Below the pieces are notes generated by a model. That model made no database searches and was not told where the DNA came from. It was given only the letters and a program-made list of their open reading frames with translations. The position numbers and the translations under genes are program-made. A DNA stretch of 64,000 bases from Flagellimonas eckloniae (GTDB lineage Bacteria; Bacteroidota; Bacteroidia; Flavobacteriales; Flavobacteriaceae), in contig NZ_LCTZ01000002.1 of NCBI RefSeq assembly GCF_001413955.1, positions 2,218,501 through 2,282,500 of the forward strand, given 5' to 3'. Numbering within the stretch: the stretch's first letter is position 1; each line of letters opens with the position of its first letter. Shown piece after piece: positions 1 to 64,000 of the stretch.

Positions 1-332
1 ACAGGACCTTTTGTGTTTCTGCACACTTCTTTTGCTGCTTCAACACCACCGGAAGCCAAAGCGTCTTCTACTTGCTGTTTAAGTTTAGCTGAATTGGTAC
101 TTGCCAAATTCAAATAAATAATTCTTTCAATGGCAACTGCCAATCCTAAAATCAAACATAAAAGTACAATTCCCATGAAAGCAGGACCTCCCTGGATAAA
201 CTGTTCTTTCAATACTTGAGTAAAACCTTTGCTGGCAGCAGCAGTTTCTTCTTGCAACATTGCTGCAGATGCAGTTGTTGTTCCCAAAATAAACATTCCA
301 GCTACAGCCAGAGTATAGGATATTCTTTTCAT
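1..332 (-). CDS. exbB: MotA/TolQ/ExbB proton channel family protein, N-terminal part
   Basis: Only the first 110 or so codons are in the window; the gene continues past position 1. The ATG is at 332. The protein begins with a hydrophobic segment resembling a signal peptide (MKRISYTLAVAGMFILG), a Gln/Glu/Ala-rich stretch, then a transmembrane segment containing GIVLLCLILGLAVAIERIIY and the start of a cytoplasmic region (KLKQQVEDALASGG). This layout is that of the Bacteroidetes ExbB/TolQ family, whose N-terminus carries an extra membrane segment. The family uses the proton-motive force with ExbD to energise TonB-dependent outer-membrane transport. ExbD genes would be expected just outside the window. 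The assignment to ExbB rather than TolQ is inferred from lineage and is not provable from this fragment. Confidence 0.8.
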   Translation of the reverse strand, partial: MKRISYTLAVAGMFILGTTTASAAMLQEETAAASKGFTQVLKEQFIQGGPAFMGIVLLCLILGLAVAIERIIYLNLASTNSAKLKQQVEDALASGGVEAAKEVCRNTKGP

Positions 333-413
333 TTCTCTTAAACTTAAATTTAGTTAGTTATTAATAATGTTAAAGATATAAAAATTTTATAATTGAAAAA
401 TTAAAATACCTAG

Positions 414-501
414 CAGAGAGGAAGGGATTCGAACCCTCGATACACTTTTGGTGTATACACACTTTCCAGGCGTGCGCCTTCGACCACTCGGCCACCTCTC
501 T
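414..501 (-). tRNA. tRNA-Ser (anticodon GGA)
   Basis: Read on the minus strand, an 88-nt class II tRNA folds cleanly. The 7-bp acceptor is AGAGAGG with CCTCTCT. The anticodon stem is CACGC with GTGTG, enclosing the loop CTGGAAA (anticodon GGA). There is a long variable arm (GTATACACCAAAAGTGTATC), and the T arm has loop TTCGAAT. The discriminator is G and CCA is not encoded, since the next bases are CTA. The long variable arm and anticodon identify serine. The gene sits between ansA and the exbB-like gene. Confidence 0.95.
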
Positions 502-568
502 ATTTCTAATAGTTAGGCTGCCCAATAAACAAAAAAATAATTAGTAAAAGAAATTTGAGGCGTTAATT

Positions 569-1600
569 TTAGTGCATTTCACCACGAAGCGGGGTTTCAA
601 AAATTGTCTTAAAGAGCTTTCTGGAAATATTACTTCCCAATAGGTACATGGCTTTTGTTATGGCCGCTTCAGTCGTAATGTCCTTTCCGTTAATCATTTG
701 CATCTCTTTTAGCTTTTCACTGGTCTCATAATGCCCCATTGAAACCGCTCCTCCTGAACACTGCGTTACATTAATAATATGTAATCCTTTATCAATGGCT
801 TCTTTTAATTCTTTTAAAAACCAATCATCCGTTGGTGCATTTCCGGCACCATAGGTTTCCAAAACAACCACCTTTAACCCAGATATGTTCAAAATTGATT
901 TTAAAACTGACCTACTAAGACCAGGGAACAGTTTTAAAACCACAATATTATTATCCATATTCCTATGTACCTGTAAAGATTTTGATCGCGGTGGCCTTTT
1001 ACAAAGATTTGAATGATGAACTTTTAAATGTACCCCAGATTCAATTAGCGGAGGATGGTTTAAAGATGCGAACGCCTCAAAATGTTCCGCGTTGATTTTT
1101 GTAGTTCTATTGGCCCGGTACAACTTATATTCAAAATACAGACCCACCTCTTGTACAACGGGTTTTCCTTTTTCTTTTAAGGCTGCTATTTGAATTGACG
1201 TAATGAGATTTTCTTTTGCATCTGTACGCAAATCCCCAATAGGAAGTTGAGATCCTGTGAATATTACTGGCTTGGCCAGATTTTCCAACATAAAGCTTAA
1301 GGCTGAAGCCGAATAACTCATAGTATCGCTTCCGTGGAGCACTACAAATCCATCAAATTCCACATAATTCTCTTCAATTAGTGAAGCAATGGCAACCCAA
1401 TAATCCGGATTCATGTTTGAAGAATCTATTGGCTCATCAAAGGACACTCCTTTTAACTTACAATCCAATTGGTTCAATTCTGGAAGGTTTCGAATCAACT
1501 CCTTAAAATTAAAAGCCTTGAGCGCTCCTGTTTTGTAATCCTTTATCATACCGATAGTACCTCCGGTATAGATAAGCAGAATGTTGGTTTTGTCTTGCAT
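569..1600 (-). CDS. ansA: Type I L-asparaginase
   Basis: This enzyme hydrolyses L-asparagine to aspartate and ammonia in the cytoplasm. The family signature TGGTIGM is close to the N-terminus and holds the nucleophilic Thr. The second catalytic block LHGSDTMSYSASALS and the downstream TDAKEN segment are also present. There is no signal peptide, which fits the cytoplasmic type I form. I place the start at the ATG at 1600 (protein MQDKTNILLIYTGGTIGM); a longer frame begins at TTG 1618 but would overlap the tatD stop. About 343 aa is normal for the family. It lies 7 nt downstream of tatD and is probably cotranscribed with it. Confidence 0.92.
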   Translation of the reverse strand: MQDKTNILLIYTGGTIGMIKDYKTGALKAFNFKELIRNLPELNQLDCKLKGVSFDEPIDSSNMNPDYWVAIASLIEENYVEFDGFVVLHGSDTMSYSASALSFMLENLAKPVIFTGSQLPIGDLRTDAKENLITSIQIAALKEKGKPVVQEVGLYFEYKLYRANRTTKINAEHFEAFASLNHPPLIESGVHLKVHHSNLCKRPPRSKSLQVHRNMDNNIVVLKLFPGLSRSVLKSILNISGLKVVVLETYGAGNAPTDDWFLKELKEAIDKGLHIINVTQCSGGAVSMGHYETSEKLKEMQMINGKDITTEAAITKAMYLLGSNISRKLFKTIFETPLRGEMH

Positions 1601-1607
1601 ACTAATT

Positions 1608-2375
1608 CTAAATACCAAAAACCTTTTTGGAATTATCAGTCGTTATTGAAGCTATATCTTCGAGCGTCATATCATATATCAAAGCCAATTTTTCTAATAC
1701 CTTAATTATATAAGCACTTTCATTTCGTTTTCCACGGTATGGAACTGGAGACAAATAAGGCGAATCCGTTTCCAAAACAATATGTTTCAAATCAATCTGA
1801 TTCAAAAATTGGTCAATTTTTCCATTTTTAAATGTAGCAACCCCACCAATACCTAGCTTCATATTATAGGACATAGCTTGGTGCGCCTGTTCCAAGGTTC
1901 CTGTAAAGCAATGAAAAATTCCGTAGAGGCCTTCGTCTTTCTCATGTTCCAAAATCTCAAAAATCTCATCAAAAGATTCCCTACAATGAATTACTATGGG
2001 TAGTTTATATTTCTTGGCCAAACGAATTTGATATACAAATGCATCTTGTTGCTGCTTCAAAAAGGTTTTGTCCCAATATAGGTCAATTCCTATTTCACCT
2101 ACCGCCCAAAACTTTCTTTCCGATAGCAATTTTTCCACATGGAACAGCTCTTCCTTATAGTTTTCCTTCACATGGGTTGGATGCAATCCCATCATCAAAA
2201 AAACATTGTCAGGGTATTTGGCCTCCAAATTCAACATACTTTGTGTATAGGTGGAATCAATTGCGGGAATAAAGAATCGCTCAACACCTAATTCCATGGC
2301 ATTATTGATGACCTCATCGCGGTCATCATCAAAAGCTTCACTATATAAATGGGTATGCGTATCCGTTATTACCAT
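1608..2375 (-). CDS. tatD: TatD family metal-dependent hydrolase (DNase)
   Basis: This is a 255-aa TIM-barrel metallohydrolase of the TatD family, which contains 3'-5' DNA exonucleases. The metal-binding set is visible in order: THTH at residues 6-9, GEIGID in the middle, VIHCRE, IFHCFTG and ETDSPYL near the C-terminus. The length matches the family. The start is the ATG at 2375. The gene is the first of a minus-strand pair with ansA, a common Flavobacteriia arrangement. It is divergent from the aspartic protease gene, whose start is only about 37 nt away. Physiological substrate cannot be read from the sequence. Confidence 0.93.
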   Translation of the reverse strand: MVITDTHTHLYSEAFDDDRDEVINNAMELGVERFFIPAIDSTYTQSMLNLEAKYPDNVFLMMGLHPTHVKENYKEELFHVEKLLSERKFWAVGEIGIDLYWDKTFLKQQQDAFVYQIRLAKKYKLPIVIHCRESFDEIFEILEHEKDEGLYGIFHCFTGTLEQAHQAMSYNMKLGIGGVATFKNGKIDQFLNQIDLKHIVLETDSPYLSPVPYRGKRNESAYIIKVLEKLALIYDMTLEDIASITTDNSKKVFGI

Positions 2376-2412
2376 AAAGCAAAAATAGGTTTATCTTTAA
2401 GAAAAATTGTTG

Positions 2413-2853
2413 ATGAAATCCCTCAAAAAGTTTCTGAAATCAAAAAACTACCTCACAATCCCTTTGGTTCTTACGGAAACCAACCATTTTGAAATTGCCG
2501 CCAAAATAAATGGGGTTTCTGGACGATTTATTTTGGATACAGGAGCTTCCAACACCTGTGTTGGGATGGACAAAATTGATTTTTTTAAAATGATTTCCGA
2601 GGTTTCAGATATAAAAGCGGCAGGAGCTGGTGCAACCGAAATGGAAACCTTGGTCTCTTCCAAAAATAAAATCCAAATCGGGGAATGGAAAAAAAGCAAG
2701 CAAAAAATAGTATTGTTTGATTTAGTCCATGTCAATGAAGCACTAACCTCTCATAATTCCCTACCTGTAGATGGCATTATAGGGGCCGACGTTCTTAAAA
2801 AAGGTAAGGCCATAATTGATTATGACAAAAAAAGCCTTTACTTAAAAAAGTAA
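2413..2853 (+). CDS. Retropepsin-like (clan AA) aspartic protease family protein
   Basis: A 146-aa single-domain protein with the retroviral-protease signature FILDTGASNTCVG. Asp42 of the DTGA motif is the predicted catalytic residue, and a second conserved block, VDGIIGADVLKKGKAIIDY, near the C-terminus matches the ILG-type motif of the fold. Such proteins act as dimers because each chain provides one Asp. The start is taken at ATG 2413; an upstream TTG-TTG (2407) is a weaker option. No signal peptide or membrane segment is visible, so a cytosolic location is likely. Substrate is unknown. It converges with sucB, leaving only 27 nt between the stops. Confidence 0.8.
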   Translation: MKSLKKFLKSKNYLTIPLVLTETNHFEIAAKINGVSGRFILDTGASNTCVGMDKIDFFKMISEVSDIKAAGAGATEMETLVSSKNKIQIGEWKKSKQKIVLFDLVHVNEALTSHNSLPVDGIIGADVLKKGKAIIDYDKKSLYLKK

Positions 2854-2880
2854 GGCCATTAGTATTTAAAAAGTTTAGCT

Positions 2881-4098
2881 TTACAGCTCCAACGCTTTTT
2901 TCACATTGCCATCCATCAATAATTCTTCTGGGCTCTCAAGAGCTTCTTTTACAGCAACCAAAAACCCAACAGATTCTTTACCATCAATAATCCTATGGTC
3001 GTAAGAAAGCGCTACATACATAATTGGGGCAATGACCACTTGACCATTTTTGGCAATAGGACGCTCTACAATGTTGTGCATTCCTAAAATGGCACTTTGT
3101 GGAGGGTTGATAATAGGTGTTGATAGCATGGAACCAAAAACACCACCATTGGTAATGGTAAAAGTCCCTCCGGTCATTTCATCAACCGTAATTTCACCTT
3201 CGCGCGCTCTAATTGCCAATCTTTTCACCTCAGCTTCAACACCTCTGAAGGTTAAATTTTCAGCATTTCTAATAACGGGGACCATTAATCCTTTTGGACC
3301 AGAAACCGCTATACTGATGTCGCAAAAATCATAGGACAACATTTCCTTCCCATCAATCATAGAATTTACAGCAGGGTATAGTTCCAAAGCCCGAACAACA
3401 GCTTTGGTGAAGAAGGACATAAAACCTAAACTTACTCCATGTTTCTCCTTAAAAGTTTCCTTGTATTGTTTCCGTAATTCAAAGATTGGTGACATATCCA
3501 CTTCATTGAAAGTGGTCAACATTGCGGTTTCGTTCTTGGCGGACACAAGACGCTCGGCAACTTTTCTGCGCAGCATGGATAGTTTGGAACGGGATTCCCC
3601 TCTACTTCCGCCAGTTGGTGTACCCATAGAGGGAACAGCTTTTACCGCATCTTCTTTAGTGATACGTCCATCTCTTCCGGTACCAGAAACAGCAGAAGGA
3701 GCTACTCCTTTTTCATCTAAAATCTTTTTTGCGGCTGGGGATGGGCTTCCAGATGCATAGGTTTCTTTTTTAACTTCGGCTTTTGGTGTTTCTGCCTTAA
3801 CAGGTTCTTCTTTTACGACTTCCTTTTCCGCCACAGGGGAAGCATCACCTTCAGGCTTTGCGGCACTGGTGTCTATAAGGCAGACAACCTCACCAACAGC
3901 AACGGCATCACCCTCCTCAGCTTTTAAGGTTATGACCCCACTTTCCTCAGCAGGAAGTTCCAAAGTTGCCTTGTCCGAATCAACCTCTGCAATTGCTTGG
4001 TCTTTTTCCACATAGTCTCCATCCTGCACCAACCATTCTGCAATTTCAACTTCGGTTATGGACTCCCCCGGTGAGGGAACTTTCATTTCTAAAACCAT
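2881..4098 (-). CDS. sucB: 2-oxoglutarate dehydrogenase E2, dihydrolipoamide succinyltransferase
   Basis: This is the E2 core of the 2-oxoglutarate dehydrogenase complex of the TCA cycle; it transfers succinyl groups from lipoate to CoA. One lipoyl domain occupies residues 1-80, with the lipoylated Lys43 in DSDKATLEL. An Ala/Pro/Glu/Lys-rich linker follows. The peripheral subunit-binding domain lies at about 115-155 ([16 protein letters not shown]). The catalytic domain runs from about 170 to 405, with the active-site block SYDHRIIDG (His368, Asp372). Its 405 aa is the usual size. It follows sucA by 27 nt, so the two form an operon. No lpd gene is in the window. Confidence 0.96.
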
Positions 4099-4125
4099 CT
4101 TATTTTAGTTTTATTCTTTTCTAAA

Positions 4126-6921
4126 TTAACTTCTTTGCATGTTGTCTTTAGTCTTATCAAAGACATATTCTATTACCTGTGCATGTCTGCGTTGCGAACG
4201 TACCGCACTCCCAGCTGCTGGCGCCCCATAAAATCTTCTAGAGGCCACCCTAAATTGTTTTGCTTCCTCAAAATGCATTAGTAGGTGACCCCATGCCCCC
4301 ATATTACGTGGTTCTTCTTGGGCCCAGACCACATCTTCTGCATTTTTATATTTTTTGATAGTGATCTGTATTTCCTTTGTTGGCAATGGGAACAATTGTT
4401 CCAGCCGCACCAAGGCAACATCATCTCTTTTCAATTCTTCTTTTTTATCCAACAGGTCATAATAAAACTTACCGGTGCAGAACACCAAGGTTTTAACTTT
4501 GGACGCAAGTGCCTTTTCATCATCAATTAAGGTCTGAAAACTTCCGTTCGCCATTTCTTCTTTGGTCGATAAGACTTTTGGATGCCTTAAAAGACTCTTT
4601 GGCGTAAAGACAATCAAAGGTTTTCTAAAACCAGCTTTCATTTGTCTTCGTAATAAATGGAACATGTTTGCCGGAGTGGTAACATCGGCCACATACATAT
4701 TGTCCTTTGCACACAATTGAAGATATCTTTCCATTCGTGCTGATGAATGCTCAGCACCCTGACCTTCATACCCATGGGGCAGCAATAACACCAAACCATT
4801 TTGAAGCTTCCATTTGTCCTCCGCTGAAGAAAGGTATTGATCAATGATTATTTGTGCCCCATTGCTAAAGTCCCCAAATTGTGCTTCCCAAATAGTTAAG
4901 GTCTTTGGGCTTGCCATGGCATATCCATAATCAAACCCCATAACTGCATACTCTGAAAGTAAGGAATTATAAATGTGGAACTTCCCGTTTTGATTTTCCC
5001 CCATCTCATTCAATAGAATGACCTCTTCCTCGTGCATTTCGGTTTTAATTACGGCATGACGGTGTGAAAACGTTCCACGTTCCACATCCTGACCTGTCAT
5101 CCTAACATCATAACCTTCTTCAATTAAGGAACCATATGCCAAAAGTTCACCCATTGCCCAATCCAATTGATTGTCCTCAAAATACATTTTATTTCGTGCT
5201 CCAACCAATCGTTCCAGTTTTCTAAGGAATTTCTTTCCTTCTGGAAGACCTGTAATACTTTTTGCTACCTCATCCAGTTTTTTAAGCTGATACGAAGTAT
5301 CAATAACACTTAGCATGGCGTCTTCTGCAACTTGACCAAAACCTTCCCATTCATCTTGCATGAAGGGTGTAATTCTAGTTTTCTCAACCTTTCGAGAATC
5401 CAATAAGTTTTCTTCTAGATTTTTCTTGTACTCAAGTTCCAGATTTTTTAGAAAATCCTTATCTATTATCCCCTGAGCAATAAGCTTTTCGGCATAGATA
5501 TCCCTTGGATTTGGGTGTTTGGAAATAGATTTATACAATAGAGGTTGAGTGAATTTGGGTTCATCACCTTCATTATGTCCATATTTCCGATATCCCAATA
5601 AATCTAAAAAGACATCCCTTTTGTAACGCATGCGATATTCCAATGCAAACGTTGCTGCGTGCACAACGGCTTCGGCATCATCTGCATTAACATGTAAAAC
5701 AGGCGAAAGGGTGACCTTGCCAACATCTGTACAATAGGTAGATGAGCGTGCATCCAGATAATTAGTTGTAAATCCTATTTGATTATTGACTACTATATGT
5801 ATGGTTCCTCCTGTGTGGTATCCATCCAAGCGGGCCATTTGTATTATTTCATAAGCAATCCCCTGTCCTGCAAAAGCTGCATCCCCATGCACCAAAATGG
5901 GAAGTACCTCAGAAATATTTTCTTGATGATCTCTATCTTGTTTTGCCCTGGTAATACCTTCAACAATGGAATTAACGGTTTCTAAATGGGATGGGTTTGG
6001 TGCAATGTTCATATTGACCATTTTTCCTGAATCGGTTTCCCGCATTGAAGTCCACCCCAAATGGTATTTTACATCTCCATCAAAGATGGCCTCCTCATAA
6101 TCCTTACCATCAAACTCGCTAAAAATATCTTTAGGTGATTTTCCAAAAATATTGGTAAGGACACTCAACCGCCCACGGTGTGCCATCCCCATGACAAACT
6201 GTTTTACTCCAGCATCTGCCGCCTTTTCTATAATTACATCCAAAGCTGGGATAAGAGACTCTCCTCCTTCAAGCGAAAATCGTTTCTGGCCAACATATTT
6301 AGTATGCAAAAAGCTTTCAAACGAAACAGCTTCGTTAAGTTTTCTAAGAATATTTTTCTTTTCCTCTGGGGAAAAATTTGGATGATTGTCATTTACATTT
6401 AACCACTCCTGAATCCATTGTATGCGCTCGGGAGTACGAATGTACATATACTCAACCCCAATGGCATCACAATATATGCGCTCAAGATGTGCTATTATTT
6501 TTTTGAGGGAAGTTGACCCAATGCCAATAATCTTACCGGCATCAAAAACCGTTTCCATATCCTCTTGGGACAATCCAAAATTGGAAATTTCCAGGCTAGG
6601 AATATACTTTCTTCGTTCCCTTACTGGATTTGTTTGGGTAAAGAGATGCCCCCGGGAACGATACCCGTCAATTAGGCGGATTACCTGAAATTCTTTCTGT
6701 AACGACTGGGGGATTTCAATTTGCTGTCCATTGACAAGTGTCAATGCACCATTTTCGCTGGATAAATCCAACTCATCCAAGGAACTTTCCAGACCAAAAT
6801 CAAATCCTTGAAAAAAAGCCTTCCAACTAGGCTCTAGACTATCGGGACTCTTAAGGTACTTATCATATAACTCCGCAAAAAATGAAGTATGCGCAGCATT
6901 CAAAAAAGAATATTTATCCAT
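4126..6921 (-). CDS. sucA: 2-oxoglutarate dehydrogenase E1 component
   Basis: The thiamine-diphosphate-dependent E1 subunit decarboxylates 2-oxoglutarate and succinylates the E2 lipoyl group. The 931-aa length is typical. The N-terminal E1 motif (SFLNAAHTSFFAELYDKYL) is followed by the dehydrogenase domain with MGMAHRGRLSVL and HGDAAFAGQGIAYE. The thiamine/metal-binding block GTIHIVVNNQIGFTT comes next. The C-terminal transketolase-like half contains LLPHGYEGQGAEHSSAR, a known E1o signature. The start is the ATG at 6921. A TATTTTTG box 38 nt upstream looks like its promoter. sucB is downstream in the same operon. Confidence 0.97.
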   Translation of the reverse strand: MDKYSFLNAAHTSFFAELYDKYLKSPDSLEPSWKAFFQGFDFGLESSLDELDLSSENGALTLVNGQQIEIPQSLQKEFQVIRLIDGYRSRGHLFTQTNPVRERRKYIPSLEISNFGLSQEDMETVFDAGKIIGIGSTSLKKIIAHLERIYCDAIGVEYMYIRTPERIQWIQEWLNVNDNHPNFSPEEKKNILRKLNEAVSFESFLHTKYVGQKRFSLEGGESLIPALDVIIEKAADAGVKQFVMGMAHRGRLSVLTNIFGKSPKDIFSEFDGKDYEEAIFDGDVKYHLGWTSMRETDSGKMVNMNIAPNPSHLETVNSIVEGITRAKQDRDHQENISEVLPILVHGDAAFAGQGIAYEIIQMARLDGYHTGGTIHIVVNNQIGFTTNYLDARSSTYCTDVGKVTLSPVLHVNADDAEAVVHAATFALEYRMRYKRDVFLDLLGYRKYGHNEGDEPKFTQPLLYKSISKHPNPRDIYAEKLIAQGIIDKDFLKNLELEYKKNLEENLLDSRKVEKTRITPFMQDEWEGFGQVAEDAMLSVIDTSYQLKKLDEVAKSITGLPEGKKFLRKLERLVGARNKMYFEDNQLDWAMGELLAYGSLIEEGYDVRMTGQDVERGTFSHRHAVIKTEMHEEEVILLNEMGENQNGKFHIYNSLLSEYAVMGFDYGYAMASPKTLTIWEAQFGDFSNGAQIIIDQYLSSAEDKWKLQNGLVLLLPHGYEGQGAEHSSARMERYLQLCAKDNMYVADVTTPANMFHLLRRQMKAGFRKPLIVFTPKSLLRHPKVLSTKEEMANGSFQTLIDDEKALASKVKTLVFCTGKFYYDLLDKKEELKRDDVALVRLEQLFPLPTKEIQITIKKYKNAEDVVWAQEEPRNMGAWGHLLMHFEEAKQFRVASRRFYGAPAAGSAVRSQRRHAQVIEYVFDKTKDNMQRS

Positions 6922-6958
6922 TGATAGTTTTTAGCTAAAACTTATCTAAAAATTTAGA

Positions 6959-6966
6959 CAAAAATA
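6959..6966 (-). promoter_or_regulatory. Predicted -7 promoter box for sucAB
   Basis: On the minus strand the bases read TATTTTTG, a full match to the Bacteroidetes primary-sigma -7 consensus TAnnTTTG, about 38 nt before the sucA ATG. No FNR-type palindrome lies in front of it, in contrast to the promoters of the low-oxygen cluster. A TTTG lies upstream but at slightly wide spacing, so the -33 box is uncertain. Confidence 0.45.
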
Positions 6967-7019
6967 CAATAAATACTATAGGCAGATAAACAAACACAGG
7001 CATATTTCACAATATGTCT

Positions 7020-7376
7020 TTAAGATGTAAATTTATTCTTGAACCATACTTTTTGCCACTCTCTTTTTAACAACAAGAAGCATACTTCTTCAGAAACATC
7101 AACAACATCCAATGACTTTAGCTCGGTTATTTTATGTTCGGGAATATCTACGATATACAATAAGTTCTGATATTCAGGAATATTTTCCAACAGCAGAAAG
7201 TAAATTTTCTCTTTTAAGACATCCTTCAGTTCAGCTGGCCCAACTTCCATTGAAAAAGATAACTTGACATTGGCAAGCTCAAAGTCTTTTTTCAATTGAG
7301 ATAACAGGTTTTTGTATAGCATTTCCTCTTGGGCCAACTCCAAAACTTCCATACTAGTATTAAAATTGGTCAACAT
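7020..7376 (-). CDS. Conserved hypothetical protein, 118 aa
   Basis: I do not recognise a family. The protein is soluble, with no signal peptide or membrane segment, and has an alternating helical/strand character. It opens with a likely amphipathic helix (VLELAQEEMLYKNLLSQLKKDF) and ends with a Trp-Lys-rich tail (LLKREWQKVWFKNKFTS). It starts at the ATG at 7376, 29 nt after the stop of the amidohydrolase gene, and so is probably the second gene of that transcription unit. Coding potential is supported by clean spacing on both sides and by the operon-like position, not by a recognised motif. Confidence 0.6.
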   Translation of the reverse strand: MLTNFNTSMEVLELAQEEMLYKNLLSQLKKDFELANVKLSFSMEVGPAELKDVLKEKIYFLLLENIPEYQNLLYIVDIPEHKITELKSLDVVDVSEEVCFLLLKREWQKVWFKNKFTS

Positions 7377-7405
7377 AAGGTATGAACGAACAACTTCTTG
7401 AAAAC

Positions 7406-8683
7406 TTATTCCGATTTAAATATTTGTCCCTCTTTCATAACAAAGACAACATTTTCAAGGGTATCTACATTATATACAGGGTTTTCATCAACAGCAATAA
7501 TGTCTGCCAAAAAACCTTCTTCTAATTGTCCAAGACTGTCTCCCATGCCTAAAAGCGTGGCATTGGTAATCGTTGCAGATTCCAAGGCTTTCATAATGGG
7601 CATTCCTACTTCCACCATATAACCAAACTCCTTTGCATTGAGCCCGTGTGGAAATACACCTGCATCCGTGCCAAAAGCAATAGGCACTCCCTTTTTATAG
7701 GCCTTTGCAAATGTGCTTTGGATAAGTGGACCTATTTCACTTGCTTTTTTTGCAACCACCTCTGGAAAGTATCCAGGAATTTTGGCTTTTTCTGCTACTT
7801 GTTTGCCTGCTGTGATTGTGGGTACTAAATATGAATCGTACTGCACCATTAAATCCATAGTTTCCTCGCTCATCAAAGTTCCGTGCTCAATGGTTTTGAT
7901 ACCTCCTTTTACTGCTCGTTGCATTCCCTCATCGCCATGCGCATGTGCCGCAGTAAGCATATTGTAATCTTTTGCAGTCTCTGTTATCGCTTTAATTTCT
8001 TCAATTGTAAACTGCGGATTCTGACCACTTTTGGCAACACTCAGCACACCTCCAGTTGCAGTTATTTTTATGACATCCGCTCCATTTTTATACCGTTGTC
8101 TCACAGCTTTCTTTCCATCTTCCGGCGAATTGACAACACCTTCTTTTGGACCAGGGTCTCCTATCAAAACGTTTTTCATGCCGTTGGTCGGGTCTGCATG
8201 ACCACCTGTGGTAGCTATGGATTTTCCTGCCGTAAAAATTCTTGGCCCTACTACAGTTCCTTTGTTGATTGCATTTCGGAGTGCAATATTGACACCCGTC
8301 CCACCTAGGTCACGCACTGTTGTAAACCCTGACATTAATGTTCTTTTTGCATATACCGTTGATTGAAATGCCACATCAGCATCATTTAGCGTATATCTTT
8401 CAACATAGGATTTTGGATTGGATTCACTTTCTATGTGCACATGCATATCTATAAATCCAGGAAGTATTGTTTTGTCTTTTAAATCGACAATAATAGCTTC
8501 AGCATTACCAGCTTGATAACCGTTCAGAATGGATTTTATGCTTTTCCCGGAAACTACTATTGTTTTTTCTGAAAGAACTTTCCCAGATTTTACATCAACA
8601 ATATTGCCGCAATGGAGATAGGTTTCTTGTGCAAAAAGAATTGAACTGGATAATAGAATTAAAAATAGAATACTGTTTTTCAT
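7406..8683 (-). CDS. Secreted metal-dependent amidohydrolase (imidazolonepropionase-like)
   Basis: A 425-aa amidohydrolase-superfamily protein with a Sec signal peptide (MKNSILFLILLSSSILFAQ), hence exported to the periplasm or beyond. The metal-binding motifs are in the expected order: MHVHIE after the first strand, KITATGG, HAHGDEGM, IEHGT and FGTDAGV. The exported imidazolonepropionase-like subgroup includes Xaa-Pro and acyl-peptide type peptidases, so the substrate could be a dipeptide or a cyclic amide; this cannot be decided here. The start is the ATG at 8683. It is cotranscribed with the small hypothetical gene downstream. The galE terminator lies just upstream. Confidence 0.85.
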   Translation of the reverse strand: MKNSILFLILLSSSILFAQETYLHCGNIVDVKSGKVLSEKTIVVSGKSIKSILNGYQAGNAEAIIVDLKDKTILPGFIDMHVHIESESNPKSYVERYTLNDADVAFQSTVYAKRTLMSGFTTVRDLGGTGVNIALRNAINKGTVVGPRIFTAGKSIATTGGHADPTNGMKNVLIGDPGPKEGVVNSPEDGKKAVRQRYKNGADVIKITATGGVLSVAKSGQNPQFTIEEIKAITETAKDYNMLTAAHAHGDEGMQRAVKGGIKTIEHGTLMSEETMDLMVQYDSYLVPTITAGKQVAEKAKIPGYFPEVVAKKASEIGPLIQSTFAKAYKKGVPIAFGTDAGVFPHGLNAKEFGYMVEVGMPIMKALESATITNATLLGMGDSLGQLEEGFLADIIAVDENPVYNVDTLENVVFVMKEGQIFKSE

Positions 8684-8765
8684 GTTTGAGTTAGTTGAAT
8701 ATGTTCTTAAAAATAAGCATACATTCCTGTTTTACAATAAAACAACACTGAATTGAATCGGGCCA

Positions 8766-8797
8766 ATAAAAAAGCCCGTCAAATGGACAGGCTTTCT
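8766..8797 (-). terminator. Rho-independent terminator after galE
   Basis: In the minus-strand direction, 24 nt after the galE stop, the sequence forms a hairpin with arms AAAGCC(T)GTC and GAC(G)GGCTTT around a short loop, followed by a run of T (GGGCTTTTTTATT). It separates the aminotransferase-galE operon from the amidohydrolase gene. Confidence 0.8.
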
Positions 8798-8819
8798 TTA
8801 GTCTTTTAAGTATAGTTTT

Positions 8820-9836
8820 TCAACTTCTTATTTTTTGTTCCCAGTTCCATGCGGACCTCATGGAATCATCTAATGCGGATTCAGCTTTCCATCCTAATGC
8901 CTTATTCGCTTTTCTAGTATCCGCATAGGCTTCTATTACATCTCCAGGCCTTTTATCAACAATTTTATAGTTCAATTTTTTTCCGGATACTCGCTCAAAG
9001 CTTTGAATCACTTCCAATACAGAACTTCCCTTACCTGTTCCTAGATTGAAAACCTCATAATTGGTTTCATTTTTCTTGTTCAATAACCGTTGTAGGGCAA
9101 CAACATGGGCTTTTGCTACATCAACAACATGAATATAATCTCTAACACAGGTGCCATCTTCAGTAGGATAATCATCTCCAAAAACTGAAAGCTGTTCTCT
9201 TAATCCAACCCCGGTTTGCGTAATAAATGGGACCAAATTTTGCGGCACTCCTATGGGAAGTTCACCTATTTCTACAGAGGGATGGCTTCCAATTGGGTTA
9301 AAATATCTAAGGGCAATTGCCGAAAGTTGCTGATTAACTTTACAAGTATCCCTTATGATTTCTTCACCAACCTGTTTTGTGTTCCCATACGGTGATTCAG
9401 CAGGTTTTACAGGAGCATCCTCCGTAATGGGCATTTTATCCGCTTGACCGTAAACAGTGCATGAAGAACTAAAAATAAAACTAGCTTTATTCTTTTTTGA
9501 AAGCTCTTGAAGTATATAAACCAAAACTCCCAGGTTGTTTTCGTAATAAAGTAAAGGTTTTTCAACACTCTCACCAACTGCTTTGCTTGCAGCAAAATGA
9601 ATTACTCCTTCTATATCTTGGTACTTTTTGAAAAACTCTTGAACTTTTGGTTTTTCCCGTAAATCCAATTTTTCAAAAATGGGTTTTTTACCAGTAATTG
9701 CCTCAATACCGACCAAGACTTCTTCTGAGGAATTGGAAAGATTATCGATAATAACAACTTCAAAACCTTCGTTTTGCAGCTCAACTACTGTATGGGAACC
9801 TATAAATCCCAATCCTCCGGTAACAAGTATTTTCAT
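8820..9836 (-). CDS. galE: UDP-glucose 4-epimerase
   Basis: This extended short-chain dehydrogenase interconverts UDP-glucose and UDP-galactose. The NAD-binding Rossmann motif TGGLGFIGSH is at residues 6-15. The catalytic Ser is in SSSCTVYG (about residue 125), and the Tyr150/Lys154 pair is in SPYGNTKQ. The 338-aa length is standard, and the segment RYFNPIGSHPS is typical of GalE rather than other epimerases. The start is the ATG at 9836, only 2 nt after the stop of the upstream aminotransferase gene. Translational coupling and a shared role in surface-sugar synthesis are therefore likely. Confidence 0.94.
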   Translation of the reverse strand: MKILVTGGLGFIGSHTVVELQNEGFEVVIIDNLSNSSEEVLVGIEAITGKKPIFEKLDLREKPKVQEFFKKYQDIEGVIHFAASKAVGESVEKPLLYYENNLGVLVYILQELSKKNKASFIFSSSCTVYGQADKMPITEDAPVKPAESPYGNTKQVGEEIIRDTCKVNQQLSAIALRYFNPIGSHPSVEIGELPIGVPQNLVPFITQTGVGLREQLSVFGDDYPTEDGTCVRDYIHVVDVAKAHVVALQRLLNKKNETNYEVFNLGTGKGSSVLEVIQSFERVSGKKLNYKIVDKRPGDVIEAYADTRKANKALGWKAESALDDSMRSAWNWEQKIRS

Positions 9837-9838
9837 GG

Positions 9839-10993
9839 TTATTTGTTTATGAACTCAATGACCAACTTGGTTATAAATTCAATTTGTTCATCATCTAGTT
9901 CTGTGTGCATGGGAAGCGAGATTACCTCTTCGACCAATTTGTTGGTCACTGGAAAATCTTCTTCCTTGTAGCGCTCATCCACATAAGCCTTTTGTTTATG
10001 CAAAGGAATTGGATAATACACCCCACATGGAACGCCATTTTCATTTAAATGTTGTGCTAATTTGTCTCTTTTTTCGTTCAAAACTCGAAGAGTATATTGA
10101 TGAAATACATGACAGTCACAAGAATCACAAATACCTTCACAGCCACTGACCATTTTTGGAGTCACAATATTCGGTTCACCTTCAAAGAACTTGGAATACT
10201 TCTTTGCAGCCTCTCTTCGTTTCTCGTTATAAACATCTAGATTCGGAAGTTTTGCCCGTAAAATAGCTGCCTGCATAGAATCTAATCGAGAATTAACCCC
10301 AACCACATCATGATGGTATCTTTTGTACATTCCATGATTCACTATTCCCCGAATTGTGTGGGCTAAATCATCATCATTAGTGAAAATAGCACCTCCATCC
10401 CCGTAACACCCCAAATTTTTAGATGGAAAAAAAGAAGTGGATGCCACATGGCCCATGGCTCCTGCTTTTTGTTTTTTTCCATTTTGGAATGTATGTGTAG
10501 CTCCAATGGCCTGGGCATTATCCTCAATTACGTAGAGATTATGCTTTTCAGCCAATTCCATAATGGCATCCATATTGGCACATTGCCCAAAAAGATGCAC
10601 TGGAACTATCGCTTTTGTTTTTGGTGTAATTGCCTTTTCAATTGCACTTATGTCAATATTAAAGGTGTCAATTTCAACATCTACTAAAACTGGCGTAAGA
10701 TTTAACAATGCAATCACCTCCACCGTAGCCGCGAAAGTAAAGTCTGCAGTTATTACTTCATCACCAGGTTCCAATCTAAGCCCCATCATACAAATTTGAA
10801 GGGCGTCCGTGCCATTCGCACATGGGATTACATGTTTCACCCCAAGATATTCTTCGAGCTCTTTTTGAAAAGCATGTACTTGAGGCCCATTTATAAATGC
10901 TGTAGAATCAAGGACTTCTGAAATGGAGGTATTCACCTGATTTTTTATGCCCTCGTATTGACCCTTAAGGTCAACCATCTGTATTTTTTTCAT
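9839..10993 (-). CDS. DegT/DnrJ/EryC1/StrS family sugar aminotransferase
   Basis: A PLP-dependent aminotransferase that acts on nucleotide-linked keto sugars used in glycan synthesis. The PLP-binding Lys192 is in TSFFPSKNLGCYGDGGA and the pyridine-contacting Asp158 is in VIEDNAQAIG. The 384-aa length is normal. It most resembles the WbpE/WlbC-type branch (UDP-3-keto sugar aminotransferases), but the exact sugar is an inference. An odd feature is a cysteine cluster at 285-294 (C-x4-C-x2-C-x-C-H) just before the HQYTLRV segment that normally shapes the active site. It is the first gene of an operon with galE and is divergent from waaA. Confidence 0.88.
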   Translation of the reverse strand: MKKIQMVDLKGQYEGIKNQVNTSISEVLDSTAFINGPQVHAFQKELEEYLGVKHVIPCANGTDALQICMMGLRLEPGDEVITADFTFAATVEVIALLNLTPVLVDVEIDTFNIDISAIEKAITPKTKAIVPVHLFGQCANMDAIMELAEKHNLYVIEDNAQAIGATHTFQNGKKQKAGAMGHVASTSFFPSKNLGCYGDGGAIFTNDDDLAHTIRGIVNHGMYKRYHHDVVGVNSRLDSMQAAILRAKLPNLDVYNEKRREAAKKYSKFFEGEPNIVTPKMVSGCEGICDSCDCHVFHQYTLRVLNEKRDKLAQHLNENGVPCGVYYPIPLHKQKAYVDERYKEEDFPVTNKLVEEVISLPMHTELDDEQIEFITKLVIEFINK

Positions 10994-11010
10994 TCAAATG
11001 AATTATCTCA

Positions 11011-11018
11011 CAAAATTA
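11011..11018 (-). promoter_or_regulatory. Predicted -7 promoter box for the aminotransferase-galE operon
   Basis: Minus-strand bases TAATTTTG match TAnnTTTG and lie 17 nt before the aminotransferase ATG, inside the 62-bp gap shared with the divergent waaA gene. No good -33 element is visible, so this call rests on the single box. Confidence 0.35.
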
Positions 11019-11055
11019 AGAAATTAAGGTACCATAACCACCTATTGCCGAAAGA

Positions 11056-12315
11056 ATGTATTTTAGCGGAAATATCACGTCTGTGCATTTTCTATACAGT
11101 TTTTTGGTCTCTGTTTCGTGGAATGTTTTAAAAATCATTGCGATTTTTAGTTCCAAGATAAAATTGTTCGTTTCAGGAAGAAAAAACACTTTTTCCATTT
11201 TAAATTCGAAAATTCTTACCGGTGATTCCACCATCTGGCTCCATGCGGCTTCACTTGGCGAGTACGAACAAGGGTTGCCAATTCTAGAAAGATTAAAACG
11301 TGAATATCCAAAATATAAAATTGTGCTTACATTTTTTTCACCTTCAGGCTACGAAGTAAAAAAAGACAAAACTCCAGCCGATTGTGTGGTTTATTTACCA
11401 TTGGATACTCAAAAAAATGCAAAACAATTTATCGAAACGATTAACCCCGAAATAGCCATATTCATAAAATATGAAATTTGGCCCAACTTCCTGAGAGAAT
11501 TAAAACTTCGCAACGTTAAAACCATTTTGGTTTCTGCGATTTTTTCTAAAAGACAAATCTTTTTTAAACCATTCGGCGGGTTTATGCGGAACAGTCTCAA
11601 GTCTTTCAACCATTTCTTTGTTCAAGACCAAAATTCCCAAAAACTTCTGAACTCAATAGGAATCAAAAATGTCACTATTAGTGGGGATACCCGTTTTGAT
11701 CGTGTTACCGAAATCTTAGGGAAGGAAAATTCCTTGGATTTTATGGATAGTTTTAAAGGTAATAGCCTCTGTATGGTAGCAGGCAGCACATGGCAGAAAG
11801 ACGAAGAAATTCTAATTGATTTCATTAATACTTCCCAAGAACCCATTAAATATGTGATTGCGCCCCATACCATAAAACCTGCCCATATTGAAAAAATTGA
11901 AGCCGGAATTACAAAAAAAACAATTCGTTTTTCTAACAAGGGAAATGACCTTTCAAACTGTGAAGTCATCATTATAGACACTATAGGGCTGTTGACCAAA
12001 ATTTATAGTTATGCTGATATAGCTTACGTTGGCGGAGCTTTTGCCACAGGACTTCACAACACCCTTGAACCTGCAGTATTTGGAATCCCTGTTGTGATTG
12101 GCCCAAACTATACAGGCTTCAAAGAAGCTGAAGACCTTGTTAACAAAAAAGGGATACATCCCATTTCAAATGCCCGAGAATTTAATGATGTAATGTCGCT
12201 TTTTCTTGAGGATGACTCTTTTAAAGAAAAAATGGGTAAAATAAATTTGGAATACATTCAAGAGAATGTTGGAGCTACCCAAAAGATATTGGATTACATT
12301 AAATCTGTACTTTGA
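11056..12315 (+). CDS. waaA: 3-deoxy-D-manno-octulosonic acid (Kdo) transferase
   Basis: This GT30 family enzyme adds Kdo to lipid A precursor on the inner membrane and so is needed for lipopolysaccharide core synthesis. The N-terminal hydrophobic anchor (LYSFLVSVSWNVLKIIAIF) is followed by WLHAASLGEYEQGLPIL, the family's conserved N-domain block. IKYEIWPNFLRE and the C-terminal nucleotide-sugar block YVGGAFATGLHNTLEPAVFGIPVVIGP are both diagnostic. It is 419 aa from the ATG at 11056; a GTG at 11083 directly before HFLYSFLV could be the true start and would match homologue lengths slightly better. It is a stand-alone gene with its own terminator. Confidence 0.93.
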   Translation: MYFSGNITSVHFLYSFLVSVSWNVLKIIAIFSSKIKLFVSGRKNTFSILNSKILTGDSTIWLHAASLGEYEQGLPILERLKREYPKYKIVLTFFSPSGYEVKKDKTPADCVVYLPLDTQKNAKQFIETINPEIAIFIKYEIWPNFLRELKLRNVKTILVSAIFSKRQIFFKPFGGFMRNSLKSFNHFFVQDQNSQKLLNSIGIKNVTISGDTRFDRVTEILGKENSLDFMDSFKGNSLCMVAGSTWQKDEEILIDFINTSQEPIKYVIAPHTIKPAHIEKIEAGITKKTIRFSNKGNDLSNCEVIIIDTIGLLTKIYSYADIAYVGGAFATGLHNTLEPAVFGIPVVIGPNYTGFKEAEDLVNKKGIHPISNAREFNDVMSLFLEDDSFKEKMGKINLEYIQENVGATQKILDYIKSVL

Positions 12316-12337
12316 TTTTTTTAATATTCCCTATTAT

Positions 12338-12358
12338 CGACGCTAGTCGTTTTTTTTT
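12338..12358 (+). terminator. Probable terminator after waaA
   Basis: A short hairpin CGAC-GCTA-GTCG is followed by nine T residues, 22 nt after the waaA stop. The 4-bp stem is weak, but the long T run and the position support a terminator. Confidence 0.5.
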
Positions 12359-12475
12359 AATTTCAACCTCTGCTTGAACAGAACACACTAAAAAGGCATC
12401 ATTTAATCGAATAACGGGCTATAATTTATATTCTATACATGAATTATTCCGTAAATTGAATGAAATTACACTATT

Positions 12476-12607
12476 ATGAGCACTGAAATTTCTTTTGGCA
12501 ATAGAATGCTAGTTGGTTTCTTACGACTGATGGTTTTTGTACTTGTCCTTATTTTAATCGCTATTCCAGTTTGTATTTTATTGGATTTTATTGGGATTTT
12601 GGGATAA
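12476..12607 (+). CDS. Possible small single-span membrane protein, 43 aa
   Basis: An ATG-to-TAA frame in the otherwise empty interval between waaA and the lipoprotein gene. The peptide has a short polar N-terminus (MSTEISFGNRMLVGF), then one strongly hydrophobic segment of about 25 residues (MVFVLVLILIAIPVCILL) and a short tail. The organisation is that of a typical small inner-membrane protein. There is no clear Shine-Dalgarno sequence, which is common in this phylum. No family is recognised. The rest of the 345-bp interval holds only the waaA terminator and AT-rich sequence. Confidence 0.4.
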   Translation: MSTEISFGNRMLVGFLRLMVFVLVLILIAIPVCILLDFIGILG

Positions 12608-12660
12608 CTATCCCATAATTCAACCACAGACGGTTTTAATACATAAGTCTAGAGGACTCT

Positions 12661-13290
12661 CTAAAAAATCACTTCTTCCTCGCCCATTTTGCTTTTTATA
12701 AGCTTAATGTAAGAGTCAATGGTTTTTTCCATATTCACCGGTTCCGTAACATCTATGTTACCCCTCCAGATAAGCTCTCTTTCCTTGTCTACACAAATAC
12801 AATACAATGAAGTTTCTGCACGATAAATATTGAAGGTTTCATAATATTCTGGGTTGTAGTATATATCCTGATGTTCAAGATAATCGGCACTAAAACGAGT
12901 ATACATCTCACTGATATTGTTCATCTTTTCCTTAAATGTCCTTCTATTTTCAGTGCCGATTATTTTGGTAAAAAGAATGGCATCAAAACCCTTGTCCAAA
13001 AGTTGCTGCTCAACAGCTGAGAGTTCTTCCTCAGACTTTTCCGAAGAAGTAAATTCAACATCAAAAACATCAATGCTGCGCATTGCCTCCACACCTTTGG
13101 CCGAAAGGGCTTCTTGTAATCTTGTTTCAAATATCTGTTGTACATTTTCATCCTGTGTCATTCCCACCACCAGTACTTTATATGCATCGAACAAAACGAT
13201 ATCTGGATTTTTCCAGGTACTCACCAATTTTGTGGTGGAACACCCTACCAAAAGCAATATACAGATAGAAACAATTTTTACTTTCATCAT
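12661..13290 (-). CDS. Predicted lipoprotein of unknown function, 209 aa
   Basis: The N-terminus is a lipoprotein signal with lipobox LLVGC (Cys17). The next segment STTKLVSTWKNPD and the KVLVVGMTQDENVQQIFE strand/helix resemble bacterial lipoproteins that present a DUF4136-like or nucleotide-binding-like alpha/beta domain. The middle is Glu/Ser-rich. The C-terminal half contains a Tyr-rich stretch (YYNPEYYETFNIYRAE) and ends in ERELIWRGNIDVTEP and a final helix. I do not assign a function. It starts 41 nt after the hpf stop and is likely carried on the hpf transcript, under the FNR-type promoter at 13655-13697. Confidence 0.65.
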   Translation of the reverse strand: MMKVKIVSICILLLVGCSTTKLVSTWKNPDIVLFDAYKVLVVGMTQDENVQQIFETRLQEALSAKGVEAMRSIDVFDVEFTSSEKSEEELSAVEQQLLDKGFDAILFTKIIGTENRRTFKEKMNNISEMYTRFSADYLEHQDIYYNPEYYETFNIYRAETSLYCICVDKERELIWRGNIDVTEPVNMEKTIDSYIKLIKSKMGEEEVIF

Positions 13291-13331
13291 TACGTTTAAA
13301 AAAGTTATTGTATTTGTCTAAATCACAACGG

Positions 13332-13631
13332 TTAATGTCTTACAAATAATTCTTGCCGCTTTTCCAATTGTCTTTTTAACTCATCAACGGTTTCGGTCAT
13401 CGCCTTTTCAAAATCATTGTTCCTTGATTTAGCAAAAAGTCGTGGACCCGGTGCACTTAGTTCTATTTCACACACCTTGTCCATTTTGGCCTTGTCATTT
13501 TCAATTTTAAAAATCACATTCGCCTTTATGATCCAGTTATATTTTTTACTCAGTCTATCCAATTTCTTAGTTAGAAGACTACTCATAGATTCACTTGTGT
13601 TCATTTTTTGATACTGAATATTTACTACCAT
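13332..13631 (-). CDS. hpf: Short-form ribosome hibernation promoting factor (HPF/RaiA family)
   Basis: A 99-aa protein of the S30AE/HPF family, which binds the 30S subunit at the mRNA/tRNA channel to silence or dimerise ribosomes under stress. The chain MVVNIQYQKMNTSESM, the KLDRLSKKYNWI helix, then CEIELSAPGPRLFAKSRNNDFEKAM and the DELKRQLEKRQELF helix follow the beta-alpha-beta-beta-beta-alpha order of the family. The start is placed at the ATG at 13631; the frame stays open to a TTG at 13691, but that lies inside the FNR-type palindrome. The promoter just upstream indicates induction at low oxygen. Confidence 0.88.
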   Translation of the reverse strand: MVVNIQYQKMNTSESMSSLLTKKLDRLSKKYNWIIKANVIFKIENDKAKMDKVCEIELSAPGPRLFAKSRNNDFEKAMTETVDELKRQLEKRQELFVRH

Positions 13632-13654
13632 TTCCGAATTGTTTTTGGTTAATT

Positions 13655-13697
13655 CAAAACTATTGTAGAAAAGAAAGAAAATAAATGACAATTGTCA
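13655..13697 (-). promoter_or_regulatory. FNR-type site plus -7 box, hpf promoter
   Basis: A perfect palindrome TGACAATTGTCA (13686-13697) is followed on the minus strand by TAGTTTTG (13655-13662), an exact TAnnTTTG match. The centres are 33 nt apart. The -7 box is 23 nt before the hpf ATG. The site lies just after the pfkA stop, so hpf has its own promoter. Confidence 0.75.
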
Positions 13698-13715
13698 GTT
13701 TTGGAGCTTTAGGAG

Positions 13716-15035
13716 CTATCCAAGGAAAAATGGTTGCCCCGTACTTTGAAGTACTGAAAACCAAAAACCGCCTTCTAAGTCAATCTTCTTTCTTTTGGAA
13801 ACAACTGCAGAAATTGGCAGATACACAAATTTATCATTGACCTTACCCACAACAAATTTTGTTTTTCCGCTCATTGCACCATGCACGGCTTGGTATGCCA
13901 AGCTACTACAAAAAACACTGTCACTAGAATTTGCTGCAGCACTTCTGATAATATAACTTGGATCGATATATTTGATTGTCACCGGAAAAACATCTGAGAA
14001 GTAGTCCTTTATTTTTTGTTTTAGAAATATCCCTATATCATCATGTTGAACATTTCCAGAGGCATCGGTCATTACATCATTTTTCTCAAAAAGATGTTGT
14101 CCGGCGCCTTCTGCAACAACAATGACCGCATGATGCTTGGTTTCCAATCTACTTTTTAAAACCTCCAAAAAGCCATTTTTACCATAAAGCTCAAAATCTA
14201 ACTCTGGAACAAGGACAAAGTTCACTACTGGCATAGCAAGCGAAGCGGATGCAGCAATAAAACCGCTATCCCTACCCATTAACTTAATTATTGCAATGCC
14301 ATTATAAGCTCCAGCAGCTTCATTATGTGCATCTTTTAAAATTGGACTTGCAATATCAAATGCCGTTTCAAAACCAAAAGATTTATCAATAATATCAACA
14401 TCATTATCTATGGTCTTGGGAATTCCGACAACACTGATATCCAGACCTCTTTTCATAATTTCTTCACCAATGGCATTGCATCCTTTTAGGGTACCATCAC
14501 CTCCTATTGTAAAGAGCATTTGAACATCATTTTTCAACAAGGTGTCAACCATTACCGAAACATCTTGTGCTCCTCTTGAGGAGCCTAAAATAGTGCCACC
14601 AAACTGATGAATGTCCTTTACTTTATCAGGAGTGAGCTCTATAAAACCATGTCCCATTTCAGGATTTAACCCTTCAAATCCATAGGGAACCCCCAAAATC
14701 TTTTTGACTCCATAAAAATAATGAAGTGCCATCACTATTCCGCGGATCACATTGTTGATTCCTGGGCAAAGCCCTCCACAGGTAACAATAGCGGCAGTGG
14801 AATTTTCTGGATCAAAATGAATATTCTGCCTTGGACCAGCTTTTTCAAAACATAATGGTTCTTCATTATTGGCCAAACATTTGGCATAGCCTTCCAAAGA
14901 AGTATCGAAAACCATTTTGTCGGTTTCGCTGATAAATGTAAAAATATCATCTCCCCTTACAGTACTTAACTGAAGGGGAGATTTTAATTTAGGAACTCCT
15001 AAATTTTCTATTTGGAATTCGATTTTATTACTCAC
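13716..15035 (-). CDS. pfkA: 6-phosphofructokinase family protein
   Basis: A 439-aa long-type phosphofructokinase. The phosphate-binding block GGLCPGINNVIRG, GSSRGAQD, TIGGDGTLKGCN, GIPKTIDND and MGRDSGFIA are all present. Gly (not Asp) in GGDGT predicts use of ATP rather than pyrophosphate. Lys in PKTIDND is shared with long ATP-dependent enzymes such as those of trypanosomatids and with PPi enzymes. The reaction is fructose-6-phosphate to fructose-1,6-bisphosphate in glycolysis. The start appears to be GTG at 15035, 12 nt after the pckA stop. It is the last gene of the FNR-site-led usp-SLC13-pckA-pfkA operon. Confidence 0.9.
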   Translation of the reverse strand: MSNKIEFQIENLGVPKLKSPLQLSTVRGDDIFTFISETDKMVFDTSLEGYAKCLANNEEPLCFEKAGPRQNIHFDPENSTAAIVTCGGLCPGINNVIRGIVMALHYFYGVKKILGVPYGFEGLNPEMGHGFIELTPDKVKDIHQFGGTILGSSRGAQDVSVMVDTLLKNDVQMLFTIGGDGTLKGCNAIGEEIMKRGLDISVVGIPKTIDNDVDIIDKSFGFETAFDIASPILKDAHNEAAGAYNGIAIIKLMGRDSGFIAASASLAMPVVNFVLVPELDFELYGKNGFLEVLKSRLETKHHAVIVVAEGAGQHLFEKNDVMTDASGNVQHDDIGIFLKQKIKDYFSDVFPVTIKYIDPSYIIRSAAANSSDSVFCSSLAYQAVHGAMSGKTKFVVGKVNDKFVYLPISAVVSKRKKIDLEGGFWFSVLQSTGQPFFLG

Positions 15036-15047
15036 TTTGTCTTACAA

Positions 15048-16676
15048 TTAAAAATGCCCATCCAAGCTATGGTGTGAATCAATCAGTGGCCCACCATTTA
15101 GAATCTCTTCTGACGCTTCACTAGCAAATTTATCAAAATTAATATGGAATGAATGTGCCAATTGAATTGCTTTGCTTACATAAGCTCCTTTTTGCAACCA
15201 AGTATTCATAGGGTCCAAAATCTCAGTCGGCACTCCCGGACAATATTTGGGCATGTGTAATCCAAAAATAGGATGGGCATCAAAGTCTACTTTATCCAAG
15301 TCACCTTCCAAAATGGCCGAAATCATTGCTCTGGTATATTTCAATTTAATTCTTGAACCAACACCGTAGGGACCACCACTCCATCCAGTATTCACCAGCC
15401 ATACATTAACACCTGCTTCGGTCATTTTCTTACTCAACATTTCTGCATAAACCGCAGGGTGCAAAGGCATAAATGGTTCTCCAAAACATGCGGAGAATGA
15501 AGGTACCGGTTCATTGATCCCTGCTTCTGTACCAGCAACTTTTGCAGTATATCCAGAAATGAAATGGTAAGCCGCCTGCCCGGGGGTCAGCTTAGAAACC
15601 GGAGGCAATACACCAAAGGCGTCACAAGTTAAGAAAAAGATGTTTTTTGGGTTTTTTGCATAAGATGGTATCTGGATATTGTCAATATGATCAATAGGAT
15701 AGCTTACCCTCGTATTTTGGGTAATGGAGCTATCAAAGTAATCCACCTCTTTGGTTCCTTCTTTGAAAACAACATTTTCCAACAGCGCTCCAGGTCTAAT
15801 AGCTCGGTAGATATCTGGCTCTTTTTCTTCGGTTAAGTCTATAACCTTGGCATAACATCCTCCTTCAAAATTAAAGATGGTGTTTTCAGCTGTCCAACCA
15901 TGCTCATCATCACCTATTAATTTTCTATTGGGGTCTGCAGACAAGGTTGTTTTTCCCGTGCCGGACAAACCAAAGAAGATAGCGGTATCGCCTTTCTCGC
16001 CCACATTGGCAGAACAATGCATAGGCAACACATTCTTATCTATTGGAAGTATTAAATTCAATGCGGAAAAGATACCTTTCTTCATCTCCCCTGGATATTC
16101 TGATCCTCCAACTAAAGCAATCTTGCGAGTAAAATTAAGAATAGAAAAATTACCTGCGATGATTCCAAAATCCTTTGGATTAGGTGCTTCATAACCAGGC
16201 GCACATAGTACCAACCATTCTTCATCAAAGTCTTGTAATTCCTCTTCTGAAAGTCTCAAGAACATATTCTTGATAAAGTAATTGGACCAAGGATATTCCG
16301 TAATCGTGCGAACGTTCATGGTATAGTCTGGGTGAGCACAAACTGCAGCATCCCTTACATATACTTCTTTGTTTGATAGATACTTGGCAATCTCATCATA
16401 CAATTTATCAAAGTTCGCAGGGGAGATTGGTTTGTTAATTCTACCCCACCACACCCTATCTTTTGTATATTCATCTTTTACCAAAAAACGATCTTTAGGT
16501 GAGCGTCCTGTAAACTTTCCTGTATTTATAGATAGTGTTCCATTTTCAGTTTCGGCACCCATACCTTTTTCAACGGTAATGCGTTGCAAGGTCTCAGCAT
16601 CTAAATTCCAAAGTGCAGTAGTATTCTGTATTCCGTACTTGCTTAAATCTTTAGCTTTTTCCATGACTTCATTCAT
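15048..16676 (-). CDS. pckA: Phosphoenolpyruvate carboxykinase (ATP)
   Basis: Interconverts oxaloacetate and phosphoenolpyruvate with ATP/ADP. The ATP-type signature is clear: P-loop GLSGTGKTTLSADPNR and the metal-binding block LIGDDEHGW. The substrate-binding RSPKDRFLVKDEYT is near the N-terminus, and STGWSGG-like NTGWSGGPYGVG is near the C-terminus. The start is placed at ATG 16676 (MNEVMEKAKDLSKYG, about 542 aa), the usual size; in-frame ATGs at 16712 and 16706 would overlap the transporter stop at 16694. In fermenting bacteria this enzyme can run toward oxaloacetate and make ATP on the way to succinate; the FNR-type promoter of its operon makes that direction plausible here. Confidence 0.95.
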   Translation of the reverse strand: MNEVMEKAKDLSKYGIQNTTALWNLDAETLQRITVEKGMGAETENGTLSINTGKFTGRSPKDRFLVKDEYTKDRVWWGRINKPISPANFDKLYDEIAKYLSNKEVYVRDAAVCAHPDYTMNVRTITEYPWSNYFIKNMFLRLSEEELQDFDEEWLVLCAPGYEAPNPKDFGIIAGNFSILNFTRKIALVGGSEYPGEMKKGIFSALNLILPIDKNVLPMHCSANVGEKGDTAIFFGLSGTGKTTLSADPNRKLIGDDEHGWTAENTIFNFEGGCYAKVIDLTEEKEPDIYRAIRPGALLENVVFKEGTKEVDYFDSSITQNTRVSYPIDHIDNIQIPSYAKNPKNIFFLTCDAFGVLPPVSKLTPGQAAYHFISGYTAKVAGTEAGINEPVPSFSACFGEPFMPLHPAVYAEMLSKKMTEAGVNVWLVNTGWSGGPYGVGSRIKLKYTRAMISAILEGDLDKVDFDAHPIFGLHMPKYCPGVPTEILDPMNTWLQKGAYVSKAIQLAHSFHINFDKFASEASEEILNGGPLIDSHHSLDGHF

Positions 16677-16693
16677 AATTTTTGTTTTTAAGG

Positions 16694-18532
16694 TTAAAAG
16701 TTCCATATCCATGGAACCAATATTAATGTTGCAACAAAAAATAGGAGCAGTAATGGCCCTCCCACTTTTATGTAGTCTATAAATTTGTATCCCCCAGATG
16801 ACATTACCATGGCATTGGTAGTCGTTCCAACCGGAGTTAAAAAAGCGGTAGAGGCACTAATTGCCACTCCAATCATAAATGGCTTGGGGGACACTCCCAA
16901 TGTAGTTGAGGCCACAATGGCAATAGGCGCCATTAAAACTGCGGTTGCAGAATTGTTTATCGTTTGACTGAGTGTGGTGGTCAATAAAAATATTCCTCCC
17001 AAAAGTGCTATAGGATGAATGCTCCCAAGTGAGTTTACCAAGCTATTGGCAGCCAATTGAGCCACACCCGTCTTTTGCAGTGCAATCCCCATAGGAATCA
17101 TTGCCGCTATCATTATTACACTTGTCCAACTAATTCCTTTGTATGCTTTTGAAATAGGAACACATCGTGTTAACAACATGATTCCTGCACAAATTAAAGC
17201 GGCTATGGCTCCTGGAAGTATCTTAAATACCAATAACAAAATCATAAGTATAAGTGTTCCAATAGCAACATAACTACGTGCATTTAGTATAGCCACATTT
17301 TTTGACATTGATTCTGGACTCCCCGAAATCAATACGTTTTCATACAAAGACTTTAGTGTTTCTATGTTTGTCCAGGATCCGCGAATTACAAAGGCATCAC
17401 CAGCTGCAATTTTTATTCTGCCCTTAAGGGCTCTATTGTTTCTTGAAGCTGCCAATAATTGAACCCCGGCTTGTTTTAGATAATTTCCCAAATTGATGGT
17501 TTTACCTACGAATACAGAGTTTGGGGTAATCAGCATTTCAGCCATTCCTACTTCTTGATTAATCAGCTCATTTTTAAGGGTATCTCTTTCTGCCTTGGTT
17601 GGAACAATGCCCAAATTATATCGTAAAACCAATTTATCGACTGCCTCTGGTTCACCTTCCACAGTTATAATATCATGATATCGCATTTCGGTATCAGGGT
17701 CAGGCAATTCAACAAACTGAGGGACCTTGTGTTGTAATGGACTGGGATGTCTGCGTTTTAAACGCATTACTGATATATTGTGTTCATCTTCAAAATTCCA
17801 ATGCCCTATCCTAGTATTTATAAAAGGGGACATTGAGCGTATCCTTAGACGATATAGGTTATCCCCGATACTATAATTTTCAATCCATTTGTGCATTTCA
17901 GCATCAATATTGGCTGGTCTTTCATTAGTTTTTCGTTTGGGCAATAAGCGGTAGCCAACGTACCTGAAATACACAATTGCAATAATCAACAACGGCAATC
18001 CTATCAAACTGAATTCAAAGAATGAGAACCCCTCAAAATTATTTTCAACCAAGGCGTTGCTAGCAATGATATTGGGAGGTGTCCCTGTAAGGGTTAAAAG
18101 TCCTCCAGTATTTGAGCCAAAAGCCACGGGCATAAGTAATTTTGATGGCAAAGTGCCGGCACTCCACGCGGCGGACACTGTGACGGGCAACAAGGCCGCT
18201 ACCGTTCCTGTATTGCTTACAAAGCCCGAAAGAACACTAGCTCCCAAAGTGACAATGACCAATAGTTTTGGGATACTCTTTCCTGCCCAACCCACAAAAC
18301 GCTGCCCTGCCAATGCAGTCCATCCTGTTCTGGAAAGTCCTTCTCCAATGATGAACAAAGCAGCAATCATTATAACTGTTGAATTGCTAAAGCCCGACAA
18401 GGTTTCTTTAACATCCAAAATGCCTGTTAGATAGAGTGACAACATGGACATGAGCGCCACAACATCCGGTGGAAACTTGCCCCAAATAAATAATAGGATT
18501 GTAATACCCAGTATTACCAATAATGTGAACAT
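16694..18532 (-). CDS. SLC13/DASS family transporter with RCK_C (TrkA-C) domains
   Basis: A 612-aa inner-membrane permease. The N-terminal half has several membrane segments and the first family motif FVSNTGTVAALLPV, then NTGGLLTLTGTPPNIIAS. Residues about 200-400 form a cytoplasmic insert with two TrkA-C-like domains (YHDIITVEGEPEAVDKL, GDAFVIRGSWTNIETL). The C-terminal half repeats the fold with the second motif TINNSATAVLMAPIAI. The family moves dicarboxylates, sulfate or related anions with sodium. The neighbouring pckA suggests a C4-dicarboxylate, possibly succinate export at low oxygen, but sulfate remains possible for the RCK-containing subgroup. It follows usp by 22 nt. Confidence 0.88.
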   Translation of the reverse strand: MFTLLVILGITILLFIWGKFPPDVVALMSMLSLYLTGILDVKETLSGFSNSTVIMIAALFIIGEGLSRTGWTALAGQRFVGWAGKSIPKLLVIVTLGASVLSGFVSNTGTVAALLPVTVSAAWSAGTLPSKLLMPVAFGSNTGGLLTLTGTPPNIIASNALVENNFEGFSFFEFSLIGLPLLIIAIVYFRYVGYRLLPKRKTNERPANIDAEMHKWIENYSIGDNLYRLRIRSMSPFINTRIGHWNFEDEHNISVMRLKRRHPSPLQHKVPQFVELPDPDTEMRYHDIITVEGEPEAVDKLVLRYNLGIVPTKAERDTLKNELINQEVGMAEMLITPNSVFVGKTINLGNYLKQAGVQLLAASRNNRALKGRIKIAAGDAFVIRGSWTNIETLKSLYENVLISGSPESMSKNVAILNARSYVAIGTLILMILLLVFKILPGAIAALICAGIMLLTRCVPISKAYKGISWTSVIMIAAMIPMGIALQKTGVAQLAANSLVNSLGSIHPIALLGGIFLLTTTLSQTINNSATAVLMAPIAIVASTTLGVSPKPFMIGVAISASTAFLTPVGTTTNAMVMSSGGYKFIDYIKVGGPLLLLFFVATLILVPWIWNF

Positions 18533-18554
18533 ATCTTTTCTGTTGGAATAATCA

Positions 18555-19346
18555 TCAGTCCAAGCTTAAAACCGGTATCTCCGAATGCAGGGTCAACAGC
18601 TTTGTCAATCGTCCCTCAGAAGGAGAACTCAATCTGGCATGGTTTCTTGGCAAAATGGCAAGAAGATCAATGTTTTTCTTGTTGATATAATTTAGAATAC
18701 CTTCTTCAACATCTTGATTTTTATTGAATGTATGTTCCACATAAAAATGCTCTAAATAATATTCCAATAAATTTTCTGTACTATCAACAATGGACTCCTC
18801 TGCATAAACAGATTCCTTATAAATGGTAAGCACATGTACCTTGGAATTAAAGGTGCGGGCAAGATCTAAAAGGGTCTTTAAAACTTCCTTGTCCTCAATT
18901 TCCTCGTTGCCCATTACCAAGGCGATTTCTTTGGGTTCTTTAATACTGCATCCATAAGGAATGGAAACAACAGGGCAATTAGCGTTCAACACTAATTTTG
19001 ATGTATTGGTTATAGCTTCATCCGTAACTTTATCGCCCATAGTTCCCATCATAATCAAATCAGCCTCATTTTCTTCCTGCATGGCAAGAATACTTTCAAT
19101 GACTTCACCTGTAACAACGGCTAGTTTTGGAGCTTTTTTTGTTTTGGCTGAAAATGAGTCAATAACATTTTCAAAGTCCAATCTCAACCTTTTCTCCTCA
19201 GACTCCGTAATCGGCATAACTGAAACATATAAGGTCTCTATATCAACAACTCTATTAGGCCCGGCAAAGTTCATTACATAAGCCAAAGCATTGATGGATG
19301 CTTCAGAAAAATCGAATGGGACCAAAATTTTATTAATGCTACTCAT
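18555..19346 (-). CDS. Tandem universal stress protein (UspA family)
   Basis: A 263-aa protein made of two Usp domains. The first opens with INKILVPFDFSEASINALAY, the typical phosphate-site strand, and contains the ATP-loop-like block LIMMGTMGDKVTDEAITNTS followed by CPVVSIPYG. The second is more diverged and ends in GRLTKLLTLHSEIPVLSLD. Usp proteins are cytoplasmic stress factors often induced by FNR-type regulators in other bacteria. It is the first gene of the operon with the SLC13 transporter, pckA and pfkA, and has an FNR-type promoter directly upstream. Confidence 0.88.
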   Translation of the reverse strand: MSSINKILVPFDFSEASINALAYVMNFAGPNRVVDIETLYVSVMPITESEEKRLRLDFENVIDSFSAKTKKAPKLAVVTGEVIESILAMQEENEADLIMMGTMGDKVTDEAITNTSKLVLNANCPVVSIPYGCSIKEPKEIALVMGNEEIEDKEVLKTLLDLARTFNSKVHVLTIYKESVYAEESIVDSTENLLEYYLEHFYVEHTFNKNQDVEEGILNYINKKNIDLLAILPRNHARLSSPSEGRLTKLLTLHSEIPVLSLD

Positions 19347-19380
19347 ACCAAAAAAATTAAATTATTAAAAATCTTCACTT

Positions 19381-19423
19381 CAAAAATAGAACCGCACCTT
19401 GACCTAAAATATGACAGAAATCA
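19381..19423 (-). promoter_or_regulatory. FNR-type site plus -7 box, usp-SLC13-pckA-pfkA operon
   Basis: On the minus strand TGATTTCTGTCA (19412-19423) precedes TATTTTTG (19381-19388), an exact TAnnTTTG box. The centres are 33 nt apart. The -7 box is 34 nt before the usp ATG. The divergent ROK gene has no matching box on its side. Confidence 0.72.
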
Positions 19424-19527
19424 GGTTTTAAAATTTTAGCATTAAAACACGCTATCATATTGTTTTAAATCCTTTTATGAACTCCATATTATTTATCTTT
19501 AAGTATCTCAATAAAAAGCACGGGGTC

Positions 19528-20514
19528 ATGGAATTAGTTTTAGGAATAGACATTGGAGGAACCAAAACAAAGATTGGATTGGTTGATAAAAGTGGGAAGT
19601 GCCATATAAAGGCTGTTTTTAGAACAAGGGAATTCCCCAACTTGGAAGATTATCTAGATAAAGTCAAGGGTGTTTCAAATGAACTCATCCAAAGTATTGA
19701 TGAAAAAACAACCATTTTAGGTTGTGGCATCGGTGCTCCAAATGCCTCCAGTAAAAATGGCACAATAGAAAATGCAAGTAATTTGGTATGGAAGGGCAGT
19801 GTTCCAATTCTTGAAAAATTAAGGGAGAGGATGGATATGCCCATGAGAATTATGAATGATGCAAGTGCTGCCGCATTGGGCGAAATGCTTTTTGGGGGAG
19901 CTCAAAACCTAACTGATTTTATAGTAATTACACTTGGTACAGGTTTTGGCGCAGGGATTGTTGCAAATGGAAGATTAATTGACGGATATGATGGTTTTGC
20001 CGGGGAATTGGGTCATGTAGATATGACCATAGGTGATGGCAGGCTAACGGGACTGGGGATTCGAGGTGGATTGGAAGCCTATGTATCTGCCACCGGCCTA
20101 AAACGGACTATAATGTACATGTTAAGCAAGTATTTGGTTGATAGTAGGTTTAGGAATATTGCATACAACGATTTACATGGCGAAGATATTACGAAAGCAG
20201 CCGAAGAAGGAGATATAATTGCCTTAAAGGCTTTTGATTATACAGCAAAAATTATGGCTCAGGCGCTAGCTAATTTCACGGCCTTTACACAACCTGAAGC
20301 CTTTATTCTAATGGGAGGTTTGACAAATAGCGGCAAATGGATAAAAGAACCGCTTGAATCTTATTTTAATGAATTTCTCTTAGATGTCTACAAAGGCAAG
20401 GTAAAATTGTTGGAATCGGGCATGCACGGAAAAACAGCGGCAATTTGTGGAGCGGCTGCCTTAATATGGGAAATCCAGGAAACCCAATCTAAGCCCAAAA
20501 TGGATAGGATTTAA
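19528..20514 (+). CDS. ROK family sugar kinase
   Basis: A 328-aa ROK-family protein, probably a glucokinase-like cytosolic sugar kinase. The phosphate-binding motif LGIDIGGTKTKIG is at the N-terminus. The catalytic Asp is in MNDASAAALGE and the second ATP loop is ITLGTGFGAGIV. ELGHVDM retains the conserved His. Unusually, the zinc-binding motif CxCGxxGCxE that normally follows is replaced by GDGRLTGLGIRGGLEAY, with all its cysteines missing. The start is placed at ATG 19528, directly before the motif; an in-frame ATG at 19477 would add 17 residues. It is not preceded by the FNR-type promoter arrangement seen around it. Confidence 0.85.
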   Translation: MELVLGIDIGGTKTKIGLVDKSGKCHIKAVFRTREFPNLEDYLDKVKGVSNELIQSIDEKTTILGCGIGAPNASSKNGTIENASNLVWKGSVPILEKLRERMDMPMRIMNDASAAALGEMLFGGAQNLTDFIVITLGTGFGAGIVANGRLIDGYDGFAGELGHVDMTIGDGRLTGLGIRGGLEAYVSATGLKRTIMYMLSKYLVDSRFRNIAYNDLHGEDITKAAEEGDIIALKAFDYTAKIMAQALANFTAFTQPEAFILMGGLTNSGKWIKEPLESYFNEFLLDVYKGKVKLLESGMHGKTAAICGAAALIWEIQETQSKPKMDRI

Positions 20515-20523
20515 TACCGGAAC

Positions 20524-20567
20524 TGACAAGTATCATACTTTTTTGCAACAATAAACGCAAAACTTTG
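20524..20567 (+). promoter_or_regulatory. FNR-type site plus -7-like box, DUF2490 gene promoter
   Basis: TGACAAGTATCA (20524-20535) precedes AAACTTTG (20560-20567), an imperfect TAnnTTTG. The centre distance is 34 nt, the only one of the set that is not 33. The box ends 25 nt before the ATG at 20593. Confidence 0.6.
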
Positions 20568-20592
20568 TACTCCAGAAATAAAGACCAATATT

Positions 20593-21309
20593 ATGGGGTA
20601 CACCAAACCATTCTTATTTTGTTTCCTCTTCGTTCTACTCTTTGTTTTTACCAACTTTATTTCCTACACACAAACTTTAGATGAAAATAGGGCCGGGTCT
20701 TGGCTTGTTATTTCCGGAAACAATAAGATACATGAACGTTGGAGTATACCAACTGTTGGAATTCTAAGGCATCATGATATTCTGGAACAATATGAGTTTG
20801 CCTTTTTCAGGACCGGAGTATCCTATCAACTCAATCCATCATCAACTTTTACGACTGGCGTAGCATATCTCAGTTCAAAAAATTACACAGGGTCCGAAGA
20901 ATTCAAAAATGCAACGCAATTTTGGGTTTATGAAGAGTACACTTTAAAAATGAATGCTTTTTCCCATAGGTGGAGATTGGAAACAAGATGGAAAAAAAAT
21001 ACAGAAAGCCTACATATTAATAACAGGGTCAGGTATCGACTTTTATATATTAAGCCACTTTCCAAAAATACTTATATCAAATCCTTCAACGAAATCTTTC
21101 TAAATCTTGAACGCCCACTTTTTAATCAAAATAGGGCGTATATCGGATTGGGGCATATATTAACTCCCTCTATTAAGTTAGACATTGGCTACTTAAAAAA
21201 TCATTTCAAGACCTCAGATCATGATGTTATCCGAATGGGTGTGACCTTTAAAACAGACTTCACGAAAAAAGATATTGCCCAACTTACGGCAACCCATTCC
21301 AAACAATAA
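20593..21309 (+). CDS. DUF2490 family outer-membrane-type protein
   Basis: A 238-aa protein with an N-terminal export signal (FLFCFLFVLLFVFTNFISYTQ). The mature part has alternating amphipathic strands: GSWLVISGNNKIHERWSIP, FAFFRTGVSYQLNPSST, HRWRLETRWKK and RVRYRLLYIKPL. This pattern and the RWRLE/RYRLLY blocks are typical of DUF2490, a family of predicted small beta-barrels of unknown function in Bacteroidetes. It lies between the ROK kinase and tonB on the same strand, yet both it and tonB have separate FNR-type promoters. A role in the envelope at low oxygen is therefore inferred. Confidence 0.8.
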   Translation: MGYTKPFLFCFLFVLLFVFTNFISYTQTLDENRAGSWLVISGNNKIHERWSIPTVGILRHHDILEQYEFAFFRTGVSYQLNPSSTFTTGVAYLSSKNYTGSEEFKNATQFWVYEEYTLKMNAFSHRWRLETRWKKNTESLHINNRVRYRLLYIKPLSKNTYIKSFNEIFLNLERPLFNQNRAYIGLGHILTPSIKLDIGYLKNHFKTSDHDVIRMGVTFKTDFTKKDIAQLTATHSKQ

Positions 21310-21335
21310 TAGGTAAAAGAGGTATTGCCAAGACC

Positions 21336-21378
21336 TGATTATTATCATACTTTTTGACGATTGTCCTATCTAACTTTA
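21336..21378 (+). promoter_or_regulatory. FNR-type site plus -7 box, tonB promoter
   Basis: TGATTATTATCA (21336-21347) precedes TAACTTTA (21371-21378), which fits TAnnTTTG except for the last base. The centre distance is 33 nt. The box ends 22 nt before the tonB ATG. Confidence 0.68.
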
Positions 21379-21400
21379 TCTTAATTAAATAGGAAAAATC

Positions 21401-22126
21401 ATGAAACCAAAAAAGAACCCAAAAGCAGATATAGGACGCAACAGCAGTCTTTATTTTATGATAGGTCTCAATTTTGTCTTGTTTATAATTTGGCAATCAT
21501 TCGAGGTTAAAACCTATGAAAAGGAGCTTAGAGCTCATGATCTGGTTCAAGTTGTTGATGAACTTGATGAAGATGTTCCAATAACAGAAACCGTGTTGAC
21601 AACCCCTCCGCCTCCGCCGCCTTCAGCACCGGATGTAATTGAAATTGTTGAGGATGTTGAAGATATTGAGGAAACTGTTATAGAAAGTACAGAAAGTAGT
21701 CAGGATACTTATATTGAAGATGCCATTGTTGCTGTAGATGATCTTGAAGTGGGCGAAGTTGAAGAAGATATCACCGTTCCTTTTGCATTGATTGAAAATG
21801 TTCCCGTTTTTCCCGGTTGTGAAACCTATACCACCGAAGAAGAGCGTAAAATTTGCTTTAATCAAAAGATGCAGGAACATGTTAAAAATAATTTCAAATA
21901 CCCCCAAGCTGCACTTGAAATGAATATTACTGGAAGGGTCTATGTACAATTTGTAATAGATTCCAATGGAAAGGTAAGAAACATTCAAAAAAGAGGGCCG
22001 GACAGATTATTGGAACAGGAAGCGGAACGTATCATTGCAGCCTTACCCAAAATAAAGCCAGGTGTACAAAGGGGCAAATCAGTAAAGGTTAAGTACGGAA
22101 TACCCATAAATTTTGTAATGCAATAA
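21401..22126 (+). CDS. tonB: Energy transducer TonB family protein
   Basis: A 241-aa TonB. A cytoplasmic N-terminus (KPKKNPKADIGRNSS) precedes one membrane anchor (LYFMIGLNFVLFIIW, about residues 14-32). A periplasmic region has a short proline run (TTPPPPPPSAPDV) and a very acidic Glu/Asp/Val stretch. The C-terminal TonB domain runs from about 155 to 241 (FKYPQAALEMNITGRVYVQF, GIPINFVMQ). TonB couples ExbB/ExbD energy to outer-membrane receptors such as SusC. It is monocistronic between its own promoter and terminator. The FNR-type promoter suggests this TonB paralogue is used at low oxygen. Confidence 0.92.
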   Translation: MKPKKNPKADIGRNSSLYFMIGLNFVLFIIWQSFEVKTYEKELRAHDLVQVVDELDEDVPITETVLTTPPPPPPSAPDVIEIVEDVEDIEETVIESTESSQDTYIEDAIVAVDDLEVGEVEEDITVPFALIENVPVFPGCETYTTEEERKICFNQKMQEHVKNNFKYPQAALEMNITGRVYVQFVIDSNGKVRNIQKRGPDRLLEQEAERIIAALPKIKPGVQRGKSVKVKYGIPINFVMQ

Positions 22127-22149
22127 TCATTGTAAGTTCTAAAAAAACA

Positions 22150-22180
22150 GAGGCTCTTGAATAAAATCTTGAGCCTTTTT
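22150..22180. terminator. Bidirectional terminator between tonB and the AstE-like gene
   Basis: The hairpin arms AGGCTC and GAGCCT are flanked by a T run on the plus side (GAGCCTTTTTTATTT) and an A run on the left (AAAAAAACAG), which is a T run on the other strand. It therefore serves both convergent genes. Confidence 0.78.
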
Positions 22181-22183
22181 TAT

Positions 22184-23380
22184 TTAAAACCAATTAGCGC
22201 TCAAATACTCATCATTTTTAGAAGCAGTATCCCTGCTTTTGACCACTAAATGTGTCTTATCCAATTGTCGGGTTCTATATCCCAGTAAATGAAAAATTGA
22301 TTTAGCCAGCAGCTTGGCCACCTTTTGATCTACCAACAACGCATCTTTCTTCAGAGACTCCCATTTTACTCCGGGCAAATGTACCAAGAGGTGGTCTACT
22401 TTAAGTTTTCTCAGATATTTAGAAATCCAAAGAAGTACTTTTGGAATTGGCCTTACATAATAGAACCCTTCCTTTCCTTTACTTTGGTATAAGGGCATAA
22501 AAATTTGTCTCTTTCCATCGGTAAAAAGTACATCTTCATTGTTTATGGCAATCTGTTCACCTTTTGCAATTTGTTGAAAATTCACAAACCCGGGCAGCAT
22601 TTTAAAGTCACTTCCACTTTCTATATTGTATTGATAATATATTTCATAAAACTTATTGGAAACCCTTCCAGATTCCAAAAGTTCATCTTTAAGCCTTTTT
22701 AATTCATCTTTGGTAAAAAGCACGGAATTTGTAATTCCCAATGTAAACTTGATAAAACCAATACAGTTGCGTATTGCATTTATATCTTCATGTTTACCAC
22801 TTTCGTAACCCAAGGATACGTATCCCAGTTCATTGATAAAGCTCAACATTGCATCTGCCAAGTATTCCTCAATCCCTAAAACAATTGGGAGCGGATAGTT
22901 GGAGGCAAATTTCCTGTTTAATAAACTATCATTAAGAACAATAAATGGCGATGTTTCACTTGAGGTGGTATGCAGGTCAATGAAGTAAAATGGAGGCTGC
23001 CCTTTTTCAAGAATTTCAAGGAATAGACCATATAATGACAAAAGCTCGTTTTCATCATCAGTACATTTCTCTTTATTTTTTTTAATTACTTCAATTTTTT
23101 TTGGTGACCATATCCGATTCAGGTCGTTCGATTGAAATCTTACGTTCTTTTTAAGTGCTGTCAGATTTCCTGCAATGGCATATATTTCTCCATAAATGAA
23201 ACGTTGTTGAAGCTTTAATTCTCGAAGTGCATGTTTTAGTGCAAACACCCCAGCTGGTTCATTACCATGGATTCCTCCAAAAAAAATCACGGTTGGCCCT
23301 TCTTTTTCACCCTTGATATGACCTATGATTCTTTCAATTTCTATGGTTTCATTGAGGGCAACACTGTACACTTTTGACAT
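22184..23380 (-). CDS. Succinylglutamate desuccinylase/aspartoacylase (AstE/AspA) family zinc hydrolase
   Basis: A 398-aa M14-like zinc hydrolase. The ligands are visible as GGIHGNEPAG (His38, Glu41) and FIDLHTTSSETSP (His137). Family members cleave N-acyl amino acids or related amides. The chain is longer than AstE or aspartoacylase by a C-terminal extension of about 100 residues (after KGEQIAINNEDVLF). It starts 3 nt after the stop of the GCS2/CBS gene, so the two are one transcription unit and probably act on one compound, for example one making and one cleaving an amide bond. The substrate is unknown. Confidence 0.82.
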   Translation of the reverse strand: MSKVYSVALNETIEIERIIGHIKGEKEGPTVIFFGGIHGNEPAGVFALKHALRELKLQQRFIYGEIYAIAGNLTALKKNVRFQSNDLNRIWSPKKIEVIKKNKEKCTDDENELLSLYGLFLEILEKGQPPFYFIDLHTTSSETSPFIVLNDSLLNRKFASNYPLPIVLGIEEYLADAMLSFINELGYVSLGYESGKHEDINAIRNCIGFIKFTLGITNSVLFTKDELKRLKDELLESGRVSNKFYEIYYQYNIESGSDFKMLPGFVNFQQIAKGEQIAINNEDVLFTDGKRQIFMPLYQSKGKEGFYYVRPIPKVLLWISKYLRKLKVDHLLVHLPGVKWESLKKDALLVDQKVAKLLAKSIFHLLGYRTRQLDKTHLVVKSRDTASKNDEYLSANWF

Positions 23381-23383
23381 AAT

Positions 23384-25231
23384 CTAAAAATCAACCTTAC
23401 TGAGAATACCCACCATATTTGACCCTACACATACTGGTAAACAACCTATTTGGTACTCTTTCATTAGCCTTTTTGCAGTTTCTATTTTTGTCCTTGGTCG
23501 GACTGTTATCACTTTTTTAATCATTATCTCTGAAACTTTGGACTCTTCTTTTCCTTTGTTTTTTTCTAGGCTCTCTATATGACTCCATGTTAAAAGACCT
23601 ACCAGTTCCCCTTTATTATTTTCCACTGGAATATGATGGATGTTGTTCCATTTCATTATGGCTAAGGCCAAACTCACATAGTCATCTTCATATAATTTCA
23701 TAAGCTTTGTGGACATTATCTGAGCCACCCAATGAAAGGAGGTTGTTGCTTTGTTTGTTTTTTTTATAGATGGCCATTCATGTACAGGTATATTTTTTTC
23801 TTGGTTGATTGAGATAGCTTTTGTCAATTCCAATAAAGTACTATCCAACTTCATATGCTTTCTTAACTCCCTACAATTTCTAATCTGCCACTCTGCCCCA
23901 GTACCATTATTCGTTCTTGCTTCAATGACCCCTAATAACCTATCAATATCAACTTTATCAATATCAAACTTTTTTAATCCTTCATATGCTATTGGAAGAA
24001 GTTCTTTGAGAACAAGTTTTTTAAGGGTTATTGGTTTTCCCAACCATGAAATCACTGTTTGCCTACCCGTTCTGGCTGACTTTATAAAATTAAGTTTGGC
24101 CTCTTTAAAGTGCATTATAGATGGCATATCATCATATTTTTTGGGCCTGCCCACCATTAAACCTACCCAAAAAGCAAAATTGGCAATCTCATCAATTATT
24201 GTGGGTCCGGATGGAATGTATCTGTTTTCAATGCGCAGATGAGGTTTTCCGTTGCCAACTCCATAACAAGGACGGTTCCAGCGATAGACAGTTCCATTAT
24301 ATAGATTCAGCGCTTCCAGTTTTGGAATTTTCCCATTATCCATAAGCTGTAATGAGCTTTGCCCAATAGGCTTTGTTAAAACAATACGATGGGTAGAGAT
24401 GTCTTCCTTGAAAATCTCTACCACCGATTTTTTTTGCCACTGATTTCCAAAACCCACCCTTGCAAATTGCTCTTTTAGGGCATAGGTCCATTTTCTAGTA
24501 TCCAAGCTTTGTTGAAATAATGCGATTCGAGTTTCTTTCCAAAGCTCGCGCCCCATTAGCAATGGAGAATTACACGAAATTCCCAAGACAGGGCCCGCAA
24601 TTGCCTGTGCCCAGTTATAACTCTTTACAAAATCCTTTGGTGTAACTTGTAAATGGAGTTGAAAGCTGGTATTGCATGCCTCAAAAAGCACAGAATCATG
24701 ACGAATGGTTAATTCATCCACCCCTTTTATCTTAAGAGTGAAATGTTCTCCTCGCCATGAGCTTAAAATTTCATTTAGTTTATAATAGCGAGGAACAGGA
24801 GTCATAAAATCTATTCCTAATTCATTCTTGCTCAAAGTGGGAAGAATTCCCGTCAACACGATATTTATACCCAGCTTCTTTGCCTCGGTCTTTGCCTTAT
24901 TCAGCATTTCTGTAAGCTGTTTTTCAACCTTTGAAAAACAATTTTTCTCAAGTTCAAACGGATCTAGGTTTATTTCCAGGTTAAAACTTGCCAATTCTGT
25001 GGTAAAATGGGAATCATCGATAGTACCTAAAAGTTCAAGAGATTTCCCAGAAGGTCTGTAATTATCGTCAACAAGACAGATTTCCTGTTCGGCGCCTATT
25101 CTTATAACATCATCTTCAATTAGGTTTTGTTCCAAAAGAAGTTCCAAAGCTTTGATATCATCAATCAAGTGTTCCACAAAAGCCTTGCGCTCATTTTGAT
25201 CAAATTTGCTTTTACAAATGTTTTCGCCCAT
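23384..25231 (-). CDS. GCS2-type carboxylate-amine ligase-like protein with C-terminal CBS pair
   Basis: A 615-aa two-part protein. The first 470 or so residues resemble the glutamate-cysteine ligase family 2 (GCS2) fold: IGAEQEICLVD with the Glu-x-Glu metal pattern, ELASFNLEINLDPF, and the block LTIRHDSVLFEACNTSFQLHLQ with substrate-site character. The last 130 form two CBS motifs (IMSTKLMKLYEDDYVSLALA, IMIKKVITVRPRTKIETAKR) that usually bind adenine nucleotides and regulate an attached enzyme. The start is the ATG at 25231; TTG 25237 is less likely. Predicted role: ATP-dependent coupling of an amino group to a carboxylate, gated by energy charge. An FNR-type promoter precedes it. Confidence 0.78.
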   Translation of the reverse strand: MGENICKSKFDQNERKAFVEHLIDDIKALELLLEQNLIEDDVIRIGAEQEICLVDDNYRPSGKSLELLGTIDDSHFTTELASFNLEINLDPFELEKNCFSKVEKQLTEMLNKAKTEAKKLGINIVLTGILPTLSKNELGIDFMTPVPRYYKLNEILSSWRGEHFTLKIKGVDELTIRHDSVLFEACNTSFQLHLQVTPKDFVKSYNWAQAIAGPVLGISCNSPLLMGRELWKETRIALFQQSLDTRKWTYALKEQFARVGFGNQWQKKSVVEIFKEDISTHRIVLTKPIGQSSLQLMDNGKIPKLEALNLYNGTVYRWNRPCYGVGNGKPHLRIENRYIPSGPTIIDEIANFAFWVGLMVGRPKKYDDMPSIMHFKEAKLNFIKSARTGRQTVISWLGKPITLKKLVLKELLPIAYEGLKKFDIDKVDIDRLLGVIEARTNNGTGAEWQIRNCRELRKHMKLDSTLLELTKAISINQEKNIPVHEWPSIKKTNKATTSFHWVAQIMSTKLMKLYEDDYVSLALAIMKWNNIHHIPVENNKGELVGLLTWSHIESLEKNKGKEESKVSEIMIKKVITVRPRTKIETAKRLMKEYQIGCLPVCVGSNMVGILSKVDF

Positions 25232-25264
25232 ATCCAAGAACTTACTACTTCTTTACGGTTCGAA

Positions 25265-25307
25265 TAAAACTACAAAGTGTTCAGACCATAAAATATGATT
25301 CTTGTCA
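25265..25307 (-). promoter_or_regulatory. FNR-type site plus -7 box, GCS2/CBS-AstE operon
   Basis: The plus-strand palindrome TGATTCTTGTCA (25296-25307) is followed in the minus direction by TAGTTTTA (25265-25272), a near match to TAnnTTTG. The centres are 33 nt apart and the box is 33 nt before the ATG. It is one of two separate sites in the region shared with hemN. Confidence 0.7.
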
Positions 25308-25329
25308 TGCTTGAGATTCTAGACTGTCC

Positions 25330-25372
25330 TGACATTTATCATGTTTTTTAAAAACATGGCAGGTTAATTTTG
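25330..25372 (+). promoter_or_regulatory. FNR-type site plus -7 box, hemN-usp operon
   Basis: TGACATTTATCA (25330-25341) precedes TAATTTTG (25365-25372), an exact TAnnTTTG box, with centres 33 nt apart. The arrangement and both sequences are identical to those in front of the FNR-family gene at 37669-37711. Confidence 0.78.
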
Positions 25373-25392
25373 ACAAATACCATTATTCGATT

Positions 25393-26751
25393 ATGTGTGA
25401 CCTAATTCAAAAATATAATGTTCCCGGACCTCGCTATACCAGCTACCCCACTGTTCCTTACTGGGACTTGGACAACTTTTCTGGTAAGCTCTGGAAAGCA
25501 AGTGTGGTAAAAGCATTTCAAGAAGATCCTAAAACAGGAATCAGTCTTTATATTCACCTTCCATTTTGCGAGAGTATGTGCACTTTTTGTGGCTGTCATA
25601 AGCGAATAACCAAAAGACATGAACTAGAGTTGCCCTACATAAAGACCATTATTAAAGAATGGCAATTGTATTGTGCCCTTCTCGATACCAAACCCACAAT
25701 TAAAGAAATACACCTTGGTGGAGGCACGCCTACTTTTTTCTCTCCTAAGCACCTGAGAATACTAATGGAAGGTATTCTTCAACATGGAAAGAAAGCGGAG
25801 ACATATCAATTTAGCTTTGAAGGGCATCCGAACAATACAACAAAAGCTCATTTACAAACTCTTTTTGATCTAGGGTTTAGAAGGGTTTGCTTTGGTGTGC
25901 AGGATTATAATGAAACTGTTCAAAAAGCGATAAACAGAATTCAGCCCTTTGAAAATGTTAAAAATGTGACGGAATGGGCTAGGCAAATAGGGTATACTTC
26001 CATTGGTCATGATATTATCTATGGTTTACCCTTTCAAACATTGGAAAATGTAGAAGAAACCATTTTAAAGACCATTGAACTTAAACCTGAACGAATAGCT
26101 TTTTACAGTTATGCCCATGTCCCATGGTTAAAAGGTAGCGGGCAGCGCGGTTATAGGGATGAGGATATTCCGTCGGGAACTGAGAAAAGGGTTCAATATG
26201 AAATTGGAAAAAAGATATTGACGGATTCTGGATATGTTGATATTGGAATGGATCATTTTTCCCTACCATCCGATGACCTTTATGAAGCAATGATAAATGG
26301 TAATCTACACAGGAATTTTATGGGGTATACCCCATCCAAAACCAAACTCATGATAGGTTTGGGGGCATCGAGCATAAGTGATAGTTGGTATGGGTTCGCC
26401 CAAAATGTTAAAGGCGTGGAAGAGTATGAAAATTTGGTGTCCAATGGAGTTCTTCCAATTTTTAGAGGACATATCCTTACCGAAGAAGATCAAATTCTAA
26501 GAAAGCATATTCTTAATCTTATGTGCCAGTTTGAAACAGGTTGGGGGCTTGGGGAAGCACGTATAACTGATTTTCAAAAAATCTTTGACAAGTTATCCGA
26601 ATTAGAGTTTGATGGCTTGGTTGCGATTGAGACCGACTGCATAAAAATTACACAGAAAGGAAGACCTTTTGTACGTAATGTAAGTATGGCCTTTGACTTA
26701 AAATTACACCGAAAAAAGCCTGATACCAGGTTATTTTCAATGACAGTTTAA
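25393..26751 (+). CDS. hemN: Oxygen-independent coproporphyrinogen III oxidase
   Basis: A radical-SAM enzyme that decarboxylates coproporphyrinogen III without oxygen, so haem can be made when oxygen is scarce. The 452-aa length and N-terminal NVPGPRYTSYPTVPYW are those of true HemN rather than HemW. The iron-sulfur motif CESMCTFCGC (Cys59, 63, 66, plus the following Cys68) and GGGTPTFFSP are intact. PGQRGY-like GSGQRGYRDEDIP and GMDHFSLP match the family. The start is the ATG at 25393. It has an FNR-type promoter and is followed by a usp gene 17 nt later, forming an operon. Confidence 0.96.
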   Translation: MCDLIQKYNVPGPRYTSYPTVPYWDLDNFSGKLWKASVVKAFQEDPKTGISLYIHLPFCESMCTFCGCHKRITKRHELELPYIKTIIKEWQLYCALLDTKPTIKEIHLGGGTPTFFSPKHLRILMEGILQHGKKAETYQFSFEGHPNNTTKAHLQTLFDLGFRRVCFGVQDYNETVQKAINRIQPFENVKNVTEWARQIGYTSIGHDIIYGLPFQTLENVEETILKTIELKPERIAFYSYAHVPWLKGSGQRGYRDEDIPSGTEKRVQYEIGKKILTDSGYVDIGMDHFSLPSDDLYEAMINGNLHRNFMGYTPSKTKLMIGLGASSISDSWYGFAQNVKGVEEYENLVSNGVLPIFRGHILTEEDQILRKHILNLMCQFETGWGLGEARITDFQKIFDKLSELEFDGLVAIETDCIKITQKGRPFVRNVSMAFDLKLHRKKPDTRLFSMTV

Positions 26752-26768
26752 TTATAAAACCAAATCTA

Positions 26769-27590
26769 ATGAAAAGTATTATTGTACCAGTTGATTTTTC
26801 AGAGCAATCAGAAAATGCTCTAAAGGTAGCTGCATCCCTAGCAAAGAAAAATGATGCCCAATTATTGATTTTACACATGCTAGAGCTCTCACCAGCGATT
26901 ATGAGTGAGTCTGGTTTTATAGCTCCAGAACATGTGGTACACCTTATAAAAACTGGAGAAAAGCGTTTTAACGAGTTTTTGGACAAGCCCTATTTAAAAG
27001 GCGTAAATATCATTCCAATTATAAAACATTATAAAGTATTTCAAGAAGTCCATGAGGTTGCCAAACAACACGATGCCGATTTAATTGTTATGGGATCTCA
27101 TGGCACAGATGGGTTACAAGAAATTTTCATAGGTTCCAATACTGAACGGGTAGTACGCAGTTCTGAGATTCCTGTTTTGGTTATTAAAGGCGATGTTAAA
27201 AAATTTAAAGTGGAACGTTTTGTTTTTGCCAGTGACTATAGAGAGGAAAGTATTCCTGCACTGAAGAGGGCTTTGGCAATTTCTGAGTTGTTCAAATCCA
27301 AAATGCATTTGGTCTATATCAATACACCTGGAGATGAATTCTTAAGTACGGAAGATGCTTACAGTAGAATCTCAAAATTTCTGAACATTGCCAAGATTGG
27401 ACTTGAAGTTGAAATTTACAACGACTACAGTGTAGAAAAAGGAGTTCTAAACTATAGCGAAACTGTAGCCGCCGACCTTATTGGAATACCTACCCATGGT
27501 AGAAAGGGCTTATCACATTTTTTCATGGGAAGCATTGGAGAGGATATAGCCAATCATTCCAACATTCCGGTCATAACCTTTAAAATTTAA
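26769..27590 (+). CDS. Tandem universal stress protein (UspA family)
   Basis: A 273-aa two-domain Usp. Domain 1 starts MKSIIVPVDFSEQSENALK and has the nucleotide-loop block LIVMGSHGTDGLQEIFIGSN followed by TERVVRSSEIPVLVI. Domain 2 starts ERFVFASDYREESIPALKRA and ends with the matching block DLIGIPTHGRKGLSHFFMGS and IPVITFKI. The G-x2-G-x9-G(S/T)-type loop is well preserved in both halves, suggesting ATP binding. It sits 17 nt after hemN and is carried by the same FNR-type promoter. It ends at a bidirectional terminator. Confidence 0.9.
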   Translation: MKSIIVPVDFSEQSENALKVAASLAKKNDAQLLILHMLELSPAIMSESGFIAPEHVVHLIKTGEKRFNEFLDKPYLKGVNIIPIIKHYKVFQEVHEVAKQHDADLIVMGSHGTDGLQEIFIGSNTERVVRSSEIPVLVIKGDVKKFKVERFVFASDYREESIPALKRALAISELFKSKMHLVYINTPGDEFLSTEDAYSRISKFLNIAKIGLEVEIYNDYSVEKGVLNYSETVAADLIGIPTHGRKGLSHFFMGSIGEDIANHSNIPVITFKI

Positions 27591-27628
27591 TGATTGTTTT
27601 TTTGATGGGGTTTTGTTTTATTTAAATT

Positions 27629-27661
27629 GAAAAAGGGAAGCTTTACAAGTTTCCCTTTTTT
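27629..27661. terminator. Bidirectional terminator between usp and the acetyl-CoA hydrolase gene
   Basis: A strong hairpin with arms AAAAAGGGAA and TTTCCCTTTTTT has T runs in both directions, between two convergent genes. It would end both the hemN-usp and the long cco-operon transcripts. Confidence 0.82.
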
Positions 27662-27682
27662 ATGTTATGTATCGCCAAAATA

Positions 27683-28951
27683 TTACAGATTAAATCTTTT
27701 ATTTGCCTCTTTCTCCAAATATTCCCTATGATTTGGATGTGCAATGGATATCAATGCATGAGCGCGCTGTTTTAGGTTCTTCCCATAAAGATTTACAACT
27801 CCATATTCAGTAGCAATGTAATGCACGTGGGCCCTGGTCGTGGTTACACCAGCTCCTTCTTTTAAAAATGGCACTATTTTAGAAACGCCTTTATTAGTTT
27901 CCGAAGACATGGCAAAAATAGGTTTACCTCCCTTAGAAAGTGAAGCCCCTCTTATAAAATCCATTTGCCCTCCGACTCCAGAAAACTGGCGACTCCCAAT
28001 CGTATCCGCACAAACTTGCCCGGTTAAATCAATTTCTATGGCGCTGTTAATTGCGGTAACTTTTGGATTTCTTCGGATGCGTGCAGTATCATTGGTATAG
28101 GCTGCTTCCCTAAAGTCGCAAACCGGGTTATCATCAATAAAATCATACAATTTTCTTGAGCCTACAGCAAAACAACTCACAATCTTTCCTTGTTTTACAG
28201 CTTTTTCTTCTCCAGTAATAACTCCTTTTTCAATGAGAGGCAAAACACCATCCGAAAACATTTCAGTATGAATTCCCAATCTTTTATGATTGCCCAAATT
28301 GGATAATACGGCATTAGGAATATTCCCAATCCCCATTTGTAAGGTAGCGCCATCATCAATCAAAGAAGCAACATGGTTTCCTATTTGATGATCTATCCTA
28401 GAAATTTCCAGAGGTTCATGCTCGTGAATTGGTCTGTCTACCTCAATGGCAAAATCAATCTGGTTAATATGGATGATACCATCTCCATGGGTACGGGGTA
28501 CTTGGGGGTTGATCTGTGCCACCACTTTTTTAGCCATTTCAATAGCAGGCAGCGTTACATCAACCGAAACCCCTAAAGAACAATACCCATGTTTATCTGG
28601 AGGCGATACTTGTATAAATGCGACATTCAACGGCAAAATATTTCTACGGAACAGCAAACATATCTCACTCAAGAAAATAGGCACATAATCCCCTTTGTAA
28701 CCATTCACAAACTTCCTCACGTTCCCTCCCACAAAAAGACTGTTCAGCGTAAAACTTTCATTGCAAGGTGCCTGTGTGTATCTGGCTTCCCCCTCAGTGT
28801 GAATGGATACAATTTCAATATCCTTAATCTCTTTGTGTCGGTCGCAAATCGCATCTATAAGTTCATTGGGAGTCATGGCCGCTCCTTGAAAAAAAACACG
28901 ATTTCCTGTTTTAATTACTTCTACTGCCTTTTCTGGTGATGTAATAAGCAT
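27683..28951 (-). CDS. Acetyl-CoA hydrolase/transferase family protein
   Basis: A 422-aa CoA-transferase-fold protein of the acetyl-CoA hydrolase/4-hydroxybutyrate CoA-transferase family. The N-terminal part has VIKTGNRVFFQGAAMTPNEL. The middle has GIGNIPNAVLSNL and HTEMFSDGVLPLIEKG. The C-terminal part has GVGGQMDFIRGASLSKGGKP, which is the family's CoA-site block, and ends with the ALISIAHPNHRE signature. It could hydrolyse acetyl-CoA or exchange CoA between acetate and another acid, as in acetate-forming fermentation. It follows the TauE/SafE-like gene by 10 nt, so it appears to be the last gene of the cbb3 oxidase operon. Confidence 0.88.
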   Translation of the reverse strand: MLITSPEKAVEVIKTGNRVFFQGAAMTPNELIDAICDRHKEIKDIEIVSIHTEGEARYTQAPCNESFTLNSLFVGGNVRKFVNGYKGDYVPIFLSEICLLFRRNILPLNVAFIQVSPPDKHGYCSLGVSVDVTLPAIEMAKKVVAQINPQVPRTHGDGIIHINQIDFAIEVDRPIHEHEPLEISRIDHQIGNHVASLIDDGATLQMGIGNIPNAVLSNLGNHKRLGIHTEMFSDGVLPLIEKGVITGEEKAVKQGKIVSCFAVGSRKLYDFIDDNPVCDFREAAYTNDTARIRRNPKVTAINSAIEIDLTGQVCADTIGSRQFSGVGGQMDFIRGASLSKGGKPIFAMSSETNKGVSKIVPFLKEGAGVTTTRAHVHYIATEYGVVNLYGKNLKQRAHALISIAHPNHREYLEKEANKRFNL

Positions 28952-28961
28952 TTTTATGTTT

Positions 28962-29675
28962 TTATGGTTGATGACATTCTATGGTTACTGTGGCCAAATC
29001 CGTTTGAACCGGTTTTGGGGACACATAAGGAATTCCTAGTCCCAAACCCCTAATAATAAACAAAACCCCAATCAGTATAACAAATACGGGAACGATTTTT
29101 TTTAGGTTTTGCCGTAAGGCACCTTTCACTAATCCTCTAGAGAAAACAACAAAGGTCATTAATGGTATGGTTCCGAGGCCAAATAAAATCATATAGGCAC
29201 CTGCTTGAAGACCGTGTGCCAGACCTATAGCCCCCAAAAGTGCCATATAGACCAATCCGCAGGGTAAAAAGCCGTTTAAAAACCCAATGGTCAGGAAAAC
29301 ATCTGGGGTCTTTTTTTTGAGTTCTGCGCCAAGTTTTGACTTTAATTTTCCCAGTATGGTATAAACTGGTCTGGAAAGCCTACCGCTCAAAAGATATTTG
29401 CTGGGAATCAATACCAGAGCGATCATAAGCACTCCAATTACAATAGATAGTTTCTGCTGAATACCAAATAACGATAACCCTTTTCCCAAGAAACCAAAGA
29501 GCAATCCAATGATTCCATATGCCAGGAGTCTTCCAAAATGATAGATAAACAGTTGTGTTGCCTTCCTGGTTGTGCTATTTTGATCTAAAGGCAGCATAAA
29601 AGCAATAGGACCACACATTCCCAAACAGTGCAAGCTTCCCAAAAATCCTAATATAATTGCCGATAGAAATACCAT
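28962..29675 (-). CDS. TauE/SafE-like (DsbD/UreH-type) six-span membrane protein linked to cbb3 assembly
   Basis: A 237-aa polytopic membrane protein. It opens with the conserved LGFLGSLHCLGMCGPIAF block, whose CxMCGP cysteine/proline motif resembles the metal- or thiol-handling site of CcdA/DsbD-like and UreH-like families. A second block, GFLNGFLPCGLVYMALLGA, contains the matching second FLPCG motif. Such proteins stand next to ccoG/ccoH in many Bacteroidetes and may supply copper or reductant for oxidase maturation; this function is inferred from neighbours. Its ATG overlaps the ccoH stop in a TAATG junction. Confidence 0.8.
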   Translation of the reverse strand: MVFLSAIILGFLGSLHCLGMCGPIAFMLPLDQNSTTRKATQLFIYHFGRLLAYGIIGLLFGFLGKGLSLFGIQQKLSIVIGVLMIALVLIPSKYLLSGRLSRPVYTILGKLKSKLGAELKKKTPDVFLTIGFLNGFLPCGLVYMALLGAIGLAHGLQAGAYMILFGLGTIPLMTFVVFSRGLVKGALRQNLKKIVPVFVILIGVLFIIRGLGLGIPYVSPKPVQTDLATVTIECHQP

Positions 29676-30121
29676 TAGTACAACAGTTTTTCTTTGTGTA
29701 AAAAGATTTTATCCTTATAATTCCATTTGATGGTAATGTCCCAGCGACCGTCCAGCAAGCTATTGTCAGGTATGAGCAAATGTGCATTGGACAAACTTAT
29801 AGGAAAGTTAAAATCCAAGTGCTTGTTAGACGGTCTATAAAGGGACACTGTGCCATTAATATGTTCTGGATTGAATTGTTCTGGAAATAAAACTGTGATT
29901 CCTTTTTCAGATTTCACCAATTTTAGACTCGCATTCATCTTCAAAGCAGATTCTACTGCATCAATTTCATTCTGGTAGGCCAATTCTTGTTTATAATACT
30001 CTTCGGTAACCAAATCGTGATTGGCACTGTTATCCGTACTCATTCTAATCACAAAGTATAATATGAAACTGATGAATGCTGTAAAAGCCAGTACTATACT
30101 TGTTCCCCAATTTATTTTCAT
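29675..30121 (-). CDS. ccoH: FixH/CcoH family protein
   Basis: A 148-aa protein with one N-terminal membrane segment (TSIVLAFTAFISFILYFVI) and a periplasmic beta-rich domain that includes VTEEYYKQELAYQNEID. This Tyr-rich helix is characteristic of FixH. FixH helps assemble the cbb3-type oxidase together with CcoG, CcoI and CcoS. The gene lies 11 nt after ccoG and overlaps the TauE/SafE-like gene by one base. Confidence 0.88.
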   Translation of the reverse strand: MKINWGTSIVLAFTAFISFILYFVIRMSTDNSANHDLVTEEYYKQELAYQNEIDAVESALKMNASLKLVKSEKGITVLFPEQFNPEHINGTVSLYRPSNKHLDFNFPISLSNAHLLIPDNSLLDGRWDITIKWNYKDKIFLHKEKLLY

Positions 30122-30132
30122 AGTGCTATTTT

Positions 30133-31542
30133 TTAATGATAACTTCTTGGTGCCAAAAACTGTGTTGTCGTTGTTTCAATAAGCTTTTCGCCATTATAAA
30201 CTCCAATTTTTAACTTATCCTTATCTCCTGTCAGTACAGAGCTGTTGATTTCTATAAATAATGTTCCTTCCGCAATTTCCTCTGCAGGAACTTTAAACTT
30301 ATCCTGAGATACCATTTTAATCTCTCCTTTATGGGACAATAATCTAAAGCCTACACTATCTATATCTTTGGATGTTTTGTTCACCAATTTGTAGGTGTAT
30401 ACATTGCTGATATTGTTATTGGCCTTTCTTTCGTACAGCTGACCAGGTAATCTTAAGATGTTTGCTTCCAATTCATTTCTAAGAAAAAGCATGCCAATCA
30501 AAATACCTGTTAGTATAACAAGCACCGCAGTATAGCCTTTCATTCTAGCGGTAAATTTGAATTTTGCTTTTTTGTTTATCTCATCTTCGCTCGCGTAACG
30601 AATCAACCCTCTTGGTTTTTGAATACTGTCCATAATATGATCGCATTCATCAATACATGCCGTGCAGTTGACACATTCCAATTGGGTTCCATTTCGAATA
30701 TCTATTCCGGTTGGACAAACATTGACGCATTGAAAACAATCTATACAATCTCCATGGCCCAAGGCATCCCTGTCTTCGTTTTTACGAAACTTTTTACGCC
30801 CATTATCTCCCTCTCCCCGTTTGTGGTCGTAGGCCACCACAATGGATTTATCATCCAAAAGCACACCTTGCAATCTTCCGTAAGGACATGCTATGATACA
30901 CACTTGCTCGCGAAACCAGGCAAACACAAAATAGAACACACCTGTAAAAATGAGCAATGGAATTATGGTTCCCATATGGGCCAATGGCCCATCAACAACA
31001 TACCTGATCAGTTTATCACTTCCAATCAGATAGGCCAAGAAAACATTGGCTATCAAAAATGAAATAATAAAAAAGACTGTCCACTTTAATACTCTTTTCC
31101 GAATCTTTTTACCATTCCAGGGTGATCTGTCCAGTCTCATTTGCGCCCCACGATCTCCATCTATCCAGTATTCAATTCTTCGAAAGACCATTTCCATGAA
31201 AATAGTCTGGGGACACATCCATCCGCAAAAAATACGTCCATACGCTACAGTAAATAACGATACGAAAATTACACCTGCAATCATAGAAACTACAACTAGG
31301 TGAAAATCCTGTGGCCAGAAAGGAAATCCAAAAATATTGAACCTTCTTTCCAATACATTGAACAGTAGAAACTGATTACCGTTTACGTTAATAAAAGGCG
31401 ATGCAATCAAAAAAAGTAAGAGTCCATAGCTAACATATTTGCGATACTCAAAAAATCGTCCTTTAGGTTTCTTAGGATAAATCCATGCCCTTTTGCCCTC
31501 TTCAGATATTGTCCCTATGGAATCCCTAAAATTCTCTTCCAT
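30133..31542 (-). CDS. ccoG: Cytochrome c oxidase accessory protein CcoG (FixG/RdxA)
   Basis: A 469-aa membrane iron-sulfur protein involved in copper reduction and cbb3 oxidase assembly. Several membrane segments in the N-terminal 240 residues include the GRIFCGWMCPQTIFME block. Two ferredoxin-type 4Fe-4S clusters follow (CIDCFQCVNVCPTGIDI and CVNCTACIDECDHIM). A further membrane segment near residue 345 and a C-terminal immunoglobulin-like domain complete the FixG layout. It is part of the cco operon, with about 70 nt between it and ccoP. Confidence 0.94.
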   Translation of the reverse strand: MEENFRDSIGTISEEGKRAWIYPKKPKGRFFEYRKYVSYGLLLFLIASPFINVNGNQFLLFNVLERRFNIFGFPFWPQDFHLVVVSMIAGVIFVSLFTVAYGRIFCGWMCPQTIFMEMVFRRIEYWIDGDRGAQMRLDRSPWNGKKIRKRVLKWTVFFIISFLIANVFLAYLIGSDKLIRYVVDGPLAHMGTIIPLLIFTGVFYFVFAWFREQVCIIACPYGRLQGVLLDDKSIVVAYDHKRGEGDNGRKKFRKNEDRDALGHGDCIDCFQCVNVCPTGIDIRNGTQLECVNCTACIDECDHIMDSIQKPRGLIRYASEDEINKKAKFKFTARMKGYTAVLVILTGILIGMLFLRNELEANILRLPGQLYERKANNNISNVYTYKLVNKTSKDIDSVGFRLLSHKGEIKMVSQDKFKVPAEEIAEGTLFIEINSSVLTGDKDKLKIGVYNGEKLIETTTTQFLAPRSYH

Positions 31543-31614
31543 TGCAATTGTATTTTAACCTCAACAGTATTTCTAAATCTGCACCTCTTCTTGAGGTATA
31601 AGGTGCCGGTTCTT

Positions 31615-32568
31615 TTAATTCATTGCTACATCTGTAGAATCAGAAACCTGTTCCGTTGGAGTTTCTTCAATAGTTTCTTCTGATTCAGGTGCATCTGGAT
31701 CAACCCAAATTTCACCTTCTGGTGCTTTTGGATCTGCTGGGGTTGTACCTCCCAATGTTAATATATAACTGGCCACTTGTGCCATTTCTACAGGTTTTAG
31801 ACTTTGTTTCCAGGCAATCATACCCTTACCATCGCGTCCACCTTCAGAAATAGTATTGAATACATTTTTGATGCCTCCGCCCAAAATCCAATATTCATCA
31901 GTTAGGTTGGGGCCGATTCCACCTCCACCATCAGCCATATGACATGCAACACAGTTTGTTGTAAATATTTTTTCTCCAGCACTCAAATCTGCAGCTTCGG
32001 ATAAAAATTCCACGGTATTGACATCGACCAAATCCTTAGCGGTTTTCTTATATTCTTCAATGGCGATTTTAGCTGCTGCCACTTCCTGTTCGTATTCCAA
32101 TTTCTGGTCATAGTCGCCAGCAACATGAAAGCGTATGAGATAAACTACTGCAAAAATGATAGTGGCATAAAAGAGGTATACCCACCAAGGCGGCAAAACA
32201 TTGTCCAACTCCCTAATTCCATCATAATTGTGGTCCAAGATTATTTCACCTTCTTTTTCAATCTCCTTGGTCTTGGTAAGGCGCTTATAGATGCTTTTAA
32301 CCCATGTCCATTCCCTTTTCTTGGCCTTGGATGCCAAGTAACGTTCTTTCGCCTCTTCTGAAAGTGTTTGGAACATTACATTTTCAATGGAACTTAAAAT
32401 AAGTTCTATGGCAATCAATATCAACAATACCATCAACAGAAAAAACTGCGTAATTGGATATTCGATGATAGCTGGTTTTTCACCAGAATCTATGAAGTAT
32501 TCCATTAATCCAAAGATGATGAAGAATAGCAGTGGAATACGTATCCACCAAGGTGTTCTTGTGCTCAT
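31615..32568 (-). CDS. ccoP: cbb3-type cytochrome c oxidase subunit III (CcoP-like), single haem motif
   Basis: A 317-aa membrane-bound cytochrome c. Two N-terminal hydrophobic segments (IPLLFFIIFGLMEYFI, FFLLMVLLILIAIEL) precede a cytoplasmic stretch. A third segment (WWVYLFYATIIFAVVYLI) follows the LDNVLPPWW block typical of CcoP. Only one haem motif, CVACH (206-210), is present; proteobacterial CcoP has two. The Asp/Pro/Glu-rich C-terminal tail is unusual in look but consistent with exposed position. It starts 4 nt after the ccoQ stop. Confidence 0.9.
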   Translation of the reverse strand: MSTRTPWWIRIPLLFFIIFGLMEYFIDSGEKPAIIEYPITQFFLLMVLLILIAIELILSSIENVMFQTLSEEAKERYLASKAKKREWTWVKSIYKRLTKTKEIEKEGEIILDHNYDGIRELDNVLPPWWVYLFYATIIFAVVYLIRFHVAGDYDQKLEYEQEVAAAKIAIEEYKKTAKDLVDVNTVEFLSEAADLSAGEKIFTTNCVACHMADGGGGIGPNLTDEYWILGGGIKNVFNTISEGGRDGKGMIAWKQSLKPVEMAQVASYILTLGGTTPADPKAPEGEIWVDPDAPESEETIEETPTEQVSDSTDVAMN

Positions 32569-32572
32569 AATG

Positions 32573-32758
32573 CTATAGTTTATTTTGTTGATCGTTATCT
32601 AAAGGCAGTTCTCCCATCTCTTTTATATGTGCTTTGCTAGCAGTAAATACCCACCAAAACAAGAGGACAAAAAACACGAAGAATATTAACAAGGATATCA
32701 TAGGATAACTTGCAATACCTTCTATACTTTCCATATGGTTTTTCACAAATTTCAACAT
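32573..32758 (-). CDS. ccoQ: CcoQ-like small subunit of cbb3 oxidase
   Basis: A 61-aa protein with one membrane span (MISLLIFFVFFVLLFWWVF) and a polar C-terminal tail. Its size, position between the ccoNO fusion and ccoP, and tight spacing identify it as CcoQ-like. CcoQ stabilises the CcoN-CcoO-CcoP assembly. Confidence 0.82.
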   Translation of the reverse strand: MLKFVKNHMESIEGIASYPMISLLIFFVFFVLLFWWVFTASKAHIKEMGELPLDNDQQNKL

Positions 32759-32782
32759 GGCTTATTTGTTTTGAGATTGTAA

Positions 32783-34963
32783 TTACTTTGTTTCTTTTAC
32801 TTTAATATCAGTTCCCAATCGTTGCAAGTAAGCAATCAATGCAACAATCTCCCTATCACGCATTTCAATAAAATCCTCTCCATTTTCTTGCGCATATTTT
32901 TTATCGGCCTCATAGGTTCTTTCAAATTCTGGATCTGTATATAGATTCTTCTCTATCTGGATGGCTTGTTCAGCCATAGATTGCGGCGCATTGGCTATAT
33001 CTTCATCCGTATAAGGCACACCAAGACTAACCATAGCTTCCATTTTACTTTGTACGGCGCTTCTATCATGTTCATTTACAACCAACCACTGATAGGCAGG
33101 CATAATAGACCCTGAAGACGTACTTTGGGGATCATACATATGGTTCAAGTGCCAATTATCTGAGTACTTCCCTCCAATTCGCAATAAATCTGGACCAGTT
33201 CGCTTACTACCCCATAGGAAAGGATGGTCATACACAAACTCTCCCGCTTTGGCATATTCGCCATAGCGCTCCACTTCACTTCTAAAAGGTCTGATCATTT
33301 GGGAATGACAACCCACACAACCTTCACGAATGTATAGATCCCTTCCTTCCAATTCTAAAGGTGTATATGGTTTTACACTTGTGATGGTAGGAATATTGGA
33401 TTTTACCAGAATAGTAGGCACAATCTGGATAATCCCTCCTATTAAAATGGCAACTGTGGCCAAAATGGTCAATTGCACTGGTCTTCTTTCCAACCAGTTG
33501 TGGAAAGTCTCTCCTGCAGTTCTTCTTTTAGAGACTCTTGTCAGAGCAGGTGCTTCAGCTAATTCATCTTCTACTGAGCTTCCTTTTCTAATTGTGACAA
33601 TCACATTGTAGACCATGATCAACATACCAACAAGGAACATGGTACCTCCTATAGCACGCATCCAATACATTGGAATGATTTGGGTAACGGTTTCCAAGAA
33701 ATTTCCATAGACCAATGATCCATCTGGGTTAAATTCTTTCCACATTAGGGCTTGGGTAAACCCAGCAACATACATGGGCAATGCATATAGGATAATACCT
33801 AAGGTACCAATCCAGAAATGCAAGTTTGCCAATCCTTTTGAATACAGTGTTGTCTTGAACATTTTTGGTACCAGCCAATAAATCATACCGAAGGTCAAAA
33901 ATCCATTCCAAGCCAGTGCCCCCACATGTACGTGAGCAATAATCCAATCGCTAAAATGCGCAATGGCATTTACATTTTTAAGGGATAGCATAGGCCCTTC
34001 AAATGTGGCCATACCATATCCTGTAATAGCAACTACCATAAATTTTAAAGTGGCGTCACTACGCACTTTATCCCAAACGCCTCTCAAGGTTAAAAGTCCA
34101 TTGATCATACCCCCCCAAGATGGAGCAATCAACATAATAGAGAAAACAACCCCTAAGTTTTGAGCCCAATCTGGTAAAGACGAATACAATAAATGGTGAG
34201 GTCCTGCCCAGATATAAATGAATATCAATGACCAGAAATGGACAATGGAAAGGCGATAAGAATATATAGGCCTATTTGCTGCTTTGGGAACAAAATAATA
34301 CATCAATCCCAAAAATGGTGTGGTTAAAAAGAAGGCTACGGCATTATGTCCGTACCACCATTGCACCAAAGCATCTTGTACACCTGCATACACCGAATAA
34401 CTTTTTAAAGCAGCTACGGGCAACTCCAAACTATTAAAAATATGAAGTACCGCAACGGTAACAAATGTTGCCAGGTAAAACCAAATTGCAACATAGAGAT
34501 GGCGTTGTCTTCTTTTTAAGATGGTTCCAATCAGGTTCCAACCAAAAACAACCCAAACCACGGCGATGGCAATATCTATGGGCCATTCCAATTCTGCATA
34601 TTCTTTAGATGTGGTATACCCCAAAGGCAATGTAATGGCGGCAGCCACAATAATTAGTTGCCAGCCCCAAAAATTAAAATTGCTCAGAAAATCACTAAAC
34701 ATTCTCGCTTTCAGCAATCTTTGGGTGGAATAATAAACCCCGGCAAAGATGGCGTTCCCGACAAATGCAAAAATCACGGCATTGGTATGCAATGGGCGCA
34801 AACGTCCAAAGCTCAACCACGAAATACCATCTGTGATATTGGGAAACAAAAACATAAACGCCAGTAGCAGTCCTACCAGCATTCCAACAACGCCCCATAG
34901 CATGGTAGCGTATAAAAACTTTTGTACGATTTTGTTATCGTAGCTAAATTGTTGTATTTCCAT
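32783..34963 (-). CDS. ccoNO: cbb3-type cytochrome c oxidase, fused subunits I and II
   Basis: A 726-aa fusion. The first 490 or so residues are CcoN, the haem-copper catalytic subunit with about 12 membrane spans and conserved His-rich segments (RPLHTNAVIFAFVGNAIF, QWWYGHNAVAFFLTTPFLG, GPHHLLYSSLPDWAQ, IAHVHVGALAWNG). The rest is CcoO with one membrane anchor and a single haem c site CVGCH (549-553) in GCVGCHSQMIRPF. This high-affinity oxidase reduces oxygen to water at low oxygen tension. The N-O fusion is the usual form in Bacteroidetes. Its start overlaps the end of ccoS by 20 nt. Confidence 0.96.
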   Translation of the reverse strand: MEIQQFSYDNKIVQKFLYATMLWGVVGMLVGLLLAFMFLFPNITDGISWLSFGRLRPLHTNAVIFAFVGNAIFAGVYYSTQRLLKARMFSDFLSNFNFWGWQLIIVAAAITLPLGYTTSKEYAELEWPIDIAIAVVWVVFGWNLIGTILKRRQRHLYVAIWFYLATFVTVAVLHIFNSLELPVAALKSYSVYAGVQDALVQWWYGHNAVAFFLTTPFLGLMYYFVPKAANRPIYSYRLSIVHFWSLIFIYIWAGPHHLLYSSLPDWAQNLGVVFSIMLIAPSWGGMINGLLTLRGVWDKVRSDATLKFMVVAITGYGMATFEGPMLSLKNVNAIAHFSDWIIAHVHVGALAWNGFLTFGMIYWLVPKMFKTTLYSKGLANLHFWIGTLGIILYALPMYVAGFTQALMWKEFNPDGSLVYGNFLETVTQIIPMYWMRAIGGTMFLVGMLIMVYNVIVTIRKGSSVEDELAEAPALTRVSKRRTAGETFHNWLERRPVQLTILATVAILIGGIIQIVPTILVKSNIPTITSVKPYTPLELEGRDLYIREGCVGCHSQMIRPFRSEVERYGEYAKAGEFVYDHPFLWGSKRTGPDLLRIGGKYSDNWHLNHMYDPQSTSSGSIMPAYQWLVVNEHDRSAVQSKMEAMVSLGVPYTDEDIANAPQSMAEQAIQIEKNLYTDPEFERTYEADKKYAQENGEDFIEMRDREIVALIAYLQRLGTDIKVKETK

Positions 34964-35174
34964 ATATATTGGTTTGTTCTTTACTTTGTTTGATTTCTAT
35001 AATTTCTGCTTCGTTTTCTTCTAAATCACCTACTAATTCATCCTCAAAAAGCATACGGACGGAAGGTGTATATGCATCATCATATTGTCCACTTTTGACC
35101 GAAAAGACAAAAGCAACAAAAAAGACCAGCGCAACTGAAATACTTATGGCCAACAACACATATATAACACTCAT
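34944..35174 (-). CDS. ccoS: cbb3 oxidase maturation protein CcoS
   Basis: A 76-aa protein with one N-terminal span (VIYVLLAISISVALVFFVAF) and the YDDAYTPSVRMLFEDE tail that matches the CcoS family (GQFDD...P..RML). CcoS is required to insert cofactors into the catalytic subunit. It is the first gene of the cco operon and overlaps ccoNO. An FNR-type promoter lies upstream. Confidence 0.92.
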   Translation of the reverse strand: MSVIYVLLAISISVALVFFVAFVFSVKSGQYDDAYTPSVRMLFEDELVGDLEENEAEIIEIKQSKEQTNIYGNTTI

Positions 35175-35193
35175 ACCTACCTGAATTCTAGCG

Positions 35194-35236
35194 TAAAACT
35201 ACATTGACATGTTTGCCTAAAAAATGACATATATCA
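35194..35236 (-). promoter_or_regulatory. FNR-type site plus -7 box, cco operon
   Basis: The plus-strand palindrome TGACATATATCA (35225-35236) is followed in the minus direction by TAGTTTTA (35194-35201), close to TAnnTTTG, with centres 33 nt apart. The box is 19 nt before the ccoS ATG and the site begins just after the ccoI stop, giving the oxidase operon its own promoter. Confidence 0.75.
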
Positions 35237-35243
35237 GCTTTTA

Positions 35244-37616
35244 TTATTTTAATTTTCTTCCTAAAAAGTTTGTACACAAGGTTGTAAAAATCACAATGCT
35301 GATTGAACTCAAAGGCATAAGTATTGCCGCAACTACAGGTTCTAACTGGCCCGTAACCGCGAAATACAATCCAATAACATTATAGCACAATGAGAGGAGG
35401 AAACTGAGCTTTATAATTTGAATTGATTTTCTTGACAGCTTCAGAAAAGCAGGAAGTTTGGTCAGGTTTGAAGCATCTAAAATGGCATCACATGCCGGTG
35501 AAAAAACGTTGATATCTTCAGAAATGGATACACCCACATTACTTTGGGCCAAAGCACCAGCATCGTTAAGTCCGTCACCAACCATAAGTACACTATGGTC
35601 TTTTTGTAGATGTTTGATATAATCTAATTTGTCCTTAGGTTTTTGGTTGAACAGTAAATTGGTTTTAGCAGGAAGTATGCCTTGCAGCTGTTTTCTTTCA
35701 CCATCATTATCACCAGACAATATTCCTATATTCATAGTTTTGCCCAAGGTGGCAAAAAGATCTTCCACCCCATCCCTATATTTATTCTTAAACACAAACC
35801 TACCTTTGAAATCTTCATCAGAACTAATATAAACAGCTGTATCTGATACAAGTTTTGGCATAGATTCTCCAACATAGCTGGCGGAACCTGCCTTAATGGT
35901 ATGCTTATTCAATTTCCCTTCCACTCCCTTGCCAGTATGCTCTTGAAACTCATCCAGAGTAGTTATGGCATTGGATTTTAATATCTCATATAAAGACCTA
36001 CTCAATGGATGGTTGGATGCGCGCAAGGTGGTTTTTAACAATGTGATTTCTTCCTCGGTCAATTCAATCCCTTCATATAGAATGGCATCTTTTGCGGTTG
36101 TTGTTATGGTTCCTGTTTTATCAAATATGGCGGTGTCAATTTTTGACAATCGCTCTATGACATTGGTGTTTTTTAGGTAGAATTTGTGCTTGCCATATAT
36201 GCGAAGCATATTCCCCAGCGTAAATGGAGCGGCAAGAGCGATTGCGCAGGGACATGCAATGATAAGGACAGCTGTAAACACGTTGAGAGCCATACTAGGC
36301 ATATAAAACAACCAAAAAACGGTTGCTAAAATGGCAACACTCAAAACTCCAATAGTAAATCGCTTTCCAATGCTGTCCGTTAATGTTTGAAAGGTGGTTA
36401 TCTTATCTTTTGAAAATATCGAATTGCCCCATAGTTGGGTGAGATAACTTTGTGAAACTGAACGTACAACCTCAATTTCCAAAACCCCTGAAAGCTGTTT
36501 TCCCCCTGCAAAGAGTTTTTCTCCAGAAGCCTTAAAAACCACATTGGATTCTCCGGTTACAAAACTGTAGTCTATTTCGGCATTACCTTTAATCAAAATA
36601 CTGTCTACAGGAATAATTTCCATACTCCTGATCAAGAGCCTATCTCCAGTCTTTATTTTATAGATTTGAATGTTTTCTTCCTCCCCGTTAGCATTCAACC
36701 GTGTCACAGCTATAGGAAAGTACGATTTGTAGTCTCTTTCAAAAGAGAGAAATGAGTAGGTTTTTTGCTGGAAAAACTTTCCCAATAAAAGAAAAAATAC
36801 CAAACCCGTCAGACTATCAAAAAAGCCAGATCCCAAATCAAAAATAATATCAACTGTACTCCTTAAAAACAGGGTTAAGATTCCCAATGCAATGGGAACA
36901 TCGATATTCAATACTTTGGAACGTAGACCTTTATAGGCTGAAATAAAATAATCTTGCCCTGCATAAAATACTACGGGTAGCGAAAAGGCAAACATTAACC
37001 AACGAAATACAGGTTTGTACTGGTCCAACCAAAACTCTTCAACCTCAAAATACTCAGGGAAAGAGAATAGCATTACATTGCCAAAAGCAAAACCTGCAAC
37101 ACCAAGTTTATAGATTAGCGAGCGGTCTACCTTGGTATTTTTCCTGGTATACTCTTCCAAGGAAATGTAAGGTTCATAGCCTATGGCACTTAACAATAGT
37201 ACAAGTGCCTTCAAAGAAAAATCCTGTGACTTATAGGTTACCCGAATGGTCTTTTTGGGGAAGTCTACCTGTGAATTTGATATAGCCGAATGTAGGCGAT
37301 TCAGATTTTCCAATACCCAAATACACGAACTGCAATGGATAGACGGAATGCTCAAATTGACAACTTGAACTCCCTCCTCATTAAATTCAACAAGCTTTTC
37401 AACAATATCCTGATTATCCAGAAAATCGTACTTGTACTGAATTTCATTTGGTGTGGTACCCGCCCTAGCCTCAATATCATAGAAATTGGACAACCCATTG
37501 GAAGTAAAAATCTCATAGACCGTTTTACAACCATTGCAACAAAACTCCTTTTCATCGAAAAGAACCGGTGTGCGATTGCAATCATCCCCACAATGATAAC
37601 ATCTCATGTTTGCCAT
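35244..37616 (-). CDS. ccoI: Heavy-metal P1B-type ATPase for cbb3 oxidase copper supply (CcoI/FixI)
   Basis: A 790-aa copper-transporting ATPase. An N-terminal Cys-rich segment (RCYHCGDDCNRTPV, then CCNGC) precedes an HMA domain with CSSC (95-98). The membrane CPC motif is at 455-457 (IIACPCAIALAAP). The phosphorylated Asp499 lies in FDKTGTITT, and GDGLNDAGAL closes the ATP-binding domain. The N-terminal zinc-ribbon-like region is typical of CcoI/FixI rather than CopA. It transports copper out of the cytoplasm for insertion into CcoN. It is divergent from the FNR-family gene and shares its palindrome. Confidence 0.94.
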   Translation of the reverse strand: MANMRCYHCGDDCNRTPVLFDEKEFCCNGCKTVYEIFTSNGLSNFYDIEARAGTTPNEIQYKYDFLDNQDIVEKLVEFNEEGVQVVNLSIPSIHCSSCIWVLENLNRLHSAISNSQVDFPKKTIRVTYKSQDFSLKALVLLLSAIGYEPYISLEEYTRKNTKVDRSLIYKLGVAGFAFGNVMLFSFPEYFEVEEFWLDQYKPVFRWLMFAFSLPVVFYAGQDYFISAYKGLRSKVLNIDVPIALGILTLFLRSTVDIIFDLGSGFFDSLTGLVFFLLLGKFFQQKTYSFLSFERDYKSYFPIAVTRLNANGEEENIQIYKIKTGDRLLIRSMEIIPVDSILIKGNAEIDYSFVTGESNVVFKASGEKLFAGGKQLSGVLEIEVVRSVSQSYLTQLWGNSIFSKDKITTFQTLTDSIGKRFTIGVLSVAILATVFWLFYMPSMALNVFTAVLIIACPCAIALAAPFTLGNMLRIYGKHKFYLKNTNVIERLSKIDTAIFDKTGTITTTAKDAILYEGIELTEEEITLLKTTLRASNHPLSRSLYEILKSNAITTLDEFQEHTGKGVEGKLNKHTIKAGSASYVGESMPKLVSDTAVYISSDEDFKGRFVFKNKYRDGVEDLFATLGKTMNIGILSGDNDGERKQLQGILPAKTNLLFNQKPKDKLDYIKHLQKDHSVLMVGDGLNDAGALAQSNVGVSISEDINVFSPACDAILDASNLTKLPAFLKLSRKSIQIIKLSFLLSLCYNVIGLYFAVTGQLEPVVAAILMPLSSISIVIFTTLCTNFLGRKLK

Positions 37617-37637
37617 TTACATTTGCTTTACCCAAGG

Positions 37638-37711
37638 CAAAATTGTCACACATTTTATTGTTAAAACATGACATTTATCAGTTCTTGTTCAATACTTTAG
37701 ATTTAATTTTG
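37638..37711. promoter_or_regulatory. Shared FNR-type site with -7 boxes on both sides (ccoI and fnr-like gene)
   Basis: One palindrome, TGACATTTATCA (37669-37680), lies between the two divergent genes. Toward the regulator gene, TAATTTTG (37704-37711) is 33 nt away centre to centre. Toward ccoI, CAATTTTG on the minus strand (37638-37645) is also exactly 33 nt away. A single dimer could activate both promoters, so the regulator is likely autoregulated. Confidence 0.72.
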
Positions 37712-37735
37712 TGCTATCAGGTAAATCAAAACGTT

Positions 37736-38425
37736 ATGGAGAGCAGGTGTGAAAATTGTATCATTAGACAATTCAATTCGCTAAGGGCAATGAGCAAAGA
37801 AGAATTGAAGAAAGTATCCGACTCTAAAACCACAAAAAAAGTCAAAAAAGGAGAGCCTCTTTTTGAGGAAGGTGAGAAATTGAATGGTGTTTTTTGTGTT
37901 CGCGATGGGGTTTCTAAACTCTCCAAACTCAGTGCCAATGGAAAAGATCAAATTGTAAAATTGGCAACCAAAGGAGAAGTGCTTGGACAACGGTCCGTGA
38001 TAGCTGAAGAATGCACCAATCTTTCCGCGATAGCTGTCAATGATATGGAAGTATGTTTTATTCCCAAAGAAAGCATTAACAATACTTTACAAAGCAATCC
38101 GAATTTCACCCTCGAGGTTCTGCGACATATGGCACATGATCTTAAAGAAGCCGATGATGTTATCGTAAACATGTCTCAAAAAACTGTAAAACAACGTATT
38201 GCAGAAGCTTTTTTGTACCTGAAAAATAATTTTGGGGAAGATGAAGATGGCTTTTTGGCCTTAACACTTTCTCGAGAAGACATATCAAATGTAGTGGGTA
38301 CCGCTACGGAGTCTGCCATTCGAATTATTTCAGAATTCAAGAAAAAAGGATTGATTCATACCTCCGGAAAAAAAGTAGGTATAACAAATGAGCGTAAGCT
38401 AGCTGAATTGGTCGAAGGCTTCTAA
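37736..38425 (+). CDS. fnr: Crp/FNR family transcriptional regulator
   Basis: A 229-aa regulator with a cyclic-nucleotide-binding-like sensor domain (about 25-145) and a C-terminal winged helix. The N-terminus has RCENC (Cys5, Cys8), with three further cysteines at 54, 93 and 107, enough for an iron-sulfur cluster of the FNR type. The HTH reads LSREDISNVVGTATESAIRII; Glu and Arg at the positions that contact the TGA half-site in FNR and CRP are kept. The start is the ATG at 37736; an upstream frame beginning at 37568 runs through the promoter. Its neighbours (ccoI, cco operon, hemN) point to an oxygen-responsive role. Confidence 0.9.
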   Translation: MESRCENCIIRQFNSLRAMSKEELKKVSDSKTTKKVKKGEPLFEEGEKLNGVFCVRDGVSKLSKLSANGKDQIVKLATKGEVLGQRSVIAEECTNLSAIAVNDMEVCFIPKESINNTLQSNPNFTLEVLRHMAHDLKEADDVIVNMSQKTVKQRIAEAFLYLKNNFGEDEDGFLALTLSREDISNVVGTATESAIRIISEFKKKGLIHTSGKKVGITNERKLAELVEGF

Positions 38426-38446
38426 AACTGCGCCCAAATCAAAACC

Positions 38447-38489
38447 TGATAATTGTCATAGTATCCCTTTTTCCATAGTGTTAATTTTA
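38447..38489 (+). promoter_or_regulatory. FNR-type site plus -7 box, usp promoter
   Basis: TGATAATTGTCA (38447-38458) precedes TAATTTTA (38482-38489), one base from TAnnTTTG, with centres 33 nt apart. The box ends 23 nt before the usp ATG and the site begins 21 nt after the FNR-like gene stop. Confidence 0.73.
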
Positions 38490-38512
38490 TTCCATCTTTA
38501 TTAATTAGCACT

Positions 38513-39415
38513 ATGCAGAAGATTTTAATTCCCACGGATTTTTCAGAAAATGCCTGGAATGCCATTGATTATGGCATGCAATTGTTTCGAAATAAAAAAT
38601 GTACTTTTTATTTACTAAATACGTATACCCCAGTAATTCCCAGCAGCCGTTTTATGGCCAAAATGATTGATGGAGTAAGTATTGTGGATGCAGTAAGAAA
38701 CTCTTCCGAGCAAGGTTTGCAAAAAACCATTGACCGCATAAAGACCAAGTATGGCAATCCCAACCATAGTTTTGAAATCGTTTCATCTTTTAACTTATTG
38801 GTTGAAGAAGTAAAGGATATTGTAGATGCATTTGATATTAATCTTGTGATTACTGGAACCAAAGGTGCTTCTGGGATAGATGAAGTTTTTATGGGAAGCA
38901 ATACGGTTCGGATTATAAAAAGCACCAAAAGATGTCCAGTACTGGCCATTCCGCAGCATTTTGATTTTATTACACCTAGTGAAATTGCCTTTGCAACGGA
39001 TTTTAATCGATTCTATACAACTTCGGAATTGAACCCGCTGCTGGAACTAGCCGAAATGTTCCAAGCTACAATTCGTATTGTCCATGTACAATATGGAATA
39101 AAGGCACTATCCGAACTACAACAGTTCAACTTAAATATGCTTAGACGTTATCTTGGAGAAACTGAGCATTATGTGCACACTGTATCTGAACTTAATTCGG
39201 TTTCAAAAACATTGGAAATCTTTTCAAAAGAACTGGACATTCACTTACTGGCCCTATTGAATTATCAGCATAGCTATATGGAGAAAATGACCAGGGAGCC
39301 CATTGTTAAACGAACAGCATTTCATACCCAAATTCCTTTATTGGTAATTCCAGAATTGGGAATGGAGGGTATTTCCAAAAATTTAGAGGAACAGGAACAG
39401 ATGATTTCGGATTAG
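38513..39415 (+). CDS. Universal stress protein (UspA family), 300 aa
   Basis: A two-domain Usp. Domain 1 opens with QKILIPTDFSENAWNAIDY and has the loop block LVITGTKGASGIDEVFMGSN, followed by TVRIIKSTKRCPVLAIP. Domain 2 begins PSEIAFATDFNRFYTTSEL and is more diverged; it ends in TQIPLLVIPELG and an acidic tail (LEEQEQMISD). It has a private FNR-type promoter. Part of its 3' end is repeated in decayed form at about 44.56-44.71 kb. It converges with the hybrid kinase gene of the accessory region. Confidence 0.9.
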   Translation: MQKILIPTDFSENAWNAIDYGMQLFRNKKCTFYLLNTYTPVIPSSRFMAKMIDGVSIVDAVRNSSEQGLQKTIDRIKTKYGNPNHSFEIVSSFNLLVEEVKDIVDAFDINLVITGTKGASGIDEVFMGSNTVRIIKSTKRCPVLAIPQHFDFITPSEIAFATDFNRFYTTSELNPLLELAEMFQATIRIVHVQYGIKALSELQQFNLNMLRRYLGETEHYVHTVSELNSVSKTLEIFSKELDIHLLALLNYQHSYMEKMTREPIVKRTAFHTQIPLLVIPELGMEGISKNLEEQEQMISD

Positions 39416-39474
39416 TTTCTTTTTTATATCCATTTTTCTATCCGGGCATTGCCCTAACTTTAACTTCACATCTG

Positions 39475-42423
39475 CTAAACATACTCTGAAGGAGAACATC
39501 CAAAATACTGTTTAAAACACGTGGAAAAATAGGCTGGCTGATTAAACCCAACCGTATATCCAATTTCTGAAATGTTCACGCCCCCATCTTTTAAAAGCTG
39601 CGATGCCAGCTTAAGTCTCTGAGCTCTTATAAATTCTGTTGTGGAAAACCCAGTAAGGGCTTTTAATTTACGGTGCAAATGCATCCTACTTAACCCAATC
39701 TGATCGGAAAACACCTTTGCACTAAAATTTGGATCAGTCAGTTGATCATCAAGTATCTGTTGTATTCTTTTTAGCAGTTGAGCATCTATTGAGGTCAACT
39801 CAATTTCATGGGGCTTAAGAAATACCTGTTGGCTAAATTTTTCCTGAATGGCAGTTCTTGAAGCAATCAATTTTTCAATGACAACTCTTAATTTTTCTTC
39901 TTTAAAAGGTTTTATCATGTACGCATCCGCTCCTGTTTTAAGTCCTACCAATTCATCTTCTTCTGCAGATTTTGCCGTTAGTAGCACAATGGGAATATGG
40001 GAAGTACGCTCATCTGATTTAAGTTTGTTGCTCAAATAAATTCCGTCCTCAACGGGCATCATAATATCAGAAACTATTAAATCTGGTATCGTTTCAAAGG
40101 CTACCTCTACCCCTTCTTTTCCATTTTCCGCCTGTAGTACACGATAGTCGTTTTTCAATAATGATTTTATAAAAAGTCTGATCTCTTCATTATCATCAAC
40201 AATCAGTAGCAATGGTAAAGATTCATTATTGATTTGTACTTCTTCCTCTTGAAGTATTATTTCTGTATTTGATTCAGATGTGGATTTTTCCAAAAGATTA
40301 TTTGCAGACGCCAACTCTTCATCTGTAAAGGCATTTTTTGATATTGGCAAAGTCACACTAAACCTTATCGTTCCAGCATTAGGTTTATCCGCTTTAACTT
40401 CCCCATAAGACAAATGAGATAGTTCTTTAACTAAGGATAATCCTATCCCAAATCCTTGATTCACAGAATTGTTCTGGTAGAAACGATCAAACAACTTAGG
40501 AAGTTCTTTTTCAGTCAAGTTTTCATTTTCGTTGATAACACTGATTCGAACCTCATCGTTAACAACCTCTGCTTTAAAATCAATGTTTCCGTTTTTATCA
40601 CTGTATTTAAGGGCATTTGACAAGAGGTTTCCCACGATTTTTTCTACTAAGTCCCGGTCAAACCAAGCCTGATCAGGAAGATTAATGTTAGTATTAAAGG
40701 TTAGGTTTTTACGAGCAGATTGGTAACTGAAAGGTTCAACAAGATGTTTAAGAAATAAATCCAGACTTCCTTTTGATAATTTTAGTTTTCTACGTCCTGC
40801 TTCAATCTTGGATAAATCCAAGAGTTGATCAACCAAATCCAACAATCTATTTGCATTTCGTTGGATCAAACCCAAGTCCGTTTTATCATCTGATGATAAT
40901 TGATCTTTTGACAATTGATGTGCAACGGGTCCGGAGATAAGGGTAAGTGGTGTGCGAAATTCATGGGAAATATTTGCAAAAAATCTAGATTTGGCAGCCT
41001 CTAACTGCCTTAATTTATCATTGATTCTTTGTTTGTTCCTAAAAAGGATATAAAGTGTGATTACTGCAAGCGTCAAAATTAAAATCCCCGCAGTAAAAAG
41101 GCCCTTCTCATTTTTTGTTTTTTGTTTTTCCAGCTCTGCTTGTGAGGTAAGAAATTTTATTTCCTGCTCTTTCTTTTCTGTCTGATATTTCTTCTCTAAT
41201 TCCTCAACCACCAAATGGTTTTGAAATCTTCTGATACTATCTTCCAAAACAGCTTTTTTCTCATAACTTGTCACAGCCCCCTTAAAATCCTTCATCTTCG
41301 TATAGGCAGCTATCAAACCTCTATAGGCCGCCAAAATATTAAGTCCCTCTGTTTTGCTATTCTCTAGACCGCTTCCTATTTCAATTGTTTTATTATAGTG
41401 CGATATTGCTTTACGATATTCTTTTCTGGCACTATAAAGGTCACCCAATGCCGTATTATTGGTAGCCAAAAATGTAATCCGTTGCTCATCTTCTGAAAGC
41501 ACATTACTTTTTAAAAGATATTCTTCAGCTTTCTCTATATCTTCCTCCAAATAACAGCTACCCAGTCTCATGTATATTTCTGCAAGCATGTTGGCATCCT
41601 CATATCCCTCATAAAAGTCTTTTGCCCTTAACAAATGTTGTATTGATGTTTTACAATTACCCTGAAGTTCATAGTGAATTCCCAGAGCCGCTTCGCCATA
41701 GTGCACCCCTTCTTGATGCCCCAGTTTTTGATACACATCAATACTCTTTTTCATGTACCTTACTGCACGTGAGTCTTTAAATTCTGAATAAATGAGACCA
41801 ATATTAGAGTATGCCGCAGCCAAAGATTTATCTAAGCTATTTTGGGCAGTGTAGATAGAATCCAATTTTAGGTAATAGGATAATGCTTTTGGATATTGGG
41901 TGAATTGAAAACTCCTATTCCCCAGCGCCACGTATATCGAGGATAGTAAACGCCAGTCTTGCGTCTCCTTTGCACTTGCCAAAGCTTTATTGATAAACTT
42001 TACGGAGAGAGAATCGTTTCTCCAAACATCATAAATAATAGAAATCTTTTTATAATTATCAGCCATATAGGCTTTGTTGCCCAGTTTTTCAGCTAAAATT
42101 GCAGCTGCTTTGATATGAAAAAGAGCGCTGTCTAAATTTGACTTTGCAAAATAGAACCTTCCGCTTTGGGAATTATAAAAATAGTTCCCCTGTTGGTATG
42201 AGTTTTTTTTTGAAATCTCACCAATATGCTTTCGATAAAAGTCGGCAGAATCCAAAGAAGTATATAAATACGACTCAAAGAGTTCATTTGAAATCTTAAC
42301 GGTTTCTGCCGGCTCTATCTTTTGTTTTAGAAGTCTCTTTAACGAATCTATTTGCGGAGTTTCCTGGCTCCAACTCAAGTAATACAACAAGAAGGTAATT
42401 AAAAAGCAAAGGTTGGTTTTCAT
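39475..42423 (-). CDS. Hybrid two-component system protein: TPR sensor, kinase, receiver, AraC output
   Basis: A 982-aa one-protein signalling chain. A signal peptide (MKTNLCFLITFLLYYLSWSQ) leads to a periplasmic region of TPR repeats (about 25-400), then a membrane span at 442-461. The histidine kinase has His487 in NISHEFRTPLTLI and a G box GFGIGLSLVKEL. The receiver domain has the phospho-accepting Asp786 in LIVSDIMMP. An AraC-type HTH closes the protein (IGLSRMHLHRKLKALTGFS). I choose ATG 42423 because the signal peptide begins there; an upstream GTG/ATG at 42474 adds 17 residues. Unlike classic PUL HTCS sensors with beta-propellers, this one has TPRs. Target genes are unknown; the three lipoprotein genes upstream are candidates. 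Confidence 0.9.
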   Translation of the reverse strand: MKTNLCFLITFLLYYLSWSQETPQIDSLKRLLKQKIEPAETVKISNELFESYLYTSLDSADFYRKHIGEISKKNSYQQGNYFYNSQSGRFYFAKSNLDSALFHIKAAAILAEKLGNKAYMADNYKKISIIYDVWRNDSLSVKFINKALASAKETQDWRLLSSIYVALGNRSFQFTQYPKALSYYLKLDSIYTAQNSLDKSLAAAYSNIGLIYSEFKDSRAVRYMKKSIDVYQKLGHQEGVHYGEAALGIHYELQGNCKTSIQHLLRAKDFYEGYEDANMLAEIYMRLGSCYLEEDIEKAEEYLLKSNVLSEDEQRITFLATNNTALGDLYSARKEYRKAISHYNKTIEIGSGLENSKTEGLNILAAYRGLIAAYTKMKDFKGAVTSYEKKAVLEDSIRRFQNHLVVEELEKKYQTEKKEQEIKFLTSQAELEKQKTKNEKGLFTAGILILTLAVITLYILFRNKQRINDKLRQLEAAKSRFFANISHEFRTPLTLISGPVAHQLSKDQLSSDDKTDLGLIQRNANRLLDLVDQLLDLSKIEAGRRKLKLSKGSLDLFLKHLVEPFSYQSARKNLTFNTNINLPDQAWFDRDLVEKIVGNLLSNALKYSDKNGNIDFKAEVVNDEVRISVINENENLTEKELPKLFDRFYQNNSVNQGFGIGLSLVKELSHLSYGEVKADKPNAGTIRFSVTLPISKNAFTDEELASANNLLEKSTSESNTEIILQEEEVQINNESLPLLLIVDDNEEIRLFIKSLLKNDYRVLQAENGKEGVEVAFETIPDLIVSDIMMPVEDGIYLSNKLKSDERTSHIPIVLLTAKSAEEDELVGLKTGADAYMIKPFKEEKLRVVIEKLIASRTAIQEKFSQQVFLKPHEIELTSIDAQLLKRIQQILDDQLTDPNFSAKVFSDQIGLSRMHLHRKLKALTGFSTTEFIRAQRLKLASQLLKDGGVNISEIGYTVGFNQPAYFSTCFKQYFGCSPSEYV

Positions 42424-42557
42424 ACTGCTTAGTGAGGTTACTCCAAAAAGATACAAAATTTGATTTTTCATCACGTAAATAGAAACATCTTAAAAATCCA
42501 ATTTGTTTTTATATCCCTCTAAACAGGTATACTGCAAATTTTAACGTTGCCAATATA

Positions 42558-42971
42558 TCAACCCTGTGTTTTATCAAGTATAATGATATCTCCACTTGAG
42601 TCTGTTAGTGATAACTCACTTGCAGTAATACTATTAATAGTTGCTGAAACAATCTCAGAACCAAACGTAATTTCCAAAGACAAACCACTTAAGGTGTAAG
42701 TAGCTGTGATAGTTTCTTCTAACTCACAAGTCCCCGAATTTTCTTCAAAATTTTCCTGTACAATTGAACCATCATCATTAAATTGAAGAGAGCCATTTTT
42801 TTCACAGGCTGAAAAGTCATCAGGTGTTTTTGATTCTAGATACCATTTGCCTGAAGTCAGTAAATTTTCTGTTTTCTGCATTTCCGATAAATCGTCATCA
42901 TCATTATTATCGCTGCAGGCAAACGACAAAAATAAAAGGCCTAGAATACTAATTGTTTTTATTGTTTTCAT
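42558..42971 (-). CDS. Small lipoprotein with lipocalin-like domain
   Basis: A 137-aa lipoprotein with lipobox LSFAC (Cys19) followed by an Asp-rich spacer (SDNNDDDDLSE). The body has KTENLLTSGKWYLESK, a block typical of the lipocalin-like/DUF families of Bacteroidetes, and alternating strands (ITATYTLSGLSLEITF, SLTDSSGDIIIL). The function is unknown; ligand binding on the cell surface is plausible. It is the last of three tandem lipoprotein genes upstream of the hybrid kinase. Confidence 0.72.
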   Translation of the reverse strand: MKTIKTISILGLLFLSFACSDNNDDDDLSEMQKTENLLTSGKWYLESKTPDDFSACEKNGSLQFNDDGSIVQENFEENSGTCELEETITATYTLSGLSLEITFGSEIVSATINSITASELSLTDSSGDIIILDKTQG

Positions 42972-42990
42972 AATATTTTGGTTTTGGTTA

Positions 42991-43611
42991 TTAATCTGGA
43001 AGGTTGTAAAATGCCTTTACCGCTTCATAATCATTATAATCCAATGTTGATTTTCCGCTTACATTTATATTACCTGGAATTATGACATATCGAAGTCGAT
43101 TGTAGATAATCCCTTCAAATTGACCAAACGTGTCACGTACTTCAAAATCTTGGTCATACCGTCTAATGGTTATCCATACATCGCCGGATATACCTCTAAC
43201 ATTCATTGATCTTGAAATATTTAAAGCCCCAGTAATTGTACTATATGAATTCCAAGGAACAAGAAATGTAGATCCGTTATTGGTAATCCAATAAAAGAGA
43301 ATTACACCATCATCATAATTCTGCCCAAATTCAGGGTCGGTAACTATCATTCGCTTAGCCCTTGGAGCGTCAAATTCATTCCAATCTGGAAAGAACCAAT
43401 CGGAATAGATTACATTTGCATTGCCATCCATTCCATCAGTACCGCCTGGACCTTGCAAACCTTGCTCACCTTGAATTCCCTGAGAACCATCTTCCCCTGG
43501 AACGCCTTGAGGCCCTTGTGGCCCAACAGCGCCATCCTCACTGGAACACCCAGTTAATGCTATAATTAGAATAATGTATAAATATTTTATAATACTGTTC
43601 TGCTTTTTCAT
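42991..43611 (-). CDS. Collagen-like lipoprotein, copy B
   Basis: A 206-aa lipoprotein with lipobox ALTGC (Cys22). Residues 27-63 are twelve Gly-X-Y triplets (GPQGPQGVPGEDG...), a collagen-like rod. A C-terminal domain of about 140 residues begins NANVIYSDWFFPDW and ends DYEAVKAFYNLPD. The same domain, with the same ending, occurs in the upstream paralogue, so the two arose by duplication. Such proteins are predicted to be outer-membrane-anchored with the rod projecting. The role is unknown. Confidence 0.8.
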   Translation of the reverse strand: MKKQNSIIKYLYIILIIALTGCSSEDGAVGPQGPQGVPGEDGSQGIQGEQGLQGPGGTDGMDGNANVIYSDWFFPDWNEFDAPRAKRMIVTDPEFGQNYDDGVILFYWITNNGSTFLVPWNSYSTITGALNISRSMNVRGISGDVWITIRRYDQDFEVRDTFGQFEGIIYNRLRYVIIPGNINVSGKSTLDYNDYEAVKAFYNLPD

Positions 43612-43638
43612 GCTACTGGTTTTTAGTTTTGATGGTTA

Positions 43639-44262
43639 TTAATCTGGGAGGTTATAAAATGCTTTTACCGCTTCGTAATTTGAATAATCCAGCTTGCTTG
43701 TTTGACCACTCTGGGGCACTATAACATATCGAAATCGATTTCCCCTAAATGCAGCATATTGAAGCTCATCCAAATCACCGCCATCAGTCGTAACCAATCT
43801 CACTAGTATTCCTTCAAACCCTACAGAATTTGTTCCAAAAGTAAAAGAGTAGAACACATCTGACCATCTACCACTGCTTGGCATAGTATATATGCTTGAA
43901 GTGCCCCATTGCCTCAAATACATATATATTAGTGTTTCGTTCCGAAGTTCAATTTGTGAGATTTCAGTGATGGGTATTCTCATTATCTTCGAGCTAGGGG
44001 TGTCCTGACTATTCCAATCAGCATCTAACCAATCTGAATAAATGACATTGGCATTACCGTCCTCTCCATCTTCTCCGTCCTCACCTTGAATACCCTGTTC
44101 TCCTTGTTCACCTTGAATACCTTGTTCCCCCTGTTCGCCTTGTTCGCCTTGAATACCTTGCTCCCCCTGTAATCCGTCAGTTCCATCTTCAGCAGAGCAT
44201 CCACCCAAGCCGATAAATACAGTGAGGAGCAACAGCTTTGAAATTCCATTGATTTTTTTCAT
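43639..44262 (-). CDS. Collagen-like lipoprotein, copy A
   Basis: A 207-aa paralogue of the next gene. The lipobox is LGGC (Cys22). Residues 27-68 are fourteen Gly-X-Y triplets dominated by GEQ, GIQ and GED, making the rod strongly acidic. The C-terminal domain begins NANVIYSDWLDADWN and ends DYSNYEAVKAFYNLPD. The rod is coded by imperfect 9-nt repeats (44059-44184), which could change length by slippage. It is the first gene of the lipoprotein cluster, 27 nt before copy B. Confidence 0.8.
   Translation of the reverse strand: MKKINGISKLLLLTVFIGLGGCSAEDGTDGLQGEQGIQGEQGEQGEQGIQGEQGEQGIQGEDGEDGEDGNANVIYSDWLDADWNSQDTPSSKIMRIPITEISQIELRNETLIYMYLRQWGTSSIYTMPSSGRWSDVFYSFTFGTNSVGFEGILVRLVTTDGGDLDELQYAAFRGNRFRYVIVPQSGQTSKLDYSNYEAVKAFYNLPD
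44059..44184 (-). repeat. Gly-X-Y coding repeat in collagen-like lipoprotein A
   Basis: Fourteen tandem Gly-X-Y codon triplets, mostly GGxGAACAA-type 9-nt units, give a low-complexity tract of about 126 nt. Sequence similarity between units is high enough for slippage or recombination. Confidence 0.75.
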
Positions 44263-44393
44263 AATCCTTGTTTTATTAGTTATAAATTATAGGTTAATGG
44301 GGGAGTCTTGTGTTATACATTACTCCATTTTTAAGACAGAATAATTATAAAACATGGTAAAAGTAATTTGAGGTGTTTTGAGTCCTTATTCCA

Positions 44394-44424
44394 TATGTAA
44401 CATAAGCTTTCACTTATGTAACAT
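44394..44424. promoter_or_regulatory. Pair of direct repeats TATGTAACAT, possible operator
   Basis: The 10-mer TATGTAACAT occurs at 44394-44403 and again at 44415-44424, 21 bp apart, or two turns of the helix. It lies about 130-160 bp upstream of collagen-like gene A, in the 475-bp interval 44263-44737. That phasing is typical of paired binding sites for AraC or response-regulator dimers. Otherwise the interval holds AT-rich sequence and the usp remnant. Confidence 0.35.
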
Positions 44425-44559
44425 CCATTGGTTTTGGACCAAAAACAGCTGTCTAGCCTAAACAACACCTCTTTTTATGCAAAGGAAGATTTAAAAGGAA
44501 ATGTGGTTCAATCCTTCTGAGGTTGAAGCAAAAAATCGGATGTCTCTAAAGATGTATTT

Positions 44560-44713
44560 TGAAATTATAACGCCTTGAAAAATTACTGCCACAGTTATAT
44601 GGAAAAAATGACGTAGGAGCCTATTTTGAAATGAACAGTCTTTCACACGCAAATATTCCTTTATTGGGAATTCCAGAAATTTAGAGGAACAGGAACAGAT
44701 GATTTCGGATTAG
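44560..44713 (+). pseudogene. Decayed 3' fragment of a usp gene
   Basis: This stretch matches the last 150 or so bases of the usp gene ending at 39415. From 44677 to 44715, 39 bases are identical to 39379-39417, including the stop codon. Before that, similarity is broken by substitutions and small indels (CAGTTATATGGAAAAAATGAC against TAGCTATATGGAGAAAATGAC, and AAATATTCCTTTATTGGGAA). A roughly 23-bp deletion removes the ELGMEGIS region. The reading frame is interrupted by stops, so it is non-functional. It indicates a past duplication of usp with later insertion of the intervening genes. Confidence 0.8.
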
Positions 44714-44737
44714 TTCCGTATGCAGTTTTTAAACTAT

Positions 44738-45577
44738 TTAATCCTTAAATTTTAACTCAGAATAAACTGGAAAATGATCTGAGGGATATCTCCCGTCCAT
44801 GGATTCAATCAAAATAGAATTTTTAAGTACGTCCAAACTATTCTGGGTTATAAAGATGTAGTCGATTCTTCTTTTGGCTGCAACAGTAGTATCAAACCTA
44901 TTAAATGTTCCATAAACTCCCTGTTCCTTAATATCCGTTTTGATGTGAGTATCCGTAAAACTCTTTAGAATATTCTGGATGGCTTCGCTAGTACTTTCAA
45001 GATTAAAATCTCCCATAAGAATAACGGGCAAATCGTTACTATTAAGTTCCTCAATTTTGTTTAAGATGAGTTTAGCGCTTTCTTCCCTAGCCTCAACACC
45101 TACATGATCAAAATGGGTGTTGAAAACATAAAATTGTCTGTTATCTTTCTTTGTTTTGAACAGACCATAGGTGCAAATTCTGGGCAATGCGGCATCCCAA
45201 GCCTTTGAGGGCTTTTCAGGAGTCTTGGAAAGCCAAAAGGTATCTTCAAAAAGTAATGTGAACTTTTCCATATTGTAAAAGATAGCCGTGAACTCTCCTT
45301 CTTCGTCTCCATTATCTCTTCCAACTCCAAAAAAAGCGTAGTCTTTAAGTCCATTTTTTATATCATGCAATTGATGTTTCAAACCTTCTTGGGTACCAAA
45401 GATATCAGGAGCATAAAAGTTCAATTGTGAAATAAGAAAGTCTTTTCTATTGTCCCAATTGTTGAGACTATCTCTGGGATTATCGTATTTTATGTTATAC
45501 GTGAGCAGGTCAAAAGACTGTGCAAAACTAGTTTGAACATAGCAAATAAGAAGGCATAAAACAATGGGGTTTTTCAT
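44738..45577 (-). CDS. Secreted endonuclease/exonuclease/phosphatase (EEP) family hydrolase
   Basis: A 279-aa exported protein (signal peptide MKNPIVLCLLICYVQTSFA). EEP motifs are clear: LLTYNIKYDN, GTQEGLKHQL (metal-binding Glu), NTHFDHVGVEAREESA, MGDFNLESTSE, RRIDYIFI and the terminal SDHFPVYSEL with catalytic Asp-His. The fold cleaves phosphodiesters or phosphomonoesters. In PULs such enzymes are frequent but mostly uncharacterised; here it may remove a phosphate-containing substituent of the glycan. It is the last gene of the PUL operon and overlaps the sulfatase stop by 4 nt (ATGA). Confidence 0.85.
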   Translation of the reverse strand: MKNPIVLCLLICYVQTSFAQSFDLLTYNIKYDNPRDSLNNWDNRKDFLISQLNFYAPDIFGTQEGLKHQLHDIKNGLKDYAFFGVGRDNGDEEGEFTAIFYNMEKFTLLFEDTFWLSKTPEKPSKAWDAALPRICTYGLFKTKKDNRQFYVFNTHFDHVGVEAREESAKLILNKIEELNSNDLPVILMGDFNLESTSEAIQNILKSFTDTHIKTDIKEQGVYGTFNRFDTTVAAKRRIDYIFITQNSLDVLKNSILIESMDGRYPSDHFPVYSELKFKD

Positions 45578-47196
45578 CTTATTGGTGTTCCACGCAATCG
45601 CCTAAATGCATCATTTGCTTTGTCGATTTCGACTTTTGGTGTGGTTTCAAACTCTTTTTCGGTTACTCCATAGTGTTGTTGCAAGCTATCTAATTTTTGA
45701 TGCATAATTGCAATTTCCTTAGCATATTTTTTGTCATTTATTGCATTATGCACTTCGTTGGGGTCATTCTCCAAATCATAAAATTCCCACGTATCAATAT
45801 CATCGTAAAAGTGAATAAGTTTATAGCGTTTGGTACGCACTCCATATTGTCGCTTCACCATATGAAAAGCAGGAAAATCATAATAATGGTAATAAATCGC
45901 ATCCTTAAATTCTTCTTGTGAGCCATCCAATAGATTTCTGAATGATTCGCCCTGCATATCAAAACTATACTTGGAACCGCCGGCCAAATCCAGAAAAGTA
46001 GGGGCAAAATCAAGGTTCTGTACCATTGCCTCAATAGTACTACCAGGTTTTATTACACCAGGCAGTTGCATCAATAAAGGCATTTTCAAAGATTCTTCGT
46101 ACATGAACCTTTTATCGAACCAACCATGTTCACCAAGATAAAATCCCTGATCTGATGTGTAAACAACCAAAGTATTATCATCTAATCCGCTCTCTTCCAA
46201 ATAATCAAGTAACTGACCTACGCCTTCATCAACCGCAGCAACAGTGGCCATATAATCTTGAAGATATCTTTGGCCTTTCCAAATAGCCAGCTCCTCCACC
46301 GATAGGTCAGCCTTATGCATAGCATTATTCTTTGGCAAATAAGCTTTATCCCATGCTTTGCGTTGCTCTTCGGTCATTCGCTCAAAATCTGTGGTCCACG
46401 GATTGTGCGCCAGTTCCGTACTACCAAATGCTTTAGACATTTTTAGATCATGACCTTCGTACATATCCTCATAAATGGTCTGCTGTTGTTCTTTTGCAGC
46501 TTGTTGATTTTTAAAATCAGGGAAATAGGTATCAGGCAATGGAAATGTAACGGAATCATATTTGTTCAGATGCCTCAAAGCTGGCATCCAATTCCGGTGC
46601 GGTGCTTTATGGTGTACCATTAAAAAGAAAGGGGAGTCAATATTGTTACGTTGCTTTAACCAATCCAAACTTTTTTTGGTGATGATATCGGTGGCGTATC
46701 CTTTGATAATACTGGTATCGTTTTCCTTTATGAATTCAGGGTTATAATAATTGCCCTGATCATTCAAAATATCCCAATGATTAAATCCAGTGGGTTTGCC
46801 ATGCAAGTGCCATTTGCCAATAATTGCAGTTTCGTATCCTACCTTTCGCAAATGTTTTGGTAAAGTAGCCTGATTGCCATTAAATGGCTCACCGTTCATT
46901 CTAAAACCATTTACATGGCTGTGTTTGCCCGTTAAAATAACTGCCCTACTAGGCCCACAGATAGAGTTTGTACAGAAGCTATTCTGAAAAATTGCCCCAT
47001 TTGTTGCCAACCTATCAATGTTTGGTGTTGGTGCCAATTTGCCAATTTCATGCCCATAGGCACTGATTGCCTGTAACGCATGATCATCCGACATGATAAA
47101 AATGATGTTAGGAGGCAATCCTTCTTGCTCGATACTTTTTTGTTTACATGCGAAAAAGAACAATAAAAAGCATAAAATAATTGGCTTACAGCTCAT
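45574..47196 (-). CDS. Sulfatase (formylglycine-dependent, S1 family) lipoprotein
   Basis: A 540-aa sulfatase with a lipoprotein signal (lipobox FFAC, Cys17). Metal-binding MSDDHALQAISAYG (Asp37, Asp38) precedes the activation motif CGPSR (80-84), whose Cys80 would be converted to formylglycine by an anaerobic or FGE-type maturase not found in this window. Further blocks GKWHLHGKP, HKAPHRNW, YTSDQGFYLGEHGWFDKR and the C-terminal RYKLIHFYDD are typical. It should remove sulfate esters from a surface-bound glycan. It belongs to the PUL operon between GH3 and EEP. Confidence 0.93.
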   Translation of the reverse strand: MSCKPIILCFLLFFFACKQKSIEQEGLPPNIIFIMSDDHALQAISAYGHEIGKLAPTPNIDRLATNGAIFQNSFCTNSICGPSRAVILTGKHSHVNGFRMNGEPFNGNQATLPKHLRKVGYETAIIGKWHLHGKPTGFNHWDILNDQGNYYNPEFIKENDTSIIKGYATDIITKKSLDWLKQRNNIDSPFFLMVHHKAPHRNWMPALRHLNKYDSVTFPLPDTYFPDFKNQQAAKEQQQTIYEDMYEGHDLKMSKAFGSTELAHNPWTTDFERMTEEQRKAWDKAYLPKNNAMHKADLSVEELAIWKGQRYLQDYMATVAAVDEGVGQLLDYLEESGLDDNTLVVYTSDQGFYLGEHGWFDKRFMYEESLKMPLLMQLPGVIKPGSTIEAMVQNLDFAPTFLDLAGGSKYSFDMQGESFRNLLDGSQEEFKDAIYYHYYDFPAFHMVKRQYGVRTKRYKLIHFYDDIDTWEFYDLENDPNEVHNAINDKKYAKEIAIMHQKLDSLQQHYGVTEKEFETTPKVEIDKANDAFRRLRGTPIR

Positions 47197-47242
47197 ACTT
47201 ATATTTTGGACTTGGGTTTTAAACTGTATATGATATTGATGA

Positions 47243-49522
47243 CTATTTTAGAACAAAGGATTTTTTAAGTGATGCGTTGGAATCGGTTCCTACAAAAACC
47301 TCAAATTCACCTGGTTCCGAAACAAACTCCAAACTGCCATTATAGAACTTCAAATCATCAGGAGTCAATTCTAAATTTACTGTTCTACGCTCTCCTTTTT
47401 TCAAAAACACTTTTTTAAAACCTTTTAACTGCCGTATGGGAGGTGTAATGGTACGCACTAAGTCTCGCAGATAAAGCTGAACTATTTCTTCACCATCATA
47501 ATTTCCAGTATTTTCAACAGTAACCGTGATATCCACAGATTCTCCCTGCATTATATTCTTCTTATTCAAAGTAAGGTTCGAATACTCAAAAGTGGTATAA
47601 CTCAATCCATAACCAAAGGATATCAAAGGTGTATTGTCCACATCTAAATAGTTTGATTTGAATTTTTCGAATTTGTCTTTGGGAGCTGGTCTCCCTGTAT
47701 TTTTTACACTGTGATAAATAGGGATTTGCCCCATATTTCTTGGCCAAGTGGTGGTTAACTTGCCTGATGGATTGTAATCGCCAAAAACCACATCAGCAAT
47801 AGCATTACCAGCTTCAACTCCAGGGTGCCAAACTTGTAATATGGCCACTGGTAAGTCAAATTCTTCCGGAATGGTCAATGGTCGCCCACTCATAAGCACC
47901 AAAACTACAGGCTTACCAGTTGCCACTAGTTCACGAATCAGTTTCTTTTGACTATCTGGGATTGAAATATCTGTTCGGCTTGCCGCCTCTCCGCTCATTT
48001 CAGTAGCTTCACCAACTACCGCAACAACTACATTAGATGTTTTTGCCACAGCTAGTGCCTCTTGCAATAACTCTTCAGATGAACGCTTATCAATTGAGAT
48101 TCGCGGTCCGAAAACATTGATTTTCTTGGCAAATTCAGGATCATCGGATATGTTGGCTCCTTTTGCATAAGTAATTCTTGCCCCTGAAGCCACATTTTTA
48201 AAACCTTCCAGTATTGTAACGGCCAGATTTGGATCTCCAGTAGGGGCCCAGGTACCAAGCATATTGTTTCTACTATCCGCCAAGGGACCAACCAAAGCTA
48301 GTTTTGCATCCTTTTTTATGGGAAGGATGTTATCATGATTTTTGAGCAAAACAAAAGAATGTGCTGCTAACTTTCTGGCCAACGCTCTATTTTCGGCTGT
48401 AAGGATATCTTTTTTAGGTCGATCCGTATCCAAATATCTAAAAGGGTCCTCAAAAAGTCCAGATTTATATTTTGCTTCCAATACCTTTCGACAGGCATGG
48501 GTTATCTCTGCCTCCGTTACTTTGTCCTCCTTAACCGATTTTCTCAAGGTGGTCAAAAAACCTTCCCCTACCATGTCCATGTGTAATCCAGCTTTTAAGG
48601 AAAGTGCGGATACAGCTTGCAAATCTCCAAGACCGTGAGCTATCATCTCATTGACTGAGGTATAGTCGGAAATCACTAAACCATTAAAACCCCATCGGTT
48701 CCGAAGCAATTCGGTCAACAGCCATTTATTGCCTGAAGCGGGCACTCCATCAATGTCATTAAAAGAAGTCATAACACTAGCAACACCAGCATCAATAGCA
48801 GCTTTGTATGGAGGAAGATATTGATTGAACATTTTCACCTTGCCCATATCCACCGTATGATAATCACGTCCAGCTTCTGGGGCTCCATAAAGTGCCAGGT
48901 GTTTTACACAGGCGAGCATGGTATTAGATGCTGAAAGGTCGTTCTGTTGATAGCCTTTTACCATTGCCTCTGCTACTTTAGCACCTAAATACGGATCTTC
49001 TCCCGCCCCTTCGGCAATTCTGCCCCAACGCGGGTCACGTGCAATATCGACCATGGGGGAAAAGTTCCAATTGATTCCATCTGCAGTGGCTTCTTTTGCC
49101 GCCATTTGGGCTGCTTGTTCTATTAAATCCATATCCCAACTACAGGAAAGTCCCAAAGGAATTGGATAGGTAGTCTTATACCCGTGAATCACGTCGGCAC
49201 CTATTAACAATGGAATTTTTAAGCGTGTATTGTTTACTGCAAATTCTTGCGCAATCCGTACCCTGTCCGGTCCCGAAACTCCAAAAATCCCACCTACCTT
49301 ACCGGTTTTTATTTTAGTTTCCACATTTTTGCTGACCACGGAGCCCGTTGCAATACCACCCCCAGGGGTTAGCAGATTCAATTGGCCTATCTTTTCTTCC
49401 AAGGTCATTTTTTCCAATAGAGCCTCCACTTCTGGAATCAAATTTTGTCCACGCATAATAGAGACGACCAAAAAAAGGAGAATCATCGTAGATTTCATCA
49501 TGCCATATTTCATCATTTTCAT
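47243..49522 (-). CDS. bglX: Glycoside hydrolase family 3 beta-glucosidase-like enzyme
   Basis: A 759-aa secreted GH3. A signal peptide (STMILLFLVVSIMRGQ) follows a Met-rich start. The first domain has LIGADVIHGYKTTYPIPLG, NWNFSPMVDIARDPRWGR and the nucleophile Asp286 in GLVISDYTSVNEM. The second domain has VVVAVVGEATEMSGEAASR and LVLMSGRPLTI. A C-terminal FnIII-like domain starts YTTFEYSNL. The layout matches BglX-type enzymes that release glucose from oligosaccharides, including the beta-1,2-acting type known from Bacteroides. Two in-frame ATGs near the N-terminus (Met8, Met9) are alternative starts. It is 3 nt after the GH43 gene. Confidence 0.94.
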   Translation of the reverse strand: MKMMKYGMMKSTMILLFLVVSIMRGQNLIPEVEALLEKMTLEEKIGQLNLLTPGGGIATGSVVSKNVETKIKTGKVGGIFGVSGPDRVRIAQEFAVNNTRLKIPLLIGADVIHGYKTTYPIPLGLSCSWDMDLIEQAAQMAAKEATADGINWNFSPMVDIARDPRWGRIAEGAGEDPYLGAKVAEAMVKGYQQNDLSASNTMLACVKHLALYGAPEAGRDYHTVDMGKVKMFNQYLPPYKAAIDAGVASVMTSFNDIDGVPASGNKWLLTELLRNRWGFNGLVISDYTSVNEMIAHGLGDLQAVSALSLKAGLHMDMVGEGFLTTLRKSVKEDKVTEAEITHACRKVLEAKYKSGLFEDPFRYLDTDRPKKDILTAENRALARKLAAHSFVLLKNHDNILPIKKDAKLALVGPLADSRNNMLGTWAPTGDPNLAVTILEGFKNVASGARITYAKGANISDDPEFAKKINVFGPRISIDKRSSEELLQEALAVAKTSNVVVAVVGEATEMSGEAASRTDISIPDSQKKLIRELVATGKPVVLVLMSGRPLTIPEEFDLPVAILQVWHPGVEAGNAIADVVFGDYNPSGKLTTTWPRNMGQIPIYHSVKNTGRPAPKDKFEKFKSNYLDVDNTPLISFGYGLSYTTFEYSNLTLNKKNIMQGESVDITVTVENTGNYDGEEIVQLYLRDLVRTITPPIRQLKGFKKVFLKKGERRTVNLELTPDDLKFYNGSLEFVSEPGEFEVFVGTDSNASLKKSFVLK

Positions 49523-49525
49523 ATC

Positions 49526-51262
49526 TTATTTTATGTCTTGTTCCATGCTAACGGGATCCAACCTTTCTGAAATGCCATTCTCATTGAAAGCTTCAATGGT
49601 TACATAATAATTCTGGTCTGTATTCAAGGATTTCAATTCCAAACTGTTTTCCCCATAAACCAACCAAGAACTGTATAACTTATCAGGAGCAATGCCCCAT
49701 AGTACATTATATCCTTGGCTTCCTTTTACGTTATCCCAAATTATTTTCACATCTCTTTTGTCCTTTTTTCTTGTCACTGTAAGGTTTTTGGGTACTTTAG
49801 GTATTTTCCCATTGCCTTTGCCAAAAACCCGGATACCGGAAATAGAAAGATAAGGAGTGGGAACATGTATGTTTTTAAAGCGAACAAAACGGGCTTTTTT
49901 AGGGATTTTAATTTCATTATAGTCGTTGGGAGTATCTTTTTTATTGGCACTTCGGTCGATAAGCATTGACCATTTTCTTCCATCCAAAGAACCTTCAATA
50001 GTATATTGATGGTACAATCCTGGAATTTTACCATACATATCAGATTCATAATCATTATAGTTTACTTGAACTGCATGAATCAATGAAGGTTTGGCCAAAT
50101 CTATTTCTATCCATTCATCATCCGTGTTGCTCTCTGCCAACCAAAAAGTTTTGATACTCTCATCAACCAGATTTTTAACGCCGTAATTTTCTCTTTCTGA
50201 CGACGCTTTTACGGGTTTTTTATAAGAAAGCAACATCCAGCCCCTAAAACTTCCTTCTTTATCGGAAACCGATGGCGCATAATGTGGATAATCCCCAAAA
50301 TAGGTATCGCAGTACATAATTCCGTCATCATCAAAAAACGTTGGAAATGCACCAATTCGACGCTCCCAACCTATATTTACATTTACGGCCATTGAGGAAA
50401 AGTGCCAATAGACACTTCCAGGACCTACTACCGTGCTTCCATGACCTGCTCCATTAATAAAGCCACCTGGTTTATATGAAAAGGGATTGTTCGGCGCATA
50501 GGTGAACGGCCCCAATGGTGAATCTCCTACATAGGCTCCATCGCCATACACATTGAACTCTGTACCCGGTGCCGCATATTGCAAATAATATTTATTCTTG
50601 TGTTTTGTCATCCATGGTCCTTCAATATAACCGCCCAAAATTGTGTCAGTATGGTTTTCACCGAAACGTTCCCAACCATGCTTCTCAGGTTGAAGGTTGA
50701 AAAGTTCATATACCTTTTCCGAAGGTTTAAAACGCTTTTCTTTGTCCAATTTTTTGGCGCGGATTGGAAATTTATTGGAAGAACCCCAATACATATATGC
50801 CTGATCGTCATCATCTATAAAAAGTGCGGGGTCTTGCAATCTTGTTAGAATGGCTGGGGTAGCTTTCCATAATCCCTTTTCAGGACTATCAGAGTATAGT
50901 ACACTCATTGCGCCGGATGGGTCGCCAGCTACATATAATACAGAATCTTTATAGTTGAAAGCAGCTGGAGCATTTGACCCTTGAAAATACCATTGTTGGG
51001 GAGTAATGAATGTCCAATTGGTCAAGTCTTTTGAGTGCCAATATCCCATGGAACGGGTAACGAACATATAATAATCATCCTTGAATTTGACCACCGCGGG
51101 ATCTGCCCCTGAACGATAGGATAAATTTTTATGGGCATTATAGATCATGTAGGTATAATCCAAGTTTATTGGATTACAATACGTTTGCTGCCCATTTTGC
51201 CCCATAATTGTGAAGGACAAGCACAGAAAAAAGAAACAATATATATTACAAATATTCTTCAT
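49526..51262 (-). CDS. GH43 family glycosidase with F5/8-type and fibronectin III domains
   Basis: A 578-aa secreted enzyme (signal ending TIMGQ). The five-blade propeller has the three acid positions: Asp54 in SGADPAVV, Asp144 in LQDPALFIDDD, and general acid Glu214 in GYIEGPWM. Residues about 345-485 form a discoidin/F5-8 type carbohydrate-binding domain (WLAESNTDDEWIEIDLA, FVRFKNIHVPT). Residues about 490-575 form a fibronectin III domain. GH43 members remove arabinose, xylose or galactose side units; the exact sugar cannot be told. It lies between the second GH144-like gene and GH3. Confidence 0.9.
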   Translation of the reverse strand: MKNICNIYCFFFLCLSFTIMGQNGQQTYCNPINLDYTYMIYNAHKNLSYRSGADPAVVKFKDDYYMFVTRSMGYWHSKDLTNWTFITPQQWYFQGSNAPAAFNYKDSVLYVAGDPSGAMSVLYSDSPEKGLWKATPAILTRLQDPALFIDDDDQAYMYWGSSNKFPIRAKKLDKEKRFKPSEKVYELFNLQPEKHGWERFGENHTDTILGGYIEGPWMTKHKNKYYLQYAAPGTEFNVYGDGAYVGDSPLGPFTYAPNNPFSYKPGGFINGAGHGSTVVGPGSVYWHFSSMAVNVNIGWERRIGAFPTFFDDDGIMYCDTYFGDYPHYAPSVSDKEGSFRGWMLLSYKKPVKASSERENYGVKNLVDESIKTFWLAESNTDDEWIEIDLAKPSLIHAVQVNYNDYESDMYGKIPGLYHQYTIEGSLDGRKWSMLIDRSANKKDTPNDYNEIKIPKKARFVRFKNIHVPTPYLSISGIRVFGKGNGKIPKVPKNLTVTRKKDKRDVKIIWDNVKGSQGYNVLWGIAPDKLYSSWLVYGENSLELKSLNTDQNYYVTIEAFNENGISERLDPVSMEQDIK

Positions 51263-51309
51263 AGTTGAATCTTAAAGTAGGTGTTACCATCCTATCATTT
51301 TATCTTACT

Positions 51310-52686
51310 TCAATAGTTGAAACCCAATTTATCCAGACCTGCTTGTATATCTTCGTTTTGCATAAACAAATTCCACAAAAGACCTGTTCTATGGTTTTCA
51401 ATCATTATGATTTGGGGTCCTTGGTCAATGGCTAGATATGCTTCTGCAACCCAAAAATTGTATTCAGGACTAAAAGCGTCATAAAAACCGGCTGGTCCCA
51501 ACAGTTCATCCCTGTGTTCATAAAAATAGTGAAGCGCCTTAAGCGATTCATCCGGGGTATAGACAATTGAACTAATGGCAGCAGTTGGTGAAACAACCCC
51601 TGTATCGTTCGTAGGATGGTGCGCATTGTAACCAATAGTTCCATCTTCATTTCTGCCATAACTGGCTGTAAGCCCCCAACAGTCTTCCCCATAATCCATA
51701 TAATTTTTAGGGTTGTCCACGCAATAGGAATAATTTATTTTAGAGTGATTTACATTGACATCCCAATAATTGACGTAGTCATCTGAAAGGGTTTTTGGGT
51801 TTAAACCGAGATATGAATAATGCGAAAAAAACAATGGACCGCCGTAGGGAAGAGAATTCCCATGCCGTACCAAAAGAGGATATCCGTATTGATTGTTAGG
51901 ATAGGTAATCCCCCCATTTGAAGCCCAACCATTGGCATATACCTCTTTTGAAATACTATAATCGGGTGATGCAGCGGCCAAAACATATGTGATCAAGACT
52001 TCGTTGTATCCTTTAAGTTCTAAATTGATATCAAAATTGAAACTTGGACTCCAATGCCAATACAAAACGTTTTTGTTCTGCGTATACCAATTCCATTCAA
52101 CTCCTTTCCAAAGGTCATCTGCCTGTTGGGCTAGAGCCTGCTCTGTTTCTGTCCCAGTCTTAAAATATTCTTTAACACAGATAAGGCCCTGGGTCAAAAA
52201 TGCAGTTTCCACCAAATCTCCCCCATTGTCTTTTGCGCTAAACGGAATTACAACACCATTGGTGCCGTTTATCCAATGCGACCATGCTCCATGAAACCTA
52301 TCCGCACCTTCTAAAAAATCTAAAAGGGTTTGTAAACGATCATATCCTTCTTCCCTCGAAATATATCCTCTTTCGATACCCACCAAAATGGCCATCAATC
52401 CAAAACCTGTTCCCCCAGTCGCTACAACATTTGCATCTCTTGATGGGTTATCAGGATGGTATCTTTCCCTTGAGGCCCCAGAGTTTTCCTCTGCAAAATC
52501 CCAGAAATATTTGAAGGTTTCCTGCTGTGTAAGATCCAATAATTCCGTATCGCTAATAGGTGGCTCGCTACCCTGATCATCATCTGAGGGTTCTATTGGA
52601 GTATACGTAAAATCGTCTTTACCTCCACATGAAAAAAGAACTATCAAAAAAAACAAAAGAGGAAAAATAGTATACTTACCCATCAT
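51310..52686 (-). CDS. GH144-like (glycoamylase domain) hydrolase, copy 1, lipoprotein
   Basis: A 458-aa lipoprotein (lipobox LFSC in LLFFLIVLFSCGGKDD). The catalytic part is an alpha/alpha toroid: LLDLTQQETFKYFWDFAEENSG, GGTGFGLMAILVGIERG, RFHGAWSHWING, DNGGDLVETAFLTQGL, WNWYTQNKNVLYWHWSP and the C-terminal VAEAYLAIDQGPQIIMIEN. These blocks define the family named glucoamylase-like (PF10091), which includes GH144 endo-beta-1,2-glucanases. The start is taken at ATG 52686, which shares a base with the previous stop (TAATG); a longer frame from 52764 would run into that gene. It is a tandem paralogue of the next gene. Confidence 0.85.
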   Translation of the reverse strand: MMGKYTIFPLLFFLIVLFSCGGKDDFTYTPIEPSDDDQGSEPPISDTELLDLTQQETFKYFWDFAEENSGASRERYHPDNPSRDANVVATGGTGFGLMAILVGIERGYISREEGYDRLQTLLDFLEGADRFHGAWSHWINGTNGVVIPFSAKDNGGDLVETAFLTQGLICVKEYFKTGTETEQALAQQADDLWKGVEWNWYTQNKNVLYWHWSPSFNFDINLELKGYNEVLITYVLAAASPDYSISKEVYANGWASNGGITYPNNQYGYPLLVRHGNSLPYGGPLFFSHYSYLGLNPKTLSDDYVNYWDVNVNHSKINYSYCVDNPKNYMDYGEDCWGLTASYGRNEDGTIGYNAHHPTNDTGVVSPTAAISSIVYTPDESLKALHYFYEHRDELLGPAGFYDAFSPEYNFWVAEAYLAIDQGPQIIMIENHRTGLLWNLFMQNEDIQAGLDKLGFNY

Positions 52687-54050
52687 TAGTTTAAATAAGG
52701 ACTCTTGAAGTCCAACTTTTTGAGTCCTTTTTGTACATCCGCATTGGCCATAAATAGCTTCCATAACATTCCACTTCTATAATTTTCCACCATTACTGGA
52801 ATTGGACCTTGGTCAATGGCCAAATACCGTGGTACATACCAATCTTTTTCTAAACTGAAAGCATCATAAGGGCCATATTTACCTATAAGGCTATCTTGTT
52901 CCGTATACAAAAATCTTAAAAACGTAATGCTTTCCTTGGGCGTGTAGGGCATGGACGAAAGTGCAGCCGTTGGGGAAATTACCCCCAAATCATGATCAGG
53001 TCTGTGTCCTGCATAACCTTTCATGGAGTAACTTGATGTAAGACCCCAATTATTTTCTCCGTAACCTTTATAATTTTTGGGGTTTTCCACACAGTGCCTG
53101 TAGTGGATGAGTGCATGATTTGTATTTAACTTTTTGTAATCCCCAAATTGATCGTTTAAACCATTGGGATCTAATCCCAAATAGGAATAATGTGACCAAA
53201 AAAGTGGTCCTACGGGAGATTTATCATGTTCATAGTGATTCAGTTCAGTCTGTAAATCATAGTATATGGTATCATTGGAAATTGTACCGTTTACCGCCCA
53301 GCCTTTTTCGTACACGCTTTTATCTACTGAATGAGTGGGTGATCCTGCTGCCAAAACATACATTATAAGCGCCTCATTGTAACCTCCAACCGGAAAATCC
53401 ATTTCCCAACCAAAATTGGAAGACCAATGCCAGTACAATACATCTTCACCTTTGGTATACCAATCCCATTCAACTTCCTCCCAGAGCTGTTGTATTTTAT
53501 CAGCAAGGGTTTTTTCTCGTTTATTGTTTTGATCAAGAAATTCTTTTATCGTCAACAAACCCTGAACCAAAAAAGCGGTTTCTACCAAATCTCCGCCATC
53601 ATCCTTTTGGCTAAAAGGAGCGGTTTTACCGTTGGGCATGAGCCAATGTGGCCAAGCTCCATGAAACCTTTCCGCTTTTTCCAGAAAATCAATGGCTTTT
53701 TCAAATCGCAACACAGCTTGTTCCCGAGTAATAAAACCTCGTTCCACGCCAACCAAAATTGCCATTAATCCAAAACCAGAACCTCCAATTGTAATAATGT
53801 CCTTGCTGTGGGTAGGGTATATATTATCAAGATGGATACGTTCTCTTGCAAGACCTGATATGGGTTCAGCTCCATCCCAAAAATAATTAAAGGTCTGTCG
53901 TTGTACCAGGTCCATCAGGTCATTATCAGAATATTGATTGGACTTGGACGTATTTTGAGCTACAAGCTCCTTTTTATAAGTTTTTCGGCCATTGCACCCC
54001 GCTACTATGGATGCAACAGCCAAAACAACTGAAATTACAACTAACTTCAT
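52686..54050 (-). CDS. GH144-like (glycoamylase domain) hydrolase, copy 2, lipoprotein
   Basis: A 454-aa paralogue of the neighbouring enzyme, also a lipoprotein (lipobox VAGC, Cys19). The same blocks occur in the same order: LMDLVQRQTFNYFWDGAEPISG, GGSGFGLMAILVGVERG, RFHGAWPHWLMPNG, DDGGDLVETAFLVQGLL, WDWYTKGEDVLYWHWSS and ALIMYVLAAGSPTHS, ending VPRYLAIDQGPIPVMVEN. The acidic residues in DGGDLVE and near HGAW are kept in both copies. Two non-identical copies suggest different chain-length preference or different substrate, such as linear against cyclic or substituted glucan. It is translationally linked to copy 1. Confidence 0.85.
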   Translation of the reverse strand: MKLVVISVVLAVASIVAGCNGRKTYKKELVAQNTSKSNQYSDNDLMDLVQRQTFNYFWDGAEPISGLARERIHLDNIYPTHSKDIITIGGSGFGLMAILVGVERGFITREQAVLRFEKAIDFLEKAERFHGAWPHWLMPNGKTAPFSQKDDGGDLVETAFLVQGLLTIKEFLDQNNKREKTLADKIQQLWEEVEWDWYTKGEDVLYWHWSSNFGWEMDFPVGGYNEALIMYVLAAGSPTHSVDKSVYEKGWAVNGTISNDTIYYDLQTELNHYEHDKSPVGPLFWSHYSYLGLDPNGLNDQFGDYKKLNTNHALIHYRHCVENPKNYKGYGENNWGLTSSYSMKGYAGHRPDHDLGVISPTAALSSMPYTPKESITFLRFLYTEQDSLIGKYGPYDAFSLEKDWYVPRYLAIDQGPIPVMVENYRSGMLWKLFMANADVQKGLKKLDFKSPYLN

Positions 54051-54086
54051 AAAACTAACTAACTCAAAACTTATGTTATCTAAAGG

Positions 54087-55865
54087 TTATAGATCTAAAT
54101 TCATAACAGACTGTACTTCTTCTTGTGACAATGCTTTATCAAAGAGACGAAGCTCATCCAAATAGCTTAGGTCATACCAATGGTTCCAACCTGTAAAATT
54201 TGGTGCACCGGACATAATTGAAAGGACATTACAATCTGTCCAGTCAACACCGGCAAAGGCACCTTGCGATACAACTTCACCATCTATATATACGACTGCT
54301 TCAGTACCTGAAATGGTAAAGGCCAGATGTATCCAACCTGTGTCTGTAGCTGGGTCAACATCAGCGGCCGCTCCGCCATCGAACCAGCTTCCCCCATCTC
54401 CAAAACCAACATTCAATTTGAAGCGCTGCATTCCCCCAGCATCTTCCCTAAAAAATCGGAAACCTTTGTTTAAATCGTTTGATGTACCATCAATCATTGG
54501 AGGACCCATCACCAAAATACCTGCCCTATTCGGGTCAGCATTTACTTTATACCACATTGTAGCACTGAACTCGGATGTAGTTATACCCCCAGTTGGAAAA
54601 GTAAGATAGGAGTCGATTCCTCCTGCATATGCATTGTCCCCGAAGGCACCCTCGCCTGCAAATCCTGGAGACCCCACAACAGCTGCTTCACTGGCAGTAA
54701 ACATTTCCATGGTATCACCTTCAAAAGGCATGTAGAACATTTCACCATCGAAAGTACCCACAAAACCTCCCGCCTCAGTGGTCATGATGTTTTGTATTTC
54801 TCCCTGGGAAAGTGCTCTATTGAACATTCGGAGTTCATCGATACTACTTTGGTCCGACCAGTGGTTCCAACCTGTGAAGTTTGGAGCCCCTGACATAATG
54901 GAAAGAATATCACAATCTGTCCAGTCCAAACCAGGAAAATCGCCAGTGCTTACAACCTCTCCATTGATGTAGACGGTTGCTGTGGTTTGCGACATGGTAA
55001 TCGCCATATGGGTCCAACCAGCATCGGGTGAGACATCTGCCGCTTCACCGCCATCGAACCAGTGGCCAGAGCTACCAGAGCCAATGTTCAACTTAAAGCG
55101 TTGATTTCCCCCAACTTCTTCCCTAAAAAGCCGGAACCCTTTCGTTAAATCGTTTGATGTACCATCAATCATAGGGGGACTCATTATGAGCACTCCTGCC
55201 CTCTTTGACCCTACTATATTGGCAGCGTCGTTAACATTTATCCAAAAAACAGCACTGAATTCAGATTCCTGCAATCCTTCCGTTGGCAAGGTCAAATACG
55301 ATTCTAATGCTCCTTCGTAGGCGTTTAGACCCACAAAACCTTCTCCGAAAAAGCCTGGAGAGCCTGCTTCATCGGCAGGTCTTAAGCCTACCAAATCAAA
55401 ATAATCTCCATCAAAGGGCATATATAATGTTTCACCAGTATATAAGGGCACATAGGCCGGTTCTTTAACAAAGTTAACGGTAACGGATGTGGTCTTACCA
55501 TCAAGATCGGTGGCATTTACTGTAAAAATATGGTCCCCATCATCCAAACCATCATAGTTTAAATCATCTACCACAACACGGCGATAATCCAAAAAGTTGT
55601 TCATTGTAGCAATTTTGTTGCCGTCTATTGATGCTTCAATTGTGGCCACTTCTATATCATCGGTTACCTCGAAATCTACAGTGATTGAAGTTACCAATTC
55701 CAATACTTTGATCGTTGTACCTTCAAGTGGATAATTAATGGTCACTTGTGGAGCTGAGGCATCAGCTCCTGGGTCTACTTGGGTAAGACCATCTATGCCT
55801 TGGTCACAGCTGTAGAACAATACCACAGCCAATATACTTTGTGCTAAAGTTTTTATAGTTCTCAT
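54087..55865 (-). CDS. Surface lipoprotein with tandem LamG-type domains (SusE-position glycan binder)
   Basis: A 592-aa lipoprotein (lipobox LFYSC, Cys20). Residues about 38-135 are an immunoglobulin-like domain (APQVTINYPLEGTTI, DDGDHIFTVNATDLDG). Two LamG/concanavalin-like domains follow, about 146-365 and 372-592. They are very similar, sharing MIDGTSNDL, WFDGG, VYI(N/D)GEVVS and LSIMSGAPNFTGWNHW. It occupies the place directly after SusD where surface glycan-binding proteins are normally coded, so it probably captures the polysaccharide. No catalytic residues of a hydrolase are recognised. Confidence 0.85.
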   Translation of the reverse strand: MRTIKTLAQSILAVVLFYSCDQGIDGLTQVDPGADASAPQVTINYPLEGTTIKVLELVTSITVDFEVTDDIEVATIEASIDGNKIATMNNFLDYRRVVVDDLNYDGLDDGDHIFTVNATDLDGKTTSVTVNFVKEPAYVPLYTGETLYMPFDGDYFDLVGLRPADEAGSPGFFGEGFVGLNAYEGALESYLTLPTEGLQESEFSAVFWINVNDAANIVGSKRAGVLIMSPPMIDGTSNDLTKGFRLFREEVGGNQRFKLNIGSGSSGHWFDGGEAADVSPDAGWTHMAITMSQTTATVYINGEVVSTGDFPGLDWTDCDILSIMSGAPNFTGWNHWSDQSSIDELRMFNRALSQGEIQNIMTTEAGGFVGTFDGEMFYMPFEGDTMEMFTASEAAVVGSPGFAGEGAFGDNAYAGGIDSYLTFPTGGITTSEFSATMWYKVNADPNRAGILVMGPPMIDGTSNDLNKGFRFFREDAGGMQRFKLNVGFGDGGSWFDGGAAADVDPATDTGWIHLAFTISGTEAVVYIDGEVVSQGAFAGVDWTDCNVLSIMSGAPNFTGWNHWYDLSYLDELRLFDKALSQEEVQSVMNLDL

Positions 55866-55877
55866 AATTGCAATTTT

Positions 55878-57428
55878 TTAATTGTTTACGATATCACCCA
55901 ATATTGGGAATTCGTCTATTTGGTCTTGATGATAGGTTACAAAGGTCCTATCAGGAGTAAATGTCCTGCCTCCAAAACTCAATTCATCATATCTTTCCAA
56001 TCTAACCATATCAAAAAACCGCTTGCCCCATTCCATAGCAAGCTCAGCATATTTCTCATCTATAGCTTGATCTAGAGTAACACCATTTAATGGGGCCAGA
56101 CCTGCTCTGGACCTAACTAAGTTTATTGCGTCATCAGCCGATATGGCAGTTTGTGAAGCTCCTTGTAAAAGTGCTTCTGCATATATTAGAAGTGTTTCGG
56201 CATAACGGAAAACAATGTAGTGCTTATTACTCCCATAGGCCGTTCTCCCAGGTATCAATTGATTTGTAGGCAAATAATGTTTCCCACTTGAAAATATTGA
56301 CCTTACCGTTGAAGTGTTGGTATCACCATCTCTTGTAGTGGGAGAAACAAAACTAGGTAAAGTAGCTTCAGTATATGGTGTTGAAGCTATAAGACTATCT
56401 ATTCCTCTTTGGGAAAAGAATACTGAGGTTTCCAAACGTACATCTTCTTCTCTATCCAACATGAACTCTACATATTTTAGAGTAGGTTCAAAAAATCCCC
56501 AACCATTGCTTGCACCTGCAATTGTGGGATCCCAACTAGTGGGGCCATAAGGATTATAAAGGTGGCTTACCCTATCGCCTTCACCTACGCCAAAATCAGA
56601 ATATTGAAATTCGAATAGGCTTTCATCACTCAACTTCCCCGGTGTTTTAAAAAGTTCGTAAAAATCATTGAAAAGGTTAAACTTTGCAGAGTTGATAATT
56701 TCACCAGTTGCATCTGCAACGGCTTGATAATTCTCCAACTCTTGATTTGCCACTGCTTTGATCATCAAAGCCGTATATCTTGTAACACCACCTGGCAAAT
56801 CTGTGCGCTCATTGGGGCGCATATCCAATAAGAACGGTAAGGCCTCATCCATCTGATCCGAAATATGTTGCATTACCTCATCTTTCGTGGGTACAGAAGT
56901 AACATCTGCAAATGCATTAAGATCGGAGGATTCAGGAATAAATACTGCACCATACACTTGTGACAGTTGAAAAAGCAGAATTGCCCTTAAAACCTTGGCC
57001 TCTGCAATATATTGGTTGCCCAAGGCAACGCCCTCATCATCTGCAAATTCTTGATATCTTTCAATTTGCTCCATCCCAGTGTGGGCAGCAATAATATCAC
57101 CATAGTACGTTTCCCATAAGGTTCGTGATCCAAAAAATGAATTGTCATAAACATACCTGTCTTGGTTGATAAGGCCCTGTTGGTCTCCTGCCGCGTTTAC
57201 ATCATCTCCCCTTGTAGAAACGACCAATGGCTGTTCCCATCCTCTGGACGTAACTGTTTGGTAAACCCCGATGAGTGAAAAAACCATATCATCAGTCTTT
57301 GAAAAATCCGTGCCTCCAGCAAAATTATTATTGAGCTCCGGTTGATCTAATTCGCTTGAACAACTTGTAATAATAATCCCCATAAAAACAAGGAGTGTAT
57401 AAAGTTTGTTTATTCTTAAATATGTCAT
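55878..57428 (-). CDS. susD: SusD/RagB family outer-membrane lipoprotein
   Basis: A 516-aa SusD-like protein, with lipobox IITSC (Cys23). The N-terminal helices have TDFSKTDDMVFSLIGVYQTV and the TPR-rich body contains YIAEAKVLRAILLFQLSQVYG, the family's most conserved block. The C-terminal part has YIVFRYAETLLIYAEALL and MEWGKRFFDMVRLERYDEL. SusD forms a lid over SusC at the outer membrane and binds oligosaccharides. It lies 11 nt after the susC-like gene. Confidence 0.95.
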   Translation of the reverse strand: MTYLRINKLYTLLVFMGIIITSCSSELDQPELNNNFAGGTDFSKTDDMVFSLIGVYQTVTSRGWEQPLVVSTRGDDVNAAGDQQGLINQDRYVYDNSFFGSRTLWETYYGDIIAAHTGMEQIERYQEFADDEGVALGNQYIAEAKVLRAILLFQLSQVYGAVFIPESSDLNAFADVTSVPTKDEVMQHISDQMDEALPFLLDMRPNERTDLPGGVTRYTALMIKAVANQELENYQAVADATGEIINSAKFNLFNDFYELFKTPGKLSDESLFEFQYSDFGVGEGDRVSHLYNPYGPTSWDPTIAGASNGWGFFEPTLKYVEFMLDREEDVRLETSVFFSQRGIDSLIASTPYTEATLPSFVSPTTRDGDTNTSTVRSIFSSGKHYLPTNQLIPGRTAYGSNKHYIVFRYAETLLIYAEALLQGASQTAISADDAINLVRSRAGLAPLNGVTLDQAIDEKYAELAMEWGKRFFDMVRLERYDELSFGGRTFTPDRTFVTYHQDQIDEFPILGDIVNN

Positions 57429-57439
57429 AGCTATTGTTT

Positions 57440-60400
57440 TTAGATTGTAATATTTACGCCAAAGGTGTAAACACCAGGTATTGGATAAGTTTGATTATCT
57501 CTACCATCTGGAACTTCAGGGGTAAAACCGTTGTAGTCGAATAACGTTAAAGGACGCTCAGCGGTAAGGTAAAATCTTATTTTAGGATTAAAATCCCCAC
57601 CAAACTGAGGTAGAGTGTACCCTAACGTAACATTCTGTAATCTTACAAAATCTCCTTTCTCAACAAAAAAACTGTTGAGAAACTGATTGCTCCAAGGATT
57701 TCTTATACCTCTTGCTGAAGGATAGGTATTCGAAGTTCCTGCACCATTCCATCTATTGACAGCAAAGTCTCTATCAATATTTGGGTCAGGAGTCTGTCGG
57801 ATATTAAATCTTTTTTGGTTGGCAATGACATTACCCCCTTGCCCAATTACATTCATGGAAAAATCCCATGCTTTGTAATTAAGTCCAAGATTGAAACCGA
57901 ATGTATAAGTAGGTATGTATGATCCCAAATCTACCCTGTCCTGGGCATCAATCATCATATCCCCATTGTGGTCCACAAACCTGAAATCTCCAGGTTCAAC
58001 TGTCAATCCATTTGTTATTGCAGTTTGTGCAGCTGGGTCATTTTGTATTTCTTCAGGTGTTTGATATACCCCTGCAACCTCTAGTCCGAAGAAAGGATCA
58101 ATGGTTCCACCGATAACAGTCCTTTGAGCAAGATCTCCCCCACTGGTTAAATTTTCTTGGCCTGCCAAATCCAACACTTCATTGTTCAGCGTTGCAAAAT
58201 TTGCGCCTATACTGTAACTGAAATTATCAGAAACCCTTTTGTTCCAGTTCATGACAATTTCAAAACCAGTATTCTTTATTTCACCAACATTTTGCCTTGT
58301 TGTTCCCGGTACTAAAAGCCTGGAAACTGGAATTACGGCATCTCGGGTAACTCTGTTGAAGTAATCTGCTTCCAAGGACAATTGATTATCGAACAATCTA
58401 GCTGTAATACCAAAGTTTGTGGTCTCTGTAACCTCCCATTTTAAGGCCTCAAAATCACTACTTGTTACCAATCCAGAAAATGGTGTGTCTCCAAATGCTG
58501 CCGTAACCTCCTCCGAGGTAATTCCACCTGAACTTGAAGCTACATTGGCATTTCCCGATTCGCCCCAAGTTGCCCGTAACTTTAAATAATTTAGCGTTTT
58601 ACTTTTAGGAAAAAAAGATTCTTCCGAAACTACCCAACCAGCACCAATAGCGGGAAAATAACCCCATTTTTCTTGGTACTTGTTGGTACCATCAGCTCTA
58701 AATGTTCCATAAAGTAAATATCTATCGTCAAAATTATATGCAACCCTTCCAAAATAGGAGAAGAAGTATTGCCTAGACCCATCATCTCCGGTTGCCCTAT
58801 CACCATCATTTCCTTCTGTCAAATCTATGGTATCGGACAAGTCTAAAAAATAGGATTCATCTCCAATTCCGGGACCATTGGGGAAATTCAAGCCAGTTAT
58901 TTCCAACTGTTCCCATGAGCGGTCCCTAAAAGCAGTACCCGCTAAAAGGGTCAGGTTATGTTTACCAAAACTATCATTATAAGTCAAGGTATTGTCCCAA
59001 GTCTGCTCGGATAATGTTTCATTTCTTTTTATCAAAGTGGCATTTTCCCTAAAGGCATTTCCATTACCGAAAAAGTATGGAAGCCGAACCTCCCTAACTT
59101 CAAGTGTCTCAAAATTATGATAATATGCCGTTTTAAAAGTCAGTTTGTCTGGGACCAATTGATAACTCAAATCAATCGTCATCAATGCGTTTCTACCTTT
59201 ATTTCTATTCTCGGTATTTTCCATTACCGGGAAAGGGTTTTGCGTACCTCTATAACCTAAGTCTTGTGCATTTGCATAAGGCCTGGGAAATGCATCTGTT
59301 TTTGATGGATCGAGGACGGGCATTACAGGGACGGCATAGTAAGCCAGTGCAAATGCTGTATCTTCAGGGCGATATCTTGTGGAATTGCTGAAAAGTGTCG
59401 ATAGTCCAATATTTAAACGATCACTTGCATCAAAGTTTAGTTTACCCCTAATATTAAATCGTTCATAATCATTCTTCATCTTAAGAATTCCTTCTTGTTC
59501 AAAATAATTTAACCCTACTGAATACGTTATGCTTTCCGCACCTCCGGTAACCCCAAAACTGTGATTTTGCTGAAGCGCATCACGCAGAATTAAATCATAC
59601 CAATCCGTGTTTACATCCGGCACATCCGGATTTATCCGACTTCTACCATAACGTTGGATGGCGTTTTCAATAAACTGTGCTTCTGCATCTGATCCAGACT
59701 CTCTAGCTAAAGTGGCAAACTGTTCTGTGTTTGAAAGTGTCACCAAATTCTGGGCTATTTGAACTGACTGATACCCATTATACGTAATTTGTGGTTTCTG
59801 GTTTTTTCTACCCGATTTTGTCTGAATCAAAACAACACCATTCGCTGCTCTTACCCCATAAATTGCAGTTGCGGACGCATCTTTTAAAACCGAAATACTC
59901 TCAACATCTTCGGGGTTTAAAAAATCAATATCGTCAAAAAATACCCCGTCAACTACATAAAGTGGATCTGAGGCACCATCAACAAAAGAACCCAAGCCCC
60001 TAACCCTAATTGTGGGACCTGTACCTGGAGCTCCACTGCTAACTACCTGCAGACCAGCTACTTTTCCTTGAAGTGACTGCATGGCAGCTCCCGATGGAGT
60101 TCGGACGATATCTTCAGATTTTATAGTAGCTATTGAGCCTGTTAAATCTGCTTTCTTCTGGGTACCATAACCTATAACAACTACTTCATCAAGTGATTGG
60201 GTATCTTCCTGCAAAACTACGTTTATGGAGTTCTGACTATTTACAGGAATCTCTTGTGCCGTAAAACCGATATAGCTAAATACAAGAATTCCGTTGCTGG
60301 GAACATCTCCCAAATTATAGTTGCCATCAAAATCTGTTTGAATACCATTTGTTGTACCCTTAACAATGACACTAGCACCTGGCAACGGGCTTCCTTGGTC

Positions 60401-60499
60401 ATCATTAACTACCCCCGAGACCGTAATATTATCTTGGGCGTAAATAAGGACTTGGAAAAGAAAAAATGATATTGATAAAAAGTATCTACTCATTTTCAT
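57440..60499 (-). CDS. susC: SusC/RagA family TonB-linked outer-membrane transporter
   Basis: A 1019-aa TonB-dependent porin. After the signal peptide comes the carboxypeptidase-regulatory-like domain (TVSGVVNDDQGSPLPGASVI), then the TonB box/linker EVVVIGYGTQKKADLTGS. The plug domain (GAAMQSLQGKVAGLQVVS, IRVRGLGS, DPLYVVDGVFFDDIDFLNP) leads into a 22-strand barrel that ends ...IPGVYTFGVNITI. It imports glycan fragments with SusD. It is the first gene of the PUL operon. Two direct repeats upstream (60630-60698) may be its operator. Confidence 0.96.
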   Translation of the reverse strand: MKMSRYFLSISFFLFQVLIYAQDNITVSGVVNDDQGSPLPGASVIVKGTTNGIQTDFDGNYNLGDVPSNGILVFSYIGFTAQEIPVNSQNSINVVLQEDTQSLDEVVVIGYGTQKKADLTGSIATIKSEDIVRTPSGAAMQSLQGKVAGLQVVSSGAPGTGPTIRVRGLGSFVDGASDPLYVVDGVFFDDIDFLNPEDVESISVLKDASATAIYGVRAANGVVLIQTKSGRKNQKPQITYNGYQSVQIAQNLVTLSNTEQFATLARESGSDAEAQFIENAIQRYGRSRINPDVPDVNTDWYDLILRDALQQNHSFGVTGGAESITYSVGLNYFEQEGILKMKNDYERFNIRGKLNFDASDRLNIGLSTLFSNSTRYRPEDTAFALAYYAVPVMPVLDPSKTDAFPRPYANAQDLGYRGTQNPFPVMENTENRNKGRNALMTIDLSYQLVPDKLTFKTAYYHNFETLEVREVRLPYFFGNGNAFRENATLIKRNETLSEQTWDNTLTYNDSFGKHNLTLLAGTAFRDRSWEQLEITGLNFPNGPGIGDESYFLDLSDTIDLTEGNDGDRATGDDGSRQYFFSYFGRVAYNFDDRYLLYGTFRADGTNKYQEKWGYFPAIGAGWVVSEESFFPKSKTLNYLKLRATWGESGNANVASSSGGITSEEVTAAFGDTPFSGLVTSSDFEALKWEVTETTNFGITARLFDNQLSLEADYFNRVTRDAVIPVSRLLVPGTTRQNVGEIKNTGFEIVMNWNKRVSDNFSYSIGANFATLNNEVLDLAGQENLTSGGDLAQRTVIGGTIDPFFGLEVAGVYQTPEEIQNDPAAQTAITNGLTVEPGDFRFVDHNGDMMIDAQDRVDLGSYIPTYTFGFNLGLNYKAWDFSMNVIGQGGNVIANQKRFNIRQTPDPNIDRDFAVNRWNGAGTSNTYPSARGIRNPWSNQFLNSFFVEKGDFVRLQNVTLGYTLPQFGGDFNPKIRFYLTAERPLTLFDYNGFTPEVPDGRDNQTYPIPGVYTFGVNITI

Positions 60500-60629
60500 A
60501 ATTGTTCAAAAGTTTAGTTTGTTTATTGCTAAATTAATAATAGAGGCCAGTACCCAATAACATTAGGATTACATAAAAATTACATCATCCCAAAATTCCT
60601 TCTGAGACCGTATTTTTAAGGCTTATGCA

Positions 60630-60698
60630 GTAGTCTATCTTTGCTTTTCAAAATAAATTTTAACATTGTGATGTACCAATGATGTAGTCTAAAAATGC
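60630..60698. promoter_or_regulatory. Direct repeats GTAGTCTAnnnnTGC upstream of susC, possible operator
   Basis: GTAGTCTATCTTTGC (60630-60644) and GTAGTCTAAAAATGC (60684-60698) share 11 of 15 defined positions in the GTAGTCTA...TGC frame and are 54 bp apart, about five helical turns. They lie 131-199 bp before the susC ATG, in the 234-bp interval to the regulator gene. No exact TAnnTTTG box is seen there. Confidence 0.3.
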
Positions 60699-60733
60699 TT
60701 TTAGAACATCAGTAAACCAATTATATAAGAATT

Positions 60734-63490
60734 CTAAAAGGTTATAAGAAAGTTGGAAAGGTTTTTTGAACTATCAATCTCCAGTTTTTTGCGTAGTCTA
60801 TACCGATGTATTTCAACTCCCCTTACCGTAATTGCCATCAAGGGTGCAATCTCTTTCGTAGACAAGTTCATTTTTAAATAGGCACATAACTTTAAATCCT
60901 TTGGAGTAAGATTTGGATATTCTTTCAAGAGTCTTTCAAAGAAATCCTCATGCAATTCTTTAAAATTGAATTCAAAACGTTTCCAATCCTCGGTATCATG
61001 AATTGAATTATCCAATTTTTTCAAAAACGACCTATACCTTTGTGAATTGGGGAATTTCTCCTTGTTCATTTCCAACATATTTTTCAATTCCAAGATCATT
61101 TCATTTTTCTTGGCAATATTTAATGTTGTGCTGGTAAGTTCATTCTGTTTAATCTTGATTTCTTTTGCCAATTTCTCTTTTTCTATTTCCATCAGCCTTT
61201 CATGCTGCTCACGCTGCATCTGTTTTTGCAATTGAAGCTGTTTGCGCCTCAACTTTCTTTTATTGTATGTCAGTATCAAATACATAATTGACAAAGCCAA
61301 TAAAAAGTAGAGAATTAGGCTTAAATGGGATAAATACCAAGGAGGAGCAATCTTAAATAAAACCGTATTGGGCTCCGAAATTTTGTTATCAATACTAACG
61401 GAAGATATGCTAAGCTCATAATCCCCATAAGGCAAATTCTGAAAATTTAACTCTCCACTATCCTGGTAACCAGATTTGTTCAGAGTACCCTTTAAATTGT
61501 AATAGTAACGGGCCTGACTTAATTTAGGTGAAGCTATTTTAACAATAATGTTTTGGGAATTCTTAAAGGGGATATCCTTTCTATCCGAGCTTATCGGGTA
61601 AAAATCGGTTTCATCTTTAAACGAACTCAATTTTGGCTTAGGTGAACTAAAGCCGTCCAATTGTCTTTTTAATTTTGACAGATTGATTTCTCCAAAACCA
61701 TCAGAGAGTGTAAACAGAAAAATGGAATCGTTGCGCTTTATAATTTTCTGGGCTTCCGGCACCAAACGCTCTTGAAGCTGCGGATAGCTTATCACCAAAC
61801 TATCTGACCTTAAATTTGTGTAGGTTATCTCCTTGTTCCCTTCCGTATCTGCAAACCAGAAATAATCGTCATCAAAATATAGAAGTTCTCTATTGGTAAA
61901 AGTTTCAAATTCCTTGAAAGTGATAATTTTATCTAGAATAGGGTCATATTTATACCATAATCCCCTGTTGTTGAAAACAATTTGGTTCTTGATATTGTAC
62001 AATCTCACATTGTAATCGTCCGTAATCCCCTCATCCTTAAACTGCTTAACTTTTATTGCTTCACTACTTTCCTTGTTCATTTTAATCCTATACAATCCTT
62101 TATATGGATGTGCGGCCCAAATTGTACTGGGGTTCTCAAAACACAATTGTTTTGTAGGGAACTCAAACCCCTCAACTCTATCAACTTTCCAATTCCCTAA
62201 ATCCTTCTTATCAAACTTTGCCAGGCCATTGTAATTGCCTTGTATATACGTTAATGTCTTCTCGGGTACTTTGACTATTTTGTAGCCTCCAGCTACGTCG
62301 GAAATTCTAGCCAAACTACCTCCATTAATTTTATATGTGGTTGAATTGTGTCCGCATAATAGGTCGCCATCAATAACCTCCAAATCCCAAACATGGCCCT
62401 GGGTGCCATCAACGAATTCAAGTTTACCATCCTCGAAAAAGTATACTCCGGTATTACTACCCATATATAATTTTCCGTTATGTGTTTCAATGTCGTAAAC
62501 CGTACCCAATACACCCGTGAAATCGGTGTAATAGTGTATGGGGTTATTTAATTTTATATAATCTATTCCATTGTCAAGACCCAGCCATAATTGATTGTCA
62601 TAATACAGCATTGAGAGTACGGTATTATTTTGCAATCCCAACTGTCTATTTATGTTTTCGTAGATTTCATTCTTTAAATCATAGATGTAAATACCATTCT
62701 TTATGGTGCCAAATGCAATCTTATCATTACCGACACCAGCAATCTTGTTTAACTGCTGTTTTTTCAATTGATCGTTCAATTCTGATTTCCAAGGTGTCAA
62801 CCTACCGTCTTTATCATACAAAAAACAGCCGTTAAGTTTGGTTCCTATTAGCAACCTATCCCCAATTAGGGCCATATCGGTTATTGTTTTGTTGTTCAAC
62901 CGATCTTGGTCACTAAGAGGTACTAAATCATCACCCTGCAACTCAAATAGTTCTTTACCGCTACTGGCCACAATTATTTTATCGTTGAACTCAATGAAAT
63001 GCGAGATTATTTGAACGGGGTCTATTACTTTAATGCTATCATTTTCGTAGCTGTAAATCGAAGAAAAAGATCTGAACATTATTTTTCCATCAAACGAGAT
63101 GATTTCCCAAAATTCTTCGCTTGTAAACGTATGATCTTTGATCAAATGGGTTAAGGATGTATATTCAAGACTCCCGAGTTCATTTTTTACCCAGTACCCA
63201 AATTCTTCATAAGATCCCGTAAAAATTCTTTCCTTATGGCAAAATACCGATCGTATTATGGTGTTATTGGGAAGTTTGTAGAGTGTCCACTCTTCGCCAT
63301 TAAAGTGCAATAACCCGCTATTATTTGCCACAAACAACTCTCCGTCCTCATTGCTTGAAATTCCCCAGTTCTTACTTGCCGCACCATATTCAATTGTCTT
63401 ATAATTATAAACTGGTGGTAGCAAATTCTGACCATTGATCAAAAAAGAAAATGAAAACAATAGAAGAAATAAGTCTAGCCTCTTTTTCAT
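60734..63490 (-). CDS. Beta-propeller/Y_Y_Y sensor with LuxR-type DNA-binding domain
   Basis: A 918-aa membrane regulator. A signal peptide (LFLLLFSFSFLINGQ) leads to a long periplasmic repeat region with propeller-type units (about 30-600), then a Y_Y_Y immunoglobulin-like domain (ARYYYNLKGTLNKSG, LPYGDYELSISS). A membrane span lies at about 723-742. A basic/Gln coiled coil (KRKLRRKQLQLQKQMQ) and a C-terminal LuxR-type HTH follow (LTPKDLKLCAYLKMNLSTKEIAPLM). No kinase domain is present, so it may act directly from the membrane. The start is ATG 63490; an ATG at 63502 adds four residues. It is probably the PUL's own activator. Confidence 0.85.
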   Translation of the reverse strand: MKKRLDLFLLLFSFSFLINGQNLLPPVYNYKTIEYGAASKNWGISSNEDGELFVANNSGLLHFNGEEWTLYKLPNNTIIRSVFCHKERIFTGSYEEFGYWVKNELGSLEYTSLTHLIKDHTFTSEEFWEIISFDGKIMFRSFSSIYSYENDSIKVIDPVQIISHFIEFNDKIIVASSGKELFELQGDDLVPLSDQDRLNNKTITDMALIGDRLLIGTKLNGCFLYDKDGRLTPWKSELNDQLKKQQLNKIAGVGNDKIAFGTIKNGIYIYDLKNEIYENINRQLGLQNNTVLSMLYYDNQLWLGLDNGIDYIKLNNPIHYYTDFTGVLGTVYDIETHNGKLYMGSNTGVYFFEDGKLEFVDGTQGHVWDLEVIDGDLLCGHNSTTYKINGGSLARISDVAGGYKIVKVPEKTLTYIQGNYNGLAKFDKKDLGNWKVDRVEGFEFPTKQLCFENPSTIWAAHPYKGLYRIKMNKESSEAIKVKQFKDEGITDDYNVRLYNIKNQIVFNNRGLWYKYDPILDKIITFKEFETFTNRELLYFDDDYFWFADTEGNKEITYTNLRSDSLVISYPQLQERLVPEAQKIIKRNDSIFLFTLSDGFGEINLSKLKRQLDGFSSPKPKLSSFKDETDFYPISSDRKDIPFKNSQNIIVKIASPKLSQARYYYNLKGTLNKSGYQDSGELNFQNLPYGDYELSISSVSIDNKISEPNTVLFKIAPPWYLSHLSLILYFLLALSIMYLILTYNKRKLRRKQLQLQKQMQREQHERLMEIEKEKLAKEIKIKQNELTSTTLNIAKKNEMILELKNMLEMNKEKFPNSQRYRSFLKKLDNSIHDTEDWKRFEFNFKELHEDFFERLLKEYPNLTPKDLKLCAYLKMNLSTKEIAPLMAITVRGVEIHRYRLRKKLEIDSSKNLSNFLITF

Positions 63491-63595
63491 ACTTGGACCC
63501 ATTATTAAAAATAGGTAATCGCATCAAGATACAAAAGATACTTGTGCAATACTTCGCGTTTATAACTTCTACTTTGTTGGAAGAATTTGAGAATA

Positions 63596-63627
63596 AAAAA
63601 AGCTTCTCAAGAACGAGAAGCTTTTTC
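63596..63627 (-). terminator. Strong hairpin terminator
   Basis: Arms AAAAAGCTTCTC and GAGAAGCTTTTT enclose a 6-base loop. In the minus direction it follows the degenerate tRNA and would end its transcript before the regulator gene; T runs exist on both sides. Confidence 0.75.
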
Positions 63628-63631
63628 AAGG

Positions 63632-63711
63632 TGTGGGCGGAGAGACTCGAATTCTCTCACCTCACGGCACTAGATTCTATGTCTGACGTCTAACAGTTAT
63701 AACACGCTAGC
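63632..63711 (-). pseudogene. Degenerate tRNA-Leu
   Basis: The minus strand carries a leucine-tRNA-like sequence. The 3' half is almost intact: TCTAGTGCCGTGAGG-type variable arm, T loop TTCGAGT, CGCCCAC and discriminator A. The 5' half is damaged. The acceptor 5' strand pairs at only four of seven positions, the D loop lacks the GG pair (ACTGTTAGAC instead of ATTGGTAGAC-like), the anticodon stem is broken (CAGAC against TCTAG), and the T stem has an A-C mismatch. The apparent anticodon region reads TAG. I judge it a pseudogene rather than a working tRNA. Confidence 0.65.
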
Positions 63712-63756
63712 AAAAATCTTCGTTAATATACCCAGTAAGGTTTCAAAAACAAGTAT

Positions 63757-64000
63757 TTATTTTTTTGAATCAAAAAGAGGGTAGAACTCTTCGGTCTTTT
63801 TAGTTGGATGTCCCTTTTTTTCCCTAGACACCATAAAAGAACCTCCCCAAACGGTATTCGGAAAATTCAGAATTTGATTCATACTTTGTTTTATAGAGGT
63901 AACCGTTGTTTGGTTTATGGCCTCGGATATGGGCATCCACTTTACCTCATCCATTCCTTCTGGGAGCTTTGGCACTCCACTGACATATTCTGCAACATAG
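63757..64000 (-). CDS. C-terminal part of an unidentified protein
   Basis: The frame is open to the window edge, giving about 80 C-terminal residues. They include YVAEYVSGVPKLPEGMDE and VKWMPISEAINQTTVTSI, which faintly resembles the end of a Nudix hydrolase domain (a strand, then a W-x-P helix), followed by a Gly/Ser and Lys-rich tail (FMVSREKKGHPTKKTEEFY). The start lies outside the window. The assignment to Nudix is a guess; only the coding nature is supported. Confidence 0.5.
   Translation of the reverse strand, partial: YVAEYVSGVPKLPEGMDEVKWMPISEAINQTTVTSIKQSMNQILNFPNTVWGGSFMVSREKKGHPTKKTEEFYPLFDSKK

What the first reader, a model, noticed from the sequence alone, without database searches (positions are those of the whole stretch)
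13655..38489. Ten promoters with one fixed FNR-site/-7-box geometry define a low-oxygen regulon
Nine palindromes fit TGAYAnnTRTCA when read in the direction of transcription. They serve ten promoters: hpf, usp-SLC13-pckA-pfkA, DUF2490, tonB, GCS2/CBS-AstE, hemN-usp, cco operon, ccoI, the FNR-like gene and usp. In nine of ten the palindrome centre is exactly 33 nt from the centre of a TAnnTTTG-like box; the tenth is 34. Chance would not fix this distance. It implies a class II activator at about -41 that replaces the -33 element. Family knowledge: TGA-N6-TCA is the Crp/FNR core. Inference: the regulator at 37736-38425 binds all of them. Co-clustering of pckA, pfkA, hpf, tonB and GCS2/AstE with cbb3/hemN is the less expected part.
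Basis: partly seen in the sequence, partly recalled or inferred. Interest (0 to 1): 0.85.

Follow-up and report, generated by a model that had tools for sequence, protein, structure and literature searches.

The report
Low-oxygen regulon with fixed promoter spacing
In a marine flavobacterium, one FNR-like protein probably switches on ten neighbouring low-oxygen promoters from a binding site at a fixed distance from each start, and relatives suggest its oxygen-sensing cysteines are arranged differently from those of the textbook protein.

Summary
The geometry is real. Nine of ten promoters have the palindrome centre exactly 33 nt from the -7-box centre, the tenth 34. Six of the nine palindromes fit TGAYAnnTRTCA exactly, three have one mismatch; two boxes are variants (ccoI, DUF2490). 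All nine 33-nt units lie in non-coding DNA of a 94% coding stretch. Mapped Flavobacterium starts put TAnnTTTG at -12 to -5 (PMC9723704, passages), so the palindrome centre falls at -41.5, the classical class II position.

The 33-nt peak recurs across the order (87 of 150 listed pairs) and in 14 named relatives (131 against 1 in the control). It follows the regulator: 30 of 36 genomes with the cysteine-bearing orthologue have sites, 7 of 62 others do. Many targets in relatives are low-oxygen genes.

Less expected: the regulator lacks one N-terminal cysteine of textbook FNR but has a conserved Cys54. In one family (15 of 15 genomes) all four cysteines are gone, the DNA-reading helix is kept, and the operator sits over the regulator's own start and about -62 from ccoI. 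No oxygen response or binding was measured.

The parts
13655..13697 (-). hpf promoter: palindrome 13686-13697 TGACAATTGTCA, box 13655-13662 TAGTTTTG, spacing 33; gene reads down from about 13631 to 13332
   Evidence: hpf Pfam PF02482
19381..19423 (-). usp-SLC13-pckA-pfkA promoter: palindrome 19412-19423 TGATTTCTGTCA (1 mismatch), box 19381-19388 TATTTTTG, spacing 33
20524..20567 (+). DUF2490 promoter: palindrome 20524-20535, box 20560-20567 AAACTTTG, spacing 34
21336..21378 (+). tonB promoter: palindrome 21336-21347 (1 mismatch), box 21371-21378 TAACTTTA, spacing 33
25265..25307 (-). GCS2/CBS-AstE promoter: palindrome 25296-25307 (1 mismatch), box 25265-25272 TAGTTTTA, spacing 33
25330..25372 (+). 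hemN-usp promoter: palindrome 25330-25341, box 25365-25372 TAATTTTG, spacing 33
35194..35236 (-). cco (cbb3 oxidase) operon promoter: palindrome 35225-35236, box 35194-35201 TAGTTTTA, spacing 33
37638..37680 (-). ccoI promoter: palindrome 37669-37680 shared with fnr, box 37638-37645 CAATTTTG, spacing 33
37669..37711 (+). fnr-like gene promoter: palindrome 37669-37680 shared with ccoI, box 37704-37711 TAATTTTG, spacing 33
38447..38489 (+). usp promoter: palindrome 38447-38458, box 38482-38489 TAATTTTA, spacing 33
37736..38425 (+). FNR-like regulator, 229 aa: cNMP-binding fold plus Crp-type HTH; Cys5, Cys8, Cys54, Cys107 invariant in it and 80 near orthologues
35244..37616 (-). ccoI-like P-type ATPase
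32783..34963 (-). ccoNO fusion, first large gene of the cbb3 oxidase operon

Best explanation
The regulator at 37736-38425 is an FNR-type, probably iron-sulfur based, low-oxygen activator. When oxygen falls, a dimer binds the palindrome M-TGAYAnnTRTCA-K centred at -41.5 of each promoter and contacts RNA polymerase as a class II activator; the promoters then need only the Bacteroidota -7 box. One protein would thus switch on cbb3 oxidase, its copper supply, anaerobic haem synthesis (hemN), universal stress proteins, ribosome hibernation (hpf), PEP carboxykinase/phosphofructokinase, TonB and a GCS2-like ligase. Its cluster would be held by Cys5, Cys8, Cys54 and Cys107, Cys54 standing in for Cys29 of E. 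coli FNR. Shown: the geometry, its conservation, its co-occurrence with the gene, the cysteine pattern. Inferred: binding, activation, the cluster, its ligands, oxygen as the signal.
For: Spacing 33 in 9 of 10. Box at -12..-5 in F. psychrophilum, where cbb3 oxidase and haem enzymes rise at oxygen limitation (PMC9723704 passages). Order-wide peak: 87 of 150 listed pairs at 33, mean 3.15 at each other spacing from 23 to 43. 131 vs 1 control in 14 named genomes. Per promoter: 98 of 104 orthologous promoters at spacing 33 outside the window, DUF2490 left out of that sum (2 of 5 at 33, 3 at 34). Presence: 30 of 36 genomes with the Cys-type orthologue carry sites (129 sites), 3 of 15 with the Cys-less orthologue (3 sites), 4 of 47 without an orthologue (9 sites); Fisher p 7e-13 for 30/36 against 7/62, not corrected for kinship. 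Targets in relatives include pyruvate formate lyase, two 2-oxoacid:ferredoxin oxidoreductases, NiFe hydrogenase, a NorC-like cytochrome, Pta, PPDK, HemA, OmpW. Cysteines: of 479 unique homologues (mostly near relatives from three search lists) 432 have CxxC+Cys54+Cys107 without a third N-terminal Cys, 7 have the third Cys but not Cys54, 2 have both.
Against: No binding, expression or spectroscopy data. 6 of 36 Cys-type genomes have no strict 33-nt site. G057 has 6 sites but only a 32% relative. In 9 of 13 other orthologues of the window's family the palindrome lies 18-21 nt, not 33, from the regulator's own box, and outside the family 10 of 22 Cys-type orthologues have no palindrome within 170 nt. 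In F. psychrophilum hypoxia-induced genes are also induced by iron scarcity, the reverse of what a simple [4Fe-4S] activator predicts. Some targets in relatives are not typical of low oxygen (for example a LOG-type protein, NadA, YceI, a heavy-metal-binding domain).
Confidence: 0.8

Rival explanations
1. The sites and geometry are as described, but the regulator's signal is not oxygen through a [4Fe-4S] cluster: it could be a thiol switch, haem, NO or another effector.
For: The position of the canonical third FNR cysteine is Asn in the window protein and 80 of 80 near orthologues; iron scarcity co-induces hypoxia genes in F. psychrophilum.
Against: Four cysteines are conserved together and lost together; many targets are of the FNR kind.
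Confidence: 0.2
2. Another Crp/Fnr paralogue of the genome binds these sites.
For: The genome holds four other HTH_Crp_2 matches, two of them over the cut-off.
Against: The one paralogue read here (L178) has a different recognition region; the other was not read. A palindrome with at most one mismatch lies within 170 nt upstream of 13 of 14 window-family orthologues, in three of them 135-139 nt away. Site counts follow the orthologue.
Confidence: 0.1
3. The protein represses, or both represses and activates, depending on where the palindrome lies.
For: In 9 of 13 other window-family orthologues the palindrome is 18-21 nt from the regulator's own box; in family f4 it covers the expected start.
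Against: At the ten window promoters the palindrome is at about -41.5, where Crp/Fnr proteins activate (established knowledge of the family).
Confidence: 0.1
4. The spacing is a chance or copy artefact, for instance duplicated promoters.
For: Sites are clustered within 25 kb.
Against: Spacer sequences between palindrome and box differ from promoter to promoter; the peak recurs in many genomes and genes.
Confidence: 0.01

Closest known systems
E. coli / Aliivibrio fischeri FNR class II promoters (FNR at -41.5)
   Same: Palindrome with TGA...TCA half-sites centred at -41.5; CRP fold; Cys20, Cys23 and Cys122 equivalents (numbering recalled); hemN- and ompW-like targets (E. coli targets recalled)
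   Different: Bacteroidota -7 box TAnnTTTG instead of -10; site TGAYAnnTRTCA, not TTGATnnnnATCAA (recalled); Cys29 equivalent is Asn14, with an extra conserved Cys54
Bacillus Fnr with a non-cysteine fourth cluster ligand (recalled)
   Same: Precedent for an FNR relative with a changed cluster ligand
   Different: Here the replacement would be a beta-roll cysteine, and the N-terminal CxxC is kept
Porphyromonas gingivalis Crp/Fnr protein 2GAU
   Same: Best structural match of the model (TM 0.88), same phylum
   Different: 28% identity; the matched part begins at residue 22, after the N-terminal cysteine motif
F. psychrophilum sigma-A promoters (PMC9723704)
   Same: Same -7 box at -12 to -5; cbb3 and haem genes induced at oxygen limitation
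   Different: Its main text has 0 occurrences of 'fnr', 'crp' and 'palindrom' (passages seen, supplements not)

Membership tests
Crp/Fnr superfamily | cNMP-binding-type beta-roll plus Crp-type HTH | tested here: met
   Pfam PF00027, PF13545, PF00325; Foldseek FNR 5E44 TM 0.81
Canonical FNR | Four cluster cysteines at the Cys20, Cys23, Cys29, Cys122 positions (recalled) | tested here: not met
   Cys5, Cys8, Cys107 align with Cys20, Cys23, Cys122; the Cys29 position is Asn14 in the window protein and 80 of 80 near orthologues
FNR-like iron-sulfur sensor | Four conserved cysteines able to hold a cluster | tested here: inconclusive
   Cys5, 8, 54, 107 all present in 434 of 479 unique homologues; cluster not testable here
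FNR-like iron-sulfur sensor | Oxygen-labile [4Fe-4S] cluster controls dimerisation and DNA binding | not testable with these tools
   needs protein chemistry
Class II Crp/Fnr-dependent promoter | Operator centred at about -41.5 | tested here: met
   Spacing 33 from a box at -12..-5; the start sites of this species are not mapped
Class II Crp/Fnr-dependent promoter | Transcription depends on the regulator | not testable with these tools
   needs a mutant
FNR recognition of TGA-N6-TCA | Glu and Arg of the recognition helix (E209, R213 in E. coli, recalled) | tested here: met
   GTATESAIR aligns with Glu and Arg kept; the S212 position (recalled) is Ile

The most novel reading that the evidence does not exclude
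Flavobacteriales use an FNR variant whose cluster is held by CxxC plus two beta-roll cysteines (Cys54 replacing Cys29), working through one fixed -41.5 / -7-box promoter design. One family lost all four cysteines yet kept the DNA-reading helix and the palindrome, moving it over the regulator's own start and to about -62 of ccoI, that is, turning an oxygen-sensing class II activator into a cluster-free autorepressor that may act as a class I activator.
Probability: 0.45. Interest if true: 0.78.

Novelty: new variant of a known kind. Interest (0 to 1): 0.62.

Why it matters
Bacteroidota promoters lack the usual -35/-10 elements, and how activators work on them is little known (my knowledge). Here is a sharply defined activator geometry, shared over much of an order, that can be read directly from genomes, so low-oxygen regulons could be predicted base by base in flavobacteria. 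The cysteine pattern points to a different way of building an FNR oxygen sensor, and the cysteine-less family is a natural experiment in how a regulator and its operators change together.

Tried and rejected
Rejected: chance (Markov shuffles and reversed-pattern controls). Not decided: whether the T-rich stretch after the palindrome is a remnant -33 element; it has a weaker A-rich mirror at -53 to -50, so it may be an extended operator, but it is asymmetric. Rejected as likely chance: own-genome 33-nt matches at 2675929 (inside an ORF) and 2746018 (no evident gene in the right direction); those at 3032141, 3344928 and 3745838 were not followed. Tried: class I geometry in family f4. Apart from the fnr/ccoI region, recurring matches at spacing 43-44 are promoters with a repeated ATTTAGAAT/ATTCTAAAT element that looks Fur-like to me (recalled), so no general class I rule is claimed (listing capped). 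Tried: a pattern for palindromes just after a box; in f4 it finds the regulator's own operator in each of the 15 genomes and scattered others. Tried: breadth over the phylum; the 177 genomes outside the order gave 15 matches in 13 genomes against 1 in the control, four of them in one family (f34), so something weak may exist beyond the order and was not followed. Literature: searches (top listings only) showed no paper on an FNR regulon or FNR cysteine ligands in flavobacteria; most subscription papers are not in the library. Of PMC9723704 and PMC12937710 I saw passages only.

Limits: genomes are related, so counts are not independent. In one search palindromes with one mismatch were allowed, spacings of 30-36 were searched, ties went to 33, one 24%-identity usp hit (G110) was dropped, and the GCS2 match of G108 lies 291 nt and the tonB match of G111 187 nt before the start as aligned. 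The same scan before nine other genes of the cluster gave a full-score box at 33 in 3 cells, two of them artefacts of a gene cut by the end of its locus. In one search smaller counts also stand at gap 0 (39) and gap 17 (14). Rows beyond the 150 listed were not seen. The three homologue searches list only the best 120 each. That f4 proteins are orthologues rests on similarity in 15 and on a ccoI neighbour in the 3 neighbourhoods read.
Full report
What was checked. The ten sites were read in the direction of transcription. Palindrome centre to box centre is 33 nt in nine cases and 34 for DUF2490. Eight boxes fit TAnnTTT[GA]; ccoI has CAATTTTG and DUF2490 AAACTTTG. Palindromes alone are only mildly enriched in the window (17 with up to one mismatch, shuffle mean 9.9, 5 of 100 shuffles reach 17). 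The pairing is what stands out: with palindromes of at most one mismatch and the TA box, the window holds 8 pairs at spacing 33 and 1 pair in all other gaps from 5 to 45; 60 Markov shuffles hold none at 33. All nine 33-nt units avoid coding DNA although 94% of the stretch is coding. The seventh exact palindrome of the window, at 6732, is inside an ORF and has no box.

Where the start must be. In Flavobacterium psychrophilum TAnnTTTG sits at -12 to -5 (PMC9723704, passages). The box centre is then -8.5 and the palindrome centre -41.5, the canonical class II position of Crp/Fnr activators (established knowledge). Starts of this species are not mapped. The same paper reports strong induction of cbb3 oxidase and of haem synthesis at oxygen limitation.

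Genome-wide. The genome (G000, 4.13 Mb) has 22 exact palindromes (control 10), 7 of them in this window. TGAN6TCA+23+TAnnTTTR occurs 16 times, control 2; 8 of the 16 are in the cluster. Of the 8 outside, three precede plausible genes: OmpW (386395), a biotin-lipoyl protein (146157) and a thioredoxin-like protein (3334147); an exact palindrome at spacing 32 (1971485) precedes a CBM48-type gene. A relative's site also precedes a biotin-lipoyl gene and another's an OmpW gene. On this pattern most of the regulon sits in one 25-kb island.

Relatives. In 80 loci around near orthologues the strict palindrome shows 211 boxes at gap 23 and 0 or 1 at each other gap from 18 to 38; smaller counts stand at gap 17 (14) and gap 0 (39). 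Across 98 genomes of the order, 87 of the 150 listed palindrome/box pairs are at spacing 33, 11 at 32, 16 at 34, mean 3.15 at each spacing from 23 to 43 other than 33. The fixed pattern gives 141 matches in 37 of 98 genomes, control 4. In 14 named genomes (Flagellimonas and neighbours, chosen from the 80 loci) a slightly looser pattern gives 131 against 1. In the phylum sample the TTTG form is found in 17 of 19 genomes of the window's family; the 177 genomes outside the order gave 15 matches in 13 genomes, control 1.

Promoter by promoter (spacing 33 / orthologues found in the 14 named genomes): hpf 7/7, usp-led operon 10/10, tonB 10/10, GCS2 8/9, hemN 12/12, ccoNO 14/14, ccoI 14/14, fnr 9/14, usp 14/14: 98 of 104. 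ccoI and fnr share one palindrome. DUF2490 is 2 of 5 at 33 and 3 of 5 at 34. The odd ccoI box is itself conserved (CAnnTTTG in 13 of 14 relatives).

What the sites drive elsewhere. I fetched 100 of the 103 sites at spacing 33 listed for 12 genomes; 97 have an open reading frame downstream. Recurrent: usp (12), hemN (10), ccoNO (6), fnr-like (5), hpf (3), tonB (3). Of the rest I chose 29 proteins for Pfam: pyruvate formate lyase, two pyruvate/2-oxoacid ferredoxin oxidoreductases, NiFe hydrogenase small subunit, NorC-like cytochrome, phosphotransacetylase, PPDK, glutamyl-tRNA reductase, OmpW, PPK2, a ferritin-like (Dps) protein and a sulfite-oxidase-like protein fit low oxygen or stress; a LOG-type protein, NadA, YceI, a heavy-metal domain and others do not obviously fit; four had no Pfam match. 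In G081 hpf and tonB keep the site although far from fnr. This reads as a low-oxygen regulon.

Link to the regulator. Genomes with a cysteine-bearing orthologue have sites in 30 of 36 cases (129 sites); with the cysteine-less orthologue 3 of 15 (3 sites); without an orthologue 4 of 47 (9 sites) (using). Within the window's family two genomes have neither a close orthologue nor any site (G034, G076); G057 is the exception (6 sites, 32% relative). The regulator's recognition helix keeps Glu and Arg of FNR.

The regulator itself. It aligns with A. fischeri FNR over the cysteine motif: Cys5, Cys8 and Cys107 fall on Cys20, Cys23 and Cys122 (numbering recalled), but Asn14 falls on Cys29. Cys5, Cys8, Cys54 and Cys107 are invariant in the window protein and 80 of 80 near orthologues. 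Of 479 unique homologues, most of them near relatives from three search lists, 432 have CxxC, Cys54 and Cys107 and no third N-terminal Cys; 19 lack the CxxC part (the examples seen have short N-termini) but keep Cys54 and Cys107; 7 paralogues have the third Cys and not Cys54; 2 have both; 16 have none of them; 3 fit no group. A third N-terminal Cys and Cys54 are thus nearly mutually exclusive. In the AlphaFold model (mean pLDDT 84) Cys54 and Cys107 lie in strands 51-57 and 104-110. That these strands are neighbours in the beta-roll is recalled, not measured. I infer that Cys54 is the fourth ligand.

The cysteine-less family. In all 15 f4 genomes the orthologue (beside ccoI in the 3 neighbourhoods read) has lost all four cysteines but keeps the GTATESAIR helix. 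In all 15 the palindrome directly follows the gene's own TATTTTTG box (gap 0 or 1), 5-7 nt before the start codon, that is, over the expected start. On the other strand the same palindrome is 53 nt (10 genomes) or 54 nt (5 genomes) from a TAATTTTG box, towards ccoI where the neighbour was read, about -61.5 or -62.5, a class I position. In 9 of 13 other orthologues of the window's family the palindrome is 18-21 nt from the regulator's own box, where it might block rather than activate; in 61 of 64 near loci with a palindrome it is 33, as in the window. One operator thus appears in three arrangements. Repression and class I activation are inferences.

Verdict. The promoter geometry shared over much of the order, the changed cysteine set and the cysteine-less family are the new parts. 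The top listings of my searches showed no open paper describing them.

Noticed in passing
L196 (G000:C2:2395212-2395223) with flanks: A perfect 24-nt inverted repeat AGAACCTGATACGTATCAGGTTCT between the ORFs listed, with no -7 box at 33 on either side; another operator or a terminator-like element.
   Followed up: no
family f4 genomes, e.g. G018:C1:2875969-2876021 and G087:C2:119260-119313: Recurring promoters in which an FNR-type palindrome ends 33-34 nt before a TAnnTTTG box (spacing 43-44) with a Fur-like ATTTAGAAT/ATTCTAAAT element between them; possible joint iron and FNR-type control.
   Followed up: no
window 37638-37645 and orthologues: The ccoI box is CAnnTTTG in the window and in 13 of 14 relatives: a conserved departure from TAnnTTTG.
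   Followed up: partly
window 19412-19423 and 21336-21347: The usp-led and tonB palindromes keep one mismatch in most relatives (8 of 10 and 7 of 10), as if weaker binding were maintained.
   Followed up: no
L176 (G045, family f10): A second FNR-type protein (29% identity, with CxxC, Cys54 and Cys107) also has the palindrome 33 nt from a TATTTTTG box in front of its own gene.
   Followed up: no
phylum family f34 (G132, G262, G285): Four matches of the strict 33-nt pattern in three genomes outside the order, each with TCAT at the end of the palindrome as in most of the window's sites.
   Followed up: no
window 12661-13290 (-): 209-aa ORF next to hpf with no Pfam match.
   Followed up: no
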